Origin: Ophioderma brevispina
Lineage: Eukaryota; Echinodermata; Ophiuroidea; Amphilepidida; Ophiodermatidae
DNA length: 64,000 nt
Direction: 5' to 3'
Assembly (NCBI GenBank): GCA_023653785.1
Contig: JAMKCH010019701.1
Location: forward strand, 1-64,000
Shown here: positions 1 through 64,000 of the stretch, in pieces
Layout of the letters: each line of letters opens with the position of its first letter
How positions within the stretch are numbered: the first letter of the stretch is position 1
Translations under genes and position numbers: made by a program
The notes under the pieces: generated by a model
What the model was told of the DNA's origin: nothing
Database searches by the model: none
The model's input: only the letters and a program-made list of their open reading frames with translations

Positions 1-133
1 GTTCTCTACCAGGATTGCTGACGACACCGACCACTTTTCAATCTTGTGCAGAAGATAGCATCCGGTGGAAAATTTATAGAATTCGGATCTTGCAAATTAA
101 TGAGTGATTTTGTTAGTATGAATTGCAAATAAG

Positions 134-265
134 ATGAAAATATATCGGAAGACCATATTTTTGGCAGCCCAATTGTTTGCAGCCTCAATTTTTCTTCTTG
201 TCGGACTATTGTTATACTTGGAAAATCACACTCCATCCATTTACTGTAATGTTAATCAGCAAATG
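134..265 (+). CDS. Candidate first coding exon: type II signal-anchor N-terminus
   Basis: The frame opens at ATG 134, preceded by AATAAG (A at -3, a reasonable animal start context). The product starts with a short basic stretch (M-K-I-Y-R-K), then about 22 hydrophobic residues (roughly residues 7-28), then a polar, presumably lumenal stretch with N-H-T as a possible glycosylation site. This order is typical of single-pass type II membrane proteins such as Golgi glycosyl- or sulfotransferases, where the first coding exon often carries just the anchor. The frame runs to a stop at 326-328, but possible splice donors sit at GT 246 (GTAATG) and GT 266 (GTGTGT), so the exon probably ends at one of these. 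No downstream exon was recognised. If real, much of the window could be its first intron. No catalytic domain is visible, so no function is assigned; chance remains likely. Confidence 0.3.
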
Positions 266-328
266 GTGTGTATACTTTGTTCCTCACCAAATAGACAAGA
301 ATCTTCATTCCGAAATGATATAGAATAA

Positions 329-1550
329 TGCTAATGAGAGCGCAACTGCAAGCAAACACTACCACAGCAGACGCAGTGTGTGATGTACGCACGCCACATA
401 CTTGTGGTAAGAGGCATGCATGTAAATTTGAAAGATACGAAAAAGTAGGTTTTCGATCAGTATTGTGCAAGTTGATAGTTTTGAAAGTTTTTAAAATTAT
501 ACCTTGCTTGTAAAAAAAAAAAAAATGAAAACTAAAAACCAAAAGTTGCACTTTACGAATTTTCAATGGCAGCAGTGTACTGCAACACAAACACATGGGC
601 CATAATTCATATTGGCAAGTAGGTTGGGCTTACTCATTAGTCGGAAAAAACCTCTGGGTAAAATTAATATACACAGATCCAGCATTGTACCACCACGGGA
701 CCATCAAAACTCCAAAAGTGGCAACTTTGAGTTAAGAGGTTTTTGTTTCTTTTGGGCTTTCTATCTCAGTCATTTACATGCATGGTGTACAATGAAAGTA
801 AGACTAGCCAACAAAATGTTTATTTCAAAAAACTTTCAAAAATTTCTGTTAATACCCAATTCCCCTACCCAAAAGGCATGTATAATAAAAAATCCATCAA
901 CAGGCACATAAACAATATACAAACATGTAAATTAATACTAATAGGCAGACAGAAGGAAAAGATATGCAACAGGACAGATTCAACAATTACAACCCATAGC
1001 TCTGCAGAATTCAGATGCGGTGCTAATAATAAAAATCTGCATTTTCGTGACATGGACATTATGATCCCAATATTTATGAAGTGTTAAGGCCAGGGCCATC
1101 ACATTGTGCACATAAAAGTCTATATTTTCCACAGTATAGTACACAGCTGGGCATTAAACCTCGAATTCATCAAAAAATAGGGCATAGGCACATTTTAATC
1201 AGCACTTATGGAAACATGTGTGCCACAGAGATGTAACAGAGAGTAGTCCCATTCTGAAAAATTCAAATTTGAACCGACGGCAAGGTCAACTTTTAGAGAT
1301 CATCCGGCAGGTCCAGAAAACGTATTTTTTACGTGATTTAAGGTACAAGACCCCCTTCTCCAAAATAATTGGTACTTAAAACGTGGTTTTGAGGCAGTTC
1401 TACATTATCAGTTAACAATTTGGATATCGAAAGGGAACAAAAAATGTTAAATTTTTTTTTATCTTTATGGCAAAATCGGAAATTTCGGAAAAAGTGCCTT
1501 TTGGTGGCCAAAATAACACTAATAGGGCGATGACGTTATTGGGATATTGT
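329..1550. other. No recognisable feature
   Basis: AT-rich sequence with short homopolymers (13 A at 513-525) and frames up to 114 codons that show no domain, no conserved motif and no codon-use change. I see nothing that can be supported here. Confidence 0.5.
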
Positions 1551-1810
1551 CAGAGGTGTATTGAGTCAATCCTACCGGTTTGGGGTAATTACCTCAATAG
1601 GTCATGTGATCCAAGAAAAAATTCAGAGTCTTAACTCATAAAAACAACCCTGACTTATACAGTCATTTTAGCCCACAAGGTTCTACTACTTACAATTTTT
1701 TAGTGATAGTTGAAATCCTTGGGTTCTGTAAATCTTAAAACACTTATCCCCGTACTGACCGTGTTTAGTACAGTACATTATCTTATGGAATTGATTCAAA
1801 ACACCCTCTG
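1551..1810 (+). mobile_element. Inverted-repeat MITE, CAGAGGGTG family, copy 1
   Basis: It begins CAGAGGTGTATTGAGTCAAT and ends with the inverse ATTGATTCAAAACACCCTCTG-type sequence. The interior matches the element at 20805-21081 in the same orientation (shared GGTCATGTGATCC and TTAGCCCACAAGG segments). About 260 bp, no coding capacity. No target duplication is obvious, so the superfamily is not assigned. Confidence 0.7.
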
Positions 1811-2075
1811 GGACAGTGTTGAAGCCCCTGTTAGAAACTTCTTGGCAAAAAAAAAACTCTAAACCAACATTTTGTTTGATTATTAATGATTAATCGATTT
1901 CACTGTAGGCAAAACTGTTTTATTGACCATGAATACATGACCCTAATTTCTCAAAAAAAATGTCACGAATTCCCTAAATGTACGTAAAATAAATTAAAGT
2001 TTTGAAACTTCATTAATGTTTTAAAACAAAAATTAAATAAAATTCAAAATTAAACAAAAAAAAGTTTCGTCTAAC
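1811..2075. other. No recognisable feature
   Basis: AT-rich single-copy-looking sequence with A runs at 1846 and 2054. Nothing supported. Confidence 0.4.
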
Positions 2076-2335
2076 CAGTGGCCATAGGCAGGGATTTATT
2101 TTGGGGGTGGATGTTGTTCTTGTAAAAGTGGACCTAATCCCCTAAAATGGTTCTTGTTTGGGCTTTGTTTTAAACATCTCAACACCAAAAAGTGGACTTT
2201 CTTGTCAACGTGTTCTCTAAGTGTGGACCTTTTTATCAAACAAATATAGCAAGGTGGATTTTTCTCTTTTGTGGATTTTATTTATTGGGGGGGGGGGGTG
2301 GGTGATGAACCCCGGCGTAGGGCCCGTGACTGGCC
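2076..2335 (+). mobile_element. hAT-like MITE fragment with poly-G segment, copy 1
   Basis: The left end CAGTGGCCATAGGCAGGGAT resembles hAT-type ends of the CAGTGGCG class. It runs through repeated GTGGAC motifs to a G run (2286-2298) and a GGGCCCGTGACTGGCC right part. The same order (GTGGACCT, CATCTCA-CACCAAAAAG, poly-G) occurs at 5446-5720, which shows a dispersed repeat. The 8-bp target duplication could not be identified because the ends have decayed. Confidence 0.5.
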
Positions 2336-2849
2336 AATCCCAAAATGTAAAAAAACAATTTTTGGCCTTATTTGCAAGTAATGTACTAAGTTGTTCAGCC
2401 TCTTACTTGCTTGTAACCCCTCGCAAAATTTGGTAATGTCAGTAAAGGCAGCCTCCTATTAAACCTTCTTTTTTCTTTTTACTAAATCCGCTCCAAAATA
2501 TATTTAACACTAACAAAAGGAGTATTGAACCCTGATGTTCAGCAATGTTTTTTATGTTGAAAATATGTGAATATTGCCATGTTATGATTATTTTAACCTA
2601 TATTATTCTATAACTTTGTGAAAATTATGATGCCAATGCTTATACATATTGAAATATATCGTAATTAAGTGATTGAGTATTGATAGTTTTTACTATATTA
2701 ACATGGGGCAAAAAGAAAACAGGTGATATGCATGATATAACACAAATACTGCCTGCCTCACATTTGTGCAATAGCAAAAATATATCATTCGGTAATTTTG
2801 ACTGTTTCGTTGGAGAAGTCATGAGTCAATTTAACCTCATGATTAGTTT
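2336..2849. other. No recognisable feature
   Basis: AT-rich spacer between two mobile elements, with nothing supported. Confidence 0.4.
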
Positions 2850-3190
2850 TTAAGTGGGATGGCCCAAGTTAAGAACAAGGAGTTTCATCTTAATAGATTG
2901 GGCTTCACCCCAAAACCCCATCTGTAAATTTTCGCCCCGATATTTCAATCCGTTTTTGATGCGAGAGCTAAAAACATGATTTGTAAGCCCCATTAGTACT
3001 GTGGTAAAATTAATATTTGTCGATCAAAATGGTCACATTTTCGCTCGATACTTCCAACCAAACATCCCTTTGGCTCTATAGATTTCACAGGGTAATGAAA
3101 CAAGATAGCTTTTCTTCCGTACCAAAATGTTGACCACTTCCGGAAATTTGGGGCTTCTTGGGACAGCTATAGCAATCGGGCCATGGTTAA
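2850..3190 (+). mobile_element. TTAA-6 MITE, copy 1
   Basis: A 341-bp element bounded by TTAA at 2850-2853 and 3187-3190. It is collinear with 21510-21863 over its whole length, sharing TTCACCCCAAAACC, GATATTTCAA, GAGAGCTAAAAAC, AAAATTAATATT, CCAAACATCC and GACCACTTCCGG. The left end has decayed (TTAAGTGGGATGGCCC instead of TTAAAGGGGGATGGCCC). Non-coding; presumably moved by a transposase encoded elsewhere. Confidence 0.8.
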
Positions 3191-5445
3191 TATCACACTC
3201 TGTCATTCATTTTGTACACTTTCTTATTTTTGTAAGTTTTTATGAAAAAAAATGGTGTGGTTATGGTTATGGCCGAAACTCAAACTAACTATTTTTTTGT
3301 AATTTAAACCAATTCACAATTTTTCCTGATTTTGTTTCGAGGGTCAGAACCCATTGTTTAACAGCTTTGTCAATCCATATCAAGCGGGATTCGTATTACT
3401 AGGATTAATATCGTAATACGGGGCGCCCTAATCCCACAGTCTGTCTTACCTGTTACACACATACAGGATTGAATTTAATATGCATTATTCCTCCACAAGG
3501 TAGAAAACATGTACCACAGTAATCAATAGCTGACAATATGTTACTGGAAGCAGCTAGCTCGGCAACACATAGGGGTAAGAAATCATACCGAGCGACATAG
3601 TAAACTCTCTTCATGATAACATCAAAGTTATATACACAGAATCCACTGATGACTAAGAACACAAGGGTTACATTGAACAATAACAGACAAACCACGTGCC
3701 GTCAAAGTTCACTAAGTGTTGAAATTTTCCTTGACATACGACTTTTTACTTCCTTCATAGTTCCTCCTTGTGAATTCAGGAAATTCGCGCTCAACTTCCT
3801 TGATGACCAATCGTCCGCATGCCCCATTCATGTTTTTTCATTTGGGCCCATTTGTGTTTATTTATGGCGAAATGCACTCTAGGATATGCCAATGTGAAAT
3901 GGTGTGAGTCAAACCTCACAAGATTCCCATGTGCTATTTTTCTTCGCCTTTAGTAACTGAATCCTGGTGCTTTTTGGTACAACATGAGGCTTTTCATGCT
4001 CCAATATGTTGCTCACAATAACAGTTAGGCCTACCCCCAGCTTACTCAAAGATTTGGTGGTAAATAAAAAGGTTTTTCACATGACAACCATAATGCTCAC
4101 ATGATTATGTTTTCTTGTTTCTAGAATAAATCAAAAATAAACAGATCAATGGAACGATAATATGAAAACTATTTTGGTTGGTTGTAAAGAAATTTACTTG
4201 CACAACAGAATTGCTAAAATTATGGAACTTTTAAAAACTTTAACCCTAATCTTCCTAGGAGGAAGAGGAAGAATGAGGAAGAGGGGAAGAAGAAAAGTCA
4301 CAGATTTGGGTTGGTCTCGACCAGGGGACCCATGACGGGGAATAATACACTACGACGGTGTCATGGCCAGCAATTTCATCCCATATGTGTCTGTTTGATG
4401 ACGTTATCGCTACCTCCGGGACTAGTGCATTGTTTTTCATTCAGTGCTGTGGGATTTTGTTGGTCAGTGCTCTTAGGTTAATATAAGTGCACTTAATTTG
4501 GGCAGCTTTACCGGAGGGAGCTTGGAGAAGGGGGTCAAGGTTATACAGGAATAGGCTATATACACTCATGCATTTCTGCATTGATGAATACCCATAATAT
4601 ATAATTGGGAATATAATAATAAATACCAATTCATAGGAGGATGCACATGGGTACACATGTCCTTCTCCACTCCAGTTCGTGTACTTAATAGCAAACATCT
4701 ATAAACAAACCATTTTTTTTTTTTTTTTTTTTTTTTTTAATGGACTGTACTCAATTACATCTTTGCGACATTGGACAATAACGAGGCAGCTGGCTATCCG
4801 GACCAATGGTCAGAACAACACTTGCTTTTAAGCAAATTAAAATGTTCGGAGGTCACAAGGCTAATTGTTGATGAATTCAGATGATTTCGAAGAAAAAAAA
4901 TGTCTTAGCATGCTCTCCAGAGCCATTTTTTTAATGAAAGGTCATCAACGACTTTACTTCTGGAAGCTCAAGTCAAGGTCAGTGTCTTTTCCTACAAATA
5001 AACAAATTCATTTGGCAAGCAATTTCACAAATTGTGTGAGATGCTGAGATTTTACAACATGAAATTGCGGCTAATTTATGTGAATATCTGGGATATACTT
5101 CAACAGTTTCATGAAATTAGCTTGCCATGAACATAGCAGCAATTGACAATTGCAAAAAAAAAAAAAAAAAAATAAAGTAAATAAACCAAATTATACATAT
5201 AATAAAATTAAAAAAAACATGTTCTTTCATCAGCTCAGGCATAACAACATACGTGTTAGTTTGGTAAATTATGAGAATGTTGAAATATTTTTAGCTTTGT
5301 AATTCCGTAAAAAACTACTATACAAAACTTGCAATGTTCGGGTAAAATTATAAATCACAATTACTCTATAGTATGGTTAGTTCAGGTGCTTTTAAATTGG
5401 ATACTTGCGCCAGCTTTATTGATTGTATTGTTAATATAAAGTTGT
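3191..5445. other. Largely featureless stretch with homopolymer tracts
   Basis: Holds a purine-only stretch at about 4258-4295 (GGA/GAA-rich), a 26-T run at 4713-4738 and a 19-A run at 5154-5172. Short frames (up to 89 codons) show no domain. The T and A runs could be retroposon tails, but no associated body is recognisable. Confidence 0.5.
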
Positions 5446-5720
5446 GCAGGGCTTTATGCAGGATTGATTTTTGGGGGGGGGGTGCGGTGACTTCGTACAA
5501 AGTGGACCTTTTTTTGGTTAAAAACTGGACCTAACCCACCTAAAATTGTCCTTTTTTGGACTTTTTGAACATCTCATCACCAAAAAGGGGGACTGTTCTG
5601 TCAAAATTTCTCTATATATTTTAGACCCAAATTTATCAAAAGATTCAGCAAAAAGTAGGCCTTTGGCCCCTTGTGGAATTGGGGGGTGGGCGCGACCGCA
5701 CCCACTGCACCCCCCCTGCG
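5446..5720 (+). mobile_element. hAT-like MITE fragment with poly-G segment, copy 2
   Basis: Matches 2076-2335 in order and orientation: GCAGGGCTTTATGCAGGATT, a G run, GTGGACCT, ACTGGACCTAACC, CATCTCATCACCAAAAAG, then GTGGAATTGGGGGGTGGGC. It ends in CACTGCACCCCCCCTGC, which resembles a hAT-type right end. Antisense frames across it are repeat translations, not genes. Confidence 0.5.
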
Positions 5721-5871
5721 GATGAGCTCGAGTTTGTGTCTTAAAACCACACATAACCCACGTTTAGAGCGGTCGAGCCTTGAAAAGTGCTTAGGTTTTC
5801 GAGTTACCCCTCCCCACGTTACAACAAAACACAACCACCTTGTATTTGAAGGATAAATATAAAGATTTAAA

Positions 5872-6321
5872 GAAAAATGATGGTTGTGTGAAATATTGGT
5901 GGCAGGGATGATTCTTGCCGAGAAAAATGAAATTGGGCTGCAAGGTTTAGCGAAATTATTATTATTTTTATTTTTTAAGGGAAAAATAAATCGTATTTTG
6001 ATGGTATCATTTTTGTTATTAGATAGGTTTTATACGTTGCATAAAGGGCTCAGGTAATACTCATTTTGGTGACACGTGATAAAAAGGATGCTTTTAGGGA
6101 AAAAGGTTGATTTTGGGGCTAAAAGTCAATGACCCTTAAATTGATAAAACAGTGAAATCTAATATAAATGTCAGAGATATAGTATTGCATGAGATTAAAA
6201 TTGTTTTGCTAAAAAAAATTAATAACATCTTGACTATTCTTACAGTTTTTAGCTCAAAAACGTGATTTTTGACCCAAAAAACCACCTGCCACCAAAGTTT
6301 TGAACCACAACCATCATTTTT
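5872..6321. mobile_element. Inverted-repeat element, ATGATGGTTGTG ends
   Basis: The left end AAAAATGATGGTTGTG followed by TTGGTGGCAGG is mirrored at the right end by CCTGCCACCAA and CACAACCATCATTTTT. This gives roughly 40-bp imperfect terminal inverted repeats around about 370 bp of AT-rich non-coding DNA. Superfamily not determined; no clear target duplication. Confidence 0.6.
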
Positions 6322-6431
6322 TAAAATTATTTAATTACTATCTTTCGAATAAGTGGTTGCGTTTTGTTGTACCTATTTGAGTTGGTTGTCGACATTTTTG
6401 CAGTCCAAACCGCTTCCACTACTTGCCAATC

Positions 6432-6757
6432 AAAAGTGCAGACCATGGTCCTCAGCACTAATAGCCGCTTCACCCAGATTTACCGTAATAGTCAATATTG
6501 TGTTATCAGCAAAAGCGAAAAACCATTGTTCTTATCTAAACCCACTCTACCTTGTGAAATCTTAGGCTAAAGATGTTTGGTTTTGGATTTATGAGCGAAA
6601 GAATGTTTCCCATTTTGGATTGACCAATATAACTTTACAGTACCTATGGGATTACAAAATCACGTTTGTATCATGATTTACCGATAGGGGTTTGGGTTAA
6701 GGTCATTCAATCAAAATGAAAACTTTATACACTTAAATTGGGTCCACCCCTTTTTAC
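6432..6757 (-). mobile_element. TTAA-6 MITE, copy 3 (decayed)
   Basis: A reverse-orientation relative of 2850-3190 and 21510-21863: GACCATGGTCC near the left edge, then AATAGCC, GTGAAATCTTAGGCTAAAGATGTTTGG, TTATGAGCGAAA, and finally ACTTAAATTGGGTCCACCCC. Both TTAA ends have eroded, so the limits are approximate. Confidence 0.7.
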
Positions 6758-6946
6758 CACCGAGGGAGAGGAGAAGGGGTGGGCCAAAGTGTCTCTCCTA
6801 TCCTAAACTGAGATGGTGACCGAGCATTAACACTGGCAAGAAAATCTTGATGGGGGAATTCCTGGCACCTCCCAGCAAACGATGTGCGTTTTTTTGTTAC
6901 TCTTGAATTTTGTTTCATCTCATGTGAGTTGTTTTTGAACTTCATT

Positions 6947-7135
6947 AACCCCGCTGACCCCCTTTCTTACAGTACCTCTGATTGGCTCTTAACATGACAT
7001 AACCTCTGAGTAACCACTCAAAATATACCTTCATATTTCTGTACATACTTTATTAAAGCATTTCCCTGTTCTCTGATGGGTTAATTATATCAACCCATGA
7101 ATACCCAATCAATTTTCCTGGTAGTACCCAAGGGA
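6947..7135. repeat. Dispersed repeat, copy 1
   Basis: Shares a diverged but collinear block with 49549-49690: CTTTCTTACAG followed by ACCTNTGA, TGATTGGCT, TATATCA, ATACCCAATCAA and CTGGTAGT. No terminal structure is visible. It ends a few bases before the TTAA-2 element at 7146. Confidence 0.5.
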
Positions 7136-7145
7136 GTTAATTTAG

Positions 7146-7504
7146 TTAAAGGGGCATTTTCTTTATTCCACAGCCTCTCCCCCCCCCCCCCCCCGACTTA
7201 CCTAAAAAATGTTGAGATTTTTTAGTCTCTGAACCGTTAGCCTTAGTTATCCCCGGGTCCCAATCTTACGTGCAATTCGGTATCGACTCTAGACGAATTC
7301 GCAATTTGTATTTTCTGTCCGTCAATGGACAAACATTTACAGCACGGTGGCCTATTGAACTGTGGGAAACGACTATTGCTCATAACACCAAACCCGGCAA
7401 GATTGGGATCAGCTCAAATTTTGGGAATAAGCTTTCTTCTCTTAATGAATCGAGTGATCAATGAATAAAACAGAAAGGGTTGGAATCACGACAATGCACC
7501 TTAA
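7146..7504 (-). mobile_element. TTAA-2 MITE, copy 1
   Basis: A 359-bp element bounded by TTAA at 7146-7149 and 7501-7504. Its reverse complement is collinear with 51901-52241 end to end (shared TCTGTCCGT, GTGGCCTAT, GTGGGAAACG, GCTCATAACAC, GGAATCACGA). A C run expanded at 7181-7195, where the relative has CGTACCCCCGAC. A frame at 7270-7464 lies inside and is not a gene. Confidence 0.85.
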
Positions 7505-7974
7505 GTCCCGAAATCAATCCACAATTCTGAAACGGATTGAAATTCCTGGCCACTAAACACTGTTGATTATGCTGATCATTACCTACACCAAATAACGTCA
7601 CACCCGCCATAATTCATTTATTTTTCATGAATATATGCTAGATTTTCTGCCGTGACTTTCCACGTTCATGGTAAACCCTGGGGTTTAATTTTATAATTAA
7701 AGTTAGGATTTACTACGGTGTACCCAGAATTGCAAGTTTTGAGGCGGCGAAGTTAAAATCTGGTGTTATTGGAACCAGACTTATCCTCTCTCAGACTCTA
7801 TCTTCAAGTAGGATTATTATTTATCAAATGGCCTGTGTGTATACCCTGGCTACATACTGTGCTAGATAAACAACGCAGTTCTCGAACCACAAAGGTTCCC
7901 CCGCCCAGTGTCAGTCGCTAAATAACAGAAGCAACAATTTTAAGATCACAGGAAGAATTGTGATCGAAATAAGT
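7505..7974. other. No recognisable feature
   Basis: AT-rich spacer with nothing supported. Confidence 0.4.
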
Positions 7975-8690
7975 GGTTCTTGAACGACTGTGGCTTTCCA
8001 TTGACATGACCTTCAAAATTATTTGGCAGTGAACTAACATGTTTACCACATGCACCAAGTTTCAACCTCCTACCACCTGATAGTGATGACTGAATTGACC
8101 ACCATATGACCTTCAAAAATTTTGGCATTGAATGTTGACCACATTCACTAGGGTTGATGACCATACAACCATGTGGCAAAGATTTGACCCTTGAATGACC
8201 TTGAAAGGAGACTACAACATTTTTGACCCACTGAATGTTGACCACACCCACCAATTTCAATCCTCCAACCACATGTGTATGGATTTGACCTGGATGACCT
8301 CAGAGAACCTTGAAATGACCTTCATCAAAAGTTGGTACTGACTGTTGACCTATACCCACCAATTTTCATAATCCTACAACAAGTGAATTGACCATCTGGA
8401 TGACCCTCGGAGACCTTGAAATGACCTTCAAAAAATGTTTGGTACTGAATGTTGACCCATAACACCAATTTTCTACTCCTACCACGTGATTTGACCGTGG
8501 ATGACCTCGGATGACCTTGAAAGAACTTCAAATGTTGGTAGAATGTTGACCCCATACACCACAATGTTAATACTCTCTACCAAAAGTGATTTGACCTGGA
8601 TGAACCTCGCTGACCTTGAAATGACCTTCAAATCTTGGGCCCCACGAATGTTGAACCACACCCACCAAGTTTAAATAATCCTACCACAAA
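7975..8690 (+). repeat. Degenerate ~105-bp tandem array rich in TGACCT
   Basis: About seven diverged units are marked by a GTTGACC/GTTTACC core near 8029, 8127, 8228, 8341, 8449, 8542 and 8647, a spacing of roughly 93-113 bp. Each unit carries a CACCAATTTTC-like part, a CCTACCAC part, and TTGACCTGGATGACCTC followed by CTTGAAATGACCTTCAAA. The array leads into the hairpin-tailed repeat at 8760-9138 and is probably part of the same composite repeat. Antisense frames of 60-108 codons here are repeat translations. Confidence 0.75.
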
Positions 8691-8759
8691 CAGAGAAGTG
8701 TCTACGCATTTAAACTCCATTTTGGTAGTTTTGACTCATTGCAAGCTTGACCAATGCCA

Positions 8760-9138
8760 AATGCCCCTCCTCCGAACTCATACGCAGCCTACTTGAGTGA
8801 CATCGATGGTGCGAAGATGAACACCCATACTTGATAAATCAAAAGTATCGTGTTGACAACGTTTATATAGCGATTTAGCCATATTTTTGCCCATATTGAC
8901 CCTATTTTTGCCCATATTTACCCTATTTTTGACCACATTTGAACTTTGACCGGTCACATGACCCACTTGGCGATCCTACCCACCGCCTACTTGAGATACA
9001 TCTCTGTTGCAAAGATGGACTTCCACACTTGCTTAGTTCCAAAGATATCGTGTGGGACGCGCACACACCACACACACACACGGACGGCTACCATTTCTAT
9101 AGTCCCCCTTCGCCCAAAAAGTTGGCGGGGGACCATAA
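8760..9138 (+). mobile_element. Hairpin-tailed dispersed repeat, copy 1
   Basis: It contains an internal direct repeat about 198 bp apart (GCCTACTTGAG...GCAAAGATG/GCGAAGATG...TATCGTGT at 8788 and 8986), a short triplication of TTTTTGCCCATATT-like units at 8881-8935, a CA run and CGGACGG at 9063-9088. It ends in a stem (TATAGTCCCCC at 9098 pairing with GGGGGACCATA at 9126). The CGGACGG plus TAGTCCCC/GGGGACTA ending recurs at 44294-44330 and 62797-62834. The class is not determined. Confidence 0.55.
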
Positions 9139-9768
9139 AAGCCGTATAAACCAAGTGCGTAATAACACAGTTTGTAACTCTGCTTTGCACCCCCCTTTAA
9201 GGTTAGGTTACGGGGTAGGTTTTTGGATGGGTGGTGACGGTTATTGTTAGGAGTAGATGTCTAGGGTTAGGTGATGGATCGATAAGTTTAAACAAGACTT
9301 GGGGTAAAGGTGTAGTTGTGGTCCTTCCTACGTGGATTGATGTCAAAGGCCATAGACCAAGGCAAAGGTCCATCTGCGGTCATGTTGTCTGTTATTGTGT
9401 GTGTTCCAGTTTGGTTAGGTTTCTTTTTCACGCTTGTTCGAAAGTTTAAGTGCGATTTTTAAAACCAGACTTGGGGTTAAGGTGCAATATTTAAGCTGCT
9501 TTTCTTTTCTTTTTGCACCACTACATGACATAATCTACTCATTTTGATTAGGGACACGCGCCTTGCATTTTTGTCAGGTTAACATGATAAATGCCTATTT
9601 TGGACAGTGAGGGTCTTTACATTTAATCCATAAAATCATCCACAAAGGTGTACATCCCCCCATTTTGACTTTTCTTTAAAAACTTGAGCAAAACATTGGA
9701 AAGTTATGATGTATAGAGCATGCCTCTGTTTGCTTCGTACGTACCCTAATTACCGAAAATTGCTGTAA
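9139..9768. other. Spacer with G-rich, TTAGG-like patch
   Basis: 9198-9275 has irregular GGTTAGG and GGGTAGG motifs but no periodic array. The rest shows nothing. Confidence 0.4.
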
Positions 9769-10145
9769 GTGCACATACCCCTCTATGTAGTCAGTAGCAA
9801 ATGCCACGGCCTACCAAAGGGAAGCAAAAAAAAGGATAGAAATTGTGATGCATGTTTCTGTCTACAAATTTTTCTGTTGCAGTGTGGCAGTAAAATGGTA
9901 CATGCAGTATTCATAGTTGAAATAATCACCCCACGGTACTTGTTAACAAACTGTACCCAGCCTTTCTGTAATGTTTATTTGCCATGCGCAGTTGAGACTA
10001 TAGCCAATATCAGTCATTTATTTTTCAAAATTAGTTGGTCCACACTGCGAGTTGACGATCATATACAAATTATATTATACATCAGCAGATTAATTGTACA
10101 TTGGAGGTTAAATAAACTTGATCGATCGATTGATTGATTGATTAC
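9769..10145 (+). other. Unrecognised 122-codon frame ending in a GATT microsatellite tail
   Basis: The frame from ATG 9769 to 10137 has scattered Cys and Ile/Leu but no motif I recognise. Just at its end is AATAAACTTGATCGATCGATTGATTGATTG, i.e. a poly(A)-signal-like AATAAA followed by (GATT)n at 10120-10142. That is the kind of tail seen at 3' ends of invertebrate non-LTR elements and SINEs. I infer this may be a retroposon 3' end; whether the frame was ever coding is unknown. Confidence 0.25.
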
Positions 10146-10413
10146 CATTAACATGTGAAAAGAGACATTAAAACATTTCACAAGTGGTGTAAACAGGTTA
10201 TAACAACGACTATGCACAGTCAGTTACGAAATCCTAATGGTAAAACTCAACCATTAGCTATAACTCTTAACTACCAACCATAAAACTTAACCCAGTGTCC
10301 CTAAACACTAATCCTTACACTTCAGTTAAACATAACTTTAATCCCTAAAACCAACTCTGCATTGACCCTAGTAAAAGTTGCGATCCTGACTTTATTCGCA
10401 AAAATCACCTGGG

Positions 10414-10777
10414 TTAAAGACACCATCATTGATTCACCCCAAAGAGTCAAAATATTTGAAATTTGCAGAAATAGTTTAAATTGAAGAATAAGTCTGTATA
10501 ATTCTCATAAGTTACTTTTTCTAACTGAAGAATTGAGAGAAAAGGAAGAAATGGTAGTCTTCAAAGATATGACTCTCCATTGAATTACGTGTTGCAGTAA
10601 GTGTCCGTACGGACAGTAATGACTAAAATATCAGATTTTGTGCTTATTAGGCTGCTTCTGGCCTTATCATTTGCAGGATATGTTAGGGTACTTGTACTTG
10701 TTGCAGACATGCAAAAGTCTGATTTTTAATAATTTTTTCGATTTTATGATAAAGAAAATTACTGATAGCGCCTTTAA
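10414..10777 (-). mobile_element. TTAA-1 MITE, copy 1
   Basis: Bounded by TTAA at 10414-10417 and 10774-10777. The ends read TTAAAGACACCATCATTGAT and, inverted, TTAAAGGCGCTATCAGTAAT. The interior carries the family palindrome GTCCGTACGGAC, followed by AGTAATGACT, and the GGATATGTTAGGGTACTTGTAC block. Same orientation as 13777-14138 and opposite to 52933-53287 and 55830-56196. About 364 bp, non-coding. Confidence 0.9.
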
Positions 10778-10902
10778 ATAAATGATGTTTTCGGATAGGT
10801 CTTTAACAATTTCCAATGCAGACAATCAATTTTGTTTATGATTTGAATATCAATAGTGGCTAAACCTGAAAACAGAATGTCATCATAATTCGTCAGCTGT
10901 GT

Positions 10903-11256
10903 CACATAGTGACGTATTTGACATTTTGAGAAATTTGGCATATATTTTTGTTTTGTACTACTCAACAAATGCACCAAATTTTAAACCTCAAAGTGGCTTA
11001 ATTAGTAAAATATTAACTAATTATGACATATTTGGAATATGTTTAATTGTCCGCATTACATAACGACATATTTGTCGAAAATCTATTCAGTGCAGGCCCT
11101 GGGTGAAGGCCCAAAGCATCATATCTGCATTTTGATTTGCCGTTTCACATAGTGACGTATTTGTGCAAACGCATCACATTACGACATATTTTCACGACAC
11201 ATTTGTTATTTACACATTGAAATTGGTACTTTGTCGTTTTCACATAGTGACATACT
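10903..11256 (+). repeat. Cluster of five CACATAGTGACGTATTTG-like motifs
   Basis: An 18-bp motif recurs at 10903, 11055 (ACATAACGACATATTTG), 11146, 11175 (CACATTACGACATATTTT) and 11241 (CACATAGTGACATACTTT). Spacing is irregular, so this is not a simple tandem array. The core TGACGTA resembles a CREB/ATF half-type site. Function unknown. Confidence 0.5.
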
Positions 11257-11304
11257 TTATTTAACATAATTTTTTCAACAATCTAAATAAATTGTAAGTT
11301 GATT

Positions 11305-11753
11305 ACTCTCTAAATGCAAAAGAGTGAATTTCACTCTTTTAGAGTGACTACAGGGCCCACTCTGAAAAGAGTGAAATTTCACACCTTTCAAAGAACACTT
11401 TTTGGCAGGGCAGGAAAAAATGCATATTTCCCAGGAAGATAGTCACATTTCTCATAGATTTCCCACCGTTTTTTTTTATGTATTTCTTAATCTGAAAAGA
11501 CAAGATTTCCCTCCAAATGGTCAAATTTCCCGGGAAGGAGCTTCATAGATTCCCCACTTTTTCCCACCATGCTTTTTGGGTCAAATTTTATCTTGATAAT
11601 TGACAAAATGATATCCTTTTATCATTTGTTTAATTATAAAGAGTAAATTTGAGCCAAAAAGTATTCTTTGAAAGGTGTGAAATTCACTCTTTTCAGAGTG
11701 GGCCCTGTAGTCACTCTAAAAGAGTGAAATTCACTCTTTTGCATTTAGAGAGT
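11305..11753. mobile_element. Foldback element with ~100-bp terminal inverted repeats
   Basis: The left arm 11305-11406 and right arm 11653-11753 are almost perfect inverses. They begin ACTCTCTAAATGCAAAAGAG and include the near-palindrome AAGAGTGAATTTCACTCTT and the segment CTACAGGGCCCACTCTG. The 246-bp centre is AT-rich with repeated TTTCCC motifs and no frame. The long arms and subterminal palindromes fit a foldback-type MITE. The target duplication is unclear (flanks GATT and AGTT). Confidence 0.85.
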
Positions 11754-12270
11754 AGTTAAATATATTTGAAATGTAACTTATTTTGGCAATTTTTCACTAA
11801 TTCACTAATTGAAATATTAAAATTGCAAAATCTTCAAGCCCATTTTTCTCGAAATGCGTATTCTTCAAATATGTCAGTATGTGATGCGGCCAAGGAATAT
11901 TTTTGTTTTATTCTCATGTGTGCGAAGTATTTTTCTCCAATGGTAATTTAAAAGGATTCACAAATTGTATCTCTGGACTCCATGTTTATTCTCGACCAAT
12001 TTCACCTTTCCATTACTAAGAAATACCCTGGAAAAAGAGCAACAGCATTGTCATTACCATGGAAACCAAGATATGGACGATATCTGAACTTTTTATGGTC
12101 ATTCACAAACAGCAGGCATACCATTGCAACACAGCTCATCTCTATATCGAAGGTTGATTGCAAGAAGGCCCCATCTGCAATAGCTGCCATTTGTCAATTG
12201 TGTACTTATTAAGTGTTATTCCTGCCAAATCTAACACCTGGCAGCTATTGCAGTTTGAGCCTTTTTGCCC
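11754..12270. other. Spacer with a short match to the 19-kb array
   Basis: A frame at 11982-12212 has no recognisable domain. Its end (12163-12190, AAGGCCCCATCTGCAATAGC) matches the unit of the tandem array at 18958-20120, and CCTGGCAGCTATTGCA (12238) resembles CCTGGCAGCCATTGCA at 20215. So the flanks of that array are dispersed too. Confidence 0.4.
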
Positions 12271-12900
12271 TTAAAGGAAATATGTCATGATTCTGAATAT
12301 TTGGAAAATTTGGTATGGATGGAAAGCTTAAGTAACGTAGATTACATATAAATCAAAATAAGTTGAAAATTGTCCACATTTGTTGAGTATTTTGCCCTTT
12401 TAATTTCCCGCCCAATAGCTTACTCGAAAACGATTCCGACAAATCCACATCGCAGGCAAATGGTGACGTCAAAGTGATGACCATCCATAATTTACGTCGT
12501 TGTGACCATCATATCGCAGTGTTGCCACTTCAATAATAATTAAACACAACGAAATGAAACAAAATATGTCATTCTGTAACTTTTTTTTCTAATTTTATTA
12601 TTACTTTCATTAATCCATCAACATAACAGTGTCAGCAATAACAATTCGAGTAAACACGATGTTTTGGTCATCACTTTGACGTCACGAGTTGGGCGCTTTT
12701 GATCAATGAAGCCGTGGCGAAAAATCCGCCCGTTTTCTTCGTATGTCAAAAAAAAAAAAAAGCAAAAATTAAAATGTCTCTATTTTGTTAATTTTACATC
12801 AAATTGTATTATTTTTTCGGGAATTTGTGATGTATGTACATATATTTTATGAATGTAAGTCGAACTGAGCTTGACAAAAATCTTGACATATTTCCTTTAA
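12271..12900. mobile_element. TTAA-7 MITE
   Basis: Bounded by TTAA at 12271-12274 and 12897-12900. Ends: TTAAAGGAAATATGTCATGA and, inverted, TTAAAGGAAATATGTCAAGA. At 630 bp it is the longest TTAA element here. It carries an internal 21-bp perfect inverted repeat (12463-12483 and 12665-12685), each arm containing TGACGTCA-type sequence. No frame. Confidence 0.85.
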
Positions 12901-12912
12901 CCCTTGATATAG

Positions 12913-12914
<2 letters not shown>

Positions 12915-12982
<68 letters not shown>
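12915..12982 (+). repeat. 68-bp uninterrupted A tract
   Basis: The longest homopolymer in the window, directly after the TTAA-7 element and before a hAT-like right end. It could be a retroposon tail or slippage product. The exact length is doubtful, as homopolymers are poorly sequenced. Confidence 0.9.
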
Positions 12983-12983
<1 letters not shown>

Positions 12984-13118
12984 CAAAAATCATGCTAAAT
13001 CAGCCGTTTTTTAGCCCTCTGACCGGGAAAAATTGGCCTTTTGATCCCCCTAGGAGGGAAAATTTCCCAAGACTGGGAAATTTGCCCCTTCAGAGCGGAT
13101 AGGCCCGATACGCCACTG
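12983..13118 (-). mobile_element. hAT-like MITE right end
   Basis: Ends in GATACGCCACTG, the inverse of CAGTGGCGTATC, a hAT-type terminus like that of the element at 24182. The interior has repeated GGGAAA-ATTTCCC motifs. The left end was not found; it may be replaced by the adjoining A tract. Confidence 0.5.
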
Positions 13119-13265
13119 CACCTCACAGTGTGTTAAATGATTAGCTTTTCTACTGATGGTTTTTGGTTTGTTTTGTTTTGCTTTACGCTTTTGATATAGA
13201 TGATAATATGACAATATTCCTGCTGAACACAACTGTGCATCAAAGATATATTACTGACTACCAGG

Positions 13266-13473
13266 GCTTTTGAGTTTGAGGTGGGAGGTTTGAGGAGGAG
13301 AGGATTTCCAAAAAAGACTTGGAAGAAGCAAGTGGAGGAGAGTAGGAGGGTTGGGTTGAGGATGGAGGATGCATTGAATCGGGTGAAGAGGAAGGAGGGA
13401 GTAAGGGCGGTTGTTGCGAGTGTGAGGTGAATACGGCCACCCCCGTAGATTTAAAACTACTTTTACTACTACC
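13266..13473 (+). pseudogene. Non-LTR retrotransposon 3' end, copy 1 (5'-truncated)
   Basis: A clean 54-codon frame runs from 13266 to the stop at 13428-13430. It reads E-V-G-G-L-R-R-R-G, P-K-K-T-W-K-K-Q-V-E, then D-A-L-N-R-V-K and G-V-R-A-V. This is the conserved C-terminal tail downstream of the reverse transcriptase in a widespread invertebrate non-LTR family (RGRPKKTW motif region; from memory). One expected Arg is Phe here (RRRGFPKKTW). The copy is truncated 5' at about 13262 and ends in a (TAC)n-like tail at 13460-13473. It matches 16741-16950. Not an active element. Confidence 0.75.
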
Positions 13474-13496
13474 AGACTGGTAATGAACTCGTTAGA

Positions 13497-13780
13497 ATAA
13501 TATACACACTTGAAGACAAGCAAACTAATTACACCTTATACTGACTAACCTCGCAGCAAATTTTCTCATTGACTGTTGTTCAGTTAATGTGGAAAAATGT
13601 TTCTATTCCCCTCCCCAAGGAGGGGGAGGAATTAATTGCCTAATTTGAATCTTTGCAACTTTAGTTTACAGTATAACTTTTAATTTTACTCATCATAATT
13701 ACAAAAATATACACATTTGAAAGGCAAGCAAATAAATTACAACTTAAACTGACTAACCTCGCATCAAATTTTCTGATTGA
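13497..13780 (+). repeat. Local direct repeat pair (~85 bp units), second unit occupied by a MITE
   Basis: 13497-13583 (AATATACACACTTGAAGACA onward) is repeated at 13706-13780 and continues at 14139-14150. The second unit is interrupted by the TTAA-1 element. The first unit reads through TTTTCTCATTGACTGTTGTT without interruption and serves as an empty site. Confidence 0.75.
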
Positions 13781-14138
13781 AGACACTATCAGTGATTTAC
13801 CCGAAAGAGTCAAAATATTTGAGATTTGCAGGAATAGCTCAAAAGTGAAGGATTAAGTCTACATTTACAATTTTCATAAGTTGTTTTTTCCTACTGAAAA
13901 TTGATAGAAAAGGAAGAAAACGGCAGTGTTCAAAGATGCAAATAAATATCCATTCAATATGTGTTGTACTTAAGTGTACGTACGGAGAGTAATGACTGAA
14001 CTATCCGATTTTGAGGGTGCTTTTGGTCTTATCACTTGCAGGGTATGTTAGCATACCTGTACTTGTTACAAACATGCAAAAATCTGATTTTTGATGATTT
14101 TTTTTTCTGATTTATCAAATCACTGATAGTACCTTTAA
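13777..14138 (-). mobile_element. TTAA-1 MITE, copy 2
   Basis: Flanked by TTGA (13777-13780) and TTAA (14135-14138), with ends AGACACTATCAGTGATTTAC and AAATCACTGATAGTACCTTTAA. The interior matches copy 1 throughout; the central palindrome is degraded to GTACGTACGGAG. The left flank TTGA differs from the expected TTAA, and the nearby empty copy also has TTGA. Confidence 0.9.
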
Positions 14139-14543
14139 CTGTTGTTCAGCAAACTAACAAGAAAAAAATGCATACAAAATTAATTATTCCATCAACATGT
14201 TATTTCTAAAACATAATGGACATGCCATATCAACCTATGACAATAGTACATACAGCTGGAATCATCAGTCCATCACATGAAACAATCATGTTTCATTTAA
14301 ATAGACTTTCATTCCCAAATTAGAAAGGGGACAGGTGGTATAATTTCACATTGTGGTATGTGATATATTGCGGATAAGCAATTACCATTTTCTAGTTGGA
14401 GTCATTCTACTTTGCCAATTTTCTACAGGCAAGCAGTAACTGCACATACCGTATTGTCCGTTGATAGTTTTGAGTAAGCTGCTTAAAGGTACAGATGTGT
14501 GATCAAAATGAAAATATCTAAACAAAATGTTTTTGACTTTTCA
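14139..14543. other. No recognisable feature
   Basis: AT-rich spacer. TTAAAGGTACAGATGTGTGAT at 14483 resembles a TTAA-family end but no matching right end was found. Confidence 0.4.
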
Positions 14544-15091
14544 TTAAACACCCAAACATAAGCAATACATTTAAATTTGCCGACATTTATTAACTTCTTG
14601 CTAACTCTCAATTGATTACAATTTACCATTACGTCTAGAATATTGGGAAATGTTTTTGGTTTTTAACCACTATTTGACAAGATTGATGGCATAGGTAATT
14701 AACAAGAAGATAATCAGACATTGCCAAAAATAGATTACATGTAAACTATCAACAAGAGTGATTTTAGAGTTAACCCAAAAATCAATAAGTGATAATGACG
14801 GCATTGACAATGACAGCATTTGGCAAGTTCCACAAATAAAATGTTTTACAGTAATAAAGCACTTTTTCAGTAATTGAAATGGTATCTGTTATCTGATCAA
14901 GGACTCTTAGAGACTAGCAACAAGGGGGGGGGGGTATTTGAATAATTTACATATTTTGTTGTGCAATTAAATTATCATTTGTCCATGTTAAATAACATTT
15001 CAGTAGGCTTTTCTCAGATGAACTGCCAGGTGCACACCCCCCACACCACTTTTGTTCTGCCGCCGCTGATATCAAGAGTTATATTTTGTTT
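14544..15091 (+). repeat. Direct duplication, copy 1 (empty)
   Basis: Begins TTAAACACCCAAACATAAGC and matches 15467-16282 in the same orientation through ACGTCTAGAATA, AACCACTATTTGACAAG, GATAATGACGGCATTGACAA and GAGACTAG, up to TTTTCTCAGATGAA and TTCTGCCG. It has a G run at 14923-14933 where copy 2 carries a MITE nearby. Similarity is high but not perfect, so the duplication is not very recent. No coding content. Confidence 0.85.
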
Positions 15092-15144
15092 GTTACTATC
15101 TAAACACCTAGACCGATTTAACTCAAAATTTTGAATCAATTGTT

Positions 15145-15466
15145 TTGGCGATGTTCCTCCAATTAAGAGAGAGAACACATGAAAATTTTGACGATGATCA
15201 GGTCACCCACCCTCAAATTCCGATGCTAGCAAATGAACAAAATCAAAATGCCATAACAATCCATCTTTGCTCATTTTTTATTACAGGTTATCAAATAATT
15301 ATTTGTGCGGCAATAAGATCACTAAAACAATTGCTGCCTATAATTGGAATGGTAGAGTTAGATTTCAAATGAAATTTCCAAATTGACCAATTGATATGAG
15401 AGACAGTCTGTTTTATGAAACTGAGAGGCATGGTCTAGCCAGCTTCAAGTGCTTAGAAGTATGAGA
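15145..15466. other. No recognisable feature
   Basis: Spacer between the two duplicated copies. A 75-codon frame here has no motif. Confidence 0.4.
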
Positions 15467-16282
15467 TTAAACACCCAAACATAAGCAATACATTTACATT
15501 TGCTGACATTTATTAGCTTTTTGCTAACTCTTAAATTATTACTATTTACCAATACGTCTAGAATAAATTGGCAAATGTTTTGGGTTTTTAACCACTATTT
15601 GACAAGTTCGATGGCATAGGTAATTAACAAGAAGATAATCAAACATTGCCAAAAAGAGATTACATGTAAACTATCAACGAGAGTGATTTTGAAGTTAACC
15701 TAAAAATCAATAAGTGATAATGACGGCATTGACAATGACAGCATTTGGTAACTTCCACGAATTTTTTTAATGGTAATAAAGCGCTTTTTCAGTAATTCAA
15801 ATGATTTCGGATCAAGCTGGGACTCTTAGAGACTAGTAACAAGCGGCAACAGAACACCAGGGGGAGGGTGGCATATGTGATGCGATCTAGGAAAACCCGC
15901 CACATGGTGGGAAATTCATATTTTGAGTTTTTACTATCACTGCAGAGTTTGAAATATTAAGTTTCCATAACTGTTTACTTCTTTCTTCTTTGATACACAC
16001 GTCCAAAGTTACGCCTTATACATTGATCTGACAAAAAATAAAGTACAATATAACAGATTTTAAGCTATTTTCCTTATTTTTTCGAAACTGTCCTGTGCAA
16101 CATGTGGCGTGTTTTCCCAGATCACATCACATATTTGCATTTTTTGATGTACCTCCTTTATGCATTATCATTTGTTCATGTTAAATAACATATTGGTAGC
16201 TTTTCTCAGATGAAGTGCCAAGTGCTCCCTTTCCACTTTCAAAATCATTCTGCCGTCCCTGACATCAACAGTTGTATTTTGC
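15467..16282 (+). repeat. Direct duplication, copy 2 (occupied by a MITE)
   Basis: Partner of 14544-15091, enlarged by the inverted-repeat element at 15873-16134. Confidence 0.85.
15873..16134. mobile_element. Inverted-repeat MITE, ATATGTGATGYGATCT ends
   Basis: Left end ATATGTGATGCGATCTAGGA, then AAACCCGCCACATG. The right end is the inverse, CATGTGGCGTGTTTTCCCAG followed by ATCACATCACATAT. The inverted repeats are about 35 bp with a few mismatches, and the element is 262 bp. It is absent from the corresponding place in the duplicate at 14544-15091, so its insertion postdates the duplication or it was lost there. Confidence 0.8.
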
Positions 16283-16391
16283 TTGATGCGATGTTAATGT
16301 TGTCTTTATAAAACAGATAAAACAACCTCAAGTGTTGCCATCACAAAGAAATAATCAAAACACACAGTAGTAACTGTTATTTCATCTTCAA
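16283..16391. other. Short spacer
   Basis: No feature seen. Confidence 0.4.
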
Positions 16392-16950
16392 GTGTATCCT
16401 TGCTCACTAACTATACGGAAACATGCTAATCCCCCTCCAATTACAAAGTATGATGTTGAGGCCGGAAGTAAGATGATGCTGGCTTTACATATTCATGTTA
16501 GACCAATGAAAAATGAGATGGGGATTCTGAGGAGAACAGAGAGAACAATGATAAGAGCAATGTGTGGTGTGAAGTTGATGGATAGGATGAGAACTGAGGA
16601 CTTGATGCAGATGTTGGGTTTGGAAGAAGCGATGGACCGTTTGGCGAAGGCGAATAGTGTACGTTGGTACGGGCACGTGCTGAGGAAGGATGACGGGCAC
16701 GTGCTGAGGAAGGATGACGGGCATGTTTAAGAAGGGCTTTTAAGTTTGAGGTGGGAGGTTTGAGGAGGAGAGGACGTCCAAAGAAGACTTCGAAGAAGCA
16801 AGTGGAGGAGGAGAGTAGGAGGGTTGGTTGAAGGTGAAGTGGAAGGAGGGAGTAAGGGCGGTTGCTGCGAGTGTGAGGTGAATCCAACCACCCCGTTCAC
16901 GGGGACAAAACCGGATTTAAAACTTTGGTTTTACTTCTACTACTACTACC
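16392..16950 (+). pseudogene. Non-LTR retrotransposon 3' end, copy 2 (broken)
   Basis: From about residue 40 the frame 16392-16730 reads G-I-L-R-R-T-E-R-T-M-I-R-A-M-C-G-V, then D-R-M-R-T-E-D-L, and V-R-W-Y-G-H-V-L-R-K-D-D. This is the conserved segment found just downstream of the reverse transcriptase in many invertebrate non-LTR ORF2 proteins (R-W-x-G-H-V-L-R motif, from memory). The first ~25 residues probably lie outside the element or are too decayed to place. A 24-bp in-frame duplication (16671-16694 and 16695-16718) repeats G-H-V-L-R-K-D-D, and the frame stops at 16728. A second frame then continues with the same tail as 13266-13430 (E-V-G-G-L-R-R-R-G-R-P-K-K-T) but has an internal deletion near 16828. 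It ends with a (TAC)n tail at 16935-16950. Dead copy; the clade is not determined. Confidence 0.8.
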
Positions 16951-17614
16951 AATAATACCACATTTCCTATGACACATGTTCTCAATTTCAACTGATGTTG
17001 AAGTTTTGATATGGGTGGGTTTGTATTAATGAACTAAAATTCCTTCTAAGTTATTTAGCTGGAAATTATATAAGCCTACATGTCGTGAAGTGATGATTTC
17101 TTGTAATTAAGATCGGAATCTTTGAAGCAAGAGAAGTACACTATGGAGAGGGCTTTGTATCTGCTGTTAGTTTTACTACAAGGGCCATGCAGGGGGGGTC
17201 GGACACGATCTGCTCGATTTGGGCATTGGGGATTTCCAAACGGTCATTTAGGGAATTCTTACGTGTATTTTCTACGGCAGCCTCGGTCCCAGTGACATTG
17301 CAAAATCAACTTTTAACCTTCGTTCAATACATCTTAGTAATATCATGATAATTTAAGAAAAAATTATTGAATTCAAAATCCGTCGGGGTTAGTGGATTAA
17401 CCCCGCTGCAAAATAGTGTAATTTCCAATAACGGTCATTTAGATTTAAATATTTGTGACCAGGCCTAGCCTTAAGTCAAGTCTGTGTGTGACTGTTCGAT
17501 ATGCATAAGAGCGCCCTCCTACCGTTAAGTCTTTGAATAAGATTAGCACTCGGGTAACGCCGGAAGTTGATGCCGTTCTGTTGCTGTTAGGTTGGCATGT
17601 CCTACCCCCCCTGA
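16951..17614. other. No recognisable feature
   Basis: AT-rich with one G run (17191-17197). Nothing supported. Confidence 0.4.
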
Positions 17615-17719
17615 GGGCCATGATCGGATGACAAATAGCCTCATCCCCAGAACCCCAGATTTTACCGGAAATGGTCAAAATTTTGGTATCTGAAGAAAGC
17701 TACTTTTCCTCATTTGCCC
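17615..17719 (-). mobile_element. TTAA-6 MITE, copy 5 (truncated at a TG microsatellite)
   Basis: Matches the reverse orientation of 21510-21863 from GGGCCATGATCGGATGAC through AATAGCCTCATCCCCAG, ATTTTACCGG and GGTATC to CATTTGCCCTG. Similarity stops abruptly at the TG repeat, at the point where other copies read CCCTGTGAAAT. Confidence 0.8.
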
Positions 17720-17762
17720 TGTGTGTGTGTGTGTGTGTGTGTGCGCACGCGTGCATGTGCAT
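17720..17762 (+). repeat. (TG)n microsatellite
   Basis: Perfect TG run to about 17743, followed by CGCACGCGTGCATGTGCATAT. Confidence 0.95.
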
Positions 17763-18957
17763 ATATTCCTCTGCATGTCGGCACCTAAAAGTTGTCATGG
17801 TCTACCAAGTTCTACTTTCATAAGTAGTACAGTGGACTAATGAACAGTTACAAGACGTACAGACGAACAAACAGACATAAATCTGTCATAATATAAGCCG
17901 TCCAATATTTTTGGAGCCAATCATGAAAATCAGCATGTTGTATTTTAAAATACCATAACCAACACCTGGCAACATTCTAAACCAATTATATGTGTATATG
18001 ATTTGTTTTATAATTGTCTATTGATAATTAGTAACATAATTACAACAGACAGTATGTCTTGTTCCGTTTTGCATTGTTGCACGCGAACATAATTACAAAT
18101 GATCATGCAAATCTGCTCACTTTAAGCTAATGTTATAGGTCTCTGGACGCCATCTGATATGCACCACGTGATATAGCCCAACTCATGCATGATGAGAATC
18201 TGTTCTCAGTTTCAGTCAAAGCACTACATGAAACTGCTCACACAGATCCCTGACTAGCAATATCCCCGGCAACATTTTGAACAACCGACACAAAAATATC
18301 CAACACCGGACTGTAAGATCATTATCTTTAGTCCAACATATCCCCTAGATGATATTGCCCATTTAGCCGACTCCTGGTCATTTCCACACATGAAAACCCT
18401 GTAAAAAATCCTGACAAACATTGGAGAATCAGAATGGCCTAGATGGCATACCCCAGGGGCCAGGCTCCCCATTGGCCTGAAATTTGAGGCTATCTGGGTC
18501 AGGCAACAAACATTGCCTACTAAGAATTGGCCTGATTGGGCAAATCTCCCACCAATCCCACCGCTCCCTGGACGAGAAAAACGACCTGGTTCGAGTTTCA
18601 CGCGGCTGACCAAGCAAGTGCGCTAAATGATAAGGATGATGTGGCTTACTAACCAAGTGAAACATATCTCTCACACTTAACCTATCATCTGTGTGGGAGA
18701 GAGAAAGAAGGCCACATGAATAATGTGGGACGATTGAGTTAACGAGGTGCTATCACAGCTTGTGCGTTATTTATGAGGCTACTCTAGATTACTAGCCCGA
18801 GTGACCATTAGTTAGCATACATTCGAGTCTTATTTTTCCACCGATTGTCACTTTCTGGTTGCTCTAGAATTGAATGCCAGTAATTCTGAAGTCAAATTGC
18901 CATAATCAATATTTTGAGGGTTTAAGACACTAAGGTCTCATCTGCAATATTTGCTCT
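17763..18957. other. No recognisable feature
   Basis: Overlapping antisense frames at 18254-18674 (up to 119 codons, GC slightly higher) have no domain I recognise. Otherwise AT-rich spacer. Confidence 0.4.
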
Positions 18958-20120
18958 TTGTTAATTTTTTTTAATCAAATGAATAAACATGCCACCAAAT
19001 TTTGGTCTGCAACTCTTGTGATCGTTCCTCAGTTGATGCAGTCATCCAAGGATTTTGGACAAGAAGGCCCCATCTGCAATGGCTGCTCTGTGTTACTGTT
19101 TTTTTTAATCAAATGTGTAACTTGCCAAATTGATGCAGTCACCCAAAGATTTATGGCAAGAAACCACCATCTGCACTAGCTGCTCTGCATTTTTCTTTTA
19201 TTTTTTAATCAAATGTGTAACTTTCCAAATGAAGCAGTTATCCAAGGGTTTAGGGCAAGAAGGCAACATCTCCAAAAGCTGCTCTGTGCTACCGTTTTGT
19301 TTCTTTTTTATTTTAAATCAAATGTGTAACTTGCCAAATGATGCAGTCAACCAAGGGTTTAGGGCAAAACAAGGCACCATCTGCAAATGCTCTGTGCTTC
19401 TGTCTTTTAATCAAATGCATAACTTGTCAAAATCTCTGGTCAGCAAGTGTGATGGTTCTTCAGTTGATGCAGTCATCCAAGGGTTAGGACAATAAGGCCC
19501 CCCATCTCTTTGTTACTTTTTTTTTCATTAAGTGCTCGACATGCCAAATCTATGGTCAGCAACTCATGTGATGGTTCCTCAAACCTTTTCTGGGTCAGCA
19601 CCTTGAGATGGTTCCTCAGTTGATGTAGTCACTAAGGTCCGTATGTACAGAAAGAGTTAGACCTGGTTTAAGTGAAATTTTGTCCCACCAGAAAAGACAT
19701 TTTCCTTTACACTAACACTAGGTATTTTGTATTTATTTTGAAATTTGCATTTAAATCTTTAAAATTTGCTAGGTACTTTACTAAGAAAGTGTGAATAACT
19801 ATCAATTTGAGAGGCAAAACTAATTCTGACTTAGACCGGGTCTAACTTTAAACCTGGTCTAACTCTTTGTGCATACGGACCTAAGGGTTTAAAAAGCAAG
19901 AACTAAGAAGACCCATCTGTAAAGCTGCCTTCTGTTATTTTTTCAATCAAGTGCTCAACAAGACAAATCTCTGGCCAGTAACTCTTGATTCTGAGATGGT
20001 TCTTTGGTTGATGCTGCAGCCGTGAGTTTAGAACAAGGCGCGGTTCCAATTGCAATAGTCTTTTTCCAAATCAAGCGCTCAACATGCCAATTGTGGTTGT
20101 TTCTTTGGTTGATGCAAACT
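18958..20120 (+). repeat. Degenerate ~105-bp tandem array, split by a MITE
   Basis: Units share TTTAATCAAATG, a T/ATAACTTGCCAAAT part, TTGATGCAGTCA with CCAAGGGTTTAGG, CAAGAAGGC, and CATCTGCAA with GCTGCTCTGTG. At least seven are recognisable before 19636, and two or three more diverged ones after 19882 (with AAGCGCTCAACATGCC). Frames of 73 and 121 codons are repeat translations. An isolated unit piece occurs at 12163. Confidence 0.8.
19636..19881. mobile_element. PIF/Harbinger-like MITE, TAA target duplication
   Basis: Ends GGTCCGTATGTACAGAAAGA and, inverted, GGTCCGTATGCACAAAGAGT, both continuing into TTAGACC(T/A)GG. Flanked by TAA (19633-19635 and 19882-19884). It interrupts an array unit whose uninterrupted relatives read TTGATGCAGTCATCCAAGGG, which defines both edges. 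A 3-bp TWA-type duplication and a GG start are typical of PIF/Harbinger elements. 246 bp, non-coding. Confidence 0.8.
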
Positions 20121-20804
20121 TAGGAACAGCCTCACAACCCACATAATTTTGAAATTGACATTTTACATCAACTTCCTCATTCTTTAATTACACATATCTA
20201 AAAATATGCAAAACCTGGCAGCCATTGCACAAGGGCCATAACCTTATATTTTTTCCCATTTACCCTTTCCAATTGATCTAAAAGGAGGACAGGATCATCA
20301 ATGAAAATTTGTGGAACACTTAATTACTACCAAAAACACCTGTCTGTTTTGATGTGAAAGAAGTTAATGGATGACCATCACCATGATCACTGTATATTGT
20401 AAGGCCACACAGAAAATATCTTTAGTTGGTCTTGTGGATCTGGCTTAAAAAAATATACCTGAACATTGTAACCAAAGCATTGTTATAACCCTAAGCCCCA
20501 AAACTATCTTTTACATTACAGTACCAAACACAAAATACTACTGCACTGAGAACAAAAAATGCATCCTCTTTTTCCTTCTTTCTGTGTGGTTTTCCTCTTC
20601 TTGTAGCTGAAACAAATAGTTATACTCATCTCAGGTCAGTTCTTAGTATTTTGTAGTACTTCGTACTGTTAGGGTTATTTCATTTTTTTATACTTAAAAC
20701 ACTTATTTTATCTTTGGTCATTCACTTTTTACTACAACCCACCCTTCGTAGCGATATTAGATTGAAAGTTACATCTTTGTACATACATGTACTACATGTA
20801 AAAA
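20121..20804. other. No recognisable feature
   Basis: Spacer, nothing supported. Confidence 0.4.
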
Positions 20805-21081
20805 CAGAGGGTGTTTTGAGTCAATCCCACAATGCACCAGTTTTTGGAAATTTCACTCCAATAAGGTCATGTGATCCCACAAAACTCATATTCTTAACAC
20901 ATAAAACTCTGACTTTTATACTCATTTTAGCCCACAAAGGAAATGTTTAGCATGATTATGAAATGTCTTGTGGTCCTCAAACTTTTGGAACTCTTTTTAT
21001 CCCTAAGTTCCGACGTGGTGAGTTACAGTAGGGTATAGGCACATTGCAATGCATTATGGGATTGATTCAAAACACCCTCTG
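20805..21081 (+). mobile_element. Inverted-repeat MITE, CAGAGGGTG family, copy 2
   Basis: Better-preserved partner of 1551-1810. Ends CAGAGGGTGTTTTGAGTCAA and, inverted, CAGAGGGTGTTTTGAATCAA, with TCCCACAATGCA versus TCCCATAATGCA beyond. The inverted repeats are about 32 bp. No certain target duplication. Confidence 0.85.
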
Positions 21082-21509
21082 ATATAAAAACTACTAGTAG
21101 TGTTTGAAGGTTCAAATATGTTTCTACTACTTTTTGATAAATTAGTACACAGAAGGGGACTTTTTTTAAAGTTCAACATTTCGGTTAGCAGAGGACAACC
21201 GAAAATGTATGTTTTTAGGGGTCCTTGAATGGTGTCATAATTTCTCAGGCAAGACCCATGCGTGCAATGTAATATGTTTGAGTCTTAAGATTTAAATAAA
21301 GTCCCAAACCCTCCAACTTTGCCTTCTGGGATAATTTTTGACTTAGTTGAAAAACGTTTTTGTTCTTTTAGTAACTCTATCAAACTACAATCACATGTAT
21401 TGTTTTATTATTGTGATCAAAGCATAATAAAAAAAATGGCACCTGCACAGAGAAGTGCATATCTAGCTGAAATGATTTAAAGTGATTGCAATATACTATT
21501 TAAAAACTC
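21082..21509. other. No recognisable feature
   Basis: AT-rich spacer. Confidence 0.4.
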
Positions 21510-21863
21510 TTAAAGGGGGATGGCCCGATTTAAGTCTATAAGTTTTTCATCTTGATAGAATGGCCTTCACCCCAAAACCACATCTGTAAAGTTTCGCGCC
21601 GATATTTCAACCCGTTTTGATGTGAGAGCTAAAAACGTGATTTTGCAATCCCCATAGAGTACTGTGTAAAATTAATATTGGTCGACCAAAAAAGGGCACA
21701 TTTTCTCTCATAACATCCAAACCAAACATCCTTTAGCCCTAAGATTTCACAGAGTAAATGAGAAAAATAGTAGCTTTCTTGTGATACCAAAATTTTGACC
21801 ACTTCCGGTAAAATCTGGGGTCCCTGGGGACGAGGCTATTACAATCGGACCATGGACCTTTAA
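21510..21863 (+). mobile_element. TTAA-6 MITE, copy 2 (best preserved)
   Basis: Bounded by TTAA at 21510-21513 and 21860-21863. Left end TTAAAGGGGGATGGCCCGAT; inverted right end TTAAAGGTCCATGGTCCGAT. 354 bp, no coding capacity. The right TTAA runs straight into a CA microsatellite. Confidence 0.9.
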
Positions 21864-21923
21864 CACACACACGCACACACACATGCGCGAGTGCACACAC
21901 ACACATGCGCGAGTGCACACACA
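21862..21923 (+). repeat. (CA)n compound microsatellite
   Basis: CA runs interrupted by two copies of CATGCGCGAGTG. Confidence 0.9.
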
Positions 21924-22243
21924 ATCTCATGGTACAAAACTGCATTATTCAGCTATTTCTTACGAAGTTTTATCATCAACTTACACAACTATCTTGTACA
22001 GACAATGTACCATTATACATAACACAAATGAAGTTCAGTCTTGCTGTGTATAGCAGTCCTAATTCATCAGCTCAAGTAAGTTAAATAACTATCAAAAGAA
22101 GATGTTTAATTGGCAATTAATAAGAACCTTACTCAGGCAGAATGGGTGAATATTATCAGCATGCATGTGTCTACTCTTGTTTTTTTCAACATGAATCACT
22201 AAAAATGAATTGTACATGGGGTAATGATATGTAAAAATGCTAC
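21924..22243. other. No recognisable feature
   Basis: AT-rich spacer. Confidence 0.4.
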
Positions 22244-22564
22244 TTGGTTCTCTGGGTATATCACGCATGCTTCAGCAAGTGCCAGCAATGCCAACACAAC
22301 CCCCTTTCTCCTAATACTACTGATGGAGAGGACAAGAAGGCTCTAAGTAAGAGAAAAATCACTTGGAAGAAACTACAACTGAGAGCGAGCTACATCAAAG
22401 GTTCCACCCACATATGGGTTATTAAAACACAATGCGGCAAGGCAATGCATGGTGACTTTGTTACCAGATCTAAGACTACAACAATGATACAAACCAAATG
22501 TCCATTCCAAGTCACTGCAATCAACTACACACAAATGCATGCCACTCTTAAACAAATGGATTGA
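22244..22564 (+). pseudogene. Unrecognised Lys/Thr-rich frame, possible transposase debris
   Basis: A 106-codon frame with a Cys-x2-Cys near residue 13, a basic stretch (K-K-A-L-S-K-R-K), and a late T-K-C-P-F-Q-V-T segment. The K/S-x-C-P-F pattern is reminiscent of FAR1-type zinc domains of MULE transposases, and its last part is faintly like the piggyBac N-Y-x-x-M segment. Neither is convincing. It lies just upstream, in another frame, of the Cys-rich segment at 22707-22901, so both may be remains of one element. I do not assign a function. Confidence 0.2.
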
Positions 22565-22706
22565 CGCAACGACTAATTCTCTTGGAAGCTTAAACAGAAG
22601 CTTAAGCAGAAGGATGAGCAAACAATGAGAGAGAGAATGAGGTTACTACATAGTCAAACAATGCAGGCTAGGACAGCTAGAAATTCAGATGTTACATTAC
22701 CTCTGA

Positions 22707-22901
22707 CGTTGTTGGCCTGACCACCATGTGATAACATGTAGCTTTGGCCATCCATTATTGGCCGGGCCCATCGGTATTCCTGACAACAGACACCGAAGGT
22801 TCTGCTACTGCACAAATGACAAGAACATGTATTCACCATCGTTACTCCATGCATCCACTCTGGTAAGAGAGTGCAGCCGTTCTCGCTGCAACGCTGGCTG
22901 A
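22707..22901 (+). pseudogene. Possible piggyBac-type transposase C-terminal Cys domain remnant
   Basis: An open stretch of 64 codons between stops (no ATG needed) reads P-D-H-H-V-I, then R-H-R-R-F-C-Y-C-T-N, then V-R-E-C-S-R-S-R-C-N-A-G. The order H, R-R-x-C-x-C, C-x3-C-N matches the layout of the C-terminal cysteine-rich domain of piggyBac-family transposases (R-R-C-x-x-C ... C-x-x-C-x-x-x-L-C). But one C-x2-C is C-x-C here, the second pair is separated by three residues, and the frame stops before the final L-C ... C-F ... H. Decayed if real. Confidence 0.2.
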
Positions 22902-22980
22902 CAATAAAAACTGATGCCTGGTTACCTGGCTACTTTACACTTTTACAGCACTGCTTGGGCTTTGACTTGTAATCACACAG

Positions 22981-23674
22981 ATATGGAATTCACTCAAAAT
23001 GATAACCTCTTTAAAAGGAGGAAAAAGTGATTGGCAAACTGGGCAAATTTATAACATTTAGGAAAAAAGGCATCTAATTAATTTTAAACAATAATTATGA
23101 TATCTCCTTTTGCCATGTTTGGTGCTTTCCTCTCTACTTGAGGCCGATTTTTTAAAATTGCTCTGTATATTATAAGTATGGTAGTGCTTTTTTTAAAATT
23201 CAAAGCCAATTAGGTGGATGAGGTCAATAAAAGATCTAAGAAATCCAACAAGCAATGGACAGTTCATTTTAATGGTTTCAAAAAATAAGGGCATCAAACA
23301 AGTCAGAATATTGTAAAACAATAGGCAAATAGGAAATGTTGCCTATGTTTTCAGGTGAAGCAGAATTCATTTGAAATAAGGGGATGGCAAAGCACAGTTG
23401 AGTTTCTTTAATAATATTTGATTAACAAATGTGTTCGATAAAGCCCATCAAGTCGTATACAATTTGTATTTATTTGTGTTTGTTGTTTCCATCAATAGCA
23501 GATTCATATAATTTTAAATTTAGAACTAATAAACGTTTACTATAGTTCTTATTAAAATCTTTACTTAGTAGTGGTAGGATTTAATATCTTGAGCAAGACT
23601 TTATGCAGAGCAGGAGTATGGACCTAGTAAAACATGATTGTTCACCCCACTGCAACTAAACCAAAGTAAAAAAA
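22981..23674. other. No recognisable feature
   Basis: AT-rich spacer. Confidence 0.4.
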
Positions 23675-24181
23675 AGCAAACACTTAAATTCCTAATGTTA
23701 CATGGAGACATGTTAACTACACCAGAAAAAAATAGCAAACACTTAAAATTCCCAATGTTACATGGAGACATGTTAACTACACCAGAAAAAATAGCAAACA
23801 CTTAAAAATTCTCAATGTTGCATGGAGACATTTTAATACCAGAAAAAATAGCAAATGCTTAAAATTCCAAATGTTACAAGGAGACATGTTAACTACACCA
23901 GAAAAAAAAAGTTAAAATTCCCAATGTCTAATACATGGAGACACGTTAACTACACCAGAAAAAATAGCAAACACTTAAAATTTCCAATGTTAAATGGAGA
24001 CATGTTAACTATGTCCAGAAAAAATAGCAAACACTTAAAAATTCCTAATGTTACATGGAGACTGCTACACCAGAAAAAATAGCAAACACTTAAAATTCCC
24101 AATGTTACATGGAGACATGTTAATTACACCAGAAAAAATAGCAAACACTTAAAAATTCCTAATGTTACATGGAGACATCCT
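23675..24181 (+). repeat. 59-bp minisatellite, nine units
   Basis: Unit: AGCAAACACTTAAAATTCCC, then AATGTTACATGGAGACATGT, then TAACTACACCAGAAAAAAT. Nine copies of 55-61 bp. Unit 7 lost ATGTTAA-type bases and unit 5 lost its start. Frames within are repeat translations. The last unit is cut by the hAT element. Confidence 0.95.
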
Positions 24182-24476
24182 CAGTGGCGTACCGAGGCAG
24201 TTGATCCCGAGGGGCAAAAATTTCCAAGTCGTCCCGCCAGAGGGGACAAAATTTGTAAGTTGTCCCGATGATTTGCTCCAAGTAAGTCTGAATTTGACAA
24301 AATGCACGCATAGCGAGCGAAAATCGCCGAATTTACTTTAATTTTGCCCAAATTTAGGCTGAAATTGGTCGAATTTCCTCGAAAAAGGGGGATGAAAATG
24401 CGTATTTGGTCCATATCGTCCCGTTTTTTCAAGCCAGAGAGGGCAACTTTGCCCCCCCCTTGCTGGTACGCCACCT
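24182..24476. mobile_element. hAT-like MITE with 8-bp target duplication
   Basis: Ends CAGTGGCGTACC and, inverted, AGGTGGCGTACC. Flanked by GACATCCT at 24174-24181 and 24477-24484, an exact 8-bp duplication. The 295-bp interior has repeated GTCCCG and GGGGCAAA motifs. The 8-bp duplication with CAGTGGCG ends is diagnostic of hAT. A 105-codon antisense frame is incidental. Confidence 0.9.
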
Positions 24477-24484
24477 GACATCCT

Positions 24485-26317
24485 ATGGGAAAAGTCACAT
24501 TAGACCATTCAAAATAATATAAATTCTTTTTGAAGCAAGCTACCTGGACATTCTGATTTGGATGTCAATGTCTGTTGGTGCTACTATACTTTTACAAGTC
24601 ATCTTGCTGCTACTGGTCAAACTTGAAAAGATTTTGTGACAGGTAGACGACCAGACTGGGTACTTATTAAATAGAACACTTAAAATAGTTGGAATGGTTG
24701 CACAAATAAAGCTAAACTTGATAAATTTACAAGGATGGTGACTTACTTAAAGTTGCCCTAAAATAGCACATCCTTAGATCACGGCTAACCACAAAGACAA
24801 AGCAAGAACAAATAAAAAATAGCTTGATTAACTGAATGTCTGGCCGAGTGCTGAGGTGGACAACATTTTATTTTGGGGTTATAGTATTGTTTGTATTTCT
24901 TTTAGTTTTACTGATCAACGTTATTTGATTCAAGTAAGGTATTTCGGGTCAATCACTAGTGTTGCCTGCTTTGCAATCCACCTTTCCTTTGGACTCTGTA
25001 CAAGTTGCACCGCTAATGAGGGGCCTGTTGACCTTGGTTTGTGACCTTAAAGGTGGTGGGGCCTACCATGACATGCAGGTCTCTACAATGCACCTAAGAC
25101 TTGTTGGTTGGTTGTAAAATCATACCATTTTCAAAGCAATATATATACCATTTTTAAACATTTTGAGATAAGACCCAACATATCGTGCATATCGCTGGAT
25201 TTATATTGATCCCTACTTCCCAATAGTTCAAGTAAAACTCTTGAAATTATCATCAGAACAAGCAAAATACCTTCTCTTATTTTCTTTATAATGGACTTGT
25301 TACCTGTAATATCTCAAATTTGAAGGGAAAAAAATGATAAGGGTTTTTCCCTTCATAAATATTCCACGAAAACAATTTGCACCACTTCCCCTTTTCAAAG
25401 GATTTTTATTATGGGGAGACACCTAACCACAAAAATTATATCATTGATTTGTCGACTCTTAAAACTTCTGATCAGATTCAGTTCATAAGTGTTGGCATTT
25501 CATTGACCGAGGCGCGTTTCATGATTTACATTTTGATTTTGCAGTTTATCTGGTATTGAAAAATGTTGTCCATGGAATACCGACACCCCAACACAAATGA
25601 CAGAAACATGTATGCTAAATTTTAATAATTGCCAAAGTTGTTAAGTTATATTATGGTCATTATTTCTCCATAGACTTTGTACAGGCACTGTGTCAAATAG
25701 ACTGAATGTAGGTATTTGTGGATAATGTACTTCTCATATAAATAACTTGTACATGTCCTCAGGGACTGTTTTTGTAAAAATATGACATATCAATAGAAAT
25801 TTGTGCTTTGTCATATATTGTTTAAATATACTCTTCATGTAACTAGCTCGCCTATTTTAGAAATACTAGACACTAAATCTTTTTGAATTTCCTGAAGAGG
25901 AACTAAAAGTTCAATGGTAACAAATAAGCTGTCATGAAAGAAAAGAAAAACTTGGAAAGTTCGCTGTTGCATTTGGCATTCAATGGCGTCAGTGACGCTA
26001 ATGCACTCAGCCAGCTATTTGTGAGTGCCAGCTTTTAATGTGCTAGTGTGTGAATGCCAGTGCATTCAGTCAACACTTATGAATGTTGCTAGCCAGATAG
26101 CACAGTGATGTTGCTAGCACGAGGAGACAAAAGCACTCAAAACACTTTTTCACAGTTAAAAGTTTCTAATTCAGACTTCAAATTTTTTAAAACAATGTCA
26201 AACGGGAGATACATAACAAAATAAACAGCTAATCAAGGAAAACGTGGGGAAGGGACTAGAGACCAATTATGCTTGGATTATAAACCACGGTCCTAAAAAA
26301 AGTCCCCCTTCCCAAAA
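24485..26317. other. No recognisable feature
   Basis: A TTAAAGGTGGTGGGGCC at 25047 looks like a TTAA-family end, but no inverse end was found. Local TGAGTGCCA/TGCTAGCAC motif repetition occurs at 25985-26115, and there is a perfect small palindrome GCGTCAGTGACGC near 25984. No frame with a motif. Confidence 0.4.
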
Positions 26318-26378
26318 CCCCCCCCCACACACACACACACACAAACCCACACAAACCCACACACACACACACCACACA
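26318..26378 (+). repeat. C run and (CA)n microsatellite
   Basis: CCCCCCCCC followed by CA units with two AAACCCACAC interruptions. Confidence 0.95.
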
Positions 26379-28440
26379 AAAAGTATTATAAAAAGATTTG
26401 AAAAACAGAACAACTAAAACATTATATTTGAAGAATTTATCTCCCTGAATCAATGTTAACAAGAATTGATTCAGAAAACATGAACATTTCATAGTGTGTT
26501 TATTGAAAGTGCAAAAATCTGGGAAGCACTTTAAATCTGAAAATTCTTTAACTGCAACTTATTTTGCCATCATTTCAAATTATACCAAATTGAGGAAAAA
26601 CATTGGGGTGGTTTTTAGGATTTTGAATAATGTTCAACAGATAATAAACAGACAAATAAATTTTAACAGTAAACATTAGGCTTCAACAATCAACTCAAGA
26701 TAAGGCCAGACAGAAAAAAACGAGAGCTTCAACGATGCATGTAAACCTTGCTTATGATACAGCAGTATCTACAGCCTGTCCCAAAAAAACTTGTATAAGT
26801 GAAAAACACAAAAGTGCCCTCTTGGCCAATTAACACATATAGTTGTGACATGATACTTAATCACCTTCAAAGCCACAGTCTTAATAGCTTTCAAATGCCG
26901 TTTGTTCAGTTCAAATTGTCTGTTGTATAATCTCGAGATGTTTAGTAAACACGGGACGAGTCAGGCGTGGAAGGCCAACTTTTGTAAACACTCCATGACT
27001 CAGTGACTGATAATCTCTCCACAGGTACGTTAGACTGTGATTTACGGTCATTTTCATTGATTTTCATAGTTAACAGAAAATCAGGGTGATGAAAATCGGT
27101 TTTTGTAAAATGGAACACAAAAACAGAATTGACTTTTGTAAAATGGTAAAAATTGGTCTTACCCGGTGGTGTCAATTCATATTCAAAGGCGTAAAGCATG
27201 TCGTTCCCCAAGGTAAAAACTACGGGTCCCTTTTTGGCGTAGTTTCAAGTACATTTTCAGCAATTTGGACTTTTTTACATGAAAAACGGGTACAAATTAA
27301 CCCTTTAAAAACAAATTTTTTTTGCATTTCAAGTACACTTTTACAAAATCACCCCTTTTTTGACCATTCAAGAAACACACACAAAAACATATTTTCTTTT
27401 CAAAGATGTAACTCTGTTATCCTTTACCTGTTTTACTACCATCTTTAAGCCTCATATATGAGGAAAACAAATAACAGAAAAGTACACTGAGTTCAAATAA
27501 CCGAAAAGTTCATTGAATTGTCCCAATTTCAAAATATCAATTCGAAAAAATAGTGTGTGAACTATTCAGGTAGGTTAAGTCACTTAAATGACTTTGCTGT
27601 GCATGTGTGCACAACCATGCATACAAGCTACAACGTAGCTCCTAGCTATCATGGACTTTTTTACAGCAAATTTACATCAGAAGAAAAGTCAAGGCAGTTT
27701 TCAATATAATCATTTATACTCCTGGAGGACAGTCCCCCAATACGCCCCCACTTAATTGACCCTTGATTCCAGCAAAAATCATCGCAAGGAGTCACGGCAT
27801 TTCGAGGGACAAACGTGAGCCCTTGAGCATTTATGTGTCGCACCATTGTGAATGAATTCAAGAGTCCCTGTGTCCATGTTCCACAGCCCGTGCATTATGA
27901 AATCGCTTGATATAAAGGGACCCATGGAATCAGCGTGGCTCCTACCTGGGGGCACAGAGTTGGAGTACCAAAAGACCTTGGGAAGCCCCTGCTTACACGA
28001 TGACATGAAATGTAACAAACAGGGATTCGACTTTAACTTTCACAGGGACTGAGTTTGTTTCAAGTATTTTGGGGCAAAAACATAACAACAAGAATACGGA
28101 TAATAAGCGGAGAAATTGGTAAGATTTCTAGGATTTCACATTTTAGTATTCACAAAAAAATTATACCCTTTTTCCAAAATATGAGTACATCGTTGACAAA
28201 AAAAAGGACCCTTTTTTATTACAAAATCGCGTTACAATTTATTTGCGAAATACTTTCAAAATACACCCCTTTTACGCGGGAAAAAGGGAACGATCATGCG
28301 TACACATGGTCCAAGATGAGTGCAAACACGGGGGTCTCTACTCTTATGCCAGGGACATACAAATTGGGTACAAGAAAAACATTCAAACAGTGTATTACAA
28401 ACTTCTCCACGACCAATGTGAAAAATCGAATAGGTAAGTA
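26379..28440. other. No recognisable gene; scattered frames
   Basis: Frames at 27086-27448, 27661-28052 (both strands) and 28055-28441 reach 128 codons but show no motif I recognise. CAGCCTGTCCCAAAAAAACT at 26775 resembles some mariner-type ends, without a partner. 27090-27160 repeats TTTTGTAAAATGG-like units. Confidence 0.4.
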
Positions 28441-31390
28441 GAAATTAGTTTCTGATTTGATAAAAATATAGTGTGAAAAGACAATTGAATCTCAGTAATT
28501 AGGGCTTATAGTCACTGTTATTTTTACAATATTTCAGGCCACATTAAATACGATACATAATTTAAATAGTTAAGGGCCTGTCATAGTTTTTGTGACTAAT
28601 ACTATATACGGAGTATTCACTATTGGTATTATTATAGGTTTCAAAAACAAATTATGGTTCTACATGATAACAAAGTTGAGGAAAGGTAGGCCCTAAATAC
28701 TTTTCTGATAAGTATTGTTCAGCTAATACCTCCCACAACTAAGAGTCCGAAGAAGGATTGAAAATGACTTGGAAAATATATAAATAAACCCACTGCTAGT
28801 TTGAATGTCTAAAAGTTGAAACCAAGTAGAAATATACTGAAAGTTTACTCTGGATGAAGATATCAAGGACAAACCCAGAATGTGAATTGGAGAGTGCTAA
28901 TTTGAAGTTATAACATAACTCTCATTATCTAGTCTAGATAAACATTGAATGAAAAAATTTACTGCCAAGTGATTACAGCTATTGGAATTGGCCTATCTCA
29001 AAGAGCAATTGTAACTTAAATTTAATTAGCAAGTATGTTATCAAACATCAATGTCATTTGTCCTTGGTAGTTCCTCTTCCAAACCAGATCAACAATTTTT
29101 GCAGCTCTTAATTTTCACATAGTATGTGGGGAAATTGATTGTAGTAAAGGCTCTGAAAGCGTGAGTCATATAGGAGAAATGATTAAGATTAATAACATTT
29201 TTAAGTTAACATTATGGCTATTAAGAAGAGGCCGATTGAAATTTTAAAATAGATCATAATGGTTTGTAAACATTAGTTTGTTCAATATTCCCTCTTCCAG
29301 AGGTTAGAGGAGGGTGTGACCATGGACGTGTTAGTAAGGTCAAATGCTTAAAGTGCTAAAATCGTGGTGGTAAATCTTTCAATGCTAATAGTGAAATGGT
29401 TAATTGAAAGACATATACCAGATGATCAAGAAGGCCCTCTACTTTGAGCTTAGAGTTGCACACTGTAAATACTTGCCTCAACAATGGTATGCCCTTCGCC
29501 ATCCACCATAGTAAAACATGCACACAAGGCCCGATGCTTTCAAGCTAAATAACAATCTTTCGGACTTTGAGTGTTAAAATAAAACGGCTCCACAACGGAC
29601 AAATACACCCCGATTTTGGGAGATCGCTCTTCGTCCCTGACTTCGGGCTCTCCCTACCCACTCCAAAAATTCGTCACCATACAATAAGAAAGTAGCCCCT
29701 GATTACAAAGCACACACAAAATTGGACTTGACCGTCCCCGTGCGTCATAGCTATAAACCTGGTGCTTAGCACAAGGGTTAAAAAAGAAAGTCGTCTCAGA
29801 TTTCCACTCATATGTGTTAAAATCACATTTTAACGCTTTTTTAGGTTGTGAAGGATATAATTTTTTTGTTTTTTAAAGATTTCAAGATTCAAAATTAAAA
29901 AAAGAAAAATTTGGCCGTGAAGCCACTGAAAATAGGATAATTCTGGGTAGGCACAGCAAGCACACACAATTTCTTTATGACCTGTTTGTTAAAAATGTCA
30001 AACAAATGGGAATTTCAAACATGTATTTTATTAATAATACCTCCTAACTCCTCGGTTCTTGAAAAGTGCGACATACATTTGTGTACAATTCTTCCTTGAA
30101 GAATGGGTATCGAACTATGACTGTGGTCTGTTCTGTTCAAGTACAGTATAGCAAACCCATTGACATTCAAAAAGAATATGAGGTAATAAGTTCGATCTAC
30201 GATACCAAGAAAAAAAGATACCATACATTTTTGTTGTTCCACCCTTTGCAAGTATATTGAGGAGGAGCATGTACCCAGGTCAAAAGTTCTTCATTTACCC
30301 CTCCCAATATCAAAGAGGTTTGACCCTTTGGTAGTATATGACAACCCTCTATATCATACACTATGTAGTTAGTACTCTAAATCTCTCAAATGTCACTTTT
30401 CAATTACCCTTTTAGTCATTTTTACCACTTTTTTAACTCACAACCAAGTTGGACGTAGGTAGTACAAAACTATACATTTGGAATCCTTATGGTTAGACGA
30501 AAAAATATGGCATGATTTCAACATGATGGGGCATTTTAAAAAATTGGACCCCTGTGTAAACCTTAAAATTGGGCCCCTATTGACAAAAGGGAGACCACAA
30601 TTTGAGGAGGACTATACTACCTAACAGTTGATGCTAGAGGGTCCATACTGAAATACCAAAGGTGTGAAACCTTTCTGTAGTGGGAGGTAAAAAAATTCCT
30701 TAAATAAGGCCCCTGTGATATTCTGCTCCTTCTCTATATACATGATACTTTCATCCTATTACAGTCAATCATGACATGAATGGAGAGTTTGTCCAGTTGA
30801 ATTATGGTCATCTCACTTACACATTTGGACCAACACATGTCATTGATGACTTTGCTATTTGACTTTTAACTCCTGCTCATCCATGCCCAGGATGAAATAA
30901 AGGATTTTCAGATCCAGGAGCCAATTTTGGTGTTTTACATTTTATTGCCCTTGGGTCTAGACAAATGTACACAGTTTGTTTCAGAACCAGGGGCATTTTG
31001 CATTTTAGCGGGGGTAAATTGGCCCCGTGTGCCCGCAGGCATTAGTCAGGCCTTGCCATGCCTTCCAATTCACCTTCAGGTTGCGTATGCAAACCATTCC
31101 CCATTGTTCCAAGTTCTTCAAACGTTTCCGATTTGCTAGTAGAGGGGAAAAAAGCATTACGGTCAGATGTTCAAATTCACTGGGACGCAGTGCTTCCATT
31201 TACTAAAATATTATTCTACCTCTCGTATTAAAGTGAATTTTTGGGTTTTCGTTTTCTAATAGGCTGAAAAGTGCACATTGCCGGGTCATTAAGATTTATT
31301 GTATATTTTGACACTTATGGTTGCTTTGAGCATAAAATCCCTACAGAATGTATTAATAAAAATACAAATCTGAATTGCTCAAATTTGATA
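28441..31390. other. No recognisable feature
   Basis: Nearly 3 kb of AT-rich DNA without a supported feature. Frames up to 78 codons have no motifs. Confidence 0.5.
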
Positions 31391-31437
31391 TTTTATTATT
31401 ATTATTAATATTATTATTATCATTATCATGTTATTAT
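31391..31437 (+). repeat. (TTA)n microsatellite
   Basis: Imperfect ATT/TTA run. Confidence 0.9.
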
Positions 31438-31593
31438 GTACGTTAAGGTGAAATTGTTTTTTGTTATTCACTCGTTACAATGTTAGGGCTAAATATCATT
31501 TCCCTAGGCTAATGTATCCCTTAAACAGAAGATAACAAAAGAATATGAATACTAATGCAAATTTATTCAAATTTTTATTATTTTTTTTCAATG

Positions 31594-31614
31594 GGCTGTC
31601 TCTAAGAGACAGCC
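31594..31614. other. Short perfect stem GGCTGTCTCT / AGAGACAGCC
   Basis: Ten-bp arms around a single A; could be the head-to-head end of a decayed element. Nothing around it supports a terminator or gene. Confidence 0.6.
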
Positions 31615-31837
31615 TGTTGTACAACTCATTAAAGTCTCATGATAATTAATCATGGATGTAAAAAAAGAAAATGAAAAAAATGCAAAAATAAATTTTGTAC
31701 ATCAAAAAATAATAGCTTGTAAAATGACAATGACAATTCTCCTTTCACTATCCTATATATAACAGTGTCCCTAGTGATGGATCAATACCAAATGCATTCC
31801 AGATTTGCAAGATATCAGTTTATGACTGCTTCAGCTA

Positions 31838-32396
31838 TTATCCGCCACAAGATTCCTCATCAGGCTGTTCCCAAGATGGAAGAATTCCATCTACCTGTGG
31901 ATTTCTAACTCCAATGAATTTTGCACTGACACTCAGATACACCAAAAAAAAAAGATAAACCCTCTCATGCACAGAGCTAATCTGGCCAGTGACAGGTGCA
32001 AGTCTGCTGAGGTCAAATTTGCAGGTATGCATAAAGGGCCTGTCCATCAGTTACGCTAACATGACACCTGATTTATGCTGGCCAGTTCTCCCACAGAGTC
32101 GGGCTATTATACTTACATTCAAATGTCCAAGGTTCAATGTACACATAGCTGGACAAAGCTTGGGAAATCAACACACCATCAACTTCATAATCGCCTTTAC
32201 AGGAACATCAAAAATTAACCAAAACTGCCTTCCGTGTTCTGTGCTCACAACTAGAGAGTACACATTCACAATGTTGACATTTTCCTACAAGCTGGCTCTT
32301 CGCTGCGCTGGGATCTTACGCTGCTGCACATGGTATGAATACGCAGAGGCAGATGTTTGTAGGGTTTTCATTACATGCAAAACTGCAGGCGCCTAA
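31838..32396. other. Unrecognised overlapping frames
   Basis: The longest frame of the window (31989-32396, +, 135 codons) and a 69-codon antisense frame (31838-32047) overlap. The antisense one ends I-L-P-S-W-E-Q-P-D-E-E followed by S-C-G-G, a phrase that looks repeat-derived (possibly a retroelement 3' region), but I cannot place it. No domain in the + frame. Confidence 0.25.
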
Positions 32397-32673
32397 CTAA
32401 ACCTATCATGTGGTGTTTTAATTCATGCAGGTCACTTGTGCAAGCAACCATGTCCCCTCAGGCTAGGTCAATTTTTATTTTTATTTAACTTCCCTTTTCA
32501 ATTGTAATTATGCTCTGGTCACTTTGACTACCATGCTTTGACCATTACCATGGCTAATCCATATAATGTGGAGTGCTTAGTTTCTTGCACAGTCTTCCAC
32601 ACGGTGCATCCTCATGGGTAATCACATCTGTCTTGCTGATCTTAACAAGTGCGCATTACATTGCTTTTTGAAG
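32397..32673. other. Short spacer
   Basis: No feature seen. Confidence 0.4.
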
Positions 32674-33163
32674 CAGGGGCCACATTGGATGAATCCACAA
32701 TGAATGAGGGCCGCAAACAAGTAATTGGGTCTCTCAAGTTTGGTTTATGATGTGCCTACATAATAAGTATGGAAGTAGGACCCATATCTATCCCAATATT
32801 TGCCAAAAGGGACCCAATACCAGAGATGCAGATTTTGGGTCAAATTTAACACAAATTTCCATTTTTGTTGACCTTTTTAGCAAATTTGGAAAAATTTGGG
32901 CTTCATTTTGAGGAAATTGGACTAATTTTTCCACAATTTTTAGAAAATTTTGGTTTCAGACTGATGGAGTTAGACTAATTTTCCAACAATGTTTAGAAGT
33001 TCGGTTTCAGATTGATGAAATTGAACTAATTCAAATGACATCTTTTTTAAATATTAGTTAAGATTTTTATGTATTTTAATTGTTCTGGGAAGTACCTCAC
33101 GGGCCGCATGAGAGCTCTTAGCGGGCCGCAAATGGCCTGCGGGCCGCAGGTTGGACACCCCTG
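32674..33163. mobile_element. hAT-like element with CAGGGG ends
   Basis: The right end GCGGGCCGCAGGTTGGACAC + CCCTG (33139-33163) is the inverse of CAGGGGTGTCCAACC-GCGGCCCGC, a common hAT-type end. A plausible left end CAGGGGCCACATTGG lies at 32674. The flanking 8-mers do not match, so the left limit is tentative. Inside is a triplicated AAATTTGG/ACTAATTTTCC-like segment (32870-33040). Confidence 0.5.
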
Positions 33164-33251
33164 GGTTAAAAGGAATGATGGATGCAGGATGCTGGAGACA
33201 TTTTGTGAATTCCATGGAAGTGTACAGTTTGACATAGAATGTAGAGAGCCA

Positions 33252-33312
33252 TGTGTGTGTGTGTATATGAGTGTATGTGTGGTTGCATGCGCTTGGGGCA
33301 TGTGTGCGCACA
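33252..33312 (+). repeat. (GT)n imperfect microsatellite
   Basis: GTGTGTGTGTATATGAGTGT and TGTGTGCGCAC patches. Confidence 0.85.
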
Positions 33313-33458
33313 CTTGTATTTCCGAGGACCTAACACAAAAGAAATTCTTTTTGAATAATAGTCCTCAGAAGGATTTCTTTTGTCCTCATTCCACGTTTCA
33401 ATTTACGACCGAGGATGTGGTTCCTTCAATGTCCTTGAAGTAAAGATGATGCAAAATT

Positions 33459-33486
33459 GTGTGTGTGCGCACGCATGTGTGTGTGC

Positions 33487-33521
<35 letters not shown>

Positions 33522-33522
33522 C
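33459..33522 (+). repeat. (GT)n microsatellite
   Basis: GT run with CGCACGCAT interruption. Confidence 0.95.
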
Positions 33523-34944
33523 AATTGCGCTACAAAAGAACAAAGCTAGTGGTAGTTTGCCTACCATATACCACTAGACTTTTTCTTAGTCCAATGTTAT
33601 TGGTATTTTAAAAGGCAGCATTTTCTGTTACATTGGCAAAGATAACTGCTTGTATGATGGTGTCCGGTGACTTGTAATTTTCTACTTTTCTACCTGTAAT
33701 TACACAACCACAGACTGTCTTGTCATTTTTAGAAGACCGACATTGGACTACTCTTGTTCAGTACATTCAGTATTTGGTGATTATCAGAATGTCATTCATT
33801 AAATTATACAAGTGATAAAAAAAAATTGTGCATGAAAAAACATAAAATTTGACCCTTACGCCTGTTTACTCAACTGTGACGCAGTTGAATGTTTCCATTA
33901 CTGCATTTACTGACTTTCTATGCTGAAAAAATGGAAGGAGTTGGTGAAGAAATGATGGGGGGGGGTGTAGATATAAAGATTTTCGCGGCTGAATCCATTT
34001 TTACCCCCATTCCAAGGGGATTTTACACAGTTAATTAAGCTGGTGTCAGCTCCATTATTGTTCTAAATGTGTTGACAAATCTTTATGGATCAGCTGTAAA
34101 AAAATCTTTCATATCTACCTCTTTGTTCACCAATTACGTCATTTTTTCAGCAGCAGAACGCAAAATATGCAGATCATGAAAAATCAACTGCATCAGAGTT
34201 GAGAAACTGGTCAGGGTCAATTTTTGTTTTTTTCGATGCAGCATTTTTTTTTTATTCACTCTGTATAATTTACAGGTAGGTTGTTAATATGGATCTGAAT
34301 GCCAGTGTGATATTTGAGCACCACTCCTCTCCTGGCGCAGGTTTGTGTCAACGCGTTCCAGAGGGCGCGCTATTCCATAATATAGTGAAGTGTGACCACA
34401 ATAGCAATAGGCGATTTATTCCAGCAACTGTTTCAAGAATTAGAATGCAAATCTGCATTTGCCAATCCTCGCTGGTCTTGTATTGGTAGCTACCTCATGC
34501 TCCAGTGGTCTCGGTTTCGAATCTTGCTACTGCCTCTTTTAATATATACAATTTTCATTATTTTTAGTTAGAAAAGTCCCAAAAGATGAAATTACTAGCT
34601 GCCTTTGAGTGTTAGTGAGGGAAACCTGCGATCTGAATAGGATTGGTTAGGGAAGTGGGTAGTTTCCCACAGATTCACAGCTGATGTACAGTTATTAATT
34701 CCTTCCTAAATTATGACCTAAACTTCATTCTACATTGAATCTTTGAACTACTTATCATTTTATGTTTCCTTTGAAATGCCGACATCTCGAATGTAACATT
34801 CAATTGATGATCTAATCAAAAATACATCGTTCCCCGGAACACTTGTGGCGCCTGCCAATAGCGTTTGTCAACAGGAGTGGTTGTTTGGTGATGTTTGATA
34901 TTTTTTGGCCAGTGTTCACTCGTTCAGGCACTTTTGGTGTTTGA
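33523..34944. other. No recognisable feature
   Basis: Includes a G run at 33957-33966 and a B-box-like GGTTTCGAATC at 34501, too weak to call a tRNA or SINE. Confidence 0.4.
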
Positions 34945-35500
34945 TTTTTAATGAATTGGGCCAACGGTTCCATATAGGGGGTCATCAAAGGTCAATCAAG
35001 TGTCATCCCACATAACCTCATGGCCAGTGATTATTTTGAGTAACTTTGGTGACCATAGTATCTTATATGCCAAAGAAAATGTAGTTTGTCAAATTTTCAC
35101 AAATGGTCAAGTTCACATATGGGTTCTCAACGATCCTTTGTTTCCACCACGGCTACAGCTTTGCCAGTGGTTCTTCTACTGATATGAGTTTAAATGAGTC
35201 AATGCATTGTGAGAAATGAGTACTGTTAACTGTTTTTTTCTTTTTTAAATTGGGTCCCACGGTCACATAGGGTCATCAAAAGTATCAATCTGTGTACATC
35301 CCACTAAGTCTGGCTTGTGGTCTGTTTTGAGTAACTTTGGCTGGCCATAGCCATCTTAATGTGCCAAAGAAAGTAGTTTTAAAGATTTTTACAAAATGGG
35401 GGTCTCAAAGTTCACATATGGGGTCATCAGAGAGTCATTTGTTTACACCAATAATGGTCTTTGGGCCAGTGCTTCTTCTGACCAGATGAAGTTATTCATA
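34945..35500 (+). repeat. Two-unit tandem repeat, ~290 bp
   Basis: Units about 34945-35205 and 35240-35500 share GGTCATCAAA, TTTTGAGTAACTTTGG, CCATAG, GCCAAAGAAA, TTCACATATGGG and GGCCAGTG-TTCTTCT blocks. Diverged; no coding content. Confidence 0.75.
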
Positions 35501-36239
35501 ATAAATTTTTAATTTCATAGTCCACCCTTTCATTTTCTTACTAAAATGATAAGGAAATTAATAGATAATAGAAGTCAATATGGTTCATAAACTAACGACA
35601 ATTCTAAATTGCCATTTAGGTATATATTGATCAATTTGGATCAAATTTTGATAACGATCCTCATGGAAAAACCTGGTCGTTGAATGGGTACAAAGAGAGA
35701 ACAACACTTCTTCCCATCAAAGTTGCAGTAATTTGTTAAATTAAAAGCATTTATGTTTTTATGGAAAAAAAAAATAGCAAAATTTATCCCACAGCTGACA
35801 GCTGGGAATACGCATTTATCTTTATTATTGTTACTTTTTTATTTCTCGTTGTCATTTTTATTTTGTGTTTATGGACCACCACTGGGTAGGGGGGCGTGTT
35901 TGTTGGGGGGGGGGGGGGGGGGCCCGCCCTGTTATCAAGTGTTTCTAATCAATAAATCAAATAAAATGACCAGGGCTTTATGTCTTTTACAACATCTACT
36001 GTATTTATCCATGGAGTAATCAGTTAAACTATACTAACATACATATTGTTATAAATATATCTGATTAAGCTCATCCCAACTTTATTTTGCCTCCCCAATT
36101 ACTTCACAAAGTTTTTACAAGTGCTTTCTTTAGTATGTTTTGTAGTCCTGTGTGTCAACTGATATAATTACCCGAAGTATCAGGCGTTTACAATTATTAT
36201 TACGCTGTCACTAGAAATCATCAGAATCATTTCGCTTCA
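35501..36239. other. Spacer with an 18-G run
   Basis: The G run lies at about 35905-35922; otherwise nothing supported. Confidence 0.4.
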
Positions 36240-36460
36240 ACTAGGGCGCAACCGTAGTGCAAGCCCTATCCGCACTTAGATTGTAACATTTCCCTGACAG
36301 CTCCACATTTCACTCCTAGGTAGAGAGAGGCAAGTGAGGTAAAATGCCTTGCCCAAGTGCACAACACGCTGGCCTCAGCGGGACTCGAACCCACAACCTC
36401 AGACATGGCTCACTTGGACCACACATGCCCAAGATCTACTCACTGCATTGGAAGAGTCAT
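36240..36460 (-). mobile_element. tRNA-derived SINE, copy 1
   Basis: On the minus strand, an A-box-like TGGTCCAAGTG (36421-36411) is followed by a perfect B box GGTTCGAGTCC (36391-36381). A SINE-like body follows: CACTTGGGCAAGGCATTTTA, CCTCACTTGCCTCTCTCTAC, CTAGGAGTGAAATG. The A-B distance (about 20 bp) is shorter than in a normal tRNA, so it is a RNA polymerase III-promoted retroposon relic, not a tRNA gene. A diverged partner lies at 57907-58000. Confidence 0.6.
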
Positions 36461-36652
36461 AGGGAGGAAGGGGTAGAATTTCATAGCAGAGTGCGAGAAT
36501 CAGTCTTGATTCTCCAAAATGAATTTTGCGCGAATCATCTAATTCGCTGCTGTGTTAGGCTCTAAAGTTTACGAGAATCAACATTGATCCACACATATCA
36601 ATTTACAAGAATCTTTGCGAGAATCGATTCCGTGCCCAAAATTCTAAACCTG

Positions 36653-36750
36653 TGATGTTGTTTTAACCAACCCATAATGCATTGCAATGTGCCTAACTGC
36701 CTATACTGTACTGTACTAACTAACACACGTTAGTACTAGGGACCAAGTGT
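36653..36750 (-). mobile_element. CAGAGGGTG-family MITE, copy 3 (fragment)
   Basis: AACCCATAATGCATTGCAAT and GTGCCTA-ACTGCCTATACTGT match the right-hand part of 20805-21081 inverted. The terminus is lost. It abuts the foldback at 36772. Confidence 0.6.
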
Positions 36751-36771
36751 TCAAAATTTCCAAGCACTATT

Positions 36772-37314
36772 AGCACATTTTTTTTGAAGAGCGCCCCCAA
36801 TTTTTCAAAAAAATTGAGATTTTTTATACAGCGGTGGCATTGGTACCTGGCTAGTAAACTATACCTGTGAATGGTTAAGCTCGAAACATTACTGTGTTCA
36901 CAAACTAAGGACTTTTGTAATTAGAATAATTAGTATCGGGGATCCGCCCGTTATAATAATTCAAAGGCTGCTGGAGGGAAGGAAACGGCCTTCCATGGGA
37001 AATAGCCAGGAAAAGCGCAATGTACGTGTCTACGCTATCCATTGTGTTGTTTTATTGGTTCAGGCAAGTCCGTTAGAGGTTATCTTCTCGACGGGTGGCA
37101 ATTTAATCATGGACAGAACATAAACGTAGCATTTCCAGCTCTGCCGTTAAGTCAATCTGGGATCCAAATTCTAACTACAAAATCGCTTAATTTATGATAA
37201 ATAACGCATTTTTTAGCATTCTCGTTCGCAGGTATAGTTTCCTAGACAATCACCAACGTAACTGTGCCAAAATATCAAATTTTGAAAATTGGGGGCCTCT
37301 TCAAAAAATGTGCC
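36772..37314. mobile_element. Foldback element, ~100-bp inverted ends, (A/G)GCACATTTTTT
   Basis: The left arm begins AGCACATTTTTTTTGAAGAG, then CGCCCCCAATTTT and, further in, AAACTATACCTGTGAA. The right arm is the inverse (GGCACATTTTTTGAAGAG, CCCCCAATTTT, AAACTATACCTGCGAA). About 543 bp, non-coding. Target duplication uncertain (ATT or ATTA on both sides). Confidence 0.75.
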
Positions 37315-38221
37315 ATTATTGCTTTAAAGAAGTACAAGACGTTTCTTGATCACGCTCAAATTACTTCAATACTTGTATTTTGTTCACTAAAATGAGTTGA
37401 AGTCAGTGTTTTTGTGTGGTAAGAACTCAACATGTCAGCCTTCTGCACATTTAACTTATTGTCCATCCCTCTCTCTGACATCCTTTGTACATTTGTAGCA
37501 ACTTAACAAATAATTCACCTGAAAGCGTTTCCTACAATGCAACTTGGAGGAGCCACACTATCCAGCATGAATCTGGCATTTTGAGGCCAACTCGAACCAT
37601 GTACTTGCAGGTTATAATACTGATGGTTTAGCAAAACTTGTTATTAACCAAAATATTTTGATTTCGGCAGGGTTTGTTTTAAGTACACCTGGTAGTTACG
37701 CTTCAGTTGTTTTGCACATCAAACTGTCACAGCAACGGTATTTTTAAGGGGGAAAAATCACTTAAAATCTCACTATGTGTAGTTTTGACCATTCTAAAAC
37801 ACAAGCTAAAAGTAGACCAGTTTCTTCATTGTGCAAAATATTCCCTCACATTCTCCACTTAACATACATGCCAATTCACCAATACCTCGTATTACGATAA
37901 AGAGCTTCTTACAAACAACACAAACCACTGAATGTCAAGCAACTATGAATCGGGATAGAGAAATGGCAAGCGTAAGATGCTGCTGCCATCTTTTCCACAA
38001 ATTTTAGAAATCTTTGGTTCCTCCATTTACCTCCCCCCCCCCCCCCACCATATTTCCCCAAACCATTTTCCCTGACACCTCTAATTGCGCTATGTTCTGT
38101 GTAATTCCAGAGAGCCCAAAAGACAGTGAAAGAACTCATCAAATGGCATATATAATCTACATTCTTTGAAAAATATTTTAGAGGTGCTTTCTTCTGGACC
38201 GCTAAAGGCACATGTTCTGGT
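37315..38221. other. No recognisable feature
   Basis: Contains a C run at 38034-38046; nothing else supported. Confidence 0.4.
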
Positions 38222-38365
38222 CGTCCTTGGCTACAGAAGTCTTAAGTAAAACAAGATGATTTTGATTAGCTTATATTTCAATATATAAATCTTTGCTCCA
38301 ATCATGAAATTAGAAACCTCTCAATTTTTTGTACCAAGAAATCATTCTTAGCTACAAAGGTGCTC
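38222..38365 (+). mobile_element. TTAA-3 MITE fragment
   Basis: TTTGATTAGCTTATATTTCA, CGAAATTAGAAA-like and TTTTTGTACCAAGAAA segments are collinear with the interior of 51015-51369. TAAAGGCAC at 38204 may be the decayed left end; the right end is absent. Confidence 0.55.
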
Positions 38366-39849
38366 ATCCTTGATTTACACAAAGTAGTATCAATTTTGAT
38401 ATTAGCAACTATCCATTGTCTTAAGACAAAAAACGACTGTTTAATGGTCAACCATCAACATCAGCACGTAATAAACGGTTGCAATGTGCATTCTTGCTTC
38501 TACCATAAAACCGCAGTTGTTCCCATGATACTTGGTGGCGAGTGTATGCGAGTGACTGGCTCTCATATCAATTAGAGAACACAAATATAAATATGGAACA
38601 GTACCTTAAATTAACTTTTACCTCCTGCAAAGAACAGAAATGGCTTCAGCCTACATAGCGTGCCAATGGGAATAGTGCATGATATACACTGCTTATGAAG
38701 GCTAGATTTTTTCTCTCTAAATTCATCAGATTTGGTGATACCTTCAACCTTTGAATTCAAACTTTTGAGAGTTCAGATCGTGTTTCCTAATCAGTGTCAT
38801 AGTAGATTAGGCGCTGATAGTAGGCTAACCTTTATTCTGTCAGGGGGATTAAGATTAATGGAGGGGCAGGGACAGAATTTTATTTCGAATAATACATAGT
38901 CCAAGTCCAGCAATATGTCTGTTCTATGACCAAAGAGTATATGGTGCCAAGCAAAACTCAAGACAAAACTACAAATGCAGTGCATACCATATTAGTGTAA
39001 GCTGTGTGGCCGGCAGGTGGAATTGAATGCCAAGGCATCAGACATGTCCTCCAAGATTTGAACAGGTGATTAGTGACCTGTCTGTTTTTTCTTTATGTTG
39101 TGCAGTTGGTATAATTGGCCGTTCTTTTTTCACCCTACAAAATCAATTTGTAATCGGATTGAACACTGGCGCAAGTCACAGCCCTATTCCATGCATTCGA
39201 CAAGTCCAAAACTTTTTCCCTCCTGTCCCATCAGCACGAATCTATTATAATAATGTGATGAGTGTAATACAAAAGAGGATAAACATACCTGTCAGACCAG
39301 CCAAGGAGTCGAACCTGGCACGCTGGGCTATCCTAATATAAGCCCTTTAAGCAGAGCTGAAATACCACCTGCACAAAGAGGAGAAAGAACAGTGAAAAAA
39401 ATTATGATTACAATGATATTTATCTAGCATACTGTCAAGATATGAATGCATTTTTGTTACTTTACTTTCACACTGAATTACGAGTTTTCAGGAAGGTTTC
39501 TGCAGTAGGCCCATATGACCTTGCAAAAGAGTCTACACTAAATCCTTTGATGGTTTCTGGGTAAAATTGACCTGTTGATTCCAGCAATTTTGTCATCCTT
39601 GAGCATTTTATGTTTCAGACTGGGTTAAGGTGTATAAACATGTTTTTATTTGATTGGTTTCAAATTGTTCGTATAGGAATGTTGTAACAGGAAATATATA
39701 TTTGCTTTATGTTAATCAGCTCAAAGATATCTAACGGAGGCCAGAGTACTGCCAACATTACGCTCACACTCACACTCAAACTCACACTCACTCACTCTCT
39801 TTCTCGTAAAATTTGAAAACTGTTTTTGATCTATTCAATTAATAATAAA
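38366..39849. other. Spacer with (CACACT)n patch
   Basis: CTCACACTCACACTCAAACT microsatellite at 39761-39803. GTCGAACC at 39288 is a B-box-like match with no other SINE signal. Frames up to 104 codons have no motif. Confidence 0.4.
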
Positions 39850-40560
39850 GATAGATTACCAACATATAAAGCAAATTAAGAAGTAAAGACATGTCCACTT
39901 AAAAATGTCAGTAGGATATTTGTCAATAAAAACATCTATAATCCCAAAGAAAAGATGTTTTGTTATAAATGATATCAAAAAACTCCCCCCCCCCCCCCCC
40001 CGTGAAATATGACAACTGTGTTGTGTGTTTATTTGCATCTAATTCAATTATTTAATTCAGATATTTCACATTTTTGATAAAAGATGCTATGTCAATCTTA
40101 CAGCAAATTTTAATCACACTATTCCATACACCAAAGACCAAAGTTGAGTTATAAGTTTTGTCCAACCAATCAAGTCAAAATGACATGTCCACTTACATAT
40201 ACCACTAGGATTTGTCAATAATGCATCTACACAACTTGTCAATTTATGAAGGATGTGAAAAAAGAAGCCTCTCTCTCTCTTGGAACATAATGTGAAATGT
40301 GTATCCCATGCTTATGTTCATTTATTTTTCTCTAATCCATCAAAAATAAGACATTTTAGCTAACATGCCAATTTTAACATCATGTTATTACACAAACTGC
40401 TACATCAAGTAGTTATATTGGAAAATACCTGCATTGCCATGCAAAGTGTAATAAAGAACCAAAGTATGTCTTGTCAAAGCAATAAAGAAACAATGACAAG
40501 TCCACTTTAAGGCATCAGTGAGGTATTTGTCAATAAAAATACCAACAAATGCTTGTCGAG
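39850..40560 (+). repeat. Three-unit tandem repeat, ~300 bp
   Basis: The block GACA(T/A)GTCCACTT, then AGTAGGATATTTGTCAATAA-like sequence, recurs at about 39887, 40183 and 40495. Between copies are shared AACATG-CAATTTTAA and ACCAAAG elements. A 17-C run interrupts at 39985-40001. Old and diverged. Confidence 0.65.
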
Positions 40561-41108
40561 TTAGCAGTGGTATAGCAGTAATGTCACTGCCAATAGATGA
40601 AGCTATTTGGTTTCAAATATTCTGTAGCCAAAATTCAGGCTTCGGGAAATTAATTCCAAGAAAAAAATAGGCACCTGTAAGTCCAACTATTTTAAAATGA
40701 AAATCAATCTTACATATTGCACAACTTGAGAAAAAAATATTATAAAATAATGTATTTTCAACAATGTCATTTTTTTACCATTTGGCACAGTGCCAAAATC
40801 AGTGCCTGTATCAACTATCACGTCTATGAGAAATTGAAACCATAAAAATTAATATATCTCAAATATGTAGTTGGGGGGGGGGGAATGAAGAAAATTGGCA
40901 TGCATGTTCATGTCACCATTTCATTCAATTTTCAACAAAATCTATCCAGGAAGCTGTAGTTGATGCAATTTCATTGCATGACAAATTAACAAAAATCTCC
41001 TTTGATTTTGGTCCTCTTCTGATTTTGGTCTTCAAACCAAAGGTCACTTAACTCTTAACTGCAAGCAAAATCAAGGGCTTGCATTTGAAAAAATGACAGA
41101 GTGATAGC
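40561..41108. other. No recognisable feature
   Basis: G run at 40874-40883; otherwise nothing. Confidence 0.4.
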
Positions 41109-41445
41109 TTAAAGGCCGAGTCAGAGATTTCCTGATGAGGGTGCATTCAATTTTCAAACAAACTGTTTTTTTGCATAATGCATAATGGTTGTCCATATAC
41201 TATCAAGCTCAAATTGAAGTCCTTCATAGAGAAAATCACAACCTTGTTATATATTTCTTGATCCTGAATTTTTGTTATACACAGTATCCAATGGCACTGT
41301 TGTACTGTGCATATATGTTTACTGCATGAAAACGGAAAATCCGATTCATCTCTAACTTTGGAATTAAGCATTTCAGGCGACTATCTTTACTTCTAAATGA
41401 CTATTTTTAATACTACACATAAAATTGTAATTTGAAAAATGACAA
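41109..41445 (+). mobile_element. TTAA-4 MITE, copy 2 (right end decayed)
   Basis: Begins with TTAA at 41109 and TTAAAGGCCGAGTCAGAGAT. It then follows 58591-58931: GAGGGTGC, TTGCATA..ACATAATG, TTGTCCAT, AGCTCAAAT, CTTCATA-GAAAATCAC, TTACTGCAT, AAAATCCGATTCATC, TGACTATTTTTAAT. The right inverted end is not recognisable. Confidence 0.8.
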
Positions 41446-43103
41446 AAAATACAAGTTTGAACTTCCGAAGGGCCTGTAACAGTTAATCCTTTAAAGTGTC
41501 CATGCTCTAATAAATATTCAATCATTACAATTTCTAAAGATCAAAATGCCTAAATTATCCTACACAATATTTAAAAATTCCAATTCAAGACTATTTCCTA
41601 TTGGGGGGTTGGTCAAAATCGGCTCAAGAGCAAATTGGATATATTGGTGGACAATAAGTACCCACCCCAAAGAGTTTTGAAAACATTAATACCACACCAC
41701 ATTGGTCCTTCCGGTGAGCAACAATCCAACCATAATGGATGGTTGTCCATTTTCTTAGCAAGTCAAACAAAAGAAACTACACCTCCGCTGTGATTACAAT
41801 TAATCAAATACGACAAAGTGGACAAAATGGACAGAAGCAATGGCCAGTGATAATTTGGCCTGTCCAATTCATTGAATCCAGCGAAGCATAAGTCACCATT
41901 AACATAATGCCACTGGCACACAGCTTGGGTTAGTTAATGATGATATTTCAACATGATCAGTGATGATTGCAATTCTGGGCAAGATGAGGTCGGATCACTT
42001 TGATAATGAACTCCGAGGGTTGTCATTACAGTCAACAAGCTCTGTTGTGACACAACAAAGAAATGAAGCAAGAACAGAATTACATTTCCATTCCATGGCA
42101 AATTGTATCAACAAAATGCAGAGGATGACCTTGAAAATAGTTAAAAATATCATAAAACATGTGATACCTTTATATTTATCTACAATTAAACACTAATTAC
42201 TGATGGTATATATTTTATCTAACAAACTCACATTATCGGTACACATACCTTTGAGCTATGCTTTGAGCATGCACGTAGTGGTGTGGAAAAACAAAGCCAT
42301 CCATGACTGATGGATCGAGAATTGACAAAAATTTAACGGTGGAAACTTTATATAACCGTACTTTGAAAACTAATTTAAAAAGAACAGAAAGTGCCATGTA
42401 TTTAACAACAGCAGTCTAGGCGGCATCTCCCGATTTCACTGGAATACAAATAAAATATTCTGATAATTTCCTATTCCTGCTTCGAGTGACTAATTCGGTA
42501 TTAATATTGTTATTTCACTTGACTGTAAGTCATTCAACAATAGACATATTTCAACCTGCCACTCATTTCAAATGTTAATATTGCCGCTCTTTCCAAAGCA
42601 TGCTTTCAAAATTTTATCATCCTTAGATAATCCCCAAATAGAGCAAATATATTTTACCACTGAGGAGAGCTAGGTGCTCGGTGCTTGTGAACTGCAATGC
42701 TGAACTTTTTGAACGTTCATAAATGATGTTTTGCAGTTACTTTGAGATGGAAAATCATTATTTTTTTACTCATACCCTGATGTGACATTAGACCCCATAA
42801 GTTTATGTCATTGCCAGGGAGATCTCACATAAGTTCTTTACTTGCAGTATTTTTTAAAATATATTCTTAAAGTAGTTTTTGTCTTTAAAACATGACAAAC
42901 CATATTTTTTTAGCCTGTTATGTAGCCTTTTTTTTAATTTTAGGCCACAGTCGGTATCAACTTCCAGTAGAAATCACATTTTGCAGCAACAATTTGTTAT
43001 GAATGAGCAAAGATAGCACCTATTCAGAACATTTATGAAATTCACAAAAGTTCGTTGTACAAAGATAAATTTCAATGTTTTCACTTGTGAGATTCTCTTG
43101 TCT
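41446..43103. other. No recognisable feature
   Basis: A 78-codon frame at 41960 without motifs. AT-rich. Confidence 0.4.
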
Positions 43104-43223
43104 GTTCAAATGGTGAATAGGATGTTCAAATGGTAAATTGGATGTTCAAATGGTAAATTGGATGTTCAAATGGTAAATTGGATGTTCAAATGGTAAATTG
43201 GATGTTCAAATGGTGAATTAAAT
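43104..43223 (+). repeat. 20-bp minisatellite, six units
   Basis: Unit GTTCAAATGGTAAATTGGAT at 43104, 43124, 43144, 43164, 43184 and 43204. The four inner units are identical; the first and last differ at two or three bases. Confidence 0.97.
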
Positions 43224-44026
43224 GGGAAAGTACACTGGGGGCTTACAGATGTTCACCAGGAATCCATTCAGAATGCGTGAGCTTTGATGCATTGTACTCT
43301 TTTTAATAACAGGTGGTTGAACAATACATTGTCCCATAAAAATAGACTTATTTTATACAATATAAACTTAAGGGTCCATTTGGAGGCATGTTTGTTCTGG
43401 AAATTGTTCAAAGACAATACAGATTGTTTAATACAATACCTGAATTTCCCCAGTGTAAAAAAATGTCAATTTTACACTATTTCACTGGCAGCAATTCTGC
43501 AAACACATAAAAATTAATTCTATCAAAAACACTTTAAAACATAATGTATATTTGGCAAAATTACAGAGATTGTGAATGTGTGGCGGATAAAAAAGCACTG
43601 ACAGAATTTAGTAGGGCTATCCACCAATTCAACAAAATTGTTACGGTGCATATACTGTAAAATTTGAATGGAAACCTGGAAAAGCTGTATTTTTAAGGGA
43701 TTTCGTTGACAGCATTGCTGCCAGGATTTTCCTGTAAAATTTACAGTATTTTTTTTTATTTATTATTTTAAAATTGAAAATTCATTATAGTGATAATGCT
43801 GATATTCCTTTATAGTGAAATAAGAGCTCCAATTTTAAATTTAGTCATAATAGGCCTGGAAAATTGGACATTAAAATAAGAGTACTTCATAATTACAACC
43901 AAATTTCGTTTTCAAAGCCTTTTTACATTATTTTACTGTAAATTGTACTGTATTTTTTTACAGTGTACATGTGTATAATATCAGCAGTAACAGTGATCCA
44001 CATGAAAACATAAAAATAGTTGAAGG
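43224..44026. other. No recognisable feature
   Basis: Several TACTGTAAA/TTTACAGT motifs at 43650-43970 hint at a decayed inverted-repeat element but do not align cleanly. Confidence 0.4.
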
Positions 44027-44330
44027 AGCAGTGGCAAAACCAGGGGCCCGCAAAGCCCTCCACTTTTGAAAGTGAAGGGACCAATCCCCGCGCTTCAATT
44101 AAAACACACTATCAAATTATGCTTGAAAAAAAAAAATTAAATTCGCACCAAACAGCCCAATTTATCCAAACTTTGAGAGCTTGCCCGTACATCGCAATTA
44201 GCCGAATAGTCAGTATAGTGCGAAAAAAGGGTAATTTTGGGAACGCGGACACCAATTTCAGACGAACAGACGTCTGGTGGACAGGAGTTAACTTAATAGT
44301 CTCCCGACCTTGTTGAGGCGGAAGACTAAA
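44027..44330 (+). mobile_element. Hairpin-tailed dispersed repeat, copy 2
   Basis: Ends with GACGAACAGACGTCTGGTGG then ATAGTCTCCCGACC-TTGTTGAGGCGGAAGACTA (44297-44328), the same tail layout as at 9097-9138 and 62797-62834. The left part CAGTGGCAAAACCAGGGGCC resembles a hAT end, so this may be a composite. A 98-codon frame across it is incidental. Confidence 0.45.
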
Positions 44331-44791
44331 AAGCTGAAACTTAGCACAAAACTGTATGAATGGACCTTTAAGGAGACAACATGCTAGAGCTGGAGTTACC
44401 GTTTAATTTTCTATCCGTGTACGTGAACACTATTTTCGTTCGTGTATCCTTGTGCACGTTGGTGATAAAGACCAACGACTGCCGAATTTTGCACCTCCAC
44501 GAAAATGGAATTCTTGCACTTTGAATCGCTGGTAATCATATTTTTCCGGCTTTGTATTCAGTCATGAGATCATCCGAAAACATGTTTTTAAATGACACCC
44601 CTAATGTTTTTAATTCAGATTACGCAGTTCAATACCCCAAATGCCCAGGGAAATGAATGCACGCTACGGGTGCCACCATATTTTACGTTCTTTGTAGATC
44701 CTTCTTTATTGCAACACCATCTAATTTGACAAGGCTTAACAAAACTGGGGATTTTCATGTTTTTCCGTAAAAGTCGGAAAATTATTTAAGC
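44331..44791. other. No recognisable feature
   Basis: Spacer. Confidence 0.4.
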
Positions 44792-44974
44792 CGGGGTTCT
44801 CCACAGGCGGCCCGCGGGCCAGAATCCGCCCGCGAAGCTTGGTGGTTGGCCCTTGAACAGTTTTGAATATACAACAACATGAGCAACAGAAGGGTGCCTC
44901 TGCCCGCGAGCAGGACTATTTTAAGGGTATACAGCCACCCTGGCCCGCGAGCCCAAATATTGAGACAACCCCTG
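44792..44974. mobile_element. hAT-like MITE, CGGGGTT/AACCCCTG ends
   Basis: Ends CGGGGTTCTCCACAGGCGGC and, inverted, CAGGGGTTGTCTCAATATTT, both leading into GCCCGCGGGCC / GGCCCGCGAGCC. The flanks ATTTAAGC and ATTTAGAG look like an imperfect 8-bp duplication. 183 bp. Confidence 0.65.
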
Positions 44975-45553
44975 ATTTAGAGTATGTCAGCATGTTGAAT
45001 TTTAGCTTTATTTTTTTACTGATGGCAGATCATTTTCATTAACTTTGACTCGGTAATTAAACTAATACTGAAATTAAGAAATTTGTTTTTGCTCAAGTGT
45101 ACACATGTAGCAGAATTTCTAAAAGTGCAGTGGTCTTTCGGTTCGTGTAAACGCTTTGCACGTGTAACACGTCCCAGCCTACAACATGCAGATTGGGTTG
45201 GGTCATGGTCTCAACTGTGTGAAATACAACATAACTGCAATATAGACCTTTATTAAACATGTGTTACTGCTAAACCATAAATGTACACATCTTTTTTGTT
45301 CTACTATCCCATGATCAGTGTATAGGCATAGTGGAAGGGTTGTCCCTTATGAGTACAATCCTTGACATCTGTTCCATTATGATTGTCCATTTGTGGTTAG
45401 AAATGAGTGATCCCACCTTTAATAGACTTTTAATTATTCTTTTTTTATAAATAAAAGGATGATGTTGCTGCTTTTTGCTGAAGCAGCAAAAAATTGAACC
45501 TTCTGGAGATAAGGAGTAAATAATAGCCTACAATCTAATTACCGGGTCGTACA
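44975..45553. other. No recognisable feature
   Basis: Spacer. Confidence 0.4.
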
Positions 45554-46198
45554 TTGAAAGTTCCACGGTCCAATAGCTAATAGCCTCGTCCCCAGGGACC
45601 CCACAATCTTAGCCAAATGTGTTGGAACATGACTGCCTCGTTTTGGCCCCGATTATTGCACCCCGCATTTCTCTTAAAAAATATATAGGAAATCATGTCA
45701 CCTTGGGTTGGGAGGCTTGGAGGCATTCTCTATCCAGGCACCCCTCCCTATCCCCACCAATCACTGTTGAGTGTTCTGGAGTTGTGGCAGAACAACATTT
45801 CAACAGATTCAACATTGTCCAGGGGGAGGGGGGGCATTTTGAAGTACGCCTATAAAAGTGTTCACACTTTGGCTAAGATTGCCCGATTTTTTACCGTATT
45901 GTCAATATTTCGGTATCAGAGGAAAGCTACTATTTTTCCCATTTTACCCTGTGAAATTTTAGGGGCTAGAAGGGATGTTTGGTTTGGATGTTATGAGCGA
46001 AAATAATGCTCCGCCCGTTTTGGTCCAACCATATTAATTTTTACATCAGTCCTCCTAGGGAAATTAAAAAAACAGACTTTTTCATGTCTCAATCAAAATG
46101 GGTTGAAATAGCGGTGCGAAACTTTACAGATATAGGGTTTTGGGGTGAAGGCTAATCTATCAAGATGTATAGACTTACATCGGGCCTTCCACCTTTAA
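45554..46198 (-). mobile_element. TTAA-6 MITE, copy 4, split by a nested element
   Basis: The left part (TTGA at 45554, then AATAGCCTCGTCCCCAGGGA) and right part (ATTTTTTACCG through TTATGAGCGAAAATAATG to CGGGCCTTCCACC and TTAA at 46195-46198) together match inverted 21510-21863. They are separated by the foreign insert 45605-45880. Frames of 78 and 103 codons spanning the join are incidental. Confidence 0.85.
45605..45880. mobile_element. Inverted-repeat element nested in the TTAA-6 copy
   Basis: Ends AATCTTAGCCAAATGTG and, inverted, AATCTTAGCCAAAGTGTG. 276 bp with GGAGGCTTGGAGGC and a G run (45822-45834). Uninserted relatives at 21510 and 2850 lack it. Superfamily not determined. Confidence 0.7.
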
Positions 46199-47636
46199 CA
46201 ATCTAGGGCTCATTAAAACTTAAAAGTATTGTGAGACAATCACTGGATCAAAATGGCCTGCAGAGCAAAGGAAACTGTCCTGTGAAACTAAACATGAACT
46301 TTAATCTTTACAACCACCTCTAAAATGACAAAATATTTTTCAAATAGGCCAGCAGTGCAATGGTATATGATAAACCAGCGGACACTGCCTTGTGTTCCCA
46401 ATCATTCCACCAATATGGTACACAAACCAAAAATCCACAAAAAGTTCATACTTTCAAATTTCCGATTAGCCCAACGTCAAACAAATCAGATTTTTTTTGC
46501 AGGCAATACAGCAGCATGTCCAGTGTCCTCATAATGAGGTCAGTTGAGTTACTCAATAAAGATCCATGCTGAGTGTGTTACACTATGACAAGGTCATTTC
46601 TATGTGACATTCTAATCACTCTCTTCCCCCACCCCCAAAACCCTTCACACTACACCCACACACACATAGTGAATGTTTGGGTGTGTTTGCTATGTGAGTT
46701 GAGGTTGTGTAGGAGAGATATGGCTGCAAATAAACATTGAATTGCAAGCTCCAATATCTTTCTAGATCTTGGAATGCTGATGGAACAGATTGCATATTTT
46801 TAGTCAAGGAGAGCTGGAGAAGTTCTTGCATTTCTATGGGTTTATATAATAAACCAGATCATCAAAATTATTTGAAGGACCAATTATTATAAAAGGGTGG
46901 ATGGACCTGATCGCTTATGTCTAATTTTCATGTTTTTGTTTTCTCCCTCACATAAAAAAAGGTCACCAACACATTCGATTAGAAAATTTAAGAGTTGAAG
47001 CAGTCCAGATTCATAACTGGATAGTTGTGAAAGCCAAAATGAGTTGGTCCATGGGACGGAGAGTACATTAATTAATGTGGTCCACCACATCAGAGAAGTT
47101 TTGTTCATAAAATCAACAGGAAACAGGGGCGAACCCATGCAGGCCTGACGGTATCGAGGGGCAGTGTGGTTGGGTGCGCAGGGACCTAAAAAAGATGATT
47201 TGTATAACTTTTGAATATCCCAGGTTCTTCACTGTCTGCACCCTGGCGGGGTGCACTAGGGTACAGGGTAGGTATTGGATGGTTCCTGAAGCACATTACC
47301 ATATTACGATATGCTAATTACTAGTAAGAAGAGATACCCTGACCCAGTGGTATAGCAGTTTGGTGTTCAGAATCAAAGACGTGTGGCATTTTGGAGTATT
47401 ATGAAATTAGGAGGGTTGTAAGGTGGCTATGTAGGCCACACAACGGAAATCTAAGTGTCCTCCCAGCTTATAGCTGACTGCCCCAAAAATGCTGTAGGCC
47501 CTAATTAACTGGTTAAAACCTGCAGTAATACAGTAATACTGTACAGTACCAGGGTGCAATTGACAGGCCGTACTGGAAGGACTACACCCAATGACCTGAT
47601 TATAAATTAGGCGGTATTCTCTGGAACAGGCGTAAC
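46199..47636. other. No recognisable feature
   Basis: CAGGGGCGAACCCATG at 47125 resembles a hAT end without a partner. CACACA patch at 46657-46669. Confidence 0.4.
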
Positions 47637-47913
47637 CAAAAACCCGGGGTGGGGGGGGGGAGGGAGTCCATAAAAATGGGTGTCTCCGGCCGACAGGTTT
47701 TCAAATATTTCAAAATACAAGCTGCGATTTCCATCAAGGTTTTTTAAAGAAAATTTGGTAGATAGGCTTTGGACATGAAAGTAGGGTCTCTGGAAATGAA
47801 AGGTCTAAAATGGGGATCTCTGAAATGAAAAAAGGCTGAAAGGAGGGTCTTATTGGCGGAACCTACCATACTTCATCACAATGTGAGAATTTCCCCCCCC
47901 CCCCCCCCCCCGG
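47637..47913. repeat. Low-complexity G/C-run bounded segment
   Basis: Starts near AACCCGGGGTGGGGGGGGGG and ends in a C run (about 47893-47912). Between them, AGGGTCTCTGGAAATGAAA-like units recur three or four times. Possibly a decayed MITE. Confidence 0.35.
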
Positions 47914-48711
47914 GCCAAGAACAAGGTGCCAAAAGTATTTTGAGCATACACACTCCTTATATAGTTGGTTTATATTTGGTTAATATTGAATTAACCACCA
48001 TATTTGTTCGATATCGTGCGTATTGGAAAGTCCTTATGCGCCATTATTTTGTTATTGAGAGAAATGAGTCTTTAATTCATCACATTAGCGAGTGAAACTC
48101 ACAACAACAACTGATGCAACATGTTATCACTCGGACTCAAATATGTCTTTTCTTAAGCAAAATTAACAGGGGTCATCTGGGGAGACCTTGTACTAGGAGG
48201 TATGCAGAAATCGGCTGGTTTCTTTGTCGATTGGTTTTACGTCATTATTAGTTGCAGAAGAAAATCAGCGGATCAGACAATGGAACACTGGGGAAAGGCA
48301 ACACTGTAACATAACGAGTGACGACGATTTGTAGGTGCACATGCTTGTGCAGCAACAGCAACGACTCGCGGCTGGTTGCGCAACCACAAGGAGGCGCGAG
48401 GTGTGAGAGAGATAATCGGTTACGTTGCTGGCTCTATTCACTAACAAAGCTATTTGCCCTCTTGGTTTATATTCTAGATCTGGTAATACACACAATAACT
48501 CGTAGCACAATAACCAGCATTTGCAGGGAGTTGGCCATGTTCGCATAAACAACAATGTGTCAATGGTACACATGCAATGGTGTGTGAAAAAATTAAAATA
48601 TCAATCTATCAGTTGACAAAAGAATAATTGAGCATGGATGGCCATTAGTCATTTCCAAACTGGACCATTTGATATATATTATTACACTAAAAGGTCAGTT
48701 TTCGCATGATG
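47914..48711. other. No recognisable feature
   Basis: Overlapping frames at 48265-48573 (both strands) have no domain. Confidence 0.4.
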
Positions 48712-48791
48712 CTTTATGCTTAGAGAGCTGTAATTTAGGCTTCAGTGTAGCTGTGTTGAGCTTAAAACATGCACAATGTAAAATGTATGTC
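48712..48791 (+). repeat. TTAA-8-related fragment
   Basis: CTTTATGCTTAGAGAGCTGT and AAACATGCACAATGTAAAAT match 51562-51634 inside the TTAA-8 element. No ends are present. Confidence 0.6.
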
Positions 48792-49548
48792 TTTTGCCAA
48801 AATGTTCCAAATGCAAACCAAAAGATCTTCTGGTCTTGCTTTTTTGCCATTTATGAATGGTTGGAATATCTTGTTGTATTTTGGCATTAGGTTTTCTCTT
48901 TTGTTAATCAAGATTCCACTCTGACCACAAGATATAGCCCTTTGTGCATGTACCTATTTACAAGTTAACCAAATAATGAAAGCAACAGCTCCGGCAATTT
49001 TCATGGTACATTATTCATATAAACCTTTTAATATCATATTACACATGCAGTACTGCTGAGAGGGGGTCAAAGGGAATAATTAACCCCAGGCCCATGGTCC
49101 TAAGGGCCCATACAAAAACAAATTAGAGGACCTGTAAAATTGAATAAACCTGGTCTTTAGGGGGAGGGGGGTAACTCCAGGGTTCCCCTGGTCCCGCAAT
49201 TTCTCTCAGCAACCCTGTAAACACACACACACACATGCATGTGCGAGTGCATGAGTGCATGAACACACACACAAAGACTTGATATACAAGATTTTTTCAC
49301 TAATTTTCAGCTGCATTGGACAATTTTTTTAAAAAAATATTCAAATTAGCTCAATTTCATAATAAATAGGCCTATGTAAATAAGGTCAAAAGGTAAAGTT
49401 CACATGCTCAGGTCACTTTGGCAAATGATTTCAACCAGTTGTCAAAGAGTTGAAATGTCATAAAATATTATATTTTCACTTCTAAATCTGTTTGCAAACA
49501 CTACCTAAAGTAATAAAGTAATTGTCCTTTGTGTCGTTTCATCCCCCT
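48792..49548. other. Spacer with (CA)n patch
   Basis: A (CA)n stretch at 49219-49275 is interrupted by CATGTGCGAGTGCATGAGTG, similar to the interruptions at 21862-21923. Nothing else. Confidence 0.5.
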
Positions 49549-49690
49549 GAAGCCTACCACCTTTCTTACAGCACCTATGAGTAACCAATCAAAATATCTG
49601 TATCTATCAAAAGCTTTTCTTACCATGGCTATGATTGGCTAATTGTATCATATAACCCTGTGAATAACCTATCAAATCAGCTGGTAGTGA
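49549..49690. repeat. Dispersed repeat, copy 2
   Basis: Partner of 6947-7135; shares CTTTCTTACAGCACCTATGA, ATGATTGGCTAATT and CTGGTAGT in order. Confidence 0.5.
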
Positions 49691-49751
49691 ATAGGCCAGA
49701 GGTGTACCCAGGACCTTCAAAAGTGGGAATGCAAAGGAGAGTTATAAAATT

Positions 49752-49915
49752 AGGGATTCAAACATGTTACAGAGTGATTCATCACAAACAACGATGCATC
49801 CATGCGTCCGCATATTTTTATCCAAAGTTGCCAGAGCGGGATAAAAATATGCGGACGCATGGGATGCAGAGTTGTTGATTTGTGATGAACCACTCTGTAA
49901 CGTGTTTGAATCCCT
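49752..49915. repeat. Near-perfect 164-bp hairpin (inverted repeat)
   Basis: Arms 49752-49823 and 49839-49915 pair almost completely around a 15-nt loop. The arms start AGGGATTCAAACATGTTACA and end at the loop with GCGTCCGCATATTTTTATCC; a few mismatches and a 3-5 nt bulge lie near ACAACGATGCATC. No frame of interest. It could be a palindromic MITE, or if transcribed a small-RNA precursor. Confidence 0.9.
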
Positions 49916-51014
49916 TTCAAAAACAAAAAATGAAATTTATTAATATCGTATATAGAGGAACATAATTATTCTCGCTTAAATGCCCTAACACTCCTAGTTT
50001 GACAAAAATCTTTCCTAGCAACATTTTAGCAAAATCTAAAGCAAACGATAGTTTTGATTTATTTGTTGCTTTGCAGTTTTCACCTGGTGTCTTTTTTGCA
50101 TACTCCGAGTTCTAAATGTGACGAACAGCGCGTCGACTTAAGCATACCGCGTAAACGCACTTCCGTGAACACTGCGCCGGGCGTGATGCGCTAATTTGCA
50201 TATTAACTGTGGGTTGATAACGAATCAACAAAGGTACGCTCCTGTACAAGGAGATACGGTGAGTTGCTGAACTGTGTGTTAACAACCAACACATTATACT
50301 ATTTCTCATAACTCAAGTATATGCATAATAGCCAGGGATTACATACCCTGGTTGGTTTGATACAATAATAATCCCACTCACTGAAGAGTTCTTAGAATAA
50401 GCGTCCTTGCTGATACACACATCAGTTTTTAACTCCTTCACCACGCCCCCACTTTGACAATTCTGGGTATGCCACTGTAGGGGGACAAGGGCTGATTGAC
50501 ACGGTTGCATTATCTCTGGCATATTGAGGGCGTGCGTAGATACTAAATTGCTATTGCTCTCAATCATGTCAGTTATCTCATGATTCCACCTACATCAGTC
50601 TTCTCAGTATCTTTAATGTCAGATTGTACTTAAAAATATTCACACTTTAATCAAACAAATTCGTACAAACTTACTTCCAGGATTACAATACACCAACCTA
50701 GATGGCCCTGAACTACAAAGGAAGGAGAAATGGGTTAACCATTTTTCAGGGTTTTGTCACTAAAATATTTCAGGGAAAAGAAGAGGAAATTACACTTTTT
50801 TTTACAGGAGCTGCAAGTGATTTGTACTTCCTCTTAATATCAGATATGACCTCATTCAAGGCCAAACAAGGGCATTTGTAATGTTAACAGTGAAATGAAA
50901 TCAATTGAGATGGATGTTTATATTGTACACAATGCTGTGATTTATTGTACACATTGCTGTCAAATGTATAGAGATGACAACTACATGTATCCACTCATAT
51001 CTATTTCTTGCTTA
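49916..51014. other. No recognisable feature
   Basis: A CpG-richer patch at 50117-50190 has no gene signal. TATGCCACTG at 50468 is a lone hAT-like end. TGACCTCATTCAAGGCCAAA at 50846 has a relative at 55495. Confidence 0.4.
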
Positions 51015-51369
51015 TTAAAGGTGCACCGAGAGATTTTGAGGCACCCAAATATTGTGTCATAATAGTAATTTCATATAGATTAGACACTCAATAGATTTTG
51101 TATCTTGTATTTGGCCACAGGAATGTCTTAAAAGAGAGAAAAAGGGTGACTTTGATTTGCTTATATTTTAATATAAAACATGGCTGAATTTCGTATTTGC
51201 TCCTATACGAAATTAGAAATTTCACAATTTTTGTACCAAAGAAACATTTCTCAGTTTAATCCTTTCAGATGTGGATATTTTTGATGGAAAGCTTTACATC
51301 AGGGCAAAAATCAGAACTTTCAATTTTTTAGGGACACCTGATATGTGAAATCTCTCGTTGCACCTTTAA
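51015..51369 (+). mobile_element. TTAA-3 MITE
   Basis: Bounded by TTAA at 51015-51018 and 51366-51369. Ends TTAAAGGTGCACCGAGAGAT and, inverted, TTAAAGGTGCAACGAGAGAT, followed by TT. 355 bp, non-coding. Its right TTAA is at the same time the left TTAA of the TTAA-8 element. Confidence 0.92.
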
Positions 51370-51904
51370 GAGGCACTGGCACATTTGATTTTTCAAAATT
51401 GATATTGTGCATGGTTGTAAAGCTTTTATATACCTTACCCCTCACCTGAAATTATTAAGACCAAATCAGGACCCTTATGGGTAAACAGAAGTTAGCCAGT
51501 GGTGTAATGGTGGTGGGGGGGGGGAGATACACACATATACATATACCACAACATATTTACACTTTATGCGTAGAGCGCTGTAATTTGGGGTCGCTGGTGT
51601 TGGTTTAAATCATGCCCAATGTAAAATTTATGTCAGACTGCCTACCCACCCAACCAGCCCCAAAATAACACTTAACGTTTGTACACTAGTGTCTATGGAG
51701 ATGGGACCAAAATTCGACCTGCCCACAGAAATTGCCTTGGCACCCCTTCAGTGTGGTTAGGCCACTGAAGCTTGCCTACAAATTACCTGGATGTCTTAAT
51801 GCCCCTATCTGTTTTTTTTTTATGTTACTTTTATGTGTGAAAAATATTTTGTGAGCAATTTGAAGAAATTTCATATTTTGTGAAAATGTGCCAGTGCCGC
51901 TTAA
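51366..51904 (+). mobile_element. TTAA-8 MITE
   Basis: Bounded by TTAA at 51366-51369 and 51901-51904. Ends TTAAGAGGCACTGGCACATT and, inverted, TTAAGCGGCACTGGCACATT. 539 bp, with a G run at 51514-51523. It lacks the extra AG after TTAA seen in the other families. Shares both boundary TTAAs with its neighbours. An internal segment recurs at 48712-48791. Confidence 0.9.
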
Positions 51905-52241
51905 AGGTGCATTTCGTGATTCCAGCCCCTTCTGTTTCATTCATTGTTCACTAGATATCCTTGAGAAAAGCTTTTTCACAACCTTTTAGCTGATCCTGAC
52001 TTTGCGGTTTTGTGTTATGAGCAACGTTTCCCACGGTCCCATAGGCCACTGTGCTATAATTTCTCTCCGTTTACGGACAGAAAAAACAAAATTGCGAATT
52101 GCTTACAGACACGGCCGAATTTGCACATAAGATTTGGCACACATGGATTACTAATGTTAACGGTTCAGATGATATGAAAATCTCAACTTTTTTGAGGTAA
52201 GTCGGGGGTACGAGGCTGTGGATCATGAAATGCCCCTTTAA
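51901..52241 (+). mobile_element. TTAA-2 MITE, copy 2
   Basis: Bounded by TTAA at 51901-51904 and 52238-52241. Ends TTAAAGGTGCATTTCGTGAT and, inverted, TTAAAGGGGCATTTCATGAT. Collinear with inverted 7146-7504. Its last 67 bp are included in the tandem duplication that follows. Confidence 0.92.
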
Positions 52242-52705
52242 ATAGTTTAAACTGACATTTTCCCTGATGGGAATGAGCCATATCCATTCCAACATTGTTT
52301 TCAATCTTTTTCTTTACAGAAAATGACTGAGAAATTATACATTTAAAGTTGGGATTTAATACTCAAGTGACTATCATTTGGTTAATACGCATCACACAAC
52401 TGCCAGCAATAATGAGTTGCATTCAGTACGCAATATTGCATTGGGCACTTTACACCTTGTGCATTCAAATCAGGATAACTAAAGTCGCTTATGTCACTGT
52501 ACTTATTTAGGATGTAAACAACTCGTCTTTTGCACTAGTTGTTTTCTCCTGAATTTGCTACGTTTCAGGTAACGGACTAAAAAAAAACGGGGTTCACACT
52601 GCATGTTTAATCCCGTCATAATGTGTCGTCAATGGGAAAATACATTTAAATAATGGTTCAGGTTTTCCTGCCTCAGACAAGTCAATTGGTCATCAACATG
52701 AATTT
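52175..52705 (+). repeat. Tandem duplication, copy 1 (empty)
   Basis: 531-bp unit starting TGAAAATCTCAACTTTTTTG inside the TTAA-2 element and ending CATCAACATGAATTTT. It is nearly identical to 52726-53605 outside the MITE; differences seen are an A-run length, ATTGGGCAC versus ATTAGGCAC, and ATTTGG versus AATTGG at the insertion site. It carries the uninterrupted TTAA (GGTTAATACGC, 52380-52390). Confidence 0.93.
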
Positions 52706-52725
52706 TTTTTTTTTTTTTTTTTTTT
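52703..52725 (+). repeat. T run at the duplication junction
   Basis: About 23 T separate the two duplicated copies, growing out of the GAATTTT end of copy 1 and the TTTTTTG start of copy 2. Confidence 0.9.
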
Positions 52726-53605
52726 TGAAAATCTCAACTTTTTTGAGGTAAGTCGGGGGTACGAGGCTGTGGATCATGAAATGCCCCTTTAAATAGTTTA
52801 AACTGACATTTTCCCTGATGGGAATGAGCCATATCCATTCCAACATTGTTTTCAATCTTTTTCTTTACAGAAAATGACTGAGAAATTATACATTTAAAGT
52901 TGGGATTTAATACTCAAGTGACTATCAATTGGTTAAAGACACTATCAGTGATTTGCTAAATCAGCAAATCGAAAAAATCATCAAAAATCAGATTTTTGCA
53001 TGAATGTAACAAGTACAGGTATCCTAACATACCCTGCAAATTATAAGACCAGAAGCAACCTAATAAGGACAGAATCGGAGATTTGAGTCATTACTGTCCG
53101 AACGGACACTTACTACAACACGTAATTGAATGGAGGATCGTATCTTGGAACACTGCCGTTTTCTTCCTTTTCTGTCAATTCTACAGCTGGAAAAAGTAAC
53201 TTAAAAGAATTCTACAGACTTATCCTTCACTTTGAAGCTATTCCTGCAAATTTCAAATATTTTTCAAATCACTGATAGTGTCTTTAATACGCATCACACA
53301 ACTGCCAGCAATAATGAGTTGCATTCAGTACGCAATATTGCATTAGGCACTTTACACCTTGTGCATTCAAATCAGGATAACTAAAGTCGCTTATGTCACT
53401 GTACTTATTTAGGATGTAAACAACTCGTCTTTTGCACTAGTTGTTTTCTCCTGAATTTGCTACGTTTCAGGTAACGGACTAAAAAACGGGGTTCACACTG
53501 CATGTTTAATCCCGTCATAATGTGTCGTCAATGGGAAAATACATTTAAATAATGGTTCAGGTTTTCCTGCCTCAGACAAGTCAATTGGTCATCAACATGA
53601 ATTTT
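52726..53605 (+). repeat. Tandem duplication, copy 2 (occupied by TTAA-1)
   Basis: Matches 52175-52705 but contains the 355-bp TTAA-1 element at 52933-53287. Confidence 0.93.
52933..53287 (+). mobile_element. TTAA-1 MITE, copy 3, with empty site next door
   Basis: Bounded by TTAA at 52933-52936 and 53284-53287. Perfect 23-bp inverted ends starting TTAAAGACACTATCAGTGAT. Interior palindrome GTCCGAACGGAC. Comparison with 52380-52390 shows that one TTAA became two: a single-element insertion with TTAA target duplication. Confidence 0.96.
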
Positions 53606-53639
53606 GGTCTCACATAAATTTGCTACTTTTTTTTAAACA

Positions 53640-53775
53640 CACTATAAAGAGGGTTAACTGTCCAAGTTTAATGCCCTCATGTGCTGTGTCATCTGCAGGA
53701 AAAACTATTAAAATAATAATGGTCCAGGGTTTTCCTGCCTCGGACATATTATACGGTGATAAACATGAGCTCCTT
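53640..53775 (+). repeat. Older diverged copy of the duplicated unit's end
   Basis: GTTTAATGCCCTCATGTGCT, GGTCCAGGGTTTTCCTGCCT and GATAAACATGA follow the same order as 52600-52705 and 53500-53605. A still more diverged version lies at 55060-55175. So this segment was amplified before the recent duplication. Confidence 0.65.
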
Positions 53776-53808
53776 CCTATCCTCATATGTTCAATGCACA
53801 ATATGCGC

Positions 53809-54136
53809 TTAAAGAGACACAAGGACAATTACAGAATGAAGCGCCCCTAATATTTTTTGAACCCGGGTTTTTTGCTTATTTGGAATGCTTTGTATTCGAT
53901 CAAACGTAAGCTGAATACGACGTCTTTCTGTTATGCATGGCAGAAAATCAAAGCATGGTTTTCTAGAGGGACGATTACGATAGCAGGCAAGTTCAAACAC
54001 GGTTTGCAGTTTTCCGTTGTACTTGTTGTCCAATAAACCTTCGAAATGTTCTCGGTAGGTGGTCTACAATCAATCTAGTGCAATTTGAGAGAAATTTGTA
54101 TCCTGAAAAAAAATCTCCTCAGAACTGTCACTTTAA
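53809..54136 (+). mobile_element. TTAA-5 MITE, copy 1
   Basis: Bounded by TTAA at 53809-53812 and 54133-54136. Left TTAAAGAGACACAAGGACAA, inverted right TTAAAGTGACAGTTCTGAGG. Internal near-palindrome TTTCTGTTATGCATGGCAGA at 53924. 328 bp. Matches inverted 60390-60732; overlapping frames are incidental. Confidence 0.85.
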
Positions 54137-55717
54137 TTGATGCTTTATGCTTTTGAATTGGGTCGTCACTTACACCGCAGAAGCTATATAGATCACTCTA
54201 GAGGTACGTCACTTCCGCTAAGCCGTTGACAAAAATGACGAATCGCCCAAAATAACATAACGCAGATGGTAAATAGTCCTTTGTTTTGCTGCATTTTTGG
54301 AAACTTTAGGGTTATAATATGTCAACTTAAATAGTTTCATTTGTTATGGTTTGGAGTTTGAGTCAGATTGGCAAATGCAAGACAATAATTTTTGTATCAT
54401 CTGCCTATGTGACTTGCAAATCTCCGAGTGTGTTTCTACTGGCAACTTGGCAAAAGCGGCTTTCGCTGACCAGCTAAGGACCCGGGTTTTTCCGCTATCT
54501 CAGCTGTTTCTATTAAAAGGCACATACCAGTATGTGGCATGCTCAACTGCACTTATGATGCTTACTGCTATCGACTGTTTCTACTGGTGAAATAGCAGCA
54601 TGCAACATGCCAAAAGCCTTCACAGAGTAGGTTTGATTTTACCGTATAACGTCGCATTAAAATAGAGGGTCGGTCTGTTTTTTACAGAGTTGGATAACAG
54701 ATCGATCCATGTCCGACATGGTATACGGCCTCAGTAGAAACACACTGTCAAAAGTTTGCAAACTTAATTGTATAATTTTAAAACAAAATCAGAGCACCGG
54801 GACATTATGATACAAACATTTGCTCTTAACACTAAAATGCCAAGATTAGAATGAACTGAAATTTGGGGAGTAAACTTTTCTGAAATATACCTAGTAACTA
54901 TAAACAAAACCACTGTTACAATCATTAAAATTTAAATGTACCTTTAATACTCTGGTAAGTTGTAAAAACAATTAGTCATTTATGCTTGAAATGTAAGGCT
55001 TGGATTGTGGATTTTGAAATAAACTGTGCAACATTTAGGTAATAAAATCAGAATTGAGGAGTTTCATGTTCACGTTAAATGCCCTCATGATATGTACTAA
55101 TTCCCAGGAAACCATTAAATGGGCTTGGTTCATTTATGTTTTTCCTGCCCTGGATTTATCATTCACTCATATATATGAACCACTTATCCCATACTTCAGC
55201 AATAATCAGCAAACCATACGCACAGAATACCAATTAACTTGTTGAATGACAAAAACATAATTTACACCCCTTTAGTAGCAACAGATTTTTAATTATTTCA
55301 ACACAAGGTTTACTCAGTGTTGGCCCAACTCGCATATTTTTAGGGGCATGACTTGGAATGATGACATTCCGGCAAACTCATTATGTTGACACACCAAGTG
55401 CATCTTCACAGCCCATCACACCAAGCTATCACTTCAGTGTGACAAAAACGTAATTTGTTGGGCCTTGTGTCCATATTCATCACATTGACCATCTGACCTT
55501 ATTCAAGGACAAACAAGGTCAAATTTAATGTACTACATTGAATGAAGCTTGCCTTAACTGAAAGCATAGTAATATGGTCAAATTACAATTGCTTGTATGC
55601 TTGCAAATTTACTATGGTCAACTTTATTGTGGTTATACAGGTCTGGGTTATCTATTATGGGAAGTCCAAATGTTAGAACACATATCCATATTGTGTGTGG
55701 CTTCACTGGCCTTGCCT
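54137..55717. other. No recognisable feature
   Basis: Contains the diverged repeat at 55060-55175 and TGACCTTATTCAAGGACAAA at 55495. Frames up to 79 codons lack motifs. Confidence 0.4.
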
Positions 55718-55828
55718 TTGTGTGTGTATGCATGAATGTGTGTGTGTTTATGTGTGTGTGAATGTGTGTGAATGTGTATGTGTATGCATACATGCATGTG
55801 TGTGCATGTGCATGAATGTGTGCATACA
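55718..55828 (+). repeat. (TG)n / TGAATG compound microsatellite
   Basis: Alternating TGTGTG, TGAATG, TATG and CATG units. Antisense His/Thr-rich frames over it are artefacts. Confidence 0.95.
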
Positions 55829-55829
55829 T

Positions 55830-56196
55830 TTAAAGGCACTATCAGTGATTTGCTTAATCAGAAAATAAAAAAAATCTTTAAAAATCAGATTTTTACATGT
55901 TAATAATAAGTGTAGGCATCCTAACATACCCTGCAAGTTGTAAGACCAAAAGCAGCATAATAAGGACAAAATCGGATATTTTAGTCATTACTGTCCGTAC
56001 GGACACTTACTACAACACGCACGCATTTGTATGGAGATTCGTGTCTTGGAATATTCCTTTTCTAGCAATTTTTCAGTGGGGAAAAATAACAAAAATAACT
56101 TATGATAATTCTATAGACTTATCCTTCACTTTTAAGCTGTTCCTGCAAATTTCAAATATTTGACACTTTTGGGTGAATCGCTGATAGTGTCTTTAA
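55830..56196 (+). mobile_element. TTAA-1 MITE, copy 4
   Basis: Bounded by TTAA at 55830-55833 and 56193-56196. Ends TTAAAGGCACTATCAGTGAT and, inverted, TTAAAGACACTATCAGCGAT. Intact palindrome GTCCGTACGGAC near 55994. Inserted directly at the edge of the TG microsatellite. Confidence 0.93.
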
Positions 56197-56569
56197 GATG
56201 ATACACAAAGTTGGTAAAATTAACACGAGGAAAAAGGTCAAAGGTCTCATGCACGAAAAATAAATGCACAGCAGCAATTTTCACTTTCAGATCTCATACT
56301 CCCACAGCTATCAGCTATTCAACAGCTCAAGCTTGATTTATTTGTTGATGGATTCTTTCTATTCTGTCACTCACCCCTAAATAACAATCTGACCTTCATC
56401 AGGACAAGTCCCAGATAAACAAGCATGTTTGTTGTAGAACATGCCATACATTTTTACTTTTTGTGATCATTATTTTTACGATTTTTCTTTTACAACATGC
56501 ATCAGTCTAATAATTGTCTGGCAATAGAAGAAATTTGAGGAAAATATGTTTATCTATTTTTTTCTATTC
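56197..56569. other. No recognisable feature
   Basis: Spacer; CTGACCTTCATCAGGACAAG at 56390 resembles the TGACCT-TCAAGG motif at 50846 and 55495. Confidence 0.4.
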
Positions 56570-56896
56570 TTATGGAGACATAAGGGCACTAAAAAACTAC
56601 TTTTTTTGTGTTGTTTTTATTTATTTATACATTGAATGGTTACCAGTGAATTAATATGAAAAGTGAAAATGATTACTAGTAGTATTTTCTGTCATGCTAG
56701 ACAGAAAATTCAAGCATGTTTCTCCTTAGGGCTGGCTTAGACAATGGCAAGTTCAAAACTTAGTTTTCATTTCCTTTGAGTTTCCCATTTATTTTGTTCA
56801 GTAAAACTCTGAAACATTTTCAGGTGTTGTTCTACAACCACTACAGTGCAACCTTCGAAAAATTTGTTCCTTCAGAAAACTTCCGTCTCCTTTTAA
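56570..56896 (+). mobile_element. TTAA-5 MITE, copy 3 (diverged)
   Basis: From TTATGGAGACATAAGG to TTAA at 56893-56896, 327 bp, the family's length. Matching parts: TTTTCTGTCATGCTAGACAG (near-palindrome), GCAAGTTCAAA, TTTGAGTTTCCC and CAACCTTCGAAA. Its right TTAA is also the left TTAA of the TTAA-4 copy that follows. Confidence 0.7.
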
Positions 56897-56964
56897 AGGC
56901 TGACTCGGACTTCCACACGATGCCACCCTCGATTTTCTACCAAATCAGGCATGCATACATATAA
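56893..56964 (+). mobile_element. TTAA-4 MITE, copy 3 (5' fragment)
   Basis: TTAAAGGCTGACTCGGACTT, then GCCACCCTCGATTTTCTACC and CATGCATACATATAAAATG correspond to the first ~75 bp of 58591-58931. Sequence beyond is unrelated, so it is truncated. Confidence 0.7.
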
Positions 56965-57520
56965 AATGTCCCCGAAGACTAAATGGGGACAACAAAGAGG
57001 ATAAATCGGGATGAGAAGTGGAGAAAGGAGAGGGAAAAGAAAGAATGGAGGATAGTCGCCACTTACAACATGCAGGGAATATGTCTGGTCTATTGTTTAC
57101 CCCCAGCCTCCACAAGTTTTTGCAATTATTGTCCAAAATAGGTTCAAAGGGGCAAAAATATTGAAATTGACTTTTTCCCCAGAAAGTGTTTGACGAATAT
57201 TTTCTATTATTTTGTTTATCACCTTGTGAAGCTTTTGTTTCAAAATTTGAATGAAAAGTGATTCAAAATGAGGATTTTTCAAAGGTATCTCTGTTGACTC
57301 AATTACTTTGTGCAAACTTGAACCTTATTTTCTCGGTTTGTTTTCAAGGCATCGTCATTTAACAATATTATAGGATCCATATTTGTCCTGTTGTCATGGG
57401 GTTTTCACTAAAATGCTGTGTGAATAATGCTCTTTTGAGGAAAAATACCATGAAACCAACACTTTATTTTGGTCAACTTCAGACTGACTTTGCTTTATTG
57501 CATCACATATAATGGCATAT
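56965..57520. other. No recognisable feature
   Basis: A purine-rich stretch at 56993-57055; otherwise nothing. Confidence 0.4.
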
Positions 57521-57906
57521 ATACCGTACTGACCTAAGTATAGTCCCATGCTCAATTATAATCCCACCCCAAGTTTTGAAAGAATCTGAAGAATAGTAGA
57601 AAATCCTATCATAATCCACTATTAGTTTTTTACTGGAAGGCAATAGGTAACATGCAATTTTTGTTAAAGTCATTGCTGTTTTGGTAGTATCTTCTAGTGA
57701 TTTTCTTTACAAAATTAGGTCCATGCTTCAGTTCATTTACAAGTCTTTGTTGATCATGCACACCTCATTTGACGCATGAAAATATCTAGAGTAAATTTAG
57801 TTCTGAAAGGCTAAAATGTTGATGCTCATGTGTTTCATGTTAGGGTGGAGATCATATTATAATCCCAGCCCCTAAATTCAAGCAAAGGACTATACTATAC
57901 AGTATT
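57521..57906. mobile_element. Inverted-repeat MITE, ATACNGTA ends
   Basis: The left ATACCGTACTGACCTAAGTA-TAGTCC, then CAATTATAATCCCACCCC, is mirrored at the right by GGGATTATAAT-type and GGACTATACTATACAGTATT sequence (ATTATAATCCCAGCCCCTAA also occurs in direct sense near the right end). About 386 bp. Imperfect; class not determined. Confidence 0.5.
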
Positions 57907-58000
57907 TGTGGAGAGAGGCAAAGAGGTAAAGTAAGTACCTTTTTCCCAAGGATACAACTTTGTTGTGGTTTGAACCTAGCCTATCATTAAGGCATTGCAC
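57907..58000 (-). mobile_element. tRNA-derived SINE, copy 2 (decayed)
   Basis: GGAGAGAGGCAAAGAGGTAAA, CCCAAGGATACAACTT and GTTTGAACCTAGC align in order with 36318-36396. The B box is decayed (GGTTCAAAC on the minus strand) and no A box remains. Confidence 0.5.
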
Positions 58001-58590
58001 TTTATTTTTATTTCCTACAGTCCCTGTCTACGATGTGGTATAGTGCCCTCTCATGGCGAGTCTGCATCACCTAAAGTTCCGCATTTATTTTGTGTTTTGT
58101 TTTTCTTTATTTTCCGGGATAAATCTTCTGTCTACAACTTTCCTGGGAACTGATTGAGCAATACATAGTAAGGCACCTTGCAAATGCATTGCGGTCAATC
58201 AAATGTGATAATACTACCTTGTGGCGGCACTGTTTTATGTTACTGTTGGGCATTCGTTGAGGTTAAAGAAAAGGTTGGGTTGACAGATAATGTTGGTATG
58301 AGCAATCAATTAGTAGGTACAATCCTCAATATGATGACCACGTAATACTTTGATTGACACATTAGTGCCTGCACAAAACTATCCCTATTTTCACAAAGAC
58401 GCCTCGCTACGCTCAGCCAAGGGCTTTGCCCTTGATTGACACGCACCTCCGACGAGCCTGGATGAGGCGTCTTTGACAAAGACTAAGTTTGAACCAATAA
58501 CTTCCCAATTTTATTATATAGAGAGTACAAGGTTCTAACAAATGCACCACTGTGTCCTTCATTGTCTATGCAAGCTATGTAGCAATGTCT
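58001..58590. other. Spacer with a hairpin at 58393-58475
   Basis: ACAAAGACGCCTC (58393) pairs with GAGGCGTCTTTG (58464), and a small AAGGGC-TTT-GCCCTT stem lies inside. No partner copy in the window. Confidence 0.5.
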
Positions 58591-58931
58591 TTAGAGGCTG
58601 ACTCGGAGATTTCCCCAGGAGGGTGCCCTCAGTTTTCTTATAAATTGTGCTTTTGCATATATACATAATGCTTGTCCATTATACTAATCACCATCACTGT
58701 ATGAAATAGCCAAGCTCAAATCAAAGTGCTTCATATAGAAAATCACATCATTGTTATAAAATTCCATACACACACTATCCTTTGGCACTGTTATGCTATA
58801 CATAAATATTTACTGCATCAAAATGAAAAGTCCGATTCATCCATTTTAGGTGACTACCTTTAGTTCTAGGTGACTATTTTTAATCAATACCCACAACAAA
58901 ATTATATTTTGAAATCTTAGTCAGCCTTTAA
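58591..58931 (+). mobile_element. TTAA-4 MITE, copy 1
   Basis: The left flank TTAG (58591-58594) is a one-base decay of TTAA; the right TTAA is at 58928-58931. Ends AGGCTGACTCGGAGATTTCC and, inverted, AGGCTGACTAAGATTTC. 341 bp. Collinear with 41109-41445. Confidence 0.88.
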
Positions 58932-59017
58932 GTAGAAAGGCCTATCAAGTAAGTGCAAACAATCTACTAAATTACTCCTTAACAGTGAACAACCTCACAT
59001 GGAATAGCTCCAAGAAT

Positions 59018-59558
59018 ATAGTAGATTCAACCCATCGTGTCACAAGAGGAAAAGCTTTAGACAGCGTCGATTAGTTTGGAGAGCAGGCAGAAAAAGAAAA
59101 TATGTGGCCCAATTCACCCATTTCAAGAACGAACTAAGATAATCTGGCCTTTCATGTTGACATTTTTACATAGAGAGTGCACAGACTTTCATGTTCCTTC
59201 ATATTCAAAACACGGGGGCACTCAAAAGTCAGTAACATTCAACTCAACTATTACATTGGATACCACTGAAGCAAATACGATTAGTCAGAATGTTTTGAGA
59301 GTTAACGTAGCTATAAATGCACTTATGTTGACTTGAATGCTTTCATTAAGCATAGAATTGATTTTTCTCTGAAATCGGACTAAATGTTTCAATAGATTTA
59401 GCATTGAATTTTCATTTCTCTGAAATCGGACTACATGTTTCAATAGATTTAGCGTGGAATTTTAATTTCCAGCCACTGCACATGCCCCTCATTCAATGCC
59501 CACATACGATTAGAAAAGTACTAGAGGTAGAGGTGACACGATGGGTTGAATCTACTAT
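59018..59558. mobile_element. Inverted-repeat element with 26-bp perfect ends
   Basis: ATAGTAGATTCAACCCATCG-TGTCAC at the left is exactly inverted at 59533-59558. Taking TA as the target duplication leaves GTAGATTC ends, compatible with Tc1/mariner-type MITEs. Inside, a ~56-bp tandem pair (TTTCTCTGAAATCGGACTAA onward) lies at about 59362-59470. An 86-codon frame (59076-59336) has no transposase motif. Confidence 0.8.
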
Positions 59559-60389
59559 AAATGTTCTGGCATATACATTGTAAAAGAGTAGCTTGTCACA
59601 ATAGGAGAGCTGGTATGATGCATTTGCTATCCACTGTTGCAAATGGCATAAAATGCACTCCACTGAATATGATCATAGATCTATATTAAGTAATGATTTG
59701 GAGTATGCTCATTGTAGTTGTAACTATATTAAACCGGCGCCAGCCCGATAACGTTAACAAACAAGTGCTGGTCTGACGCTATTGAAAATTTACAAAAATA
59801 CATGCAGTCATGACTTTTTTTTATCTTTTGGGGTGAAATATTCTTTTCTTCTTTTGACTTGAATTTTGTAAAAACTCAGCAGTGATAATGACATGTTGGA
59901 AGTTTGAGGTGAGTAAAGCAAATAAAAACTGATTAATCCAGGGCCCATTTGAACTGATGTAACACATATGACAATTTAAAGTATTCATACTCGGAGAGGC
60001 TTTATTTCAATTGGGAAGTGCTTACAACAATCCTCTTTACATTTTACAGTTGCTGCTTATTTTCACTACCATAGTGTATTTCTACTGAGCAGACACGATT
60101 TATCCGGATAAAATTTTAGTTGGTTGATACCGGTGAATTGGGCGATAGTGCGAAGTTTCTTATGAGCCGCGTTTTTTGGAAAATTCAACCGACCGTCACA
60201 GGCTGTGATTTTTCTAGCTAAATATCATAATGCATGAGTTCAACTGTGATGTATTGGGCCAAGTAAAAATAAATCTGGTTTCTGGTAACCCTTCTGTCCC
60301 TAGTTTTTAGTGTCAAAACAAAAAAAATATGCCTTTTGGGGGGAAAATTACGTCTTCCTTGTCAAATTCTGACAAGACTCCATTGACTC
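59559..60389. other. No recognisable feature
   Basis: AT-rich spacer. Confidence 0.4.
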
Positions 60390-60732
60390 CAGTGACATGA
60401 GATTTTTTTAGGATACAAATTTCTCTCAAATTGCACAGGATCGATTGTAGACCACCTACCAAGAACGTTCCGAAGGTTTATTGGACAAACAAGTACAAAA
60501 GAAAACGGCAAACCTTGTTTTGAACTTGCCTGACTATCGTAATTGTCAACATAGAACACCGTGCTTTGACTTTCTGTCGTGCACGACAGAAAGTACTAAA
60601 TCATCATATTATTACATAAAGACGGCGTATTCGGCTTATTCACTTCAGGTGTGATCTAATACATTGGAAAGCATTCCAAATATGCAGAAAAATTTGGGGG
60701 CGCTTCTTTCTGGAAATCTCATGTCTCTTTAA
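60390..60732 (-). mobile_element. TTAA-5 MITE, copy 2
   Basis: Inverted relative of 53809-54136. Right end (inverted) TTAAAGAGACATGAGATTTC with TTAA at 60729-60732; left AGTGACATGAGATTT, its TTAA lost. Contains a 26-bp perfect palindrome at 60569-60594 (centre CGTGCACG). Confidence 0.85.
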
Positions 60733-60920
60733 ATTAAATTTTTCTCCTTCCTTCCATCCCAAATTTTTCAGAGCATGTTACCGGAAACAAAATTTTATTT
60801 TTGTTAGGCTTGTGTTGTGGGTTGTGATCTGCTAACTGTCTGTGATCTTTTTATAGGTAACTTTACTTCTACAACTTGCCGAGACCCGCCTCAACTTCAA
60901 TCAGCCCGTTATTTGTTTTA
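60733..60920. other. Short spacer
   Basis: No feature seen. Confidence 0.4.
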
Positions 60921-61255
60921 TTCACAGTGACCAACGTGCGAATACGGACCGAGTTGCTCCTATTCACTTTACCCCATTGCGAAGTACATCCGAGTTGCCT
61001 CCTTATTCACACTACCAATGGTACGAATCAAGTTTCGTGTTGCTCCTTTTCACATTACCCATGTGCAAACTACCTCCAAACGTGATCATTATTCACATTA
61101 CCCACGTGCGAATAAAGTTCGGTGTTCCTTATTCACACTACCCATGTGTGTATAAGTTCCAAGTTGCTCCTTATTCACATTACTCAAGTGCAATACATCA
61201 GAGTTGCGGATATTCACATTCTCCTAGTGTGAGGAATTCCAAGTTGCTGCAATGC
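60921..61255 (+). repeat. 42-bp minisatellite, eight degenerate units
   Basis: Units start TTCAC at 60921, 60963, 61006, 61049, 61092, 61132, 61174 and 61213 (spacing 39-43). Consensus: TTCACATTACCCATGTGCGA, then ATA-AGTTC-GAGTTGCTCCTTA. Frames of 69 and 107 codons are repeat translations. Confidence 0.92.
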
Positions 61256-61295
61256 AAATTACTAACAATTTCCAACAAGTTTGAAAATTATAACA

Positions 61296-61506
61296 CTTAA
61301 GTGCCTAAGGGGGGTTCCATAGTACCCAAGATTTGTTTTTCGGCGATATCTCACTCGTGAAAATATTTTCGAACTCTAATTTTTTGAAGTGTGTTACTTA
61401 TCGATGCGCTTCTTCCATAAAAAAAAATTACTAAAATTCTTGCCCGCTAATGAGAGAATTAGCTTGGGTCCCTAGGAACCCCCCCCTTAGGCACCAAGGG
61501 AGTGGT
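61296..61506. mobile_element. Short inverted-repeat element, TGCCTAAGGGGGG ends
   Basis: Left TGCCTAAGGGGGGTTCCATA-GTACCCAAG; inverted right GTGCCTAAGGGGGGGGTTCC-TAGGGACCCAAG. About 35-bp inverted repeats around AT-rich DNA. Target duplication unclear. Confidence 0.65.
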
Positions 61507-61594
61507 GATTTTAAAAAATAACAAGGCAAACTTGTATTTACGCGAGCGTAAAATATGTCCCCGCCGAATGTCGCGACCACTTAATATGCGATAA

Positions 61595-62205
61595 ATTGCA
61601 ACTACAAACACCCCACCCCCTCCCCAACACCCCGCAACACCCATCCCCTCCCCAACAGCCACAACTCCCCAACACCCACAAACACCCCCATCCCCCATAC
61701 CCACCCCTTCCAAAAAAACTCGGCAACACCCAACCCGCAATACCCCACCCTAGCAACACCCCCCCCTGGCAACCACCCCACGGGCAAACCCCACCTGGCA
61801 CAGCTCACCCCATCCTTAACAACCCCTCACACTCCAAATCCCCGCAAAACACCCCAACCCACCCCAATACCCCGTAACATGCTCCCCTTCACACAACACC
61901 CCACAACACGCACTGCTCTCCCCTCCCCAACACCCCTAAAGCCTCACCCTCTTCCAACACCCCGACACTCCCACCCCTACTCCCAAATAAACCGTAACAC
62001 CGCCTCCACAACACCCCTTCACACAACATGCAACACCCTACCCCCTCAACAATAAACAGCAAAACACCAACCCCCTCCCAACCACCTCCGCAACACTACC
62101 CACTCCCCAACACACGCAACACTACCCCCCCTCCCCAACACACCCACAACTCCCCACAACAAACCACCAACTCCCCCACAACACCCACCCCTCCCCATGG
62201 TATCA
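61595..62205 (+). repeat. C/A-only low-complexity satellite
   Basis: About 600 bp consisting almost entirely of C and A on this strand with sparse T and G, built from degenerate CCCCAACACCC units. Strong strand asymmetry. Pro/Thr-rich (+) and Gly/Trp/Val-rich (-) frames of 63-93 codons are products of this composition. Confidence 0.95.
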
Positions 62206-62834
62206 ATCTCAGTAGCAAAGGAATTTTTCATATCGACATGTACCAATTCAGAGATACAGCAAATATGCATATTTATTAGCTCATTTGCATACCTAAGCCG
62301 CTATATTTCACAACTTTCCCAAACTTGCAAAAAAAGATAGGCCCCCATGATAGGCTATCATACAGTGCTGGAAATTTTGAGTATCCGATGTACCGTTTAA
62401 AAATATGACAATTTACGCTGGATTTTTGCATATTAATTAGCTCATTTGCATACTCAATTTGCCCCATATACGCCCAAAATCTAATCAGGTTGAGAACTCT
62501 TCAGGCCCGCTTCCTTCCACAAGTTACATCAGTATAGACCATACGGAACTCCAGAAAACTTGTACACAGGCCTTGTAGGAAGATTTTCATAAATTATGCA
62601 AATTAGATACTCAATTAGCATATTTTACGCCCAAAATCTAATCGGTGTCGAGAACTCATCAACCGCTTCTTTCCACCAATTACAACATGGGTTTAACATT
62701 TTTATCACGACGGACGAACGGACCGGACGGGAAGAACGACGGACGGACGACGGACGGACGAACGGCGACCCGGACGACGGACGGACGCTGTCTTTCATAG
62801 TCCCCGTCGAACTCGTTCGGCGGGGCAAAATTAG
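62206..62834 (+). mobile_element. Hairpin-tailed dispersed repeat, copy 3
   Basis: An internal direct repeat of GCATATTA-ATTAGCTCATTTGCATAC and CGCCCAAAATCTAATC blocks (about 62266, 62430 and 62592). Then GACGGACG-type runs (62707-62790). It ends in the stem CATAGTCCCCGTCG-CGGCGGGGC (62797-62826). The tail matches 9097-9138 and 44294-44330 in layout. Confidence 0.6.
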
Positions 62835-62921
62835 AAACCATGTTGCCAGAACTATTTTTTGCTTATGTATGTTCATATGCAATGAAACAAAATTAATTAA
62901 TTACATAATCAGAAAAAATCA

Positions 62922-63369
62922 TTAACCCTTATGTGCTGAAAAGAAGCGATTTCATCATCGAGCGGACTGCACGCCATGCTGTACCAAACCTATGGCAAAA
63001 TACGACAGCCCCCACAAAAAATACAAGAATGTACAAAATGGTAAGTTGTGTTTAATATATGTAAATTGGTCATTTAGAGCAGATATAAAACATAAATGAT
63101 TTGAAATGTGTTATGCTGTGGAAGCAGGGTCGAGAAAACATCATGCTACTTTTTGAGCGATTTTGACGCATTTCGAAAAACAATGATTTTTGCCCCTAAT
63201 CCAGATGATAACCGGACTCATTATATTGCACCTGTGGCCGTGTCTTATGCCCCCTCAAAGGTGGTATGAGTTCATTGAAAATTCCTATGGGAAAATGATT
63301 AAAAATAAAAAATTCCCCCCCCCCCTTAGGACACCAACGTGAGGAAAACCCTTAGCACTTAAGTGTTAA
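62922..63369. mobile_element. piggyBac-like MITE, TTAA with CCC ends
   Basis: Bounded by TTAA at 62922-62925 and 63366-63369. Ends TTAACCCTTATGTGCTGAAA and, inverted, TTAACACTTAAGTGCTAAGG. 448 bp, with a C run at 63315-63326. TTAA duplication plus a C(C/A)C-start end is the classical piggyBac layout, unlike the AG-start families elsewhere in the window. Confidence 0.75.
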
Positions 63370-64000
63370 CACCCATATGAGCATTGTATTGGCTGAATCA
63401 TCATGTGCAAATGGCTTTGTTGTGATGCTTTTGTTCTCTTCATGTAATGTATTGTTTGGTGGATACATTTGCTTTCAGGTTTTGTTTCTTTAATGTTCAA
63501 GGCATTTTTAAAAGCTTGCTATGATAATTTGGGAGTAAATTGGTATATTTGCATGACTCCTCACGTTCACTTAATAAAACATTGGTATTTCTACTCAATG
63601 GATTCTGACTGTGGTGTACATGTAACTCACTATACTTCTCCAACCTGAACAAAGGAAGTGAACATAGCTGTCACACAGTCTTAAAAGTGCAAATCGCAGT
63701 AAACCACAGCTGTAATTGGATGCGCGCACAAAGTCGGCGTGTGCAATACGTATGCACAATAGCGGCTCGAAAGCTATAACCTCACTCCTTAGTTCAGCCC
63801 GGATGAAGTATACTTAAGCACCATGCTGTGTGTAACCTCAGTTCAAACAAGGCCCATACCAAGTTGGGGGGGGGAGGGAGTAAGACCTTCCCACAACATT
63901 CCAAAAAGCCCCCAAACTCCCTAAAAAGGACTCAAATAGGTCAAAAAATCTAAAGCGAGTGGAGCGAGCCAAACAATTAGGGGTTTTATGCTATTTTGTC
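63370..64000. other. No recognisable feature
   Basis: Spacer with a G run at 63866-63873; AAAGCGAGTGGAGCGAGCC at 63951 is a short repeated-looking phrase without a partner. Nothing supported. Confidence 0.4.

What the first reader, a model, noticed from the sequence alone, without database searches (positions are those of the whole stretch)
10414..58931. Unrelated TTAA MITE families share one end signature: TTAAAGR-N10-GATT
Five families with unrelated interiors (TTAA-1, -2, -3, -4, -6) have GAT starting exactly at position 18, counted from the first T of TTAA, at most ends I could read: AGACACTATCAGTGATTT, AGGTGCATTTCGTGATTC, AGGTGCACCGAGAGATTT, AGGCTGACTCGGAGATTT, AGGGGGATGGCCCGATTT. TTAA-7 has it one base later at both ends; TTAA-5 three bases earlier. 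The middle ten bases differ completely between families. This looks like a two-part recognition signal for one transposase lineage that mobilises many families. The AG start argues against classical piggyBac (CCY) and is closer to what I recall for Kolobok, which also uses TTAA.
Basis: partly seen in the sequence, partly recalled or inferred. Interest (0 to 1): 0.8.

Follow-up and report, generated by a model that had tools for sequence, protein, structure and literature searches.

The report
TTAA mini-transposons with shared two-part ends
Several families of short, gene-less jumping DNA in this animal genome carry the same two-part end mark at a fixed spacing, and some of them also share a hidden core in the middle, so they look like an old clan moved by one kind of enzyme, which was not found.

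Summary
The end signature is real. In the window TTAAAGR-N10-GATT occurs 12 times, 0.2 expected; among all 79 TTAAAG sites GATT peaks at offset 18 (12; next best 3). Genome-wide: 142,560 against 6,577 for the reversed pattern; one base wider, 26,547 against 8,978. The TTAA-5 exception dissolves: its common genomic end has GAT at 18. TTAA-7 is a true N11 family.

'Unrelated interiors' is only partly right. Seven family consensuses, all 346-367 bp, fall into two groups by interior similarity (z 4.7-14.4). Three carry the exact central core CCATAG-nn-TACTGTG beside a palindrome, two a variant; genome-wide 18,288 against 205. The ten bases between the anchors match within an element (mean 7.5 of 10, 37 elements) but not between families (3.2).

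An empty paralogous copy shows precise TTAA insertion. TTAA with AG...CT ends fits Kolobok and T2-MITEs, not piggyBac's CCY; no transposase could be tied to these ends. Ordinary in kind; the modular architecture is the unusual part.

The parts
10414..10777 (+). F1 (TTAA-1) element, 364 bp; ends AGACACCATCATTGATT / AGGCGCTATCAGTAATT
13777..14138 (+). F1 element, 362 bp; left TTAA reads TTGA, GAT at 18 at both ends
52933..53287 (-). F1 element, 355 bp, TTAA on both sides, inserted in one copy of a local duplication whose other copy has the empty TTAA site (52382-52385)
55830..56196 (-). F1 element, 367 bp
51901..52241 (+). F2 (TTAA-2) element, 341 bp; core CCATAGGCCACTGTG (one mismatch) at 52039 followed by a palindrome
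7146..7504 (-). F2 element, 359 bp; left end TTAAGG with GAT at 18, right end without GAT at 18
52726..52792 (+). Right-end piece of an F2 element carried by the local duplication
51015..51369 (+). F3 (TTAA-3) element, 355 bp; ends AGGTGCACCGAGAGATT / AGGTGCAACGAGAGATT; palindrome near the centre
41109..41455 (+). F4 (TTAA-4) element, left end intact, right end decayed; on the minus strand it carries the core as CCATTGGATACTGTG (one mismatch, 41294)
58591..58931 (+). F4 element, 341 bp; left TTAGAG, right end with GAT at 16
53809..54136 (-). F5 (TTAA-5) element, decayed ends
60397..60732 (-). F5 element; palindrome with perfect 13-base arms at 60569-60594; end with GAT at 15
21510..21863 (+). 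F6 (TTAA-6) element, 354 bp; core CCATAGAGTACTGTG at 21652, palindrome TTGGTCGACCAA
2849..3186 (+). F6 element with decayed ends
45557..46198 (-). F6 element carrying other DNA inside, GAT at 18 at 46198
6473..6670 (-). F6 fragment
17614..17723 (-). F6 fragment
12271..12900 (+). F7 (TTAA-7) element, 630 bp, GAT at offset 19 (N11 spacing) at both ends

Best explanation
These are non-autonomous TTAA-inserting DNA transposons (MITEs of about 350 bp) of an old clan, moved in trans by DDE transposases most likely of the Kolobok type. Each end is a bipartite recognition site: an outer AG beside the TTAA cut site, an inner GAT-Y fourteen bases in, and between them a ten-base block that is specific to the family and nearly the same at both of its ends. 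I propose that the two anchors touch the conserved part of the enzyme and the block is read by its faster-evolving DNA-binding part. Shown: the signature, its preferred spacing, one precise TTAA insertion, the family-specific likeness of both ends, the interior kinship and the central core. Inferred: the kind of transposase, which part of it reads what, and any role of the core.
For: Fixed-offset signal. Precise insertion: after leaving out 52933-53287 with one TTAA, the flanks match the empty copy 52175-52706 in 527 of 532 columns. Size: seven consensuses of 346-367 bp. 94 of the first 100 genome places fall to the seven families at 3 or fewer differences of 10, a loose limit. Kinship of interiors. 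Kolobok marks: TTAA, 5'-RR...YY-3' (PMC9587614); all ten full-length Xenopus Kolobok copies in PMC6004289 Table 5 begin with AG; the F1 end resembles one of them (AGGGGAACTATCATGA; 10 of 500 shuffles as good; one of eight ends tested, so weak).
Against: No transposase gene was tied to these ends. THAP (PF05485): 15 matches in the genome; I read 2.7-5 kb at 4 of them and saw no pair of signal ends round the THAP exon. A TTAAAG-N11-GAT site about 330 bases before one THAP match (L050:176) is unique in the genome, hence probably chance. PF20700 'Mutator' DDE transposases: 63 matches; I read part of the surroundings of 2, with no TTAAAG...GAT end. The 2-kb stretch 56893-58931 between two F4-like ends has no Pfam match above cut-off. 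None of the ten Xenopus Kolobok elements shows GAT at element bases 14-16; only 16 bases are printed. Spacing is not absolute: N11 families exist. Ends were collected by TTAAAG, so the constancy of AG is partly built in, and most elements used for consensuses were chosen with GAT at one end at least.
Confidence: 0.66

Rival explanations
1. Common descent alone: the families are diverged copies of one or two ancient MITEs, and the shared AG/GAT letters are simply what has not yet changed, with no special role in recognition.
For: Two interior groups, {F2,F4,F6,F8} and {F1,F3,F5}, are linked by z-scores of 4.7-14.4; all have nearly the same length; several share the central core.
Against: Within F2/F6/F8 the ten bases between the anchors differ between families yet agree at the two ends of a family, while the anchors stayed. 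Unconstrained decay would not keep GAT at one offset beside bases that share only about 3 of 10, nor change both ends alike.
Confidence: 0.18
2. Different transposases, one per family, that came to the same anchors independently; the signature is a general requirement of TTAA transposition and not of one lineage.
For: Family-specific middle blocks; true N11 families (F7, AGAGTTCTCGACCTGATT) beside the N10 ones.
Against: Interior kinship links six of the 21 pairs of consensuses. The signature is no general need of TTAA transposition: coral piggyBac elements begin CC (PMC2872659), and none of the ten Xenopus Kolobok elements shows GAT at bases 14-16.
Confidence: 0.1
3. They belong to piggyBac or another TTAA superfamily (Sola3) with unusual termini.
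For: TTAA target site. A count of piggyBac transposase genes in this genome could not be had, so their presence is untested.
Against: All seven consensuses begin with AG, none with CCY, though ends were collected by TTAAAG. Sola3 as a TTAA superfamily is recalled; only a search listing was seen.
Confidence: 0.06

Closest known systems
T2-MITE family of Xenopus (with XKol / Kolobok transposons)
   Same: TTAA target, AG-starting TIR, many sub-families, predominant in the genome, evidence of recent movement (PMC6004289: abstract, passages, Background, two Results sections, one Discussion section)
   Different: T2 is defined by AGGRR; here only F7, the left end of F6 and the right end of F2 fit. 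A GAT anchor at a fixed offset and a shared central core are not mentioned in what I read.
CMITE families of Acropora corals
   Same: TTAA MITEs whose families differ in their TIRs but share the interior; an empty allele shows insertion with TTAA (PMC2872659: outline, part 1 of 2 of Results, one Discussion section)
   Different: About 100 bp, CC[C/T]T ends, related by the authors to piggyBac. Here about 350 bp, AG ends, interior mostly diverged with a short shared core and palindrome.
Kolobok superfamily (incl. KolobokP)
   Same: TTAA duplication and 5'-RR...YY-3' ends (PMC9587614: passages and Background)
   Different: No transposase found with these ends. [quoted passage not shown]

Membership tests
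Kolobok superfamily (as non-autonomous members) | TTAA target site duplication | tested here: met
   Empty paralogous site GGTTAATACGC against GGTTAA-[element]-TTAATACGC; TTAA at both sides of the elements listed (they were sought by TTAA)
Kolobok superfamily (as non-autonomous members) | 5'-RR and YY-3' termini | tested here: met
   All seven consensuses begin AG and end CT; ends were collected by TTAAAG, so partly by construction
Kolobok superfamily (as non-autonomous members) | Autonomous partner with the same ends that encodes a Kolobok transposase (DDE, THAP, H2CH) | tested here: inconclusive
   THAP 15 matches, PF20700 63 matches; parts of 4 and 2 places read, no signal ends round a transposase
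T2-MITE family | TTAA plus terminal AGGRR | tested here: not met
   AGGRR at both ends only in F7, at one end in F6 and F2; not in F1, F3, F4, F5, F8
piggyBac | CC[C/T] terminal motif | tested here: not met
   All seven consensuses begin AG
MITE | Short, non-coding, TIRs, target duplication, many copies | tested here: met
   346-367 bp; about 136,000 signal ends above control; of 35 window frames of 100 codons or more, one (45689-46006, stop to stop, no Pfam match) lies inside an element, the F6 one with other DNA in it, and 53521-53850 overlaps one slightly

The most novel reading that the evidence does not exclude
The ends are modular: AG and GATY are fixed contacts for a conserved transposase core, and the ten bases between are a swappable address that changes at both ends together when the DNA-binding part of the enzyme changes. 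A third cis-element, CCATAG-nn-TACTGTG plus a palindrome kept by paired changes, sits in the middle and is needed for movement. If so, one MITE chassis has been re-addressed several times to stay mobile.
Probability: 0.28. Interest if true: 0.7.

Novelty: new variant of a known kind. Interest (0 to 1): 0.46.

Why it matters
How a MITE stays mobile after its parent transposon dies is an open question. A clan in which the anchors, and in part a central core, persist while the address block differs between families but agrees at both ends gives a direct, countable test of co-evolution between a transposase and its site, with more than a hundred thousand end copies in one genome. It also gives an annotator a short rule for finding these elements: TTAA-AG-N11-GATY.

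Tried and rejected
Viral contigs were searched for the F1 end and for the PF20700 protein: nothing. tRNA and Rfam scans of the window: nothing. Ten of the 35 window ORFs of 100 codons or more against Pfam: one weak match below cut-off. Six frames of 56893-58931 against Pfam: one weak match below cut-off. Pairs of like TTAAAG ends 0.9-9 kb apart in all DNA then held: nine, by look chance pairings or ends of separate MITEs; only 56893-58931 was scanned for a gene. A possible autonomous left end before a THAP exon (L050:176, seen on rechecking) occurs once in the genome and has no partner end in the 2.7 kb held: dropped.

The core as a universal feature was tested on each consensus with 100 shuffles. 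F2 and F6 (from which the motif was taken) and F4 (not used for it; 12 of 13, 0 of 100 shuffles) pass; F1, F3, F5 and F8 do not pass this ungapped test. F8 has it with one extra base, and an F5-type copy at L020:3580 has 11 of 13 beside its palindrome (six two-mismatch hits also occur for the reversed control in the same 264 kb). F1 and F3 have only the palindrome. The longest palindromic stem exceeds all 40 shuffles in F2, F3 and F5 only (unresolved bases filled at random, which may help F5). In F1 and F8 a longer stem lies elsewhere than at the centre; F4 has a poor one.

Interiors of single copies gave weaker links than consensuses in most cases: F2-F6 5.9, F3-F5 reversed 4.3, F1-F3 3.3, F2-F4 reversed only 2.2; F7 linked to none (at most 2.1). 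Left out of the consensuses: F7 (one copy), the F6 element with other DNA inside, the second copies in the repeated block of L036, a 423-bp F3 pair (L003/L004, one place) and composite pairs spanning two elements.

Literature: listings; papers opened in part: PMC6004289, PMC9587614, PMC2872659, PMC9367165. I saw no description of this end signature or core there; T2-MITE classification papers in subscription journals were not seen.
Full report
What was checked. The finding says that TTAA mini-transposons with unrelated interiors share TTAAAGR-N10-GATT ends. The window holds 12 exact matches against 0.20 expected. To avoid choosing ends by eye I took all 79 TTAAAG sites of both strands: GATT starts at offset 18 in 12 of them, the next best offset has 3, and no other TTAANN hexamer peaks above 3. 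In 200 kb from 20 other contigs of the same genome the peak is again at 18 (6 of 199 sites, next best 3, mean elsewhere 0.94). The window is contig C19694 of a 2.51-Gb genome in 65,844 contigs, and the pattern occurs 142,560 times there against 6,577 for the same pattern read backwards. With one more base in the gap there are 26,547 against 8,978. The spacing one base shorter could not be counted.

Exceptions. TTAA-5 is not an exception: its usual genomic end is AGAGACATGAGGAGATT with GAT at 18, and the window copies have lost or gained bases. TTAA-7 (12271-12900) is one: AGGAAATATGTCA[A/T]GATT recurs among the 100 listed N11 places, and so does another family, AGAGTTCTCGACCTGATT. Some right ends read GATC: TTAA-2 in 5 of 6 elements, TTAA-6 in 2 of 4, and F8 (AGGTGCTTGTTCCGATT, a family not seen in the window) in 3 of 8, so the anchor is GAT-Y.

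One insertion shown. A 532-bp stretch at 52175-52706 is repeated at 52726-53605 with an F1 element in it. Leaving the element out with one TTAA, 527 of 532 columns are identical, and the empty copy reads GGTTAATACGC where the filled one reads GGTTAA-[AG...CT]-TTAATACGC. The insertion is precise and, by the near-identity of the copies, recent. The copies may also be two alleles joined by the assembler; a run of 19 T lies between them.

Families. From window copies and small stretches of the genome I made majority consensuses of seven families: F1 (7 copies), F2 (6), F3 (6), F4 (3), F5 (3), F6 (4), F8 (8). They are 366, 346, 357, 367, 362, 355 and 346 bp long. Of these 37 elements, 33 left and 25 right ends have GAT at 18; most had been picked with GAT at one end at least. 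Of the first 100 places listed, 94 fall to these families within 3 of 10 differences; the limit is loose, and two places counted under F2 (AGGGGCACTCCTTGATT, AGAGACATTCCTTGATT) look like a further family.

Interiors. They are not simply unrelated. Global alignment of interiors (21 bases trimmed from each end; both orientations of 21 pairs) against 200 shuffles gives z 14.4 for F6-F8, 6.5 for F2-F4 reversed, 5.8 for F2-F6, 5.1 for F2-F8, 4.7 for F1-F3 and for F3-F5 reversed; of the other 15 pairs the best are 3.5 (F4-F8 reversed) and 3.1 (F3-F4 reversed), the rest below 3. By these links there are two groups, {F2,F4,F6,F8} and {F1,F3,F5}. With single copies instead of consensuses most links are weaker. 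The 630-bp F7 links to none.

A central core. In F2, F6 and (reversed) F4 the middle reads CCATAG-nn-TACTGTG, followed within about 5-15 bases by a palindrome; F8 has CCCTATTCAATACTGTG, and an F5-type copy has CCATAGAACACCGTG. The palindromes differ between families but stay palindromic: F6 TTGGTCGACCAA and F8 ATGGTTAACCAT lie at the same consensus position with two base pairs changed on both sides; F2 TTTCTGTCCG-TT-TACGGACAGAAA; F1 TGTCCGTACGGACA; F3 and F5 longer ones. Their centres are at 0.45-0.54 of the element in six of seven families. Limits: by length the best stem beats 40 shuffles in F2, F3 and F5 only; F1 and F8 have a longer stem elsewhere; F1 and F3 lack the core, and F5 and F8 fail the ungapped core test. 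Genome-wide CCATAGNNTACTGTG occurs 18,288 times against 205 reversed; the NN values in the 100 listed places are mainly AG (F6), GC (F2), GA (F4) and AC, the last perhaps a further family that I could not read. Of the 12 listed cores on contigs C4-C27, 8 have a listed signal end upstream at 138-164 bases (7 with N10, 1 with N11; 4 have none listed), as expected for a core in the middle of a 350-bp element.

How it probably works. The two anchors of the end, AG and GAT-Y fourteen bases in, are common to families of both groups, while the ten bases between are family-specific and alike at both ends: 7.5 of 10 on average within an element (37 elements, decayed ones included), 3.2 between families. 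In the related F2, F6 and F8 these ten bases differ between families but agree at both ends. I read this as a bipartite site: fixed contacts for the conserved part of the enzyme and an address block for the part that varies. This is inference. Copy number: about 136,000 ends above control; with one or two intact ends per element that is very roughly 68,000-136,000 elements, not counting decayed and GATC ends.

Which transposase. TTAA with AG...CT fits Kolobok (PMC9587614) and the T2-MITEs of Xenopus; the ten full-length Xenopus Kolobok copies listed all begin with AG, though none shows GAT at bases 14-16 of the 16 printed (PMC6004289). It does not fit the CC[C/T] end of piggyBac (PMC2872659). 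I could not tie a gene to these ends. THAP: 15 matches, surroundings of 4 read; a lone end-like site before one of them is unique in the genome. PF20700: 63 matches, surroundings of 2 read in part. Whether PF20700 proteins are Kolobok transposases is not known to me. The piggyBac count did not complete.

Host. Not named. Of 81 relatives of one PF20700 protein, six bear an animal's name: Lytechinus, Diadema and Anneissia (echinoderms, recalled), Littorina twice, and Lingula. Size and GC resemble the brittle star assembly of PMC9367165 (2.68 Gb, 38.4% GC; passages seen), which has another number of scaffolds. A brittle star is a guess.

Verdict. The families are MITEs of a known kind; the modular end and the partly shared core make them an unusual variant. 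The transposase remains to be found.

Noticed in passing
52175-52706 and 52726-53605: Local duplication, 527 of 532 columns identical outside the MITE, separated by 19 T: either a recent duplication or two alleles joined in the assembly.
   Followed up: partly
11304-11406 and 11653-11754: Inverted repeat of 103 bp, 98% identical, about 250 bp apart, itself containing short hairpins: perhaps a foldback element of another kind.
   Followed up: no
49752-49915: Inverted-repeat palindrome of about 165 bp, 83% self-complementary.
   Followed up: no
23668-24178 and 43103-43219: A 60-bp tandem repeat of about 8.8 copies (83% matches) and a 20-bp one of 5.8 copies (96%).
   Followed up: no
G000, listings: Further families not in the window: AGAGTTCTCGACCTGATT ends (N11), AGRGRCAYTCCTTGATT-like ends, and the core variant CCATAGACTACTGTG.
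   Followed up: no
L036 (C10:300-10299): MITE-bearing blocks repeat at an exact shift of 5,015 bp within 10 kb: a segmental duplication or an assembly artefact.
   Followed up: no
L053:1822-3117 (-): Open frame of 432 codons with a PF20700 DDE transposase domain, cut by the contig end; 72% identical to an unnamed public protein.
   Followed up: partly
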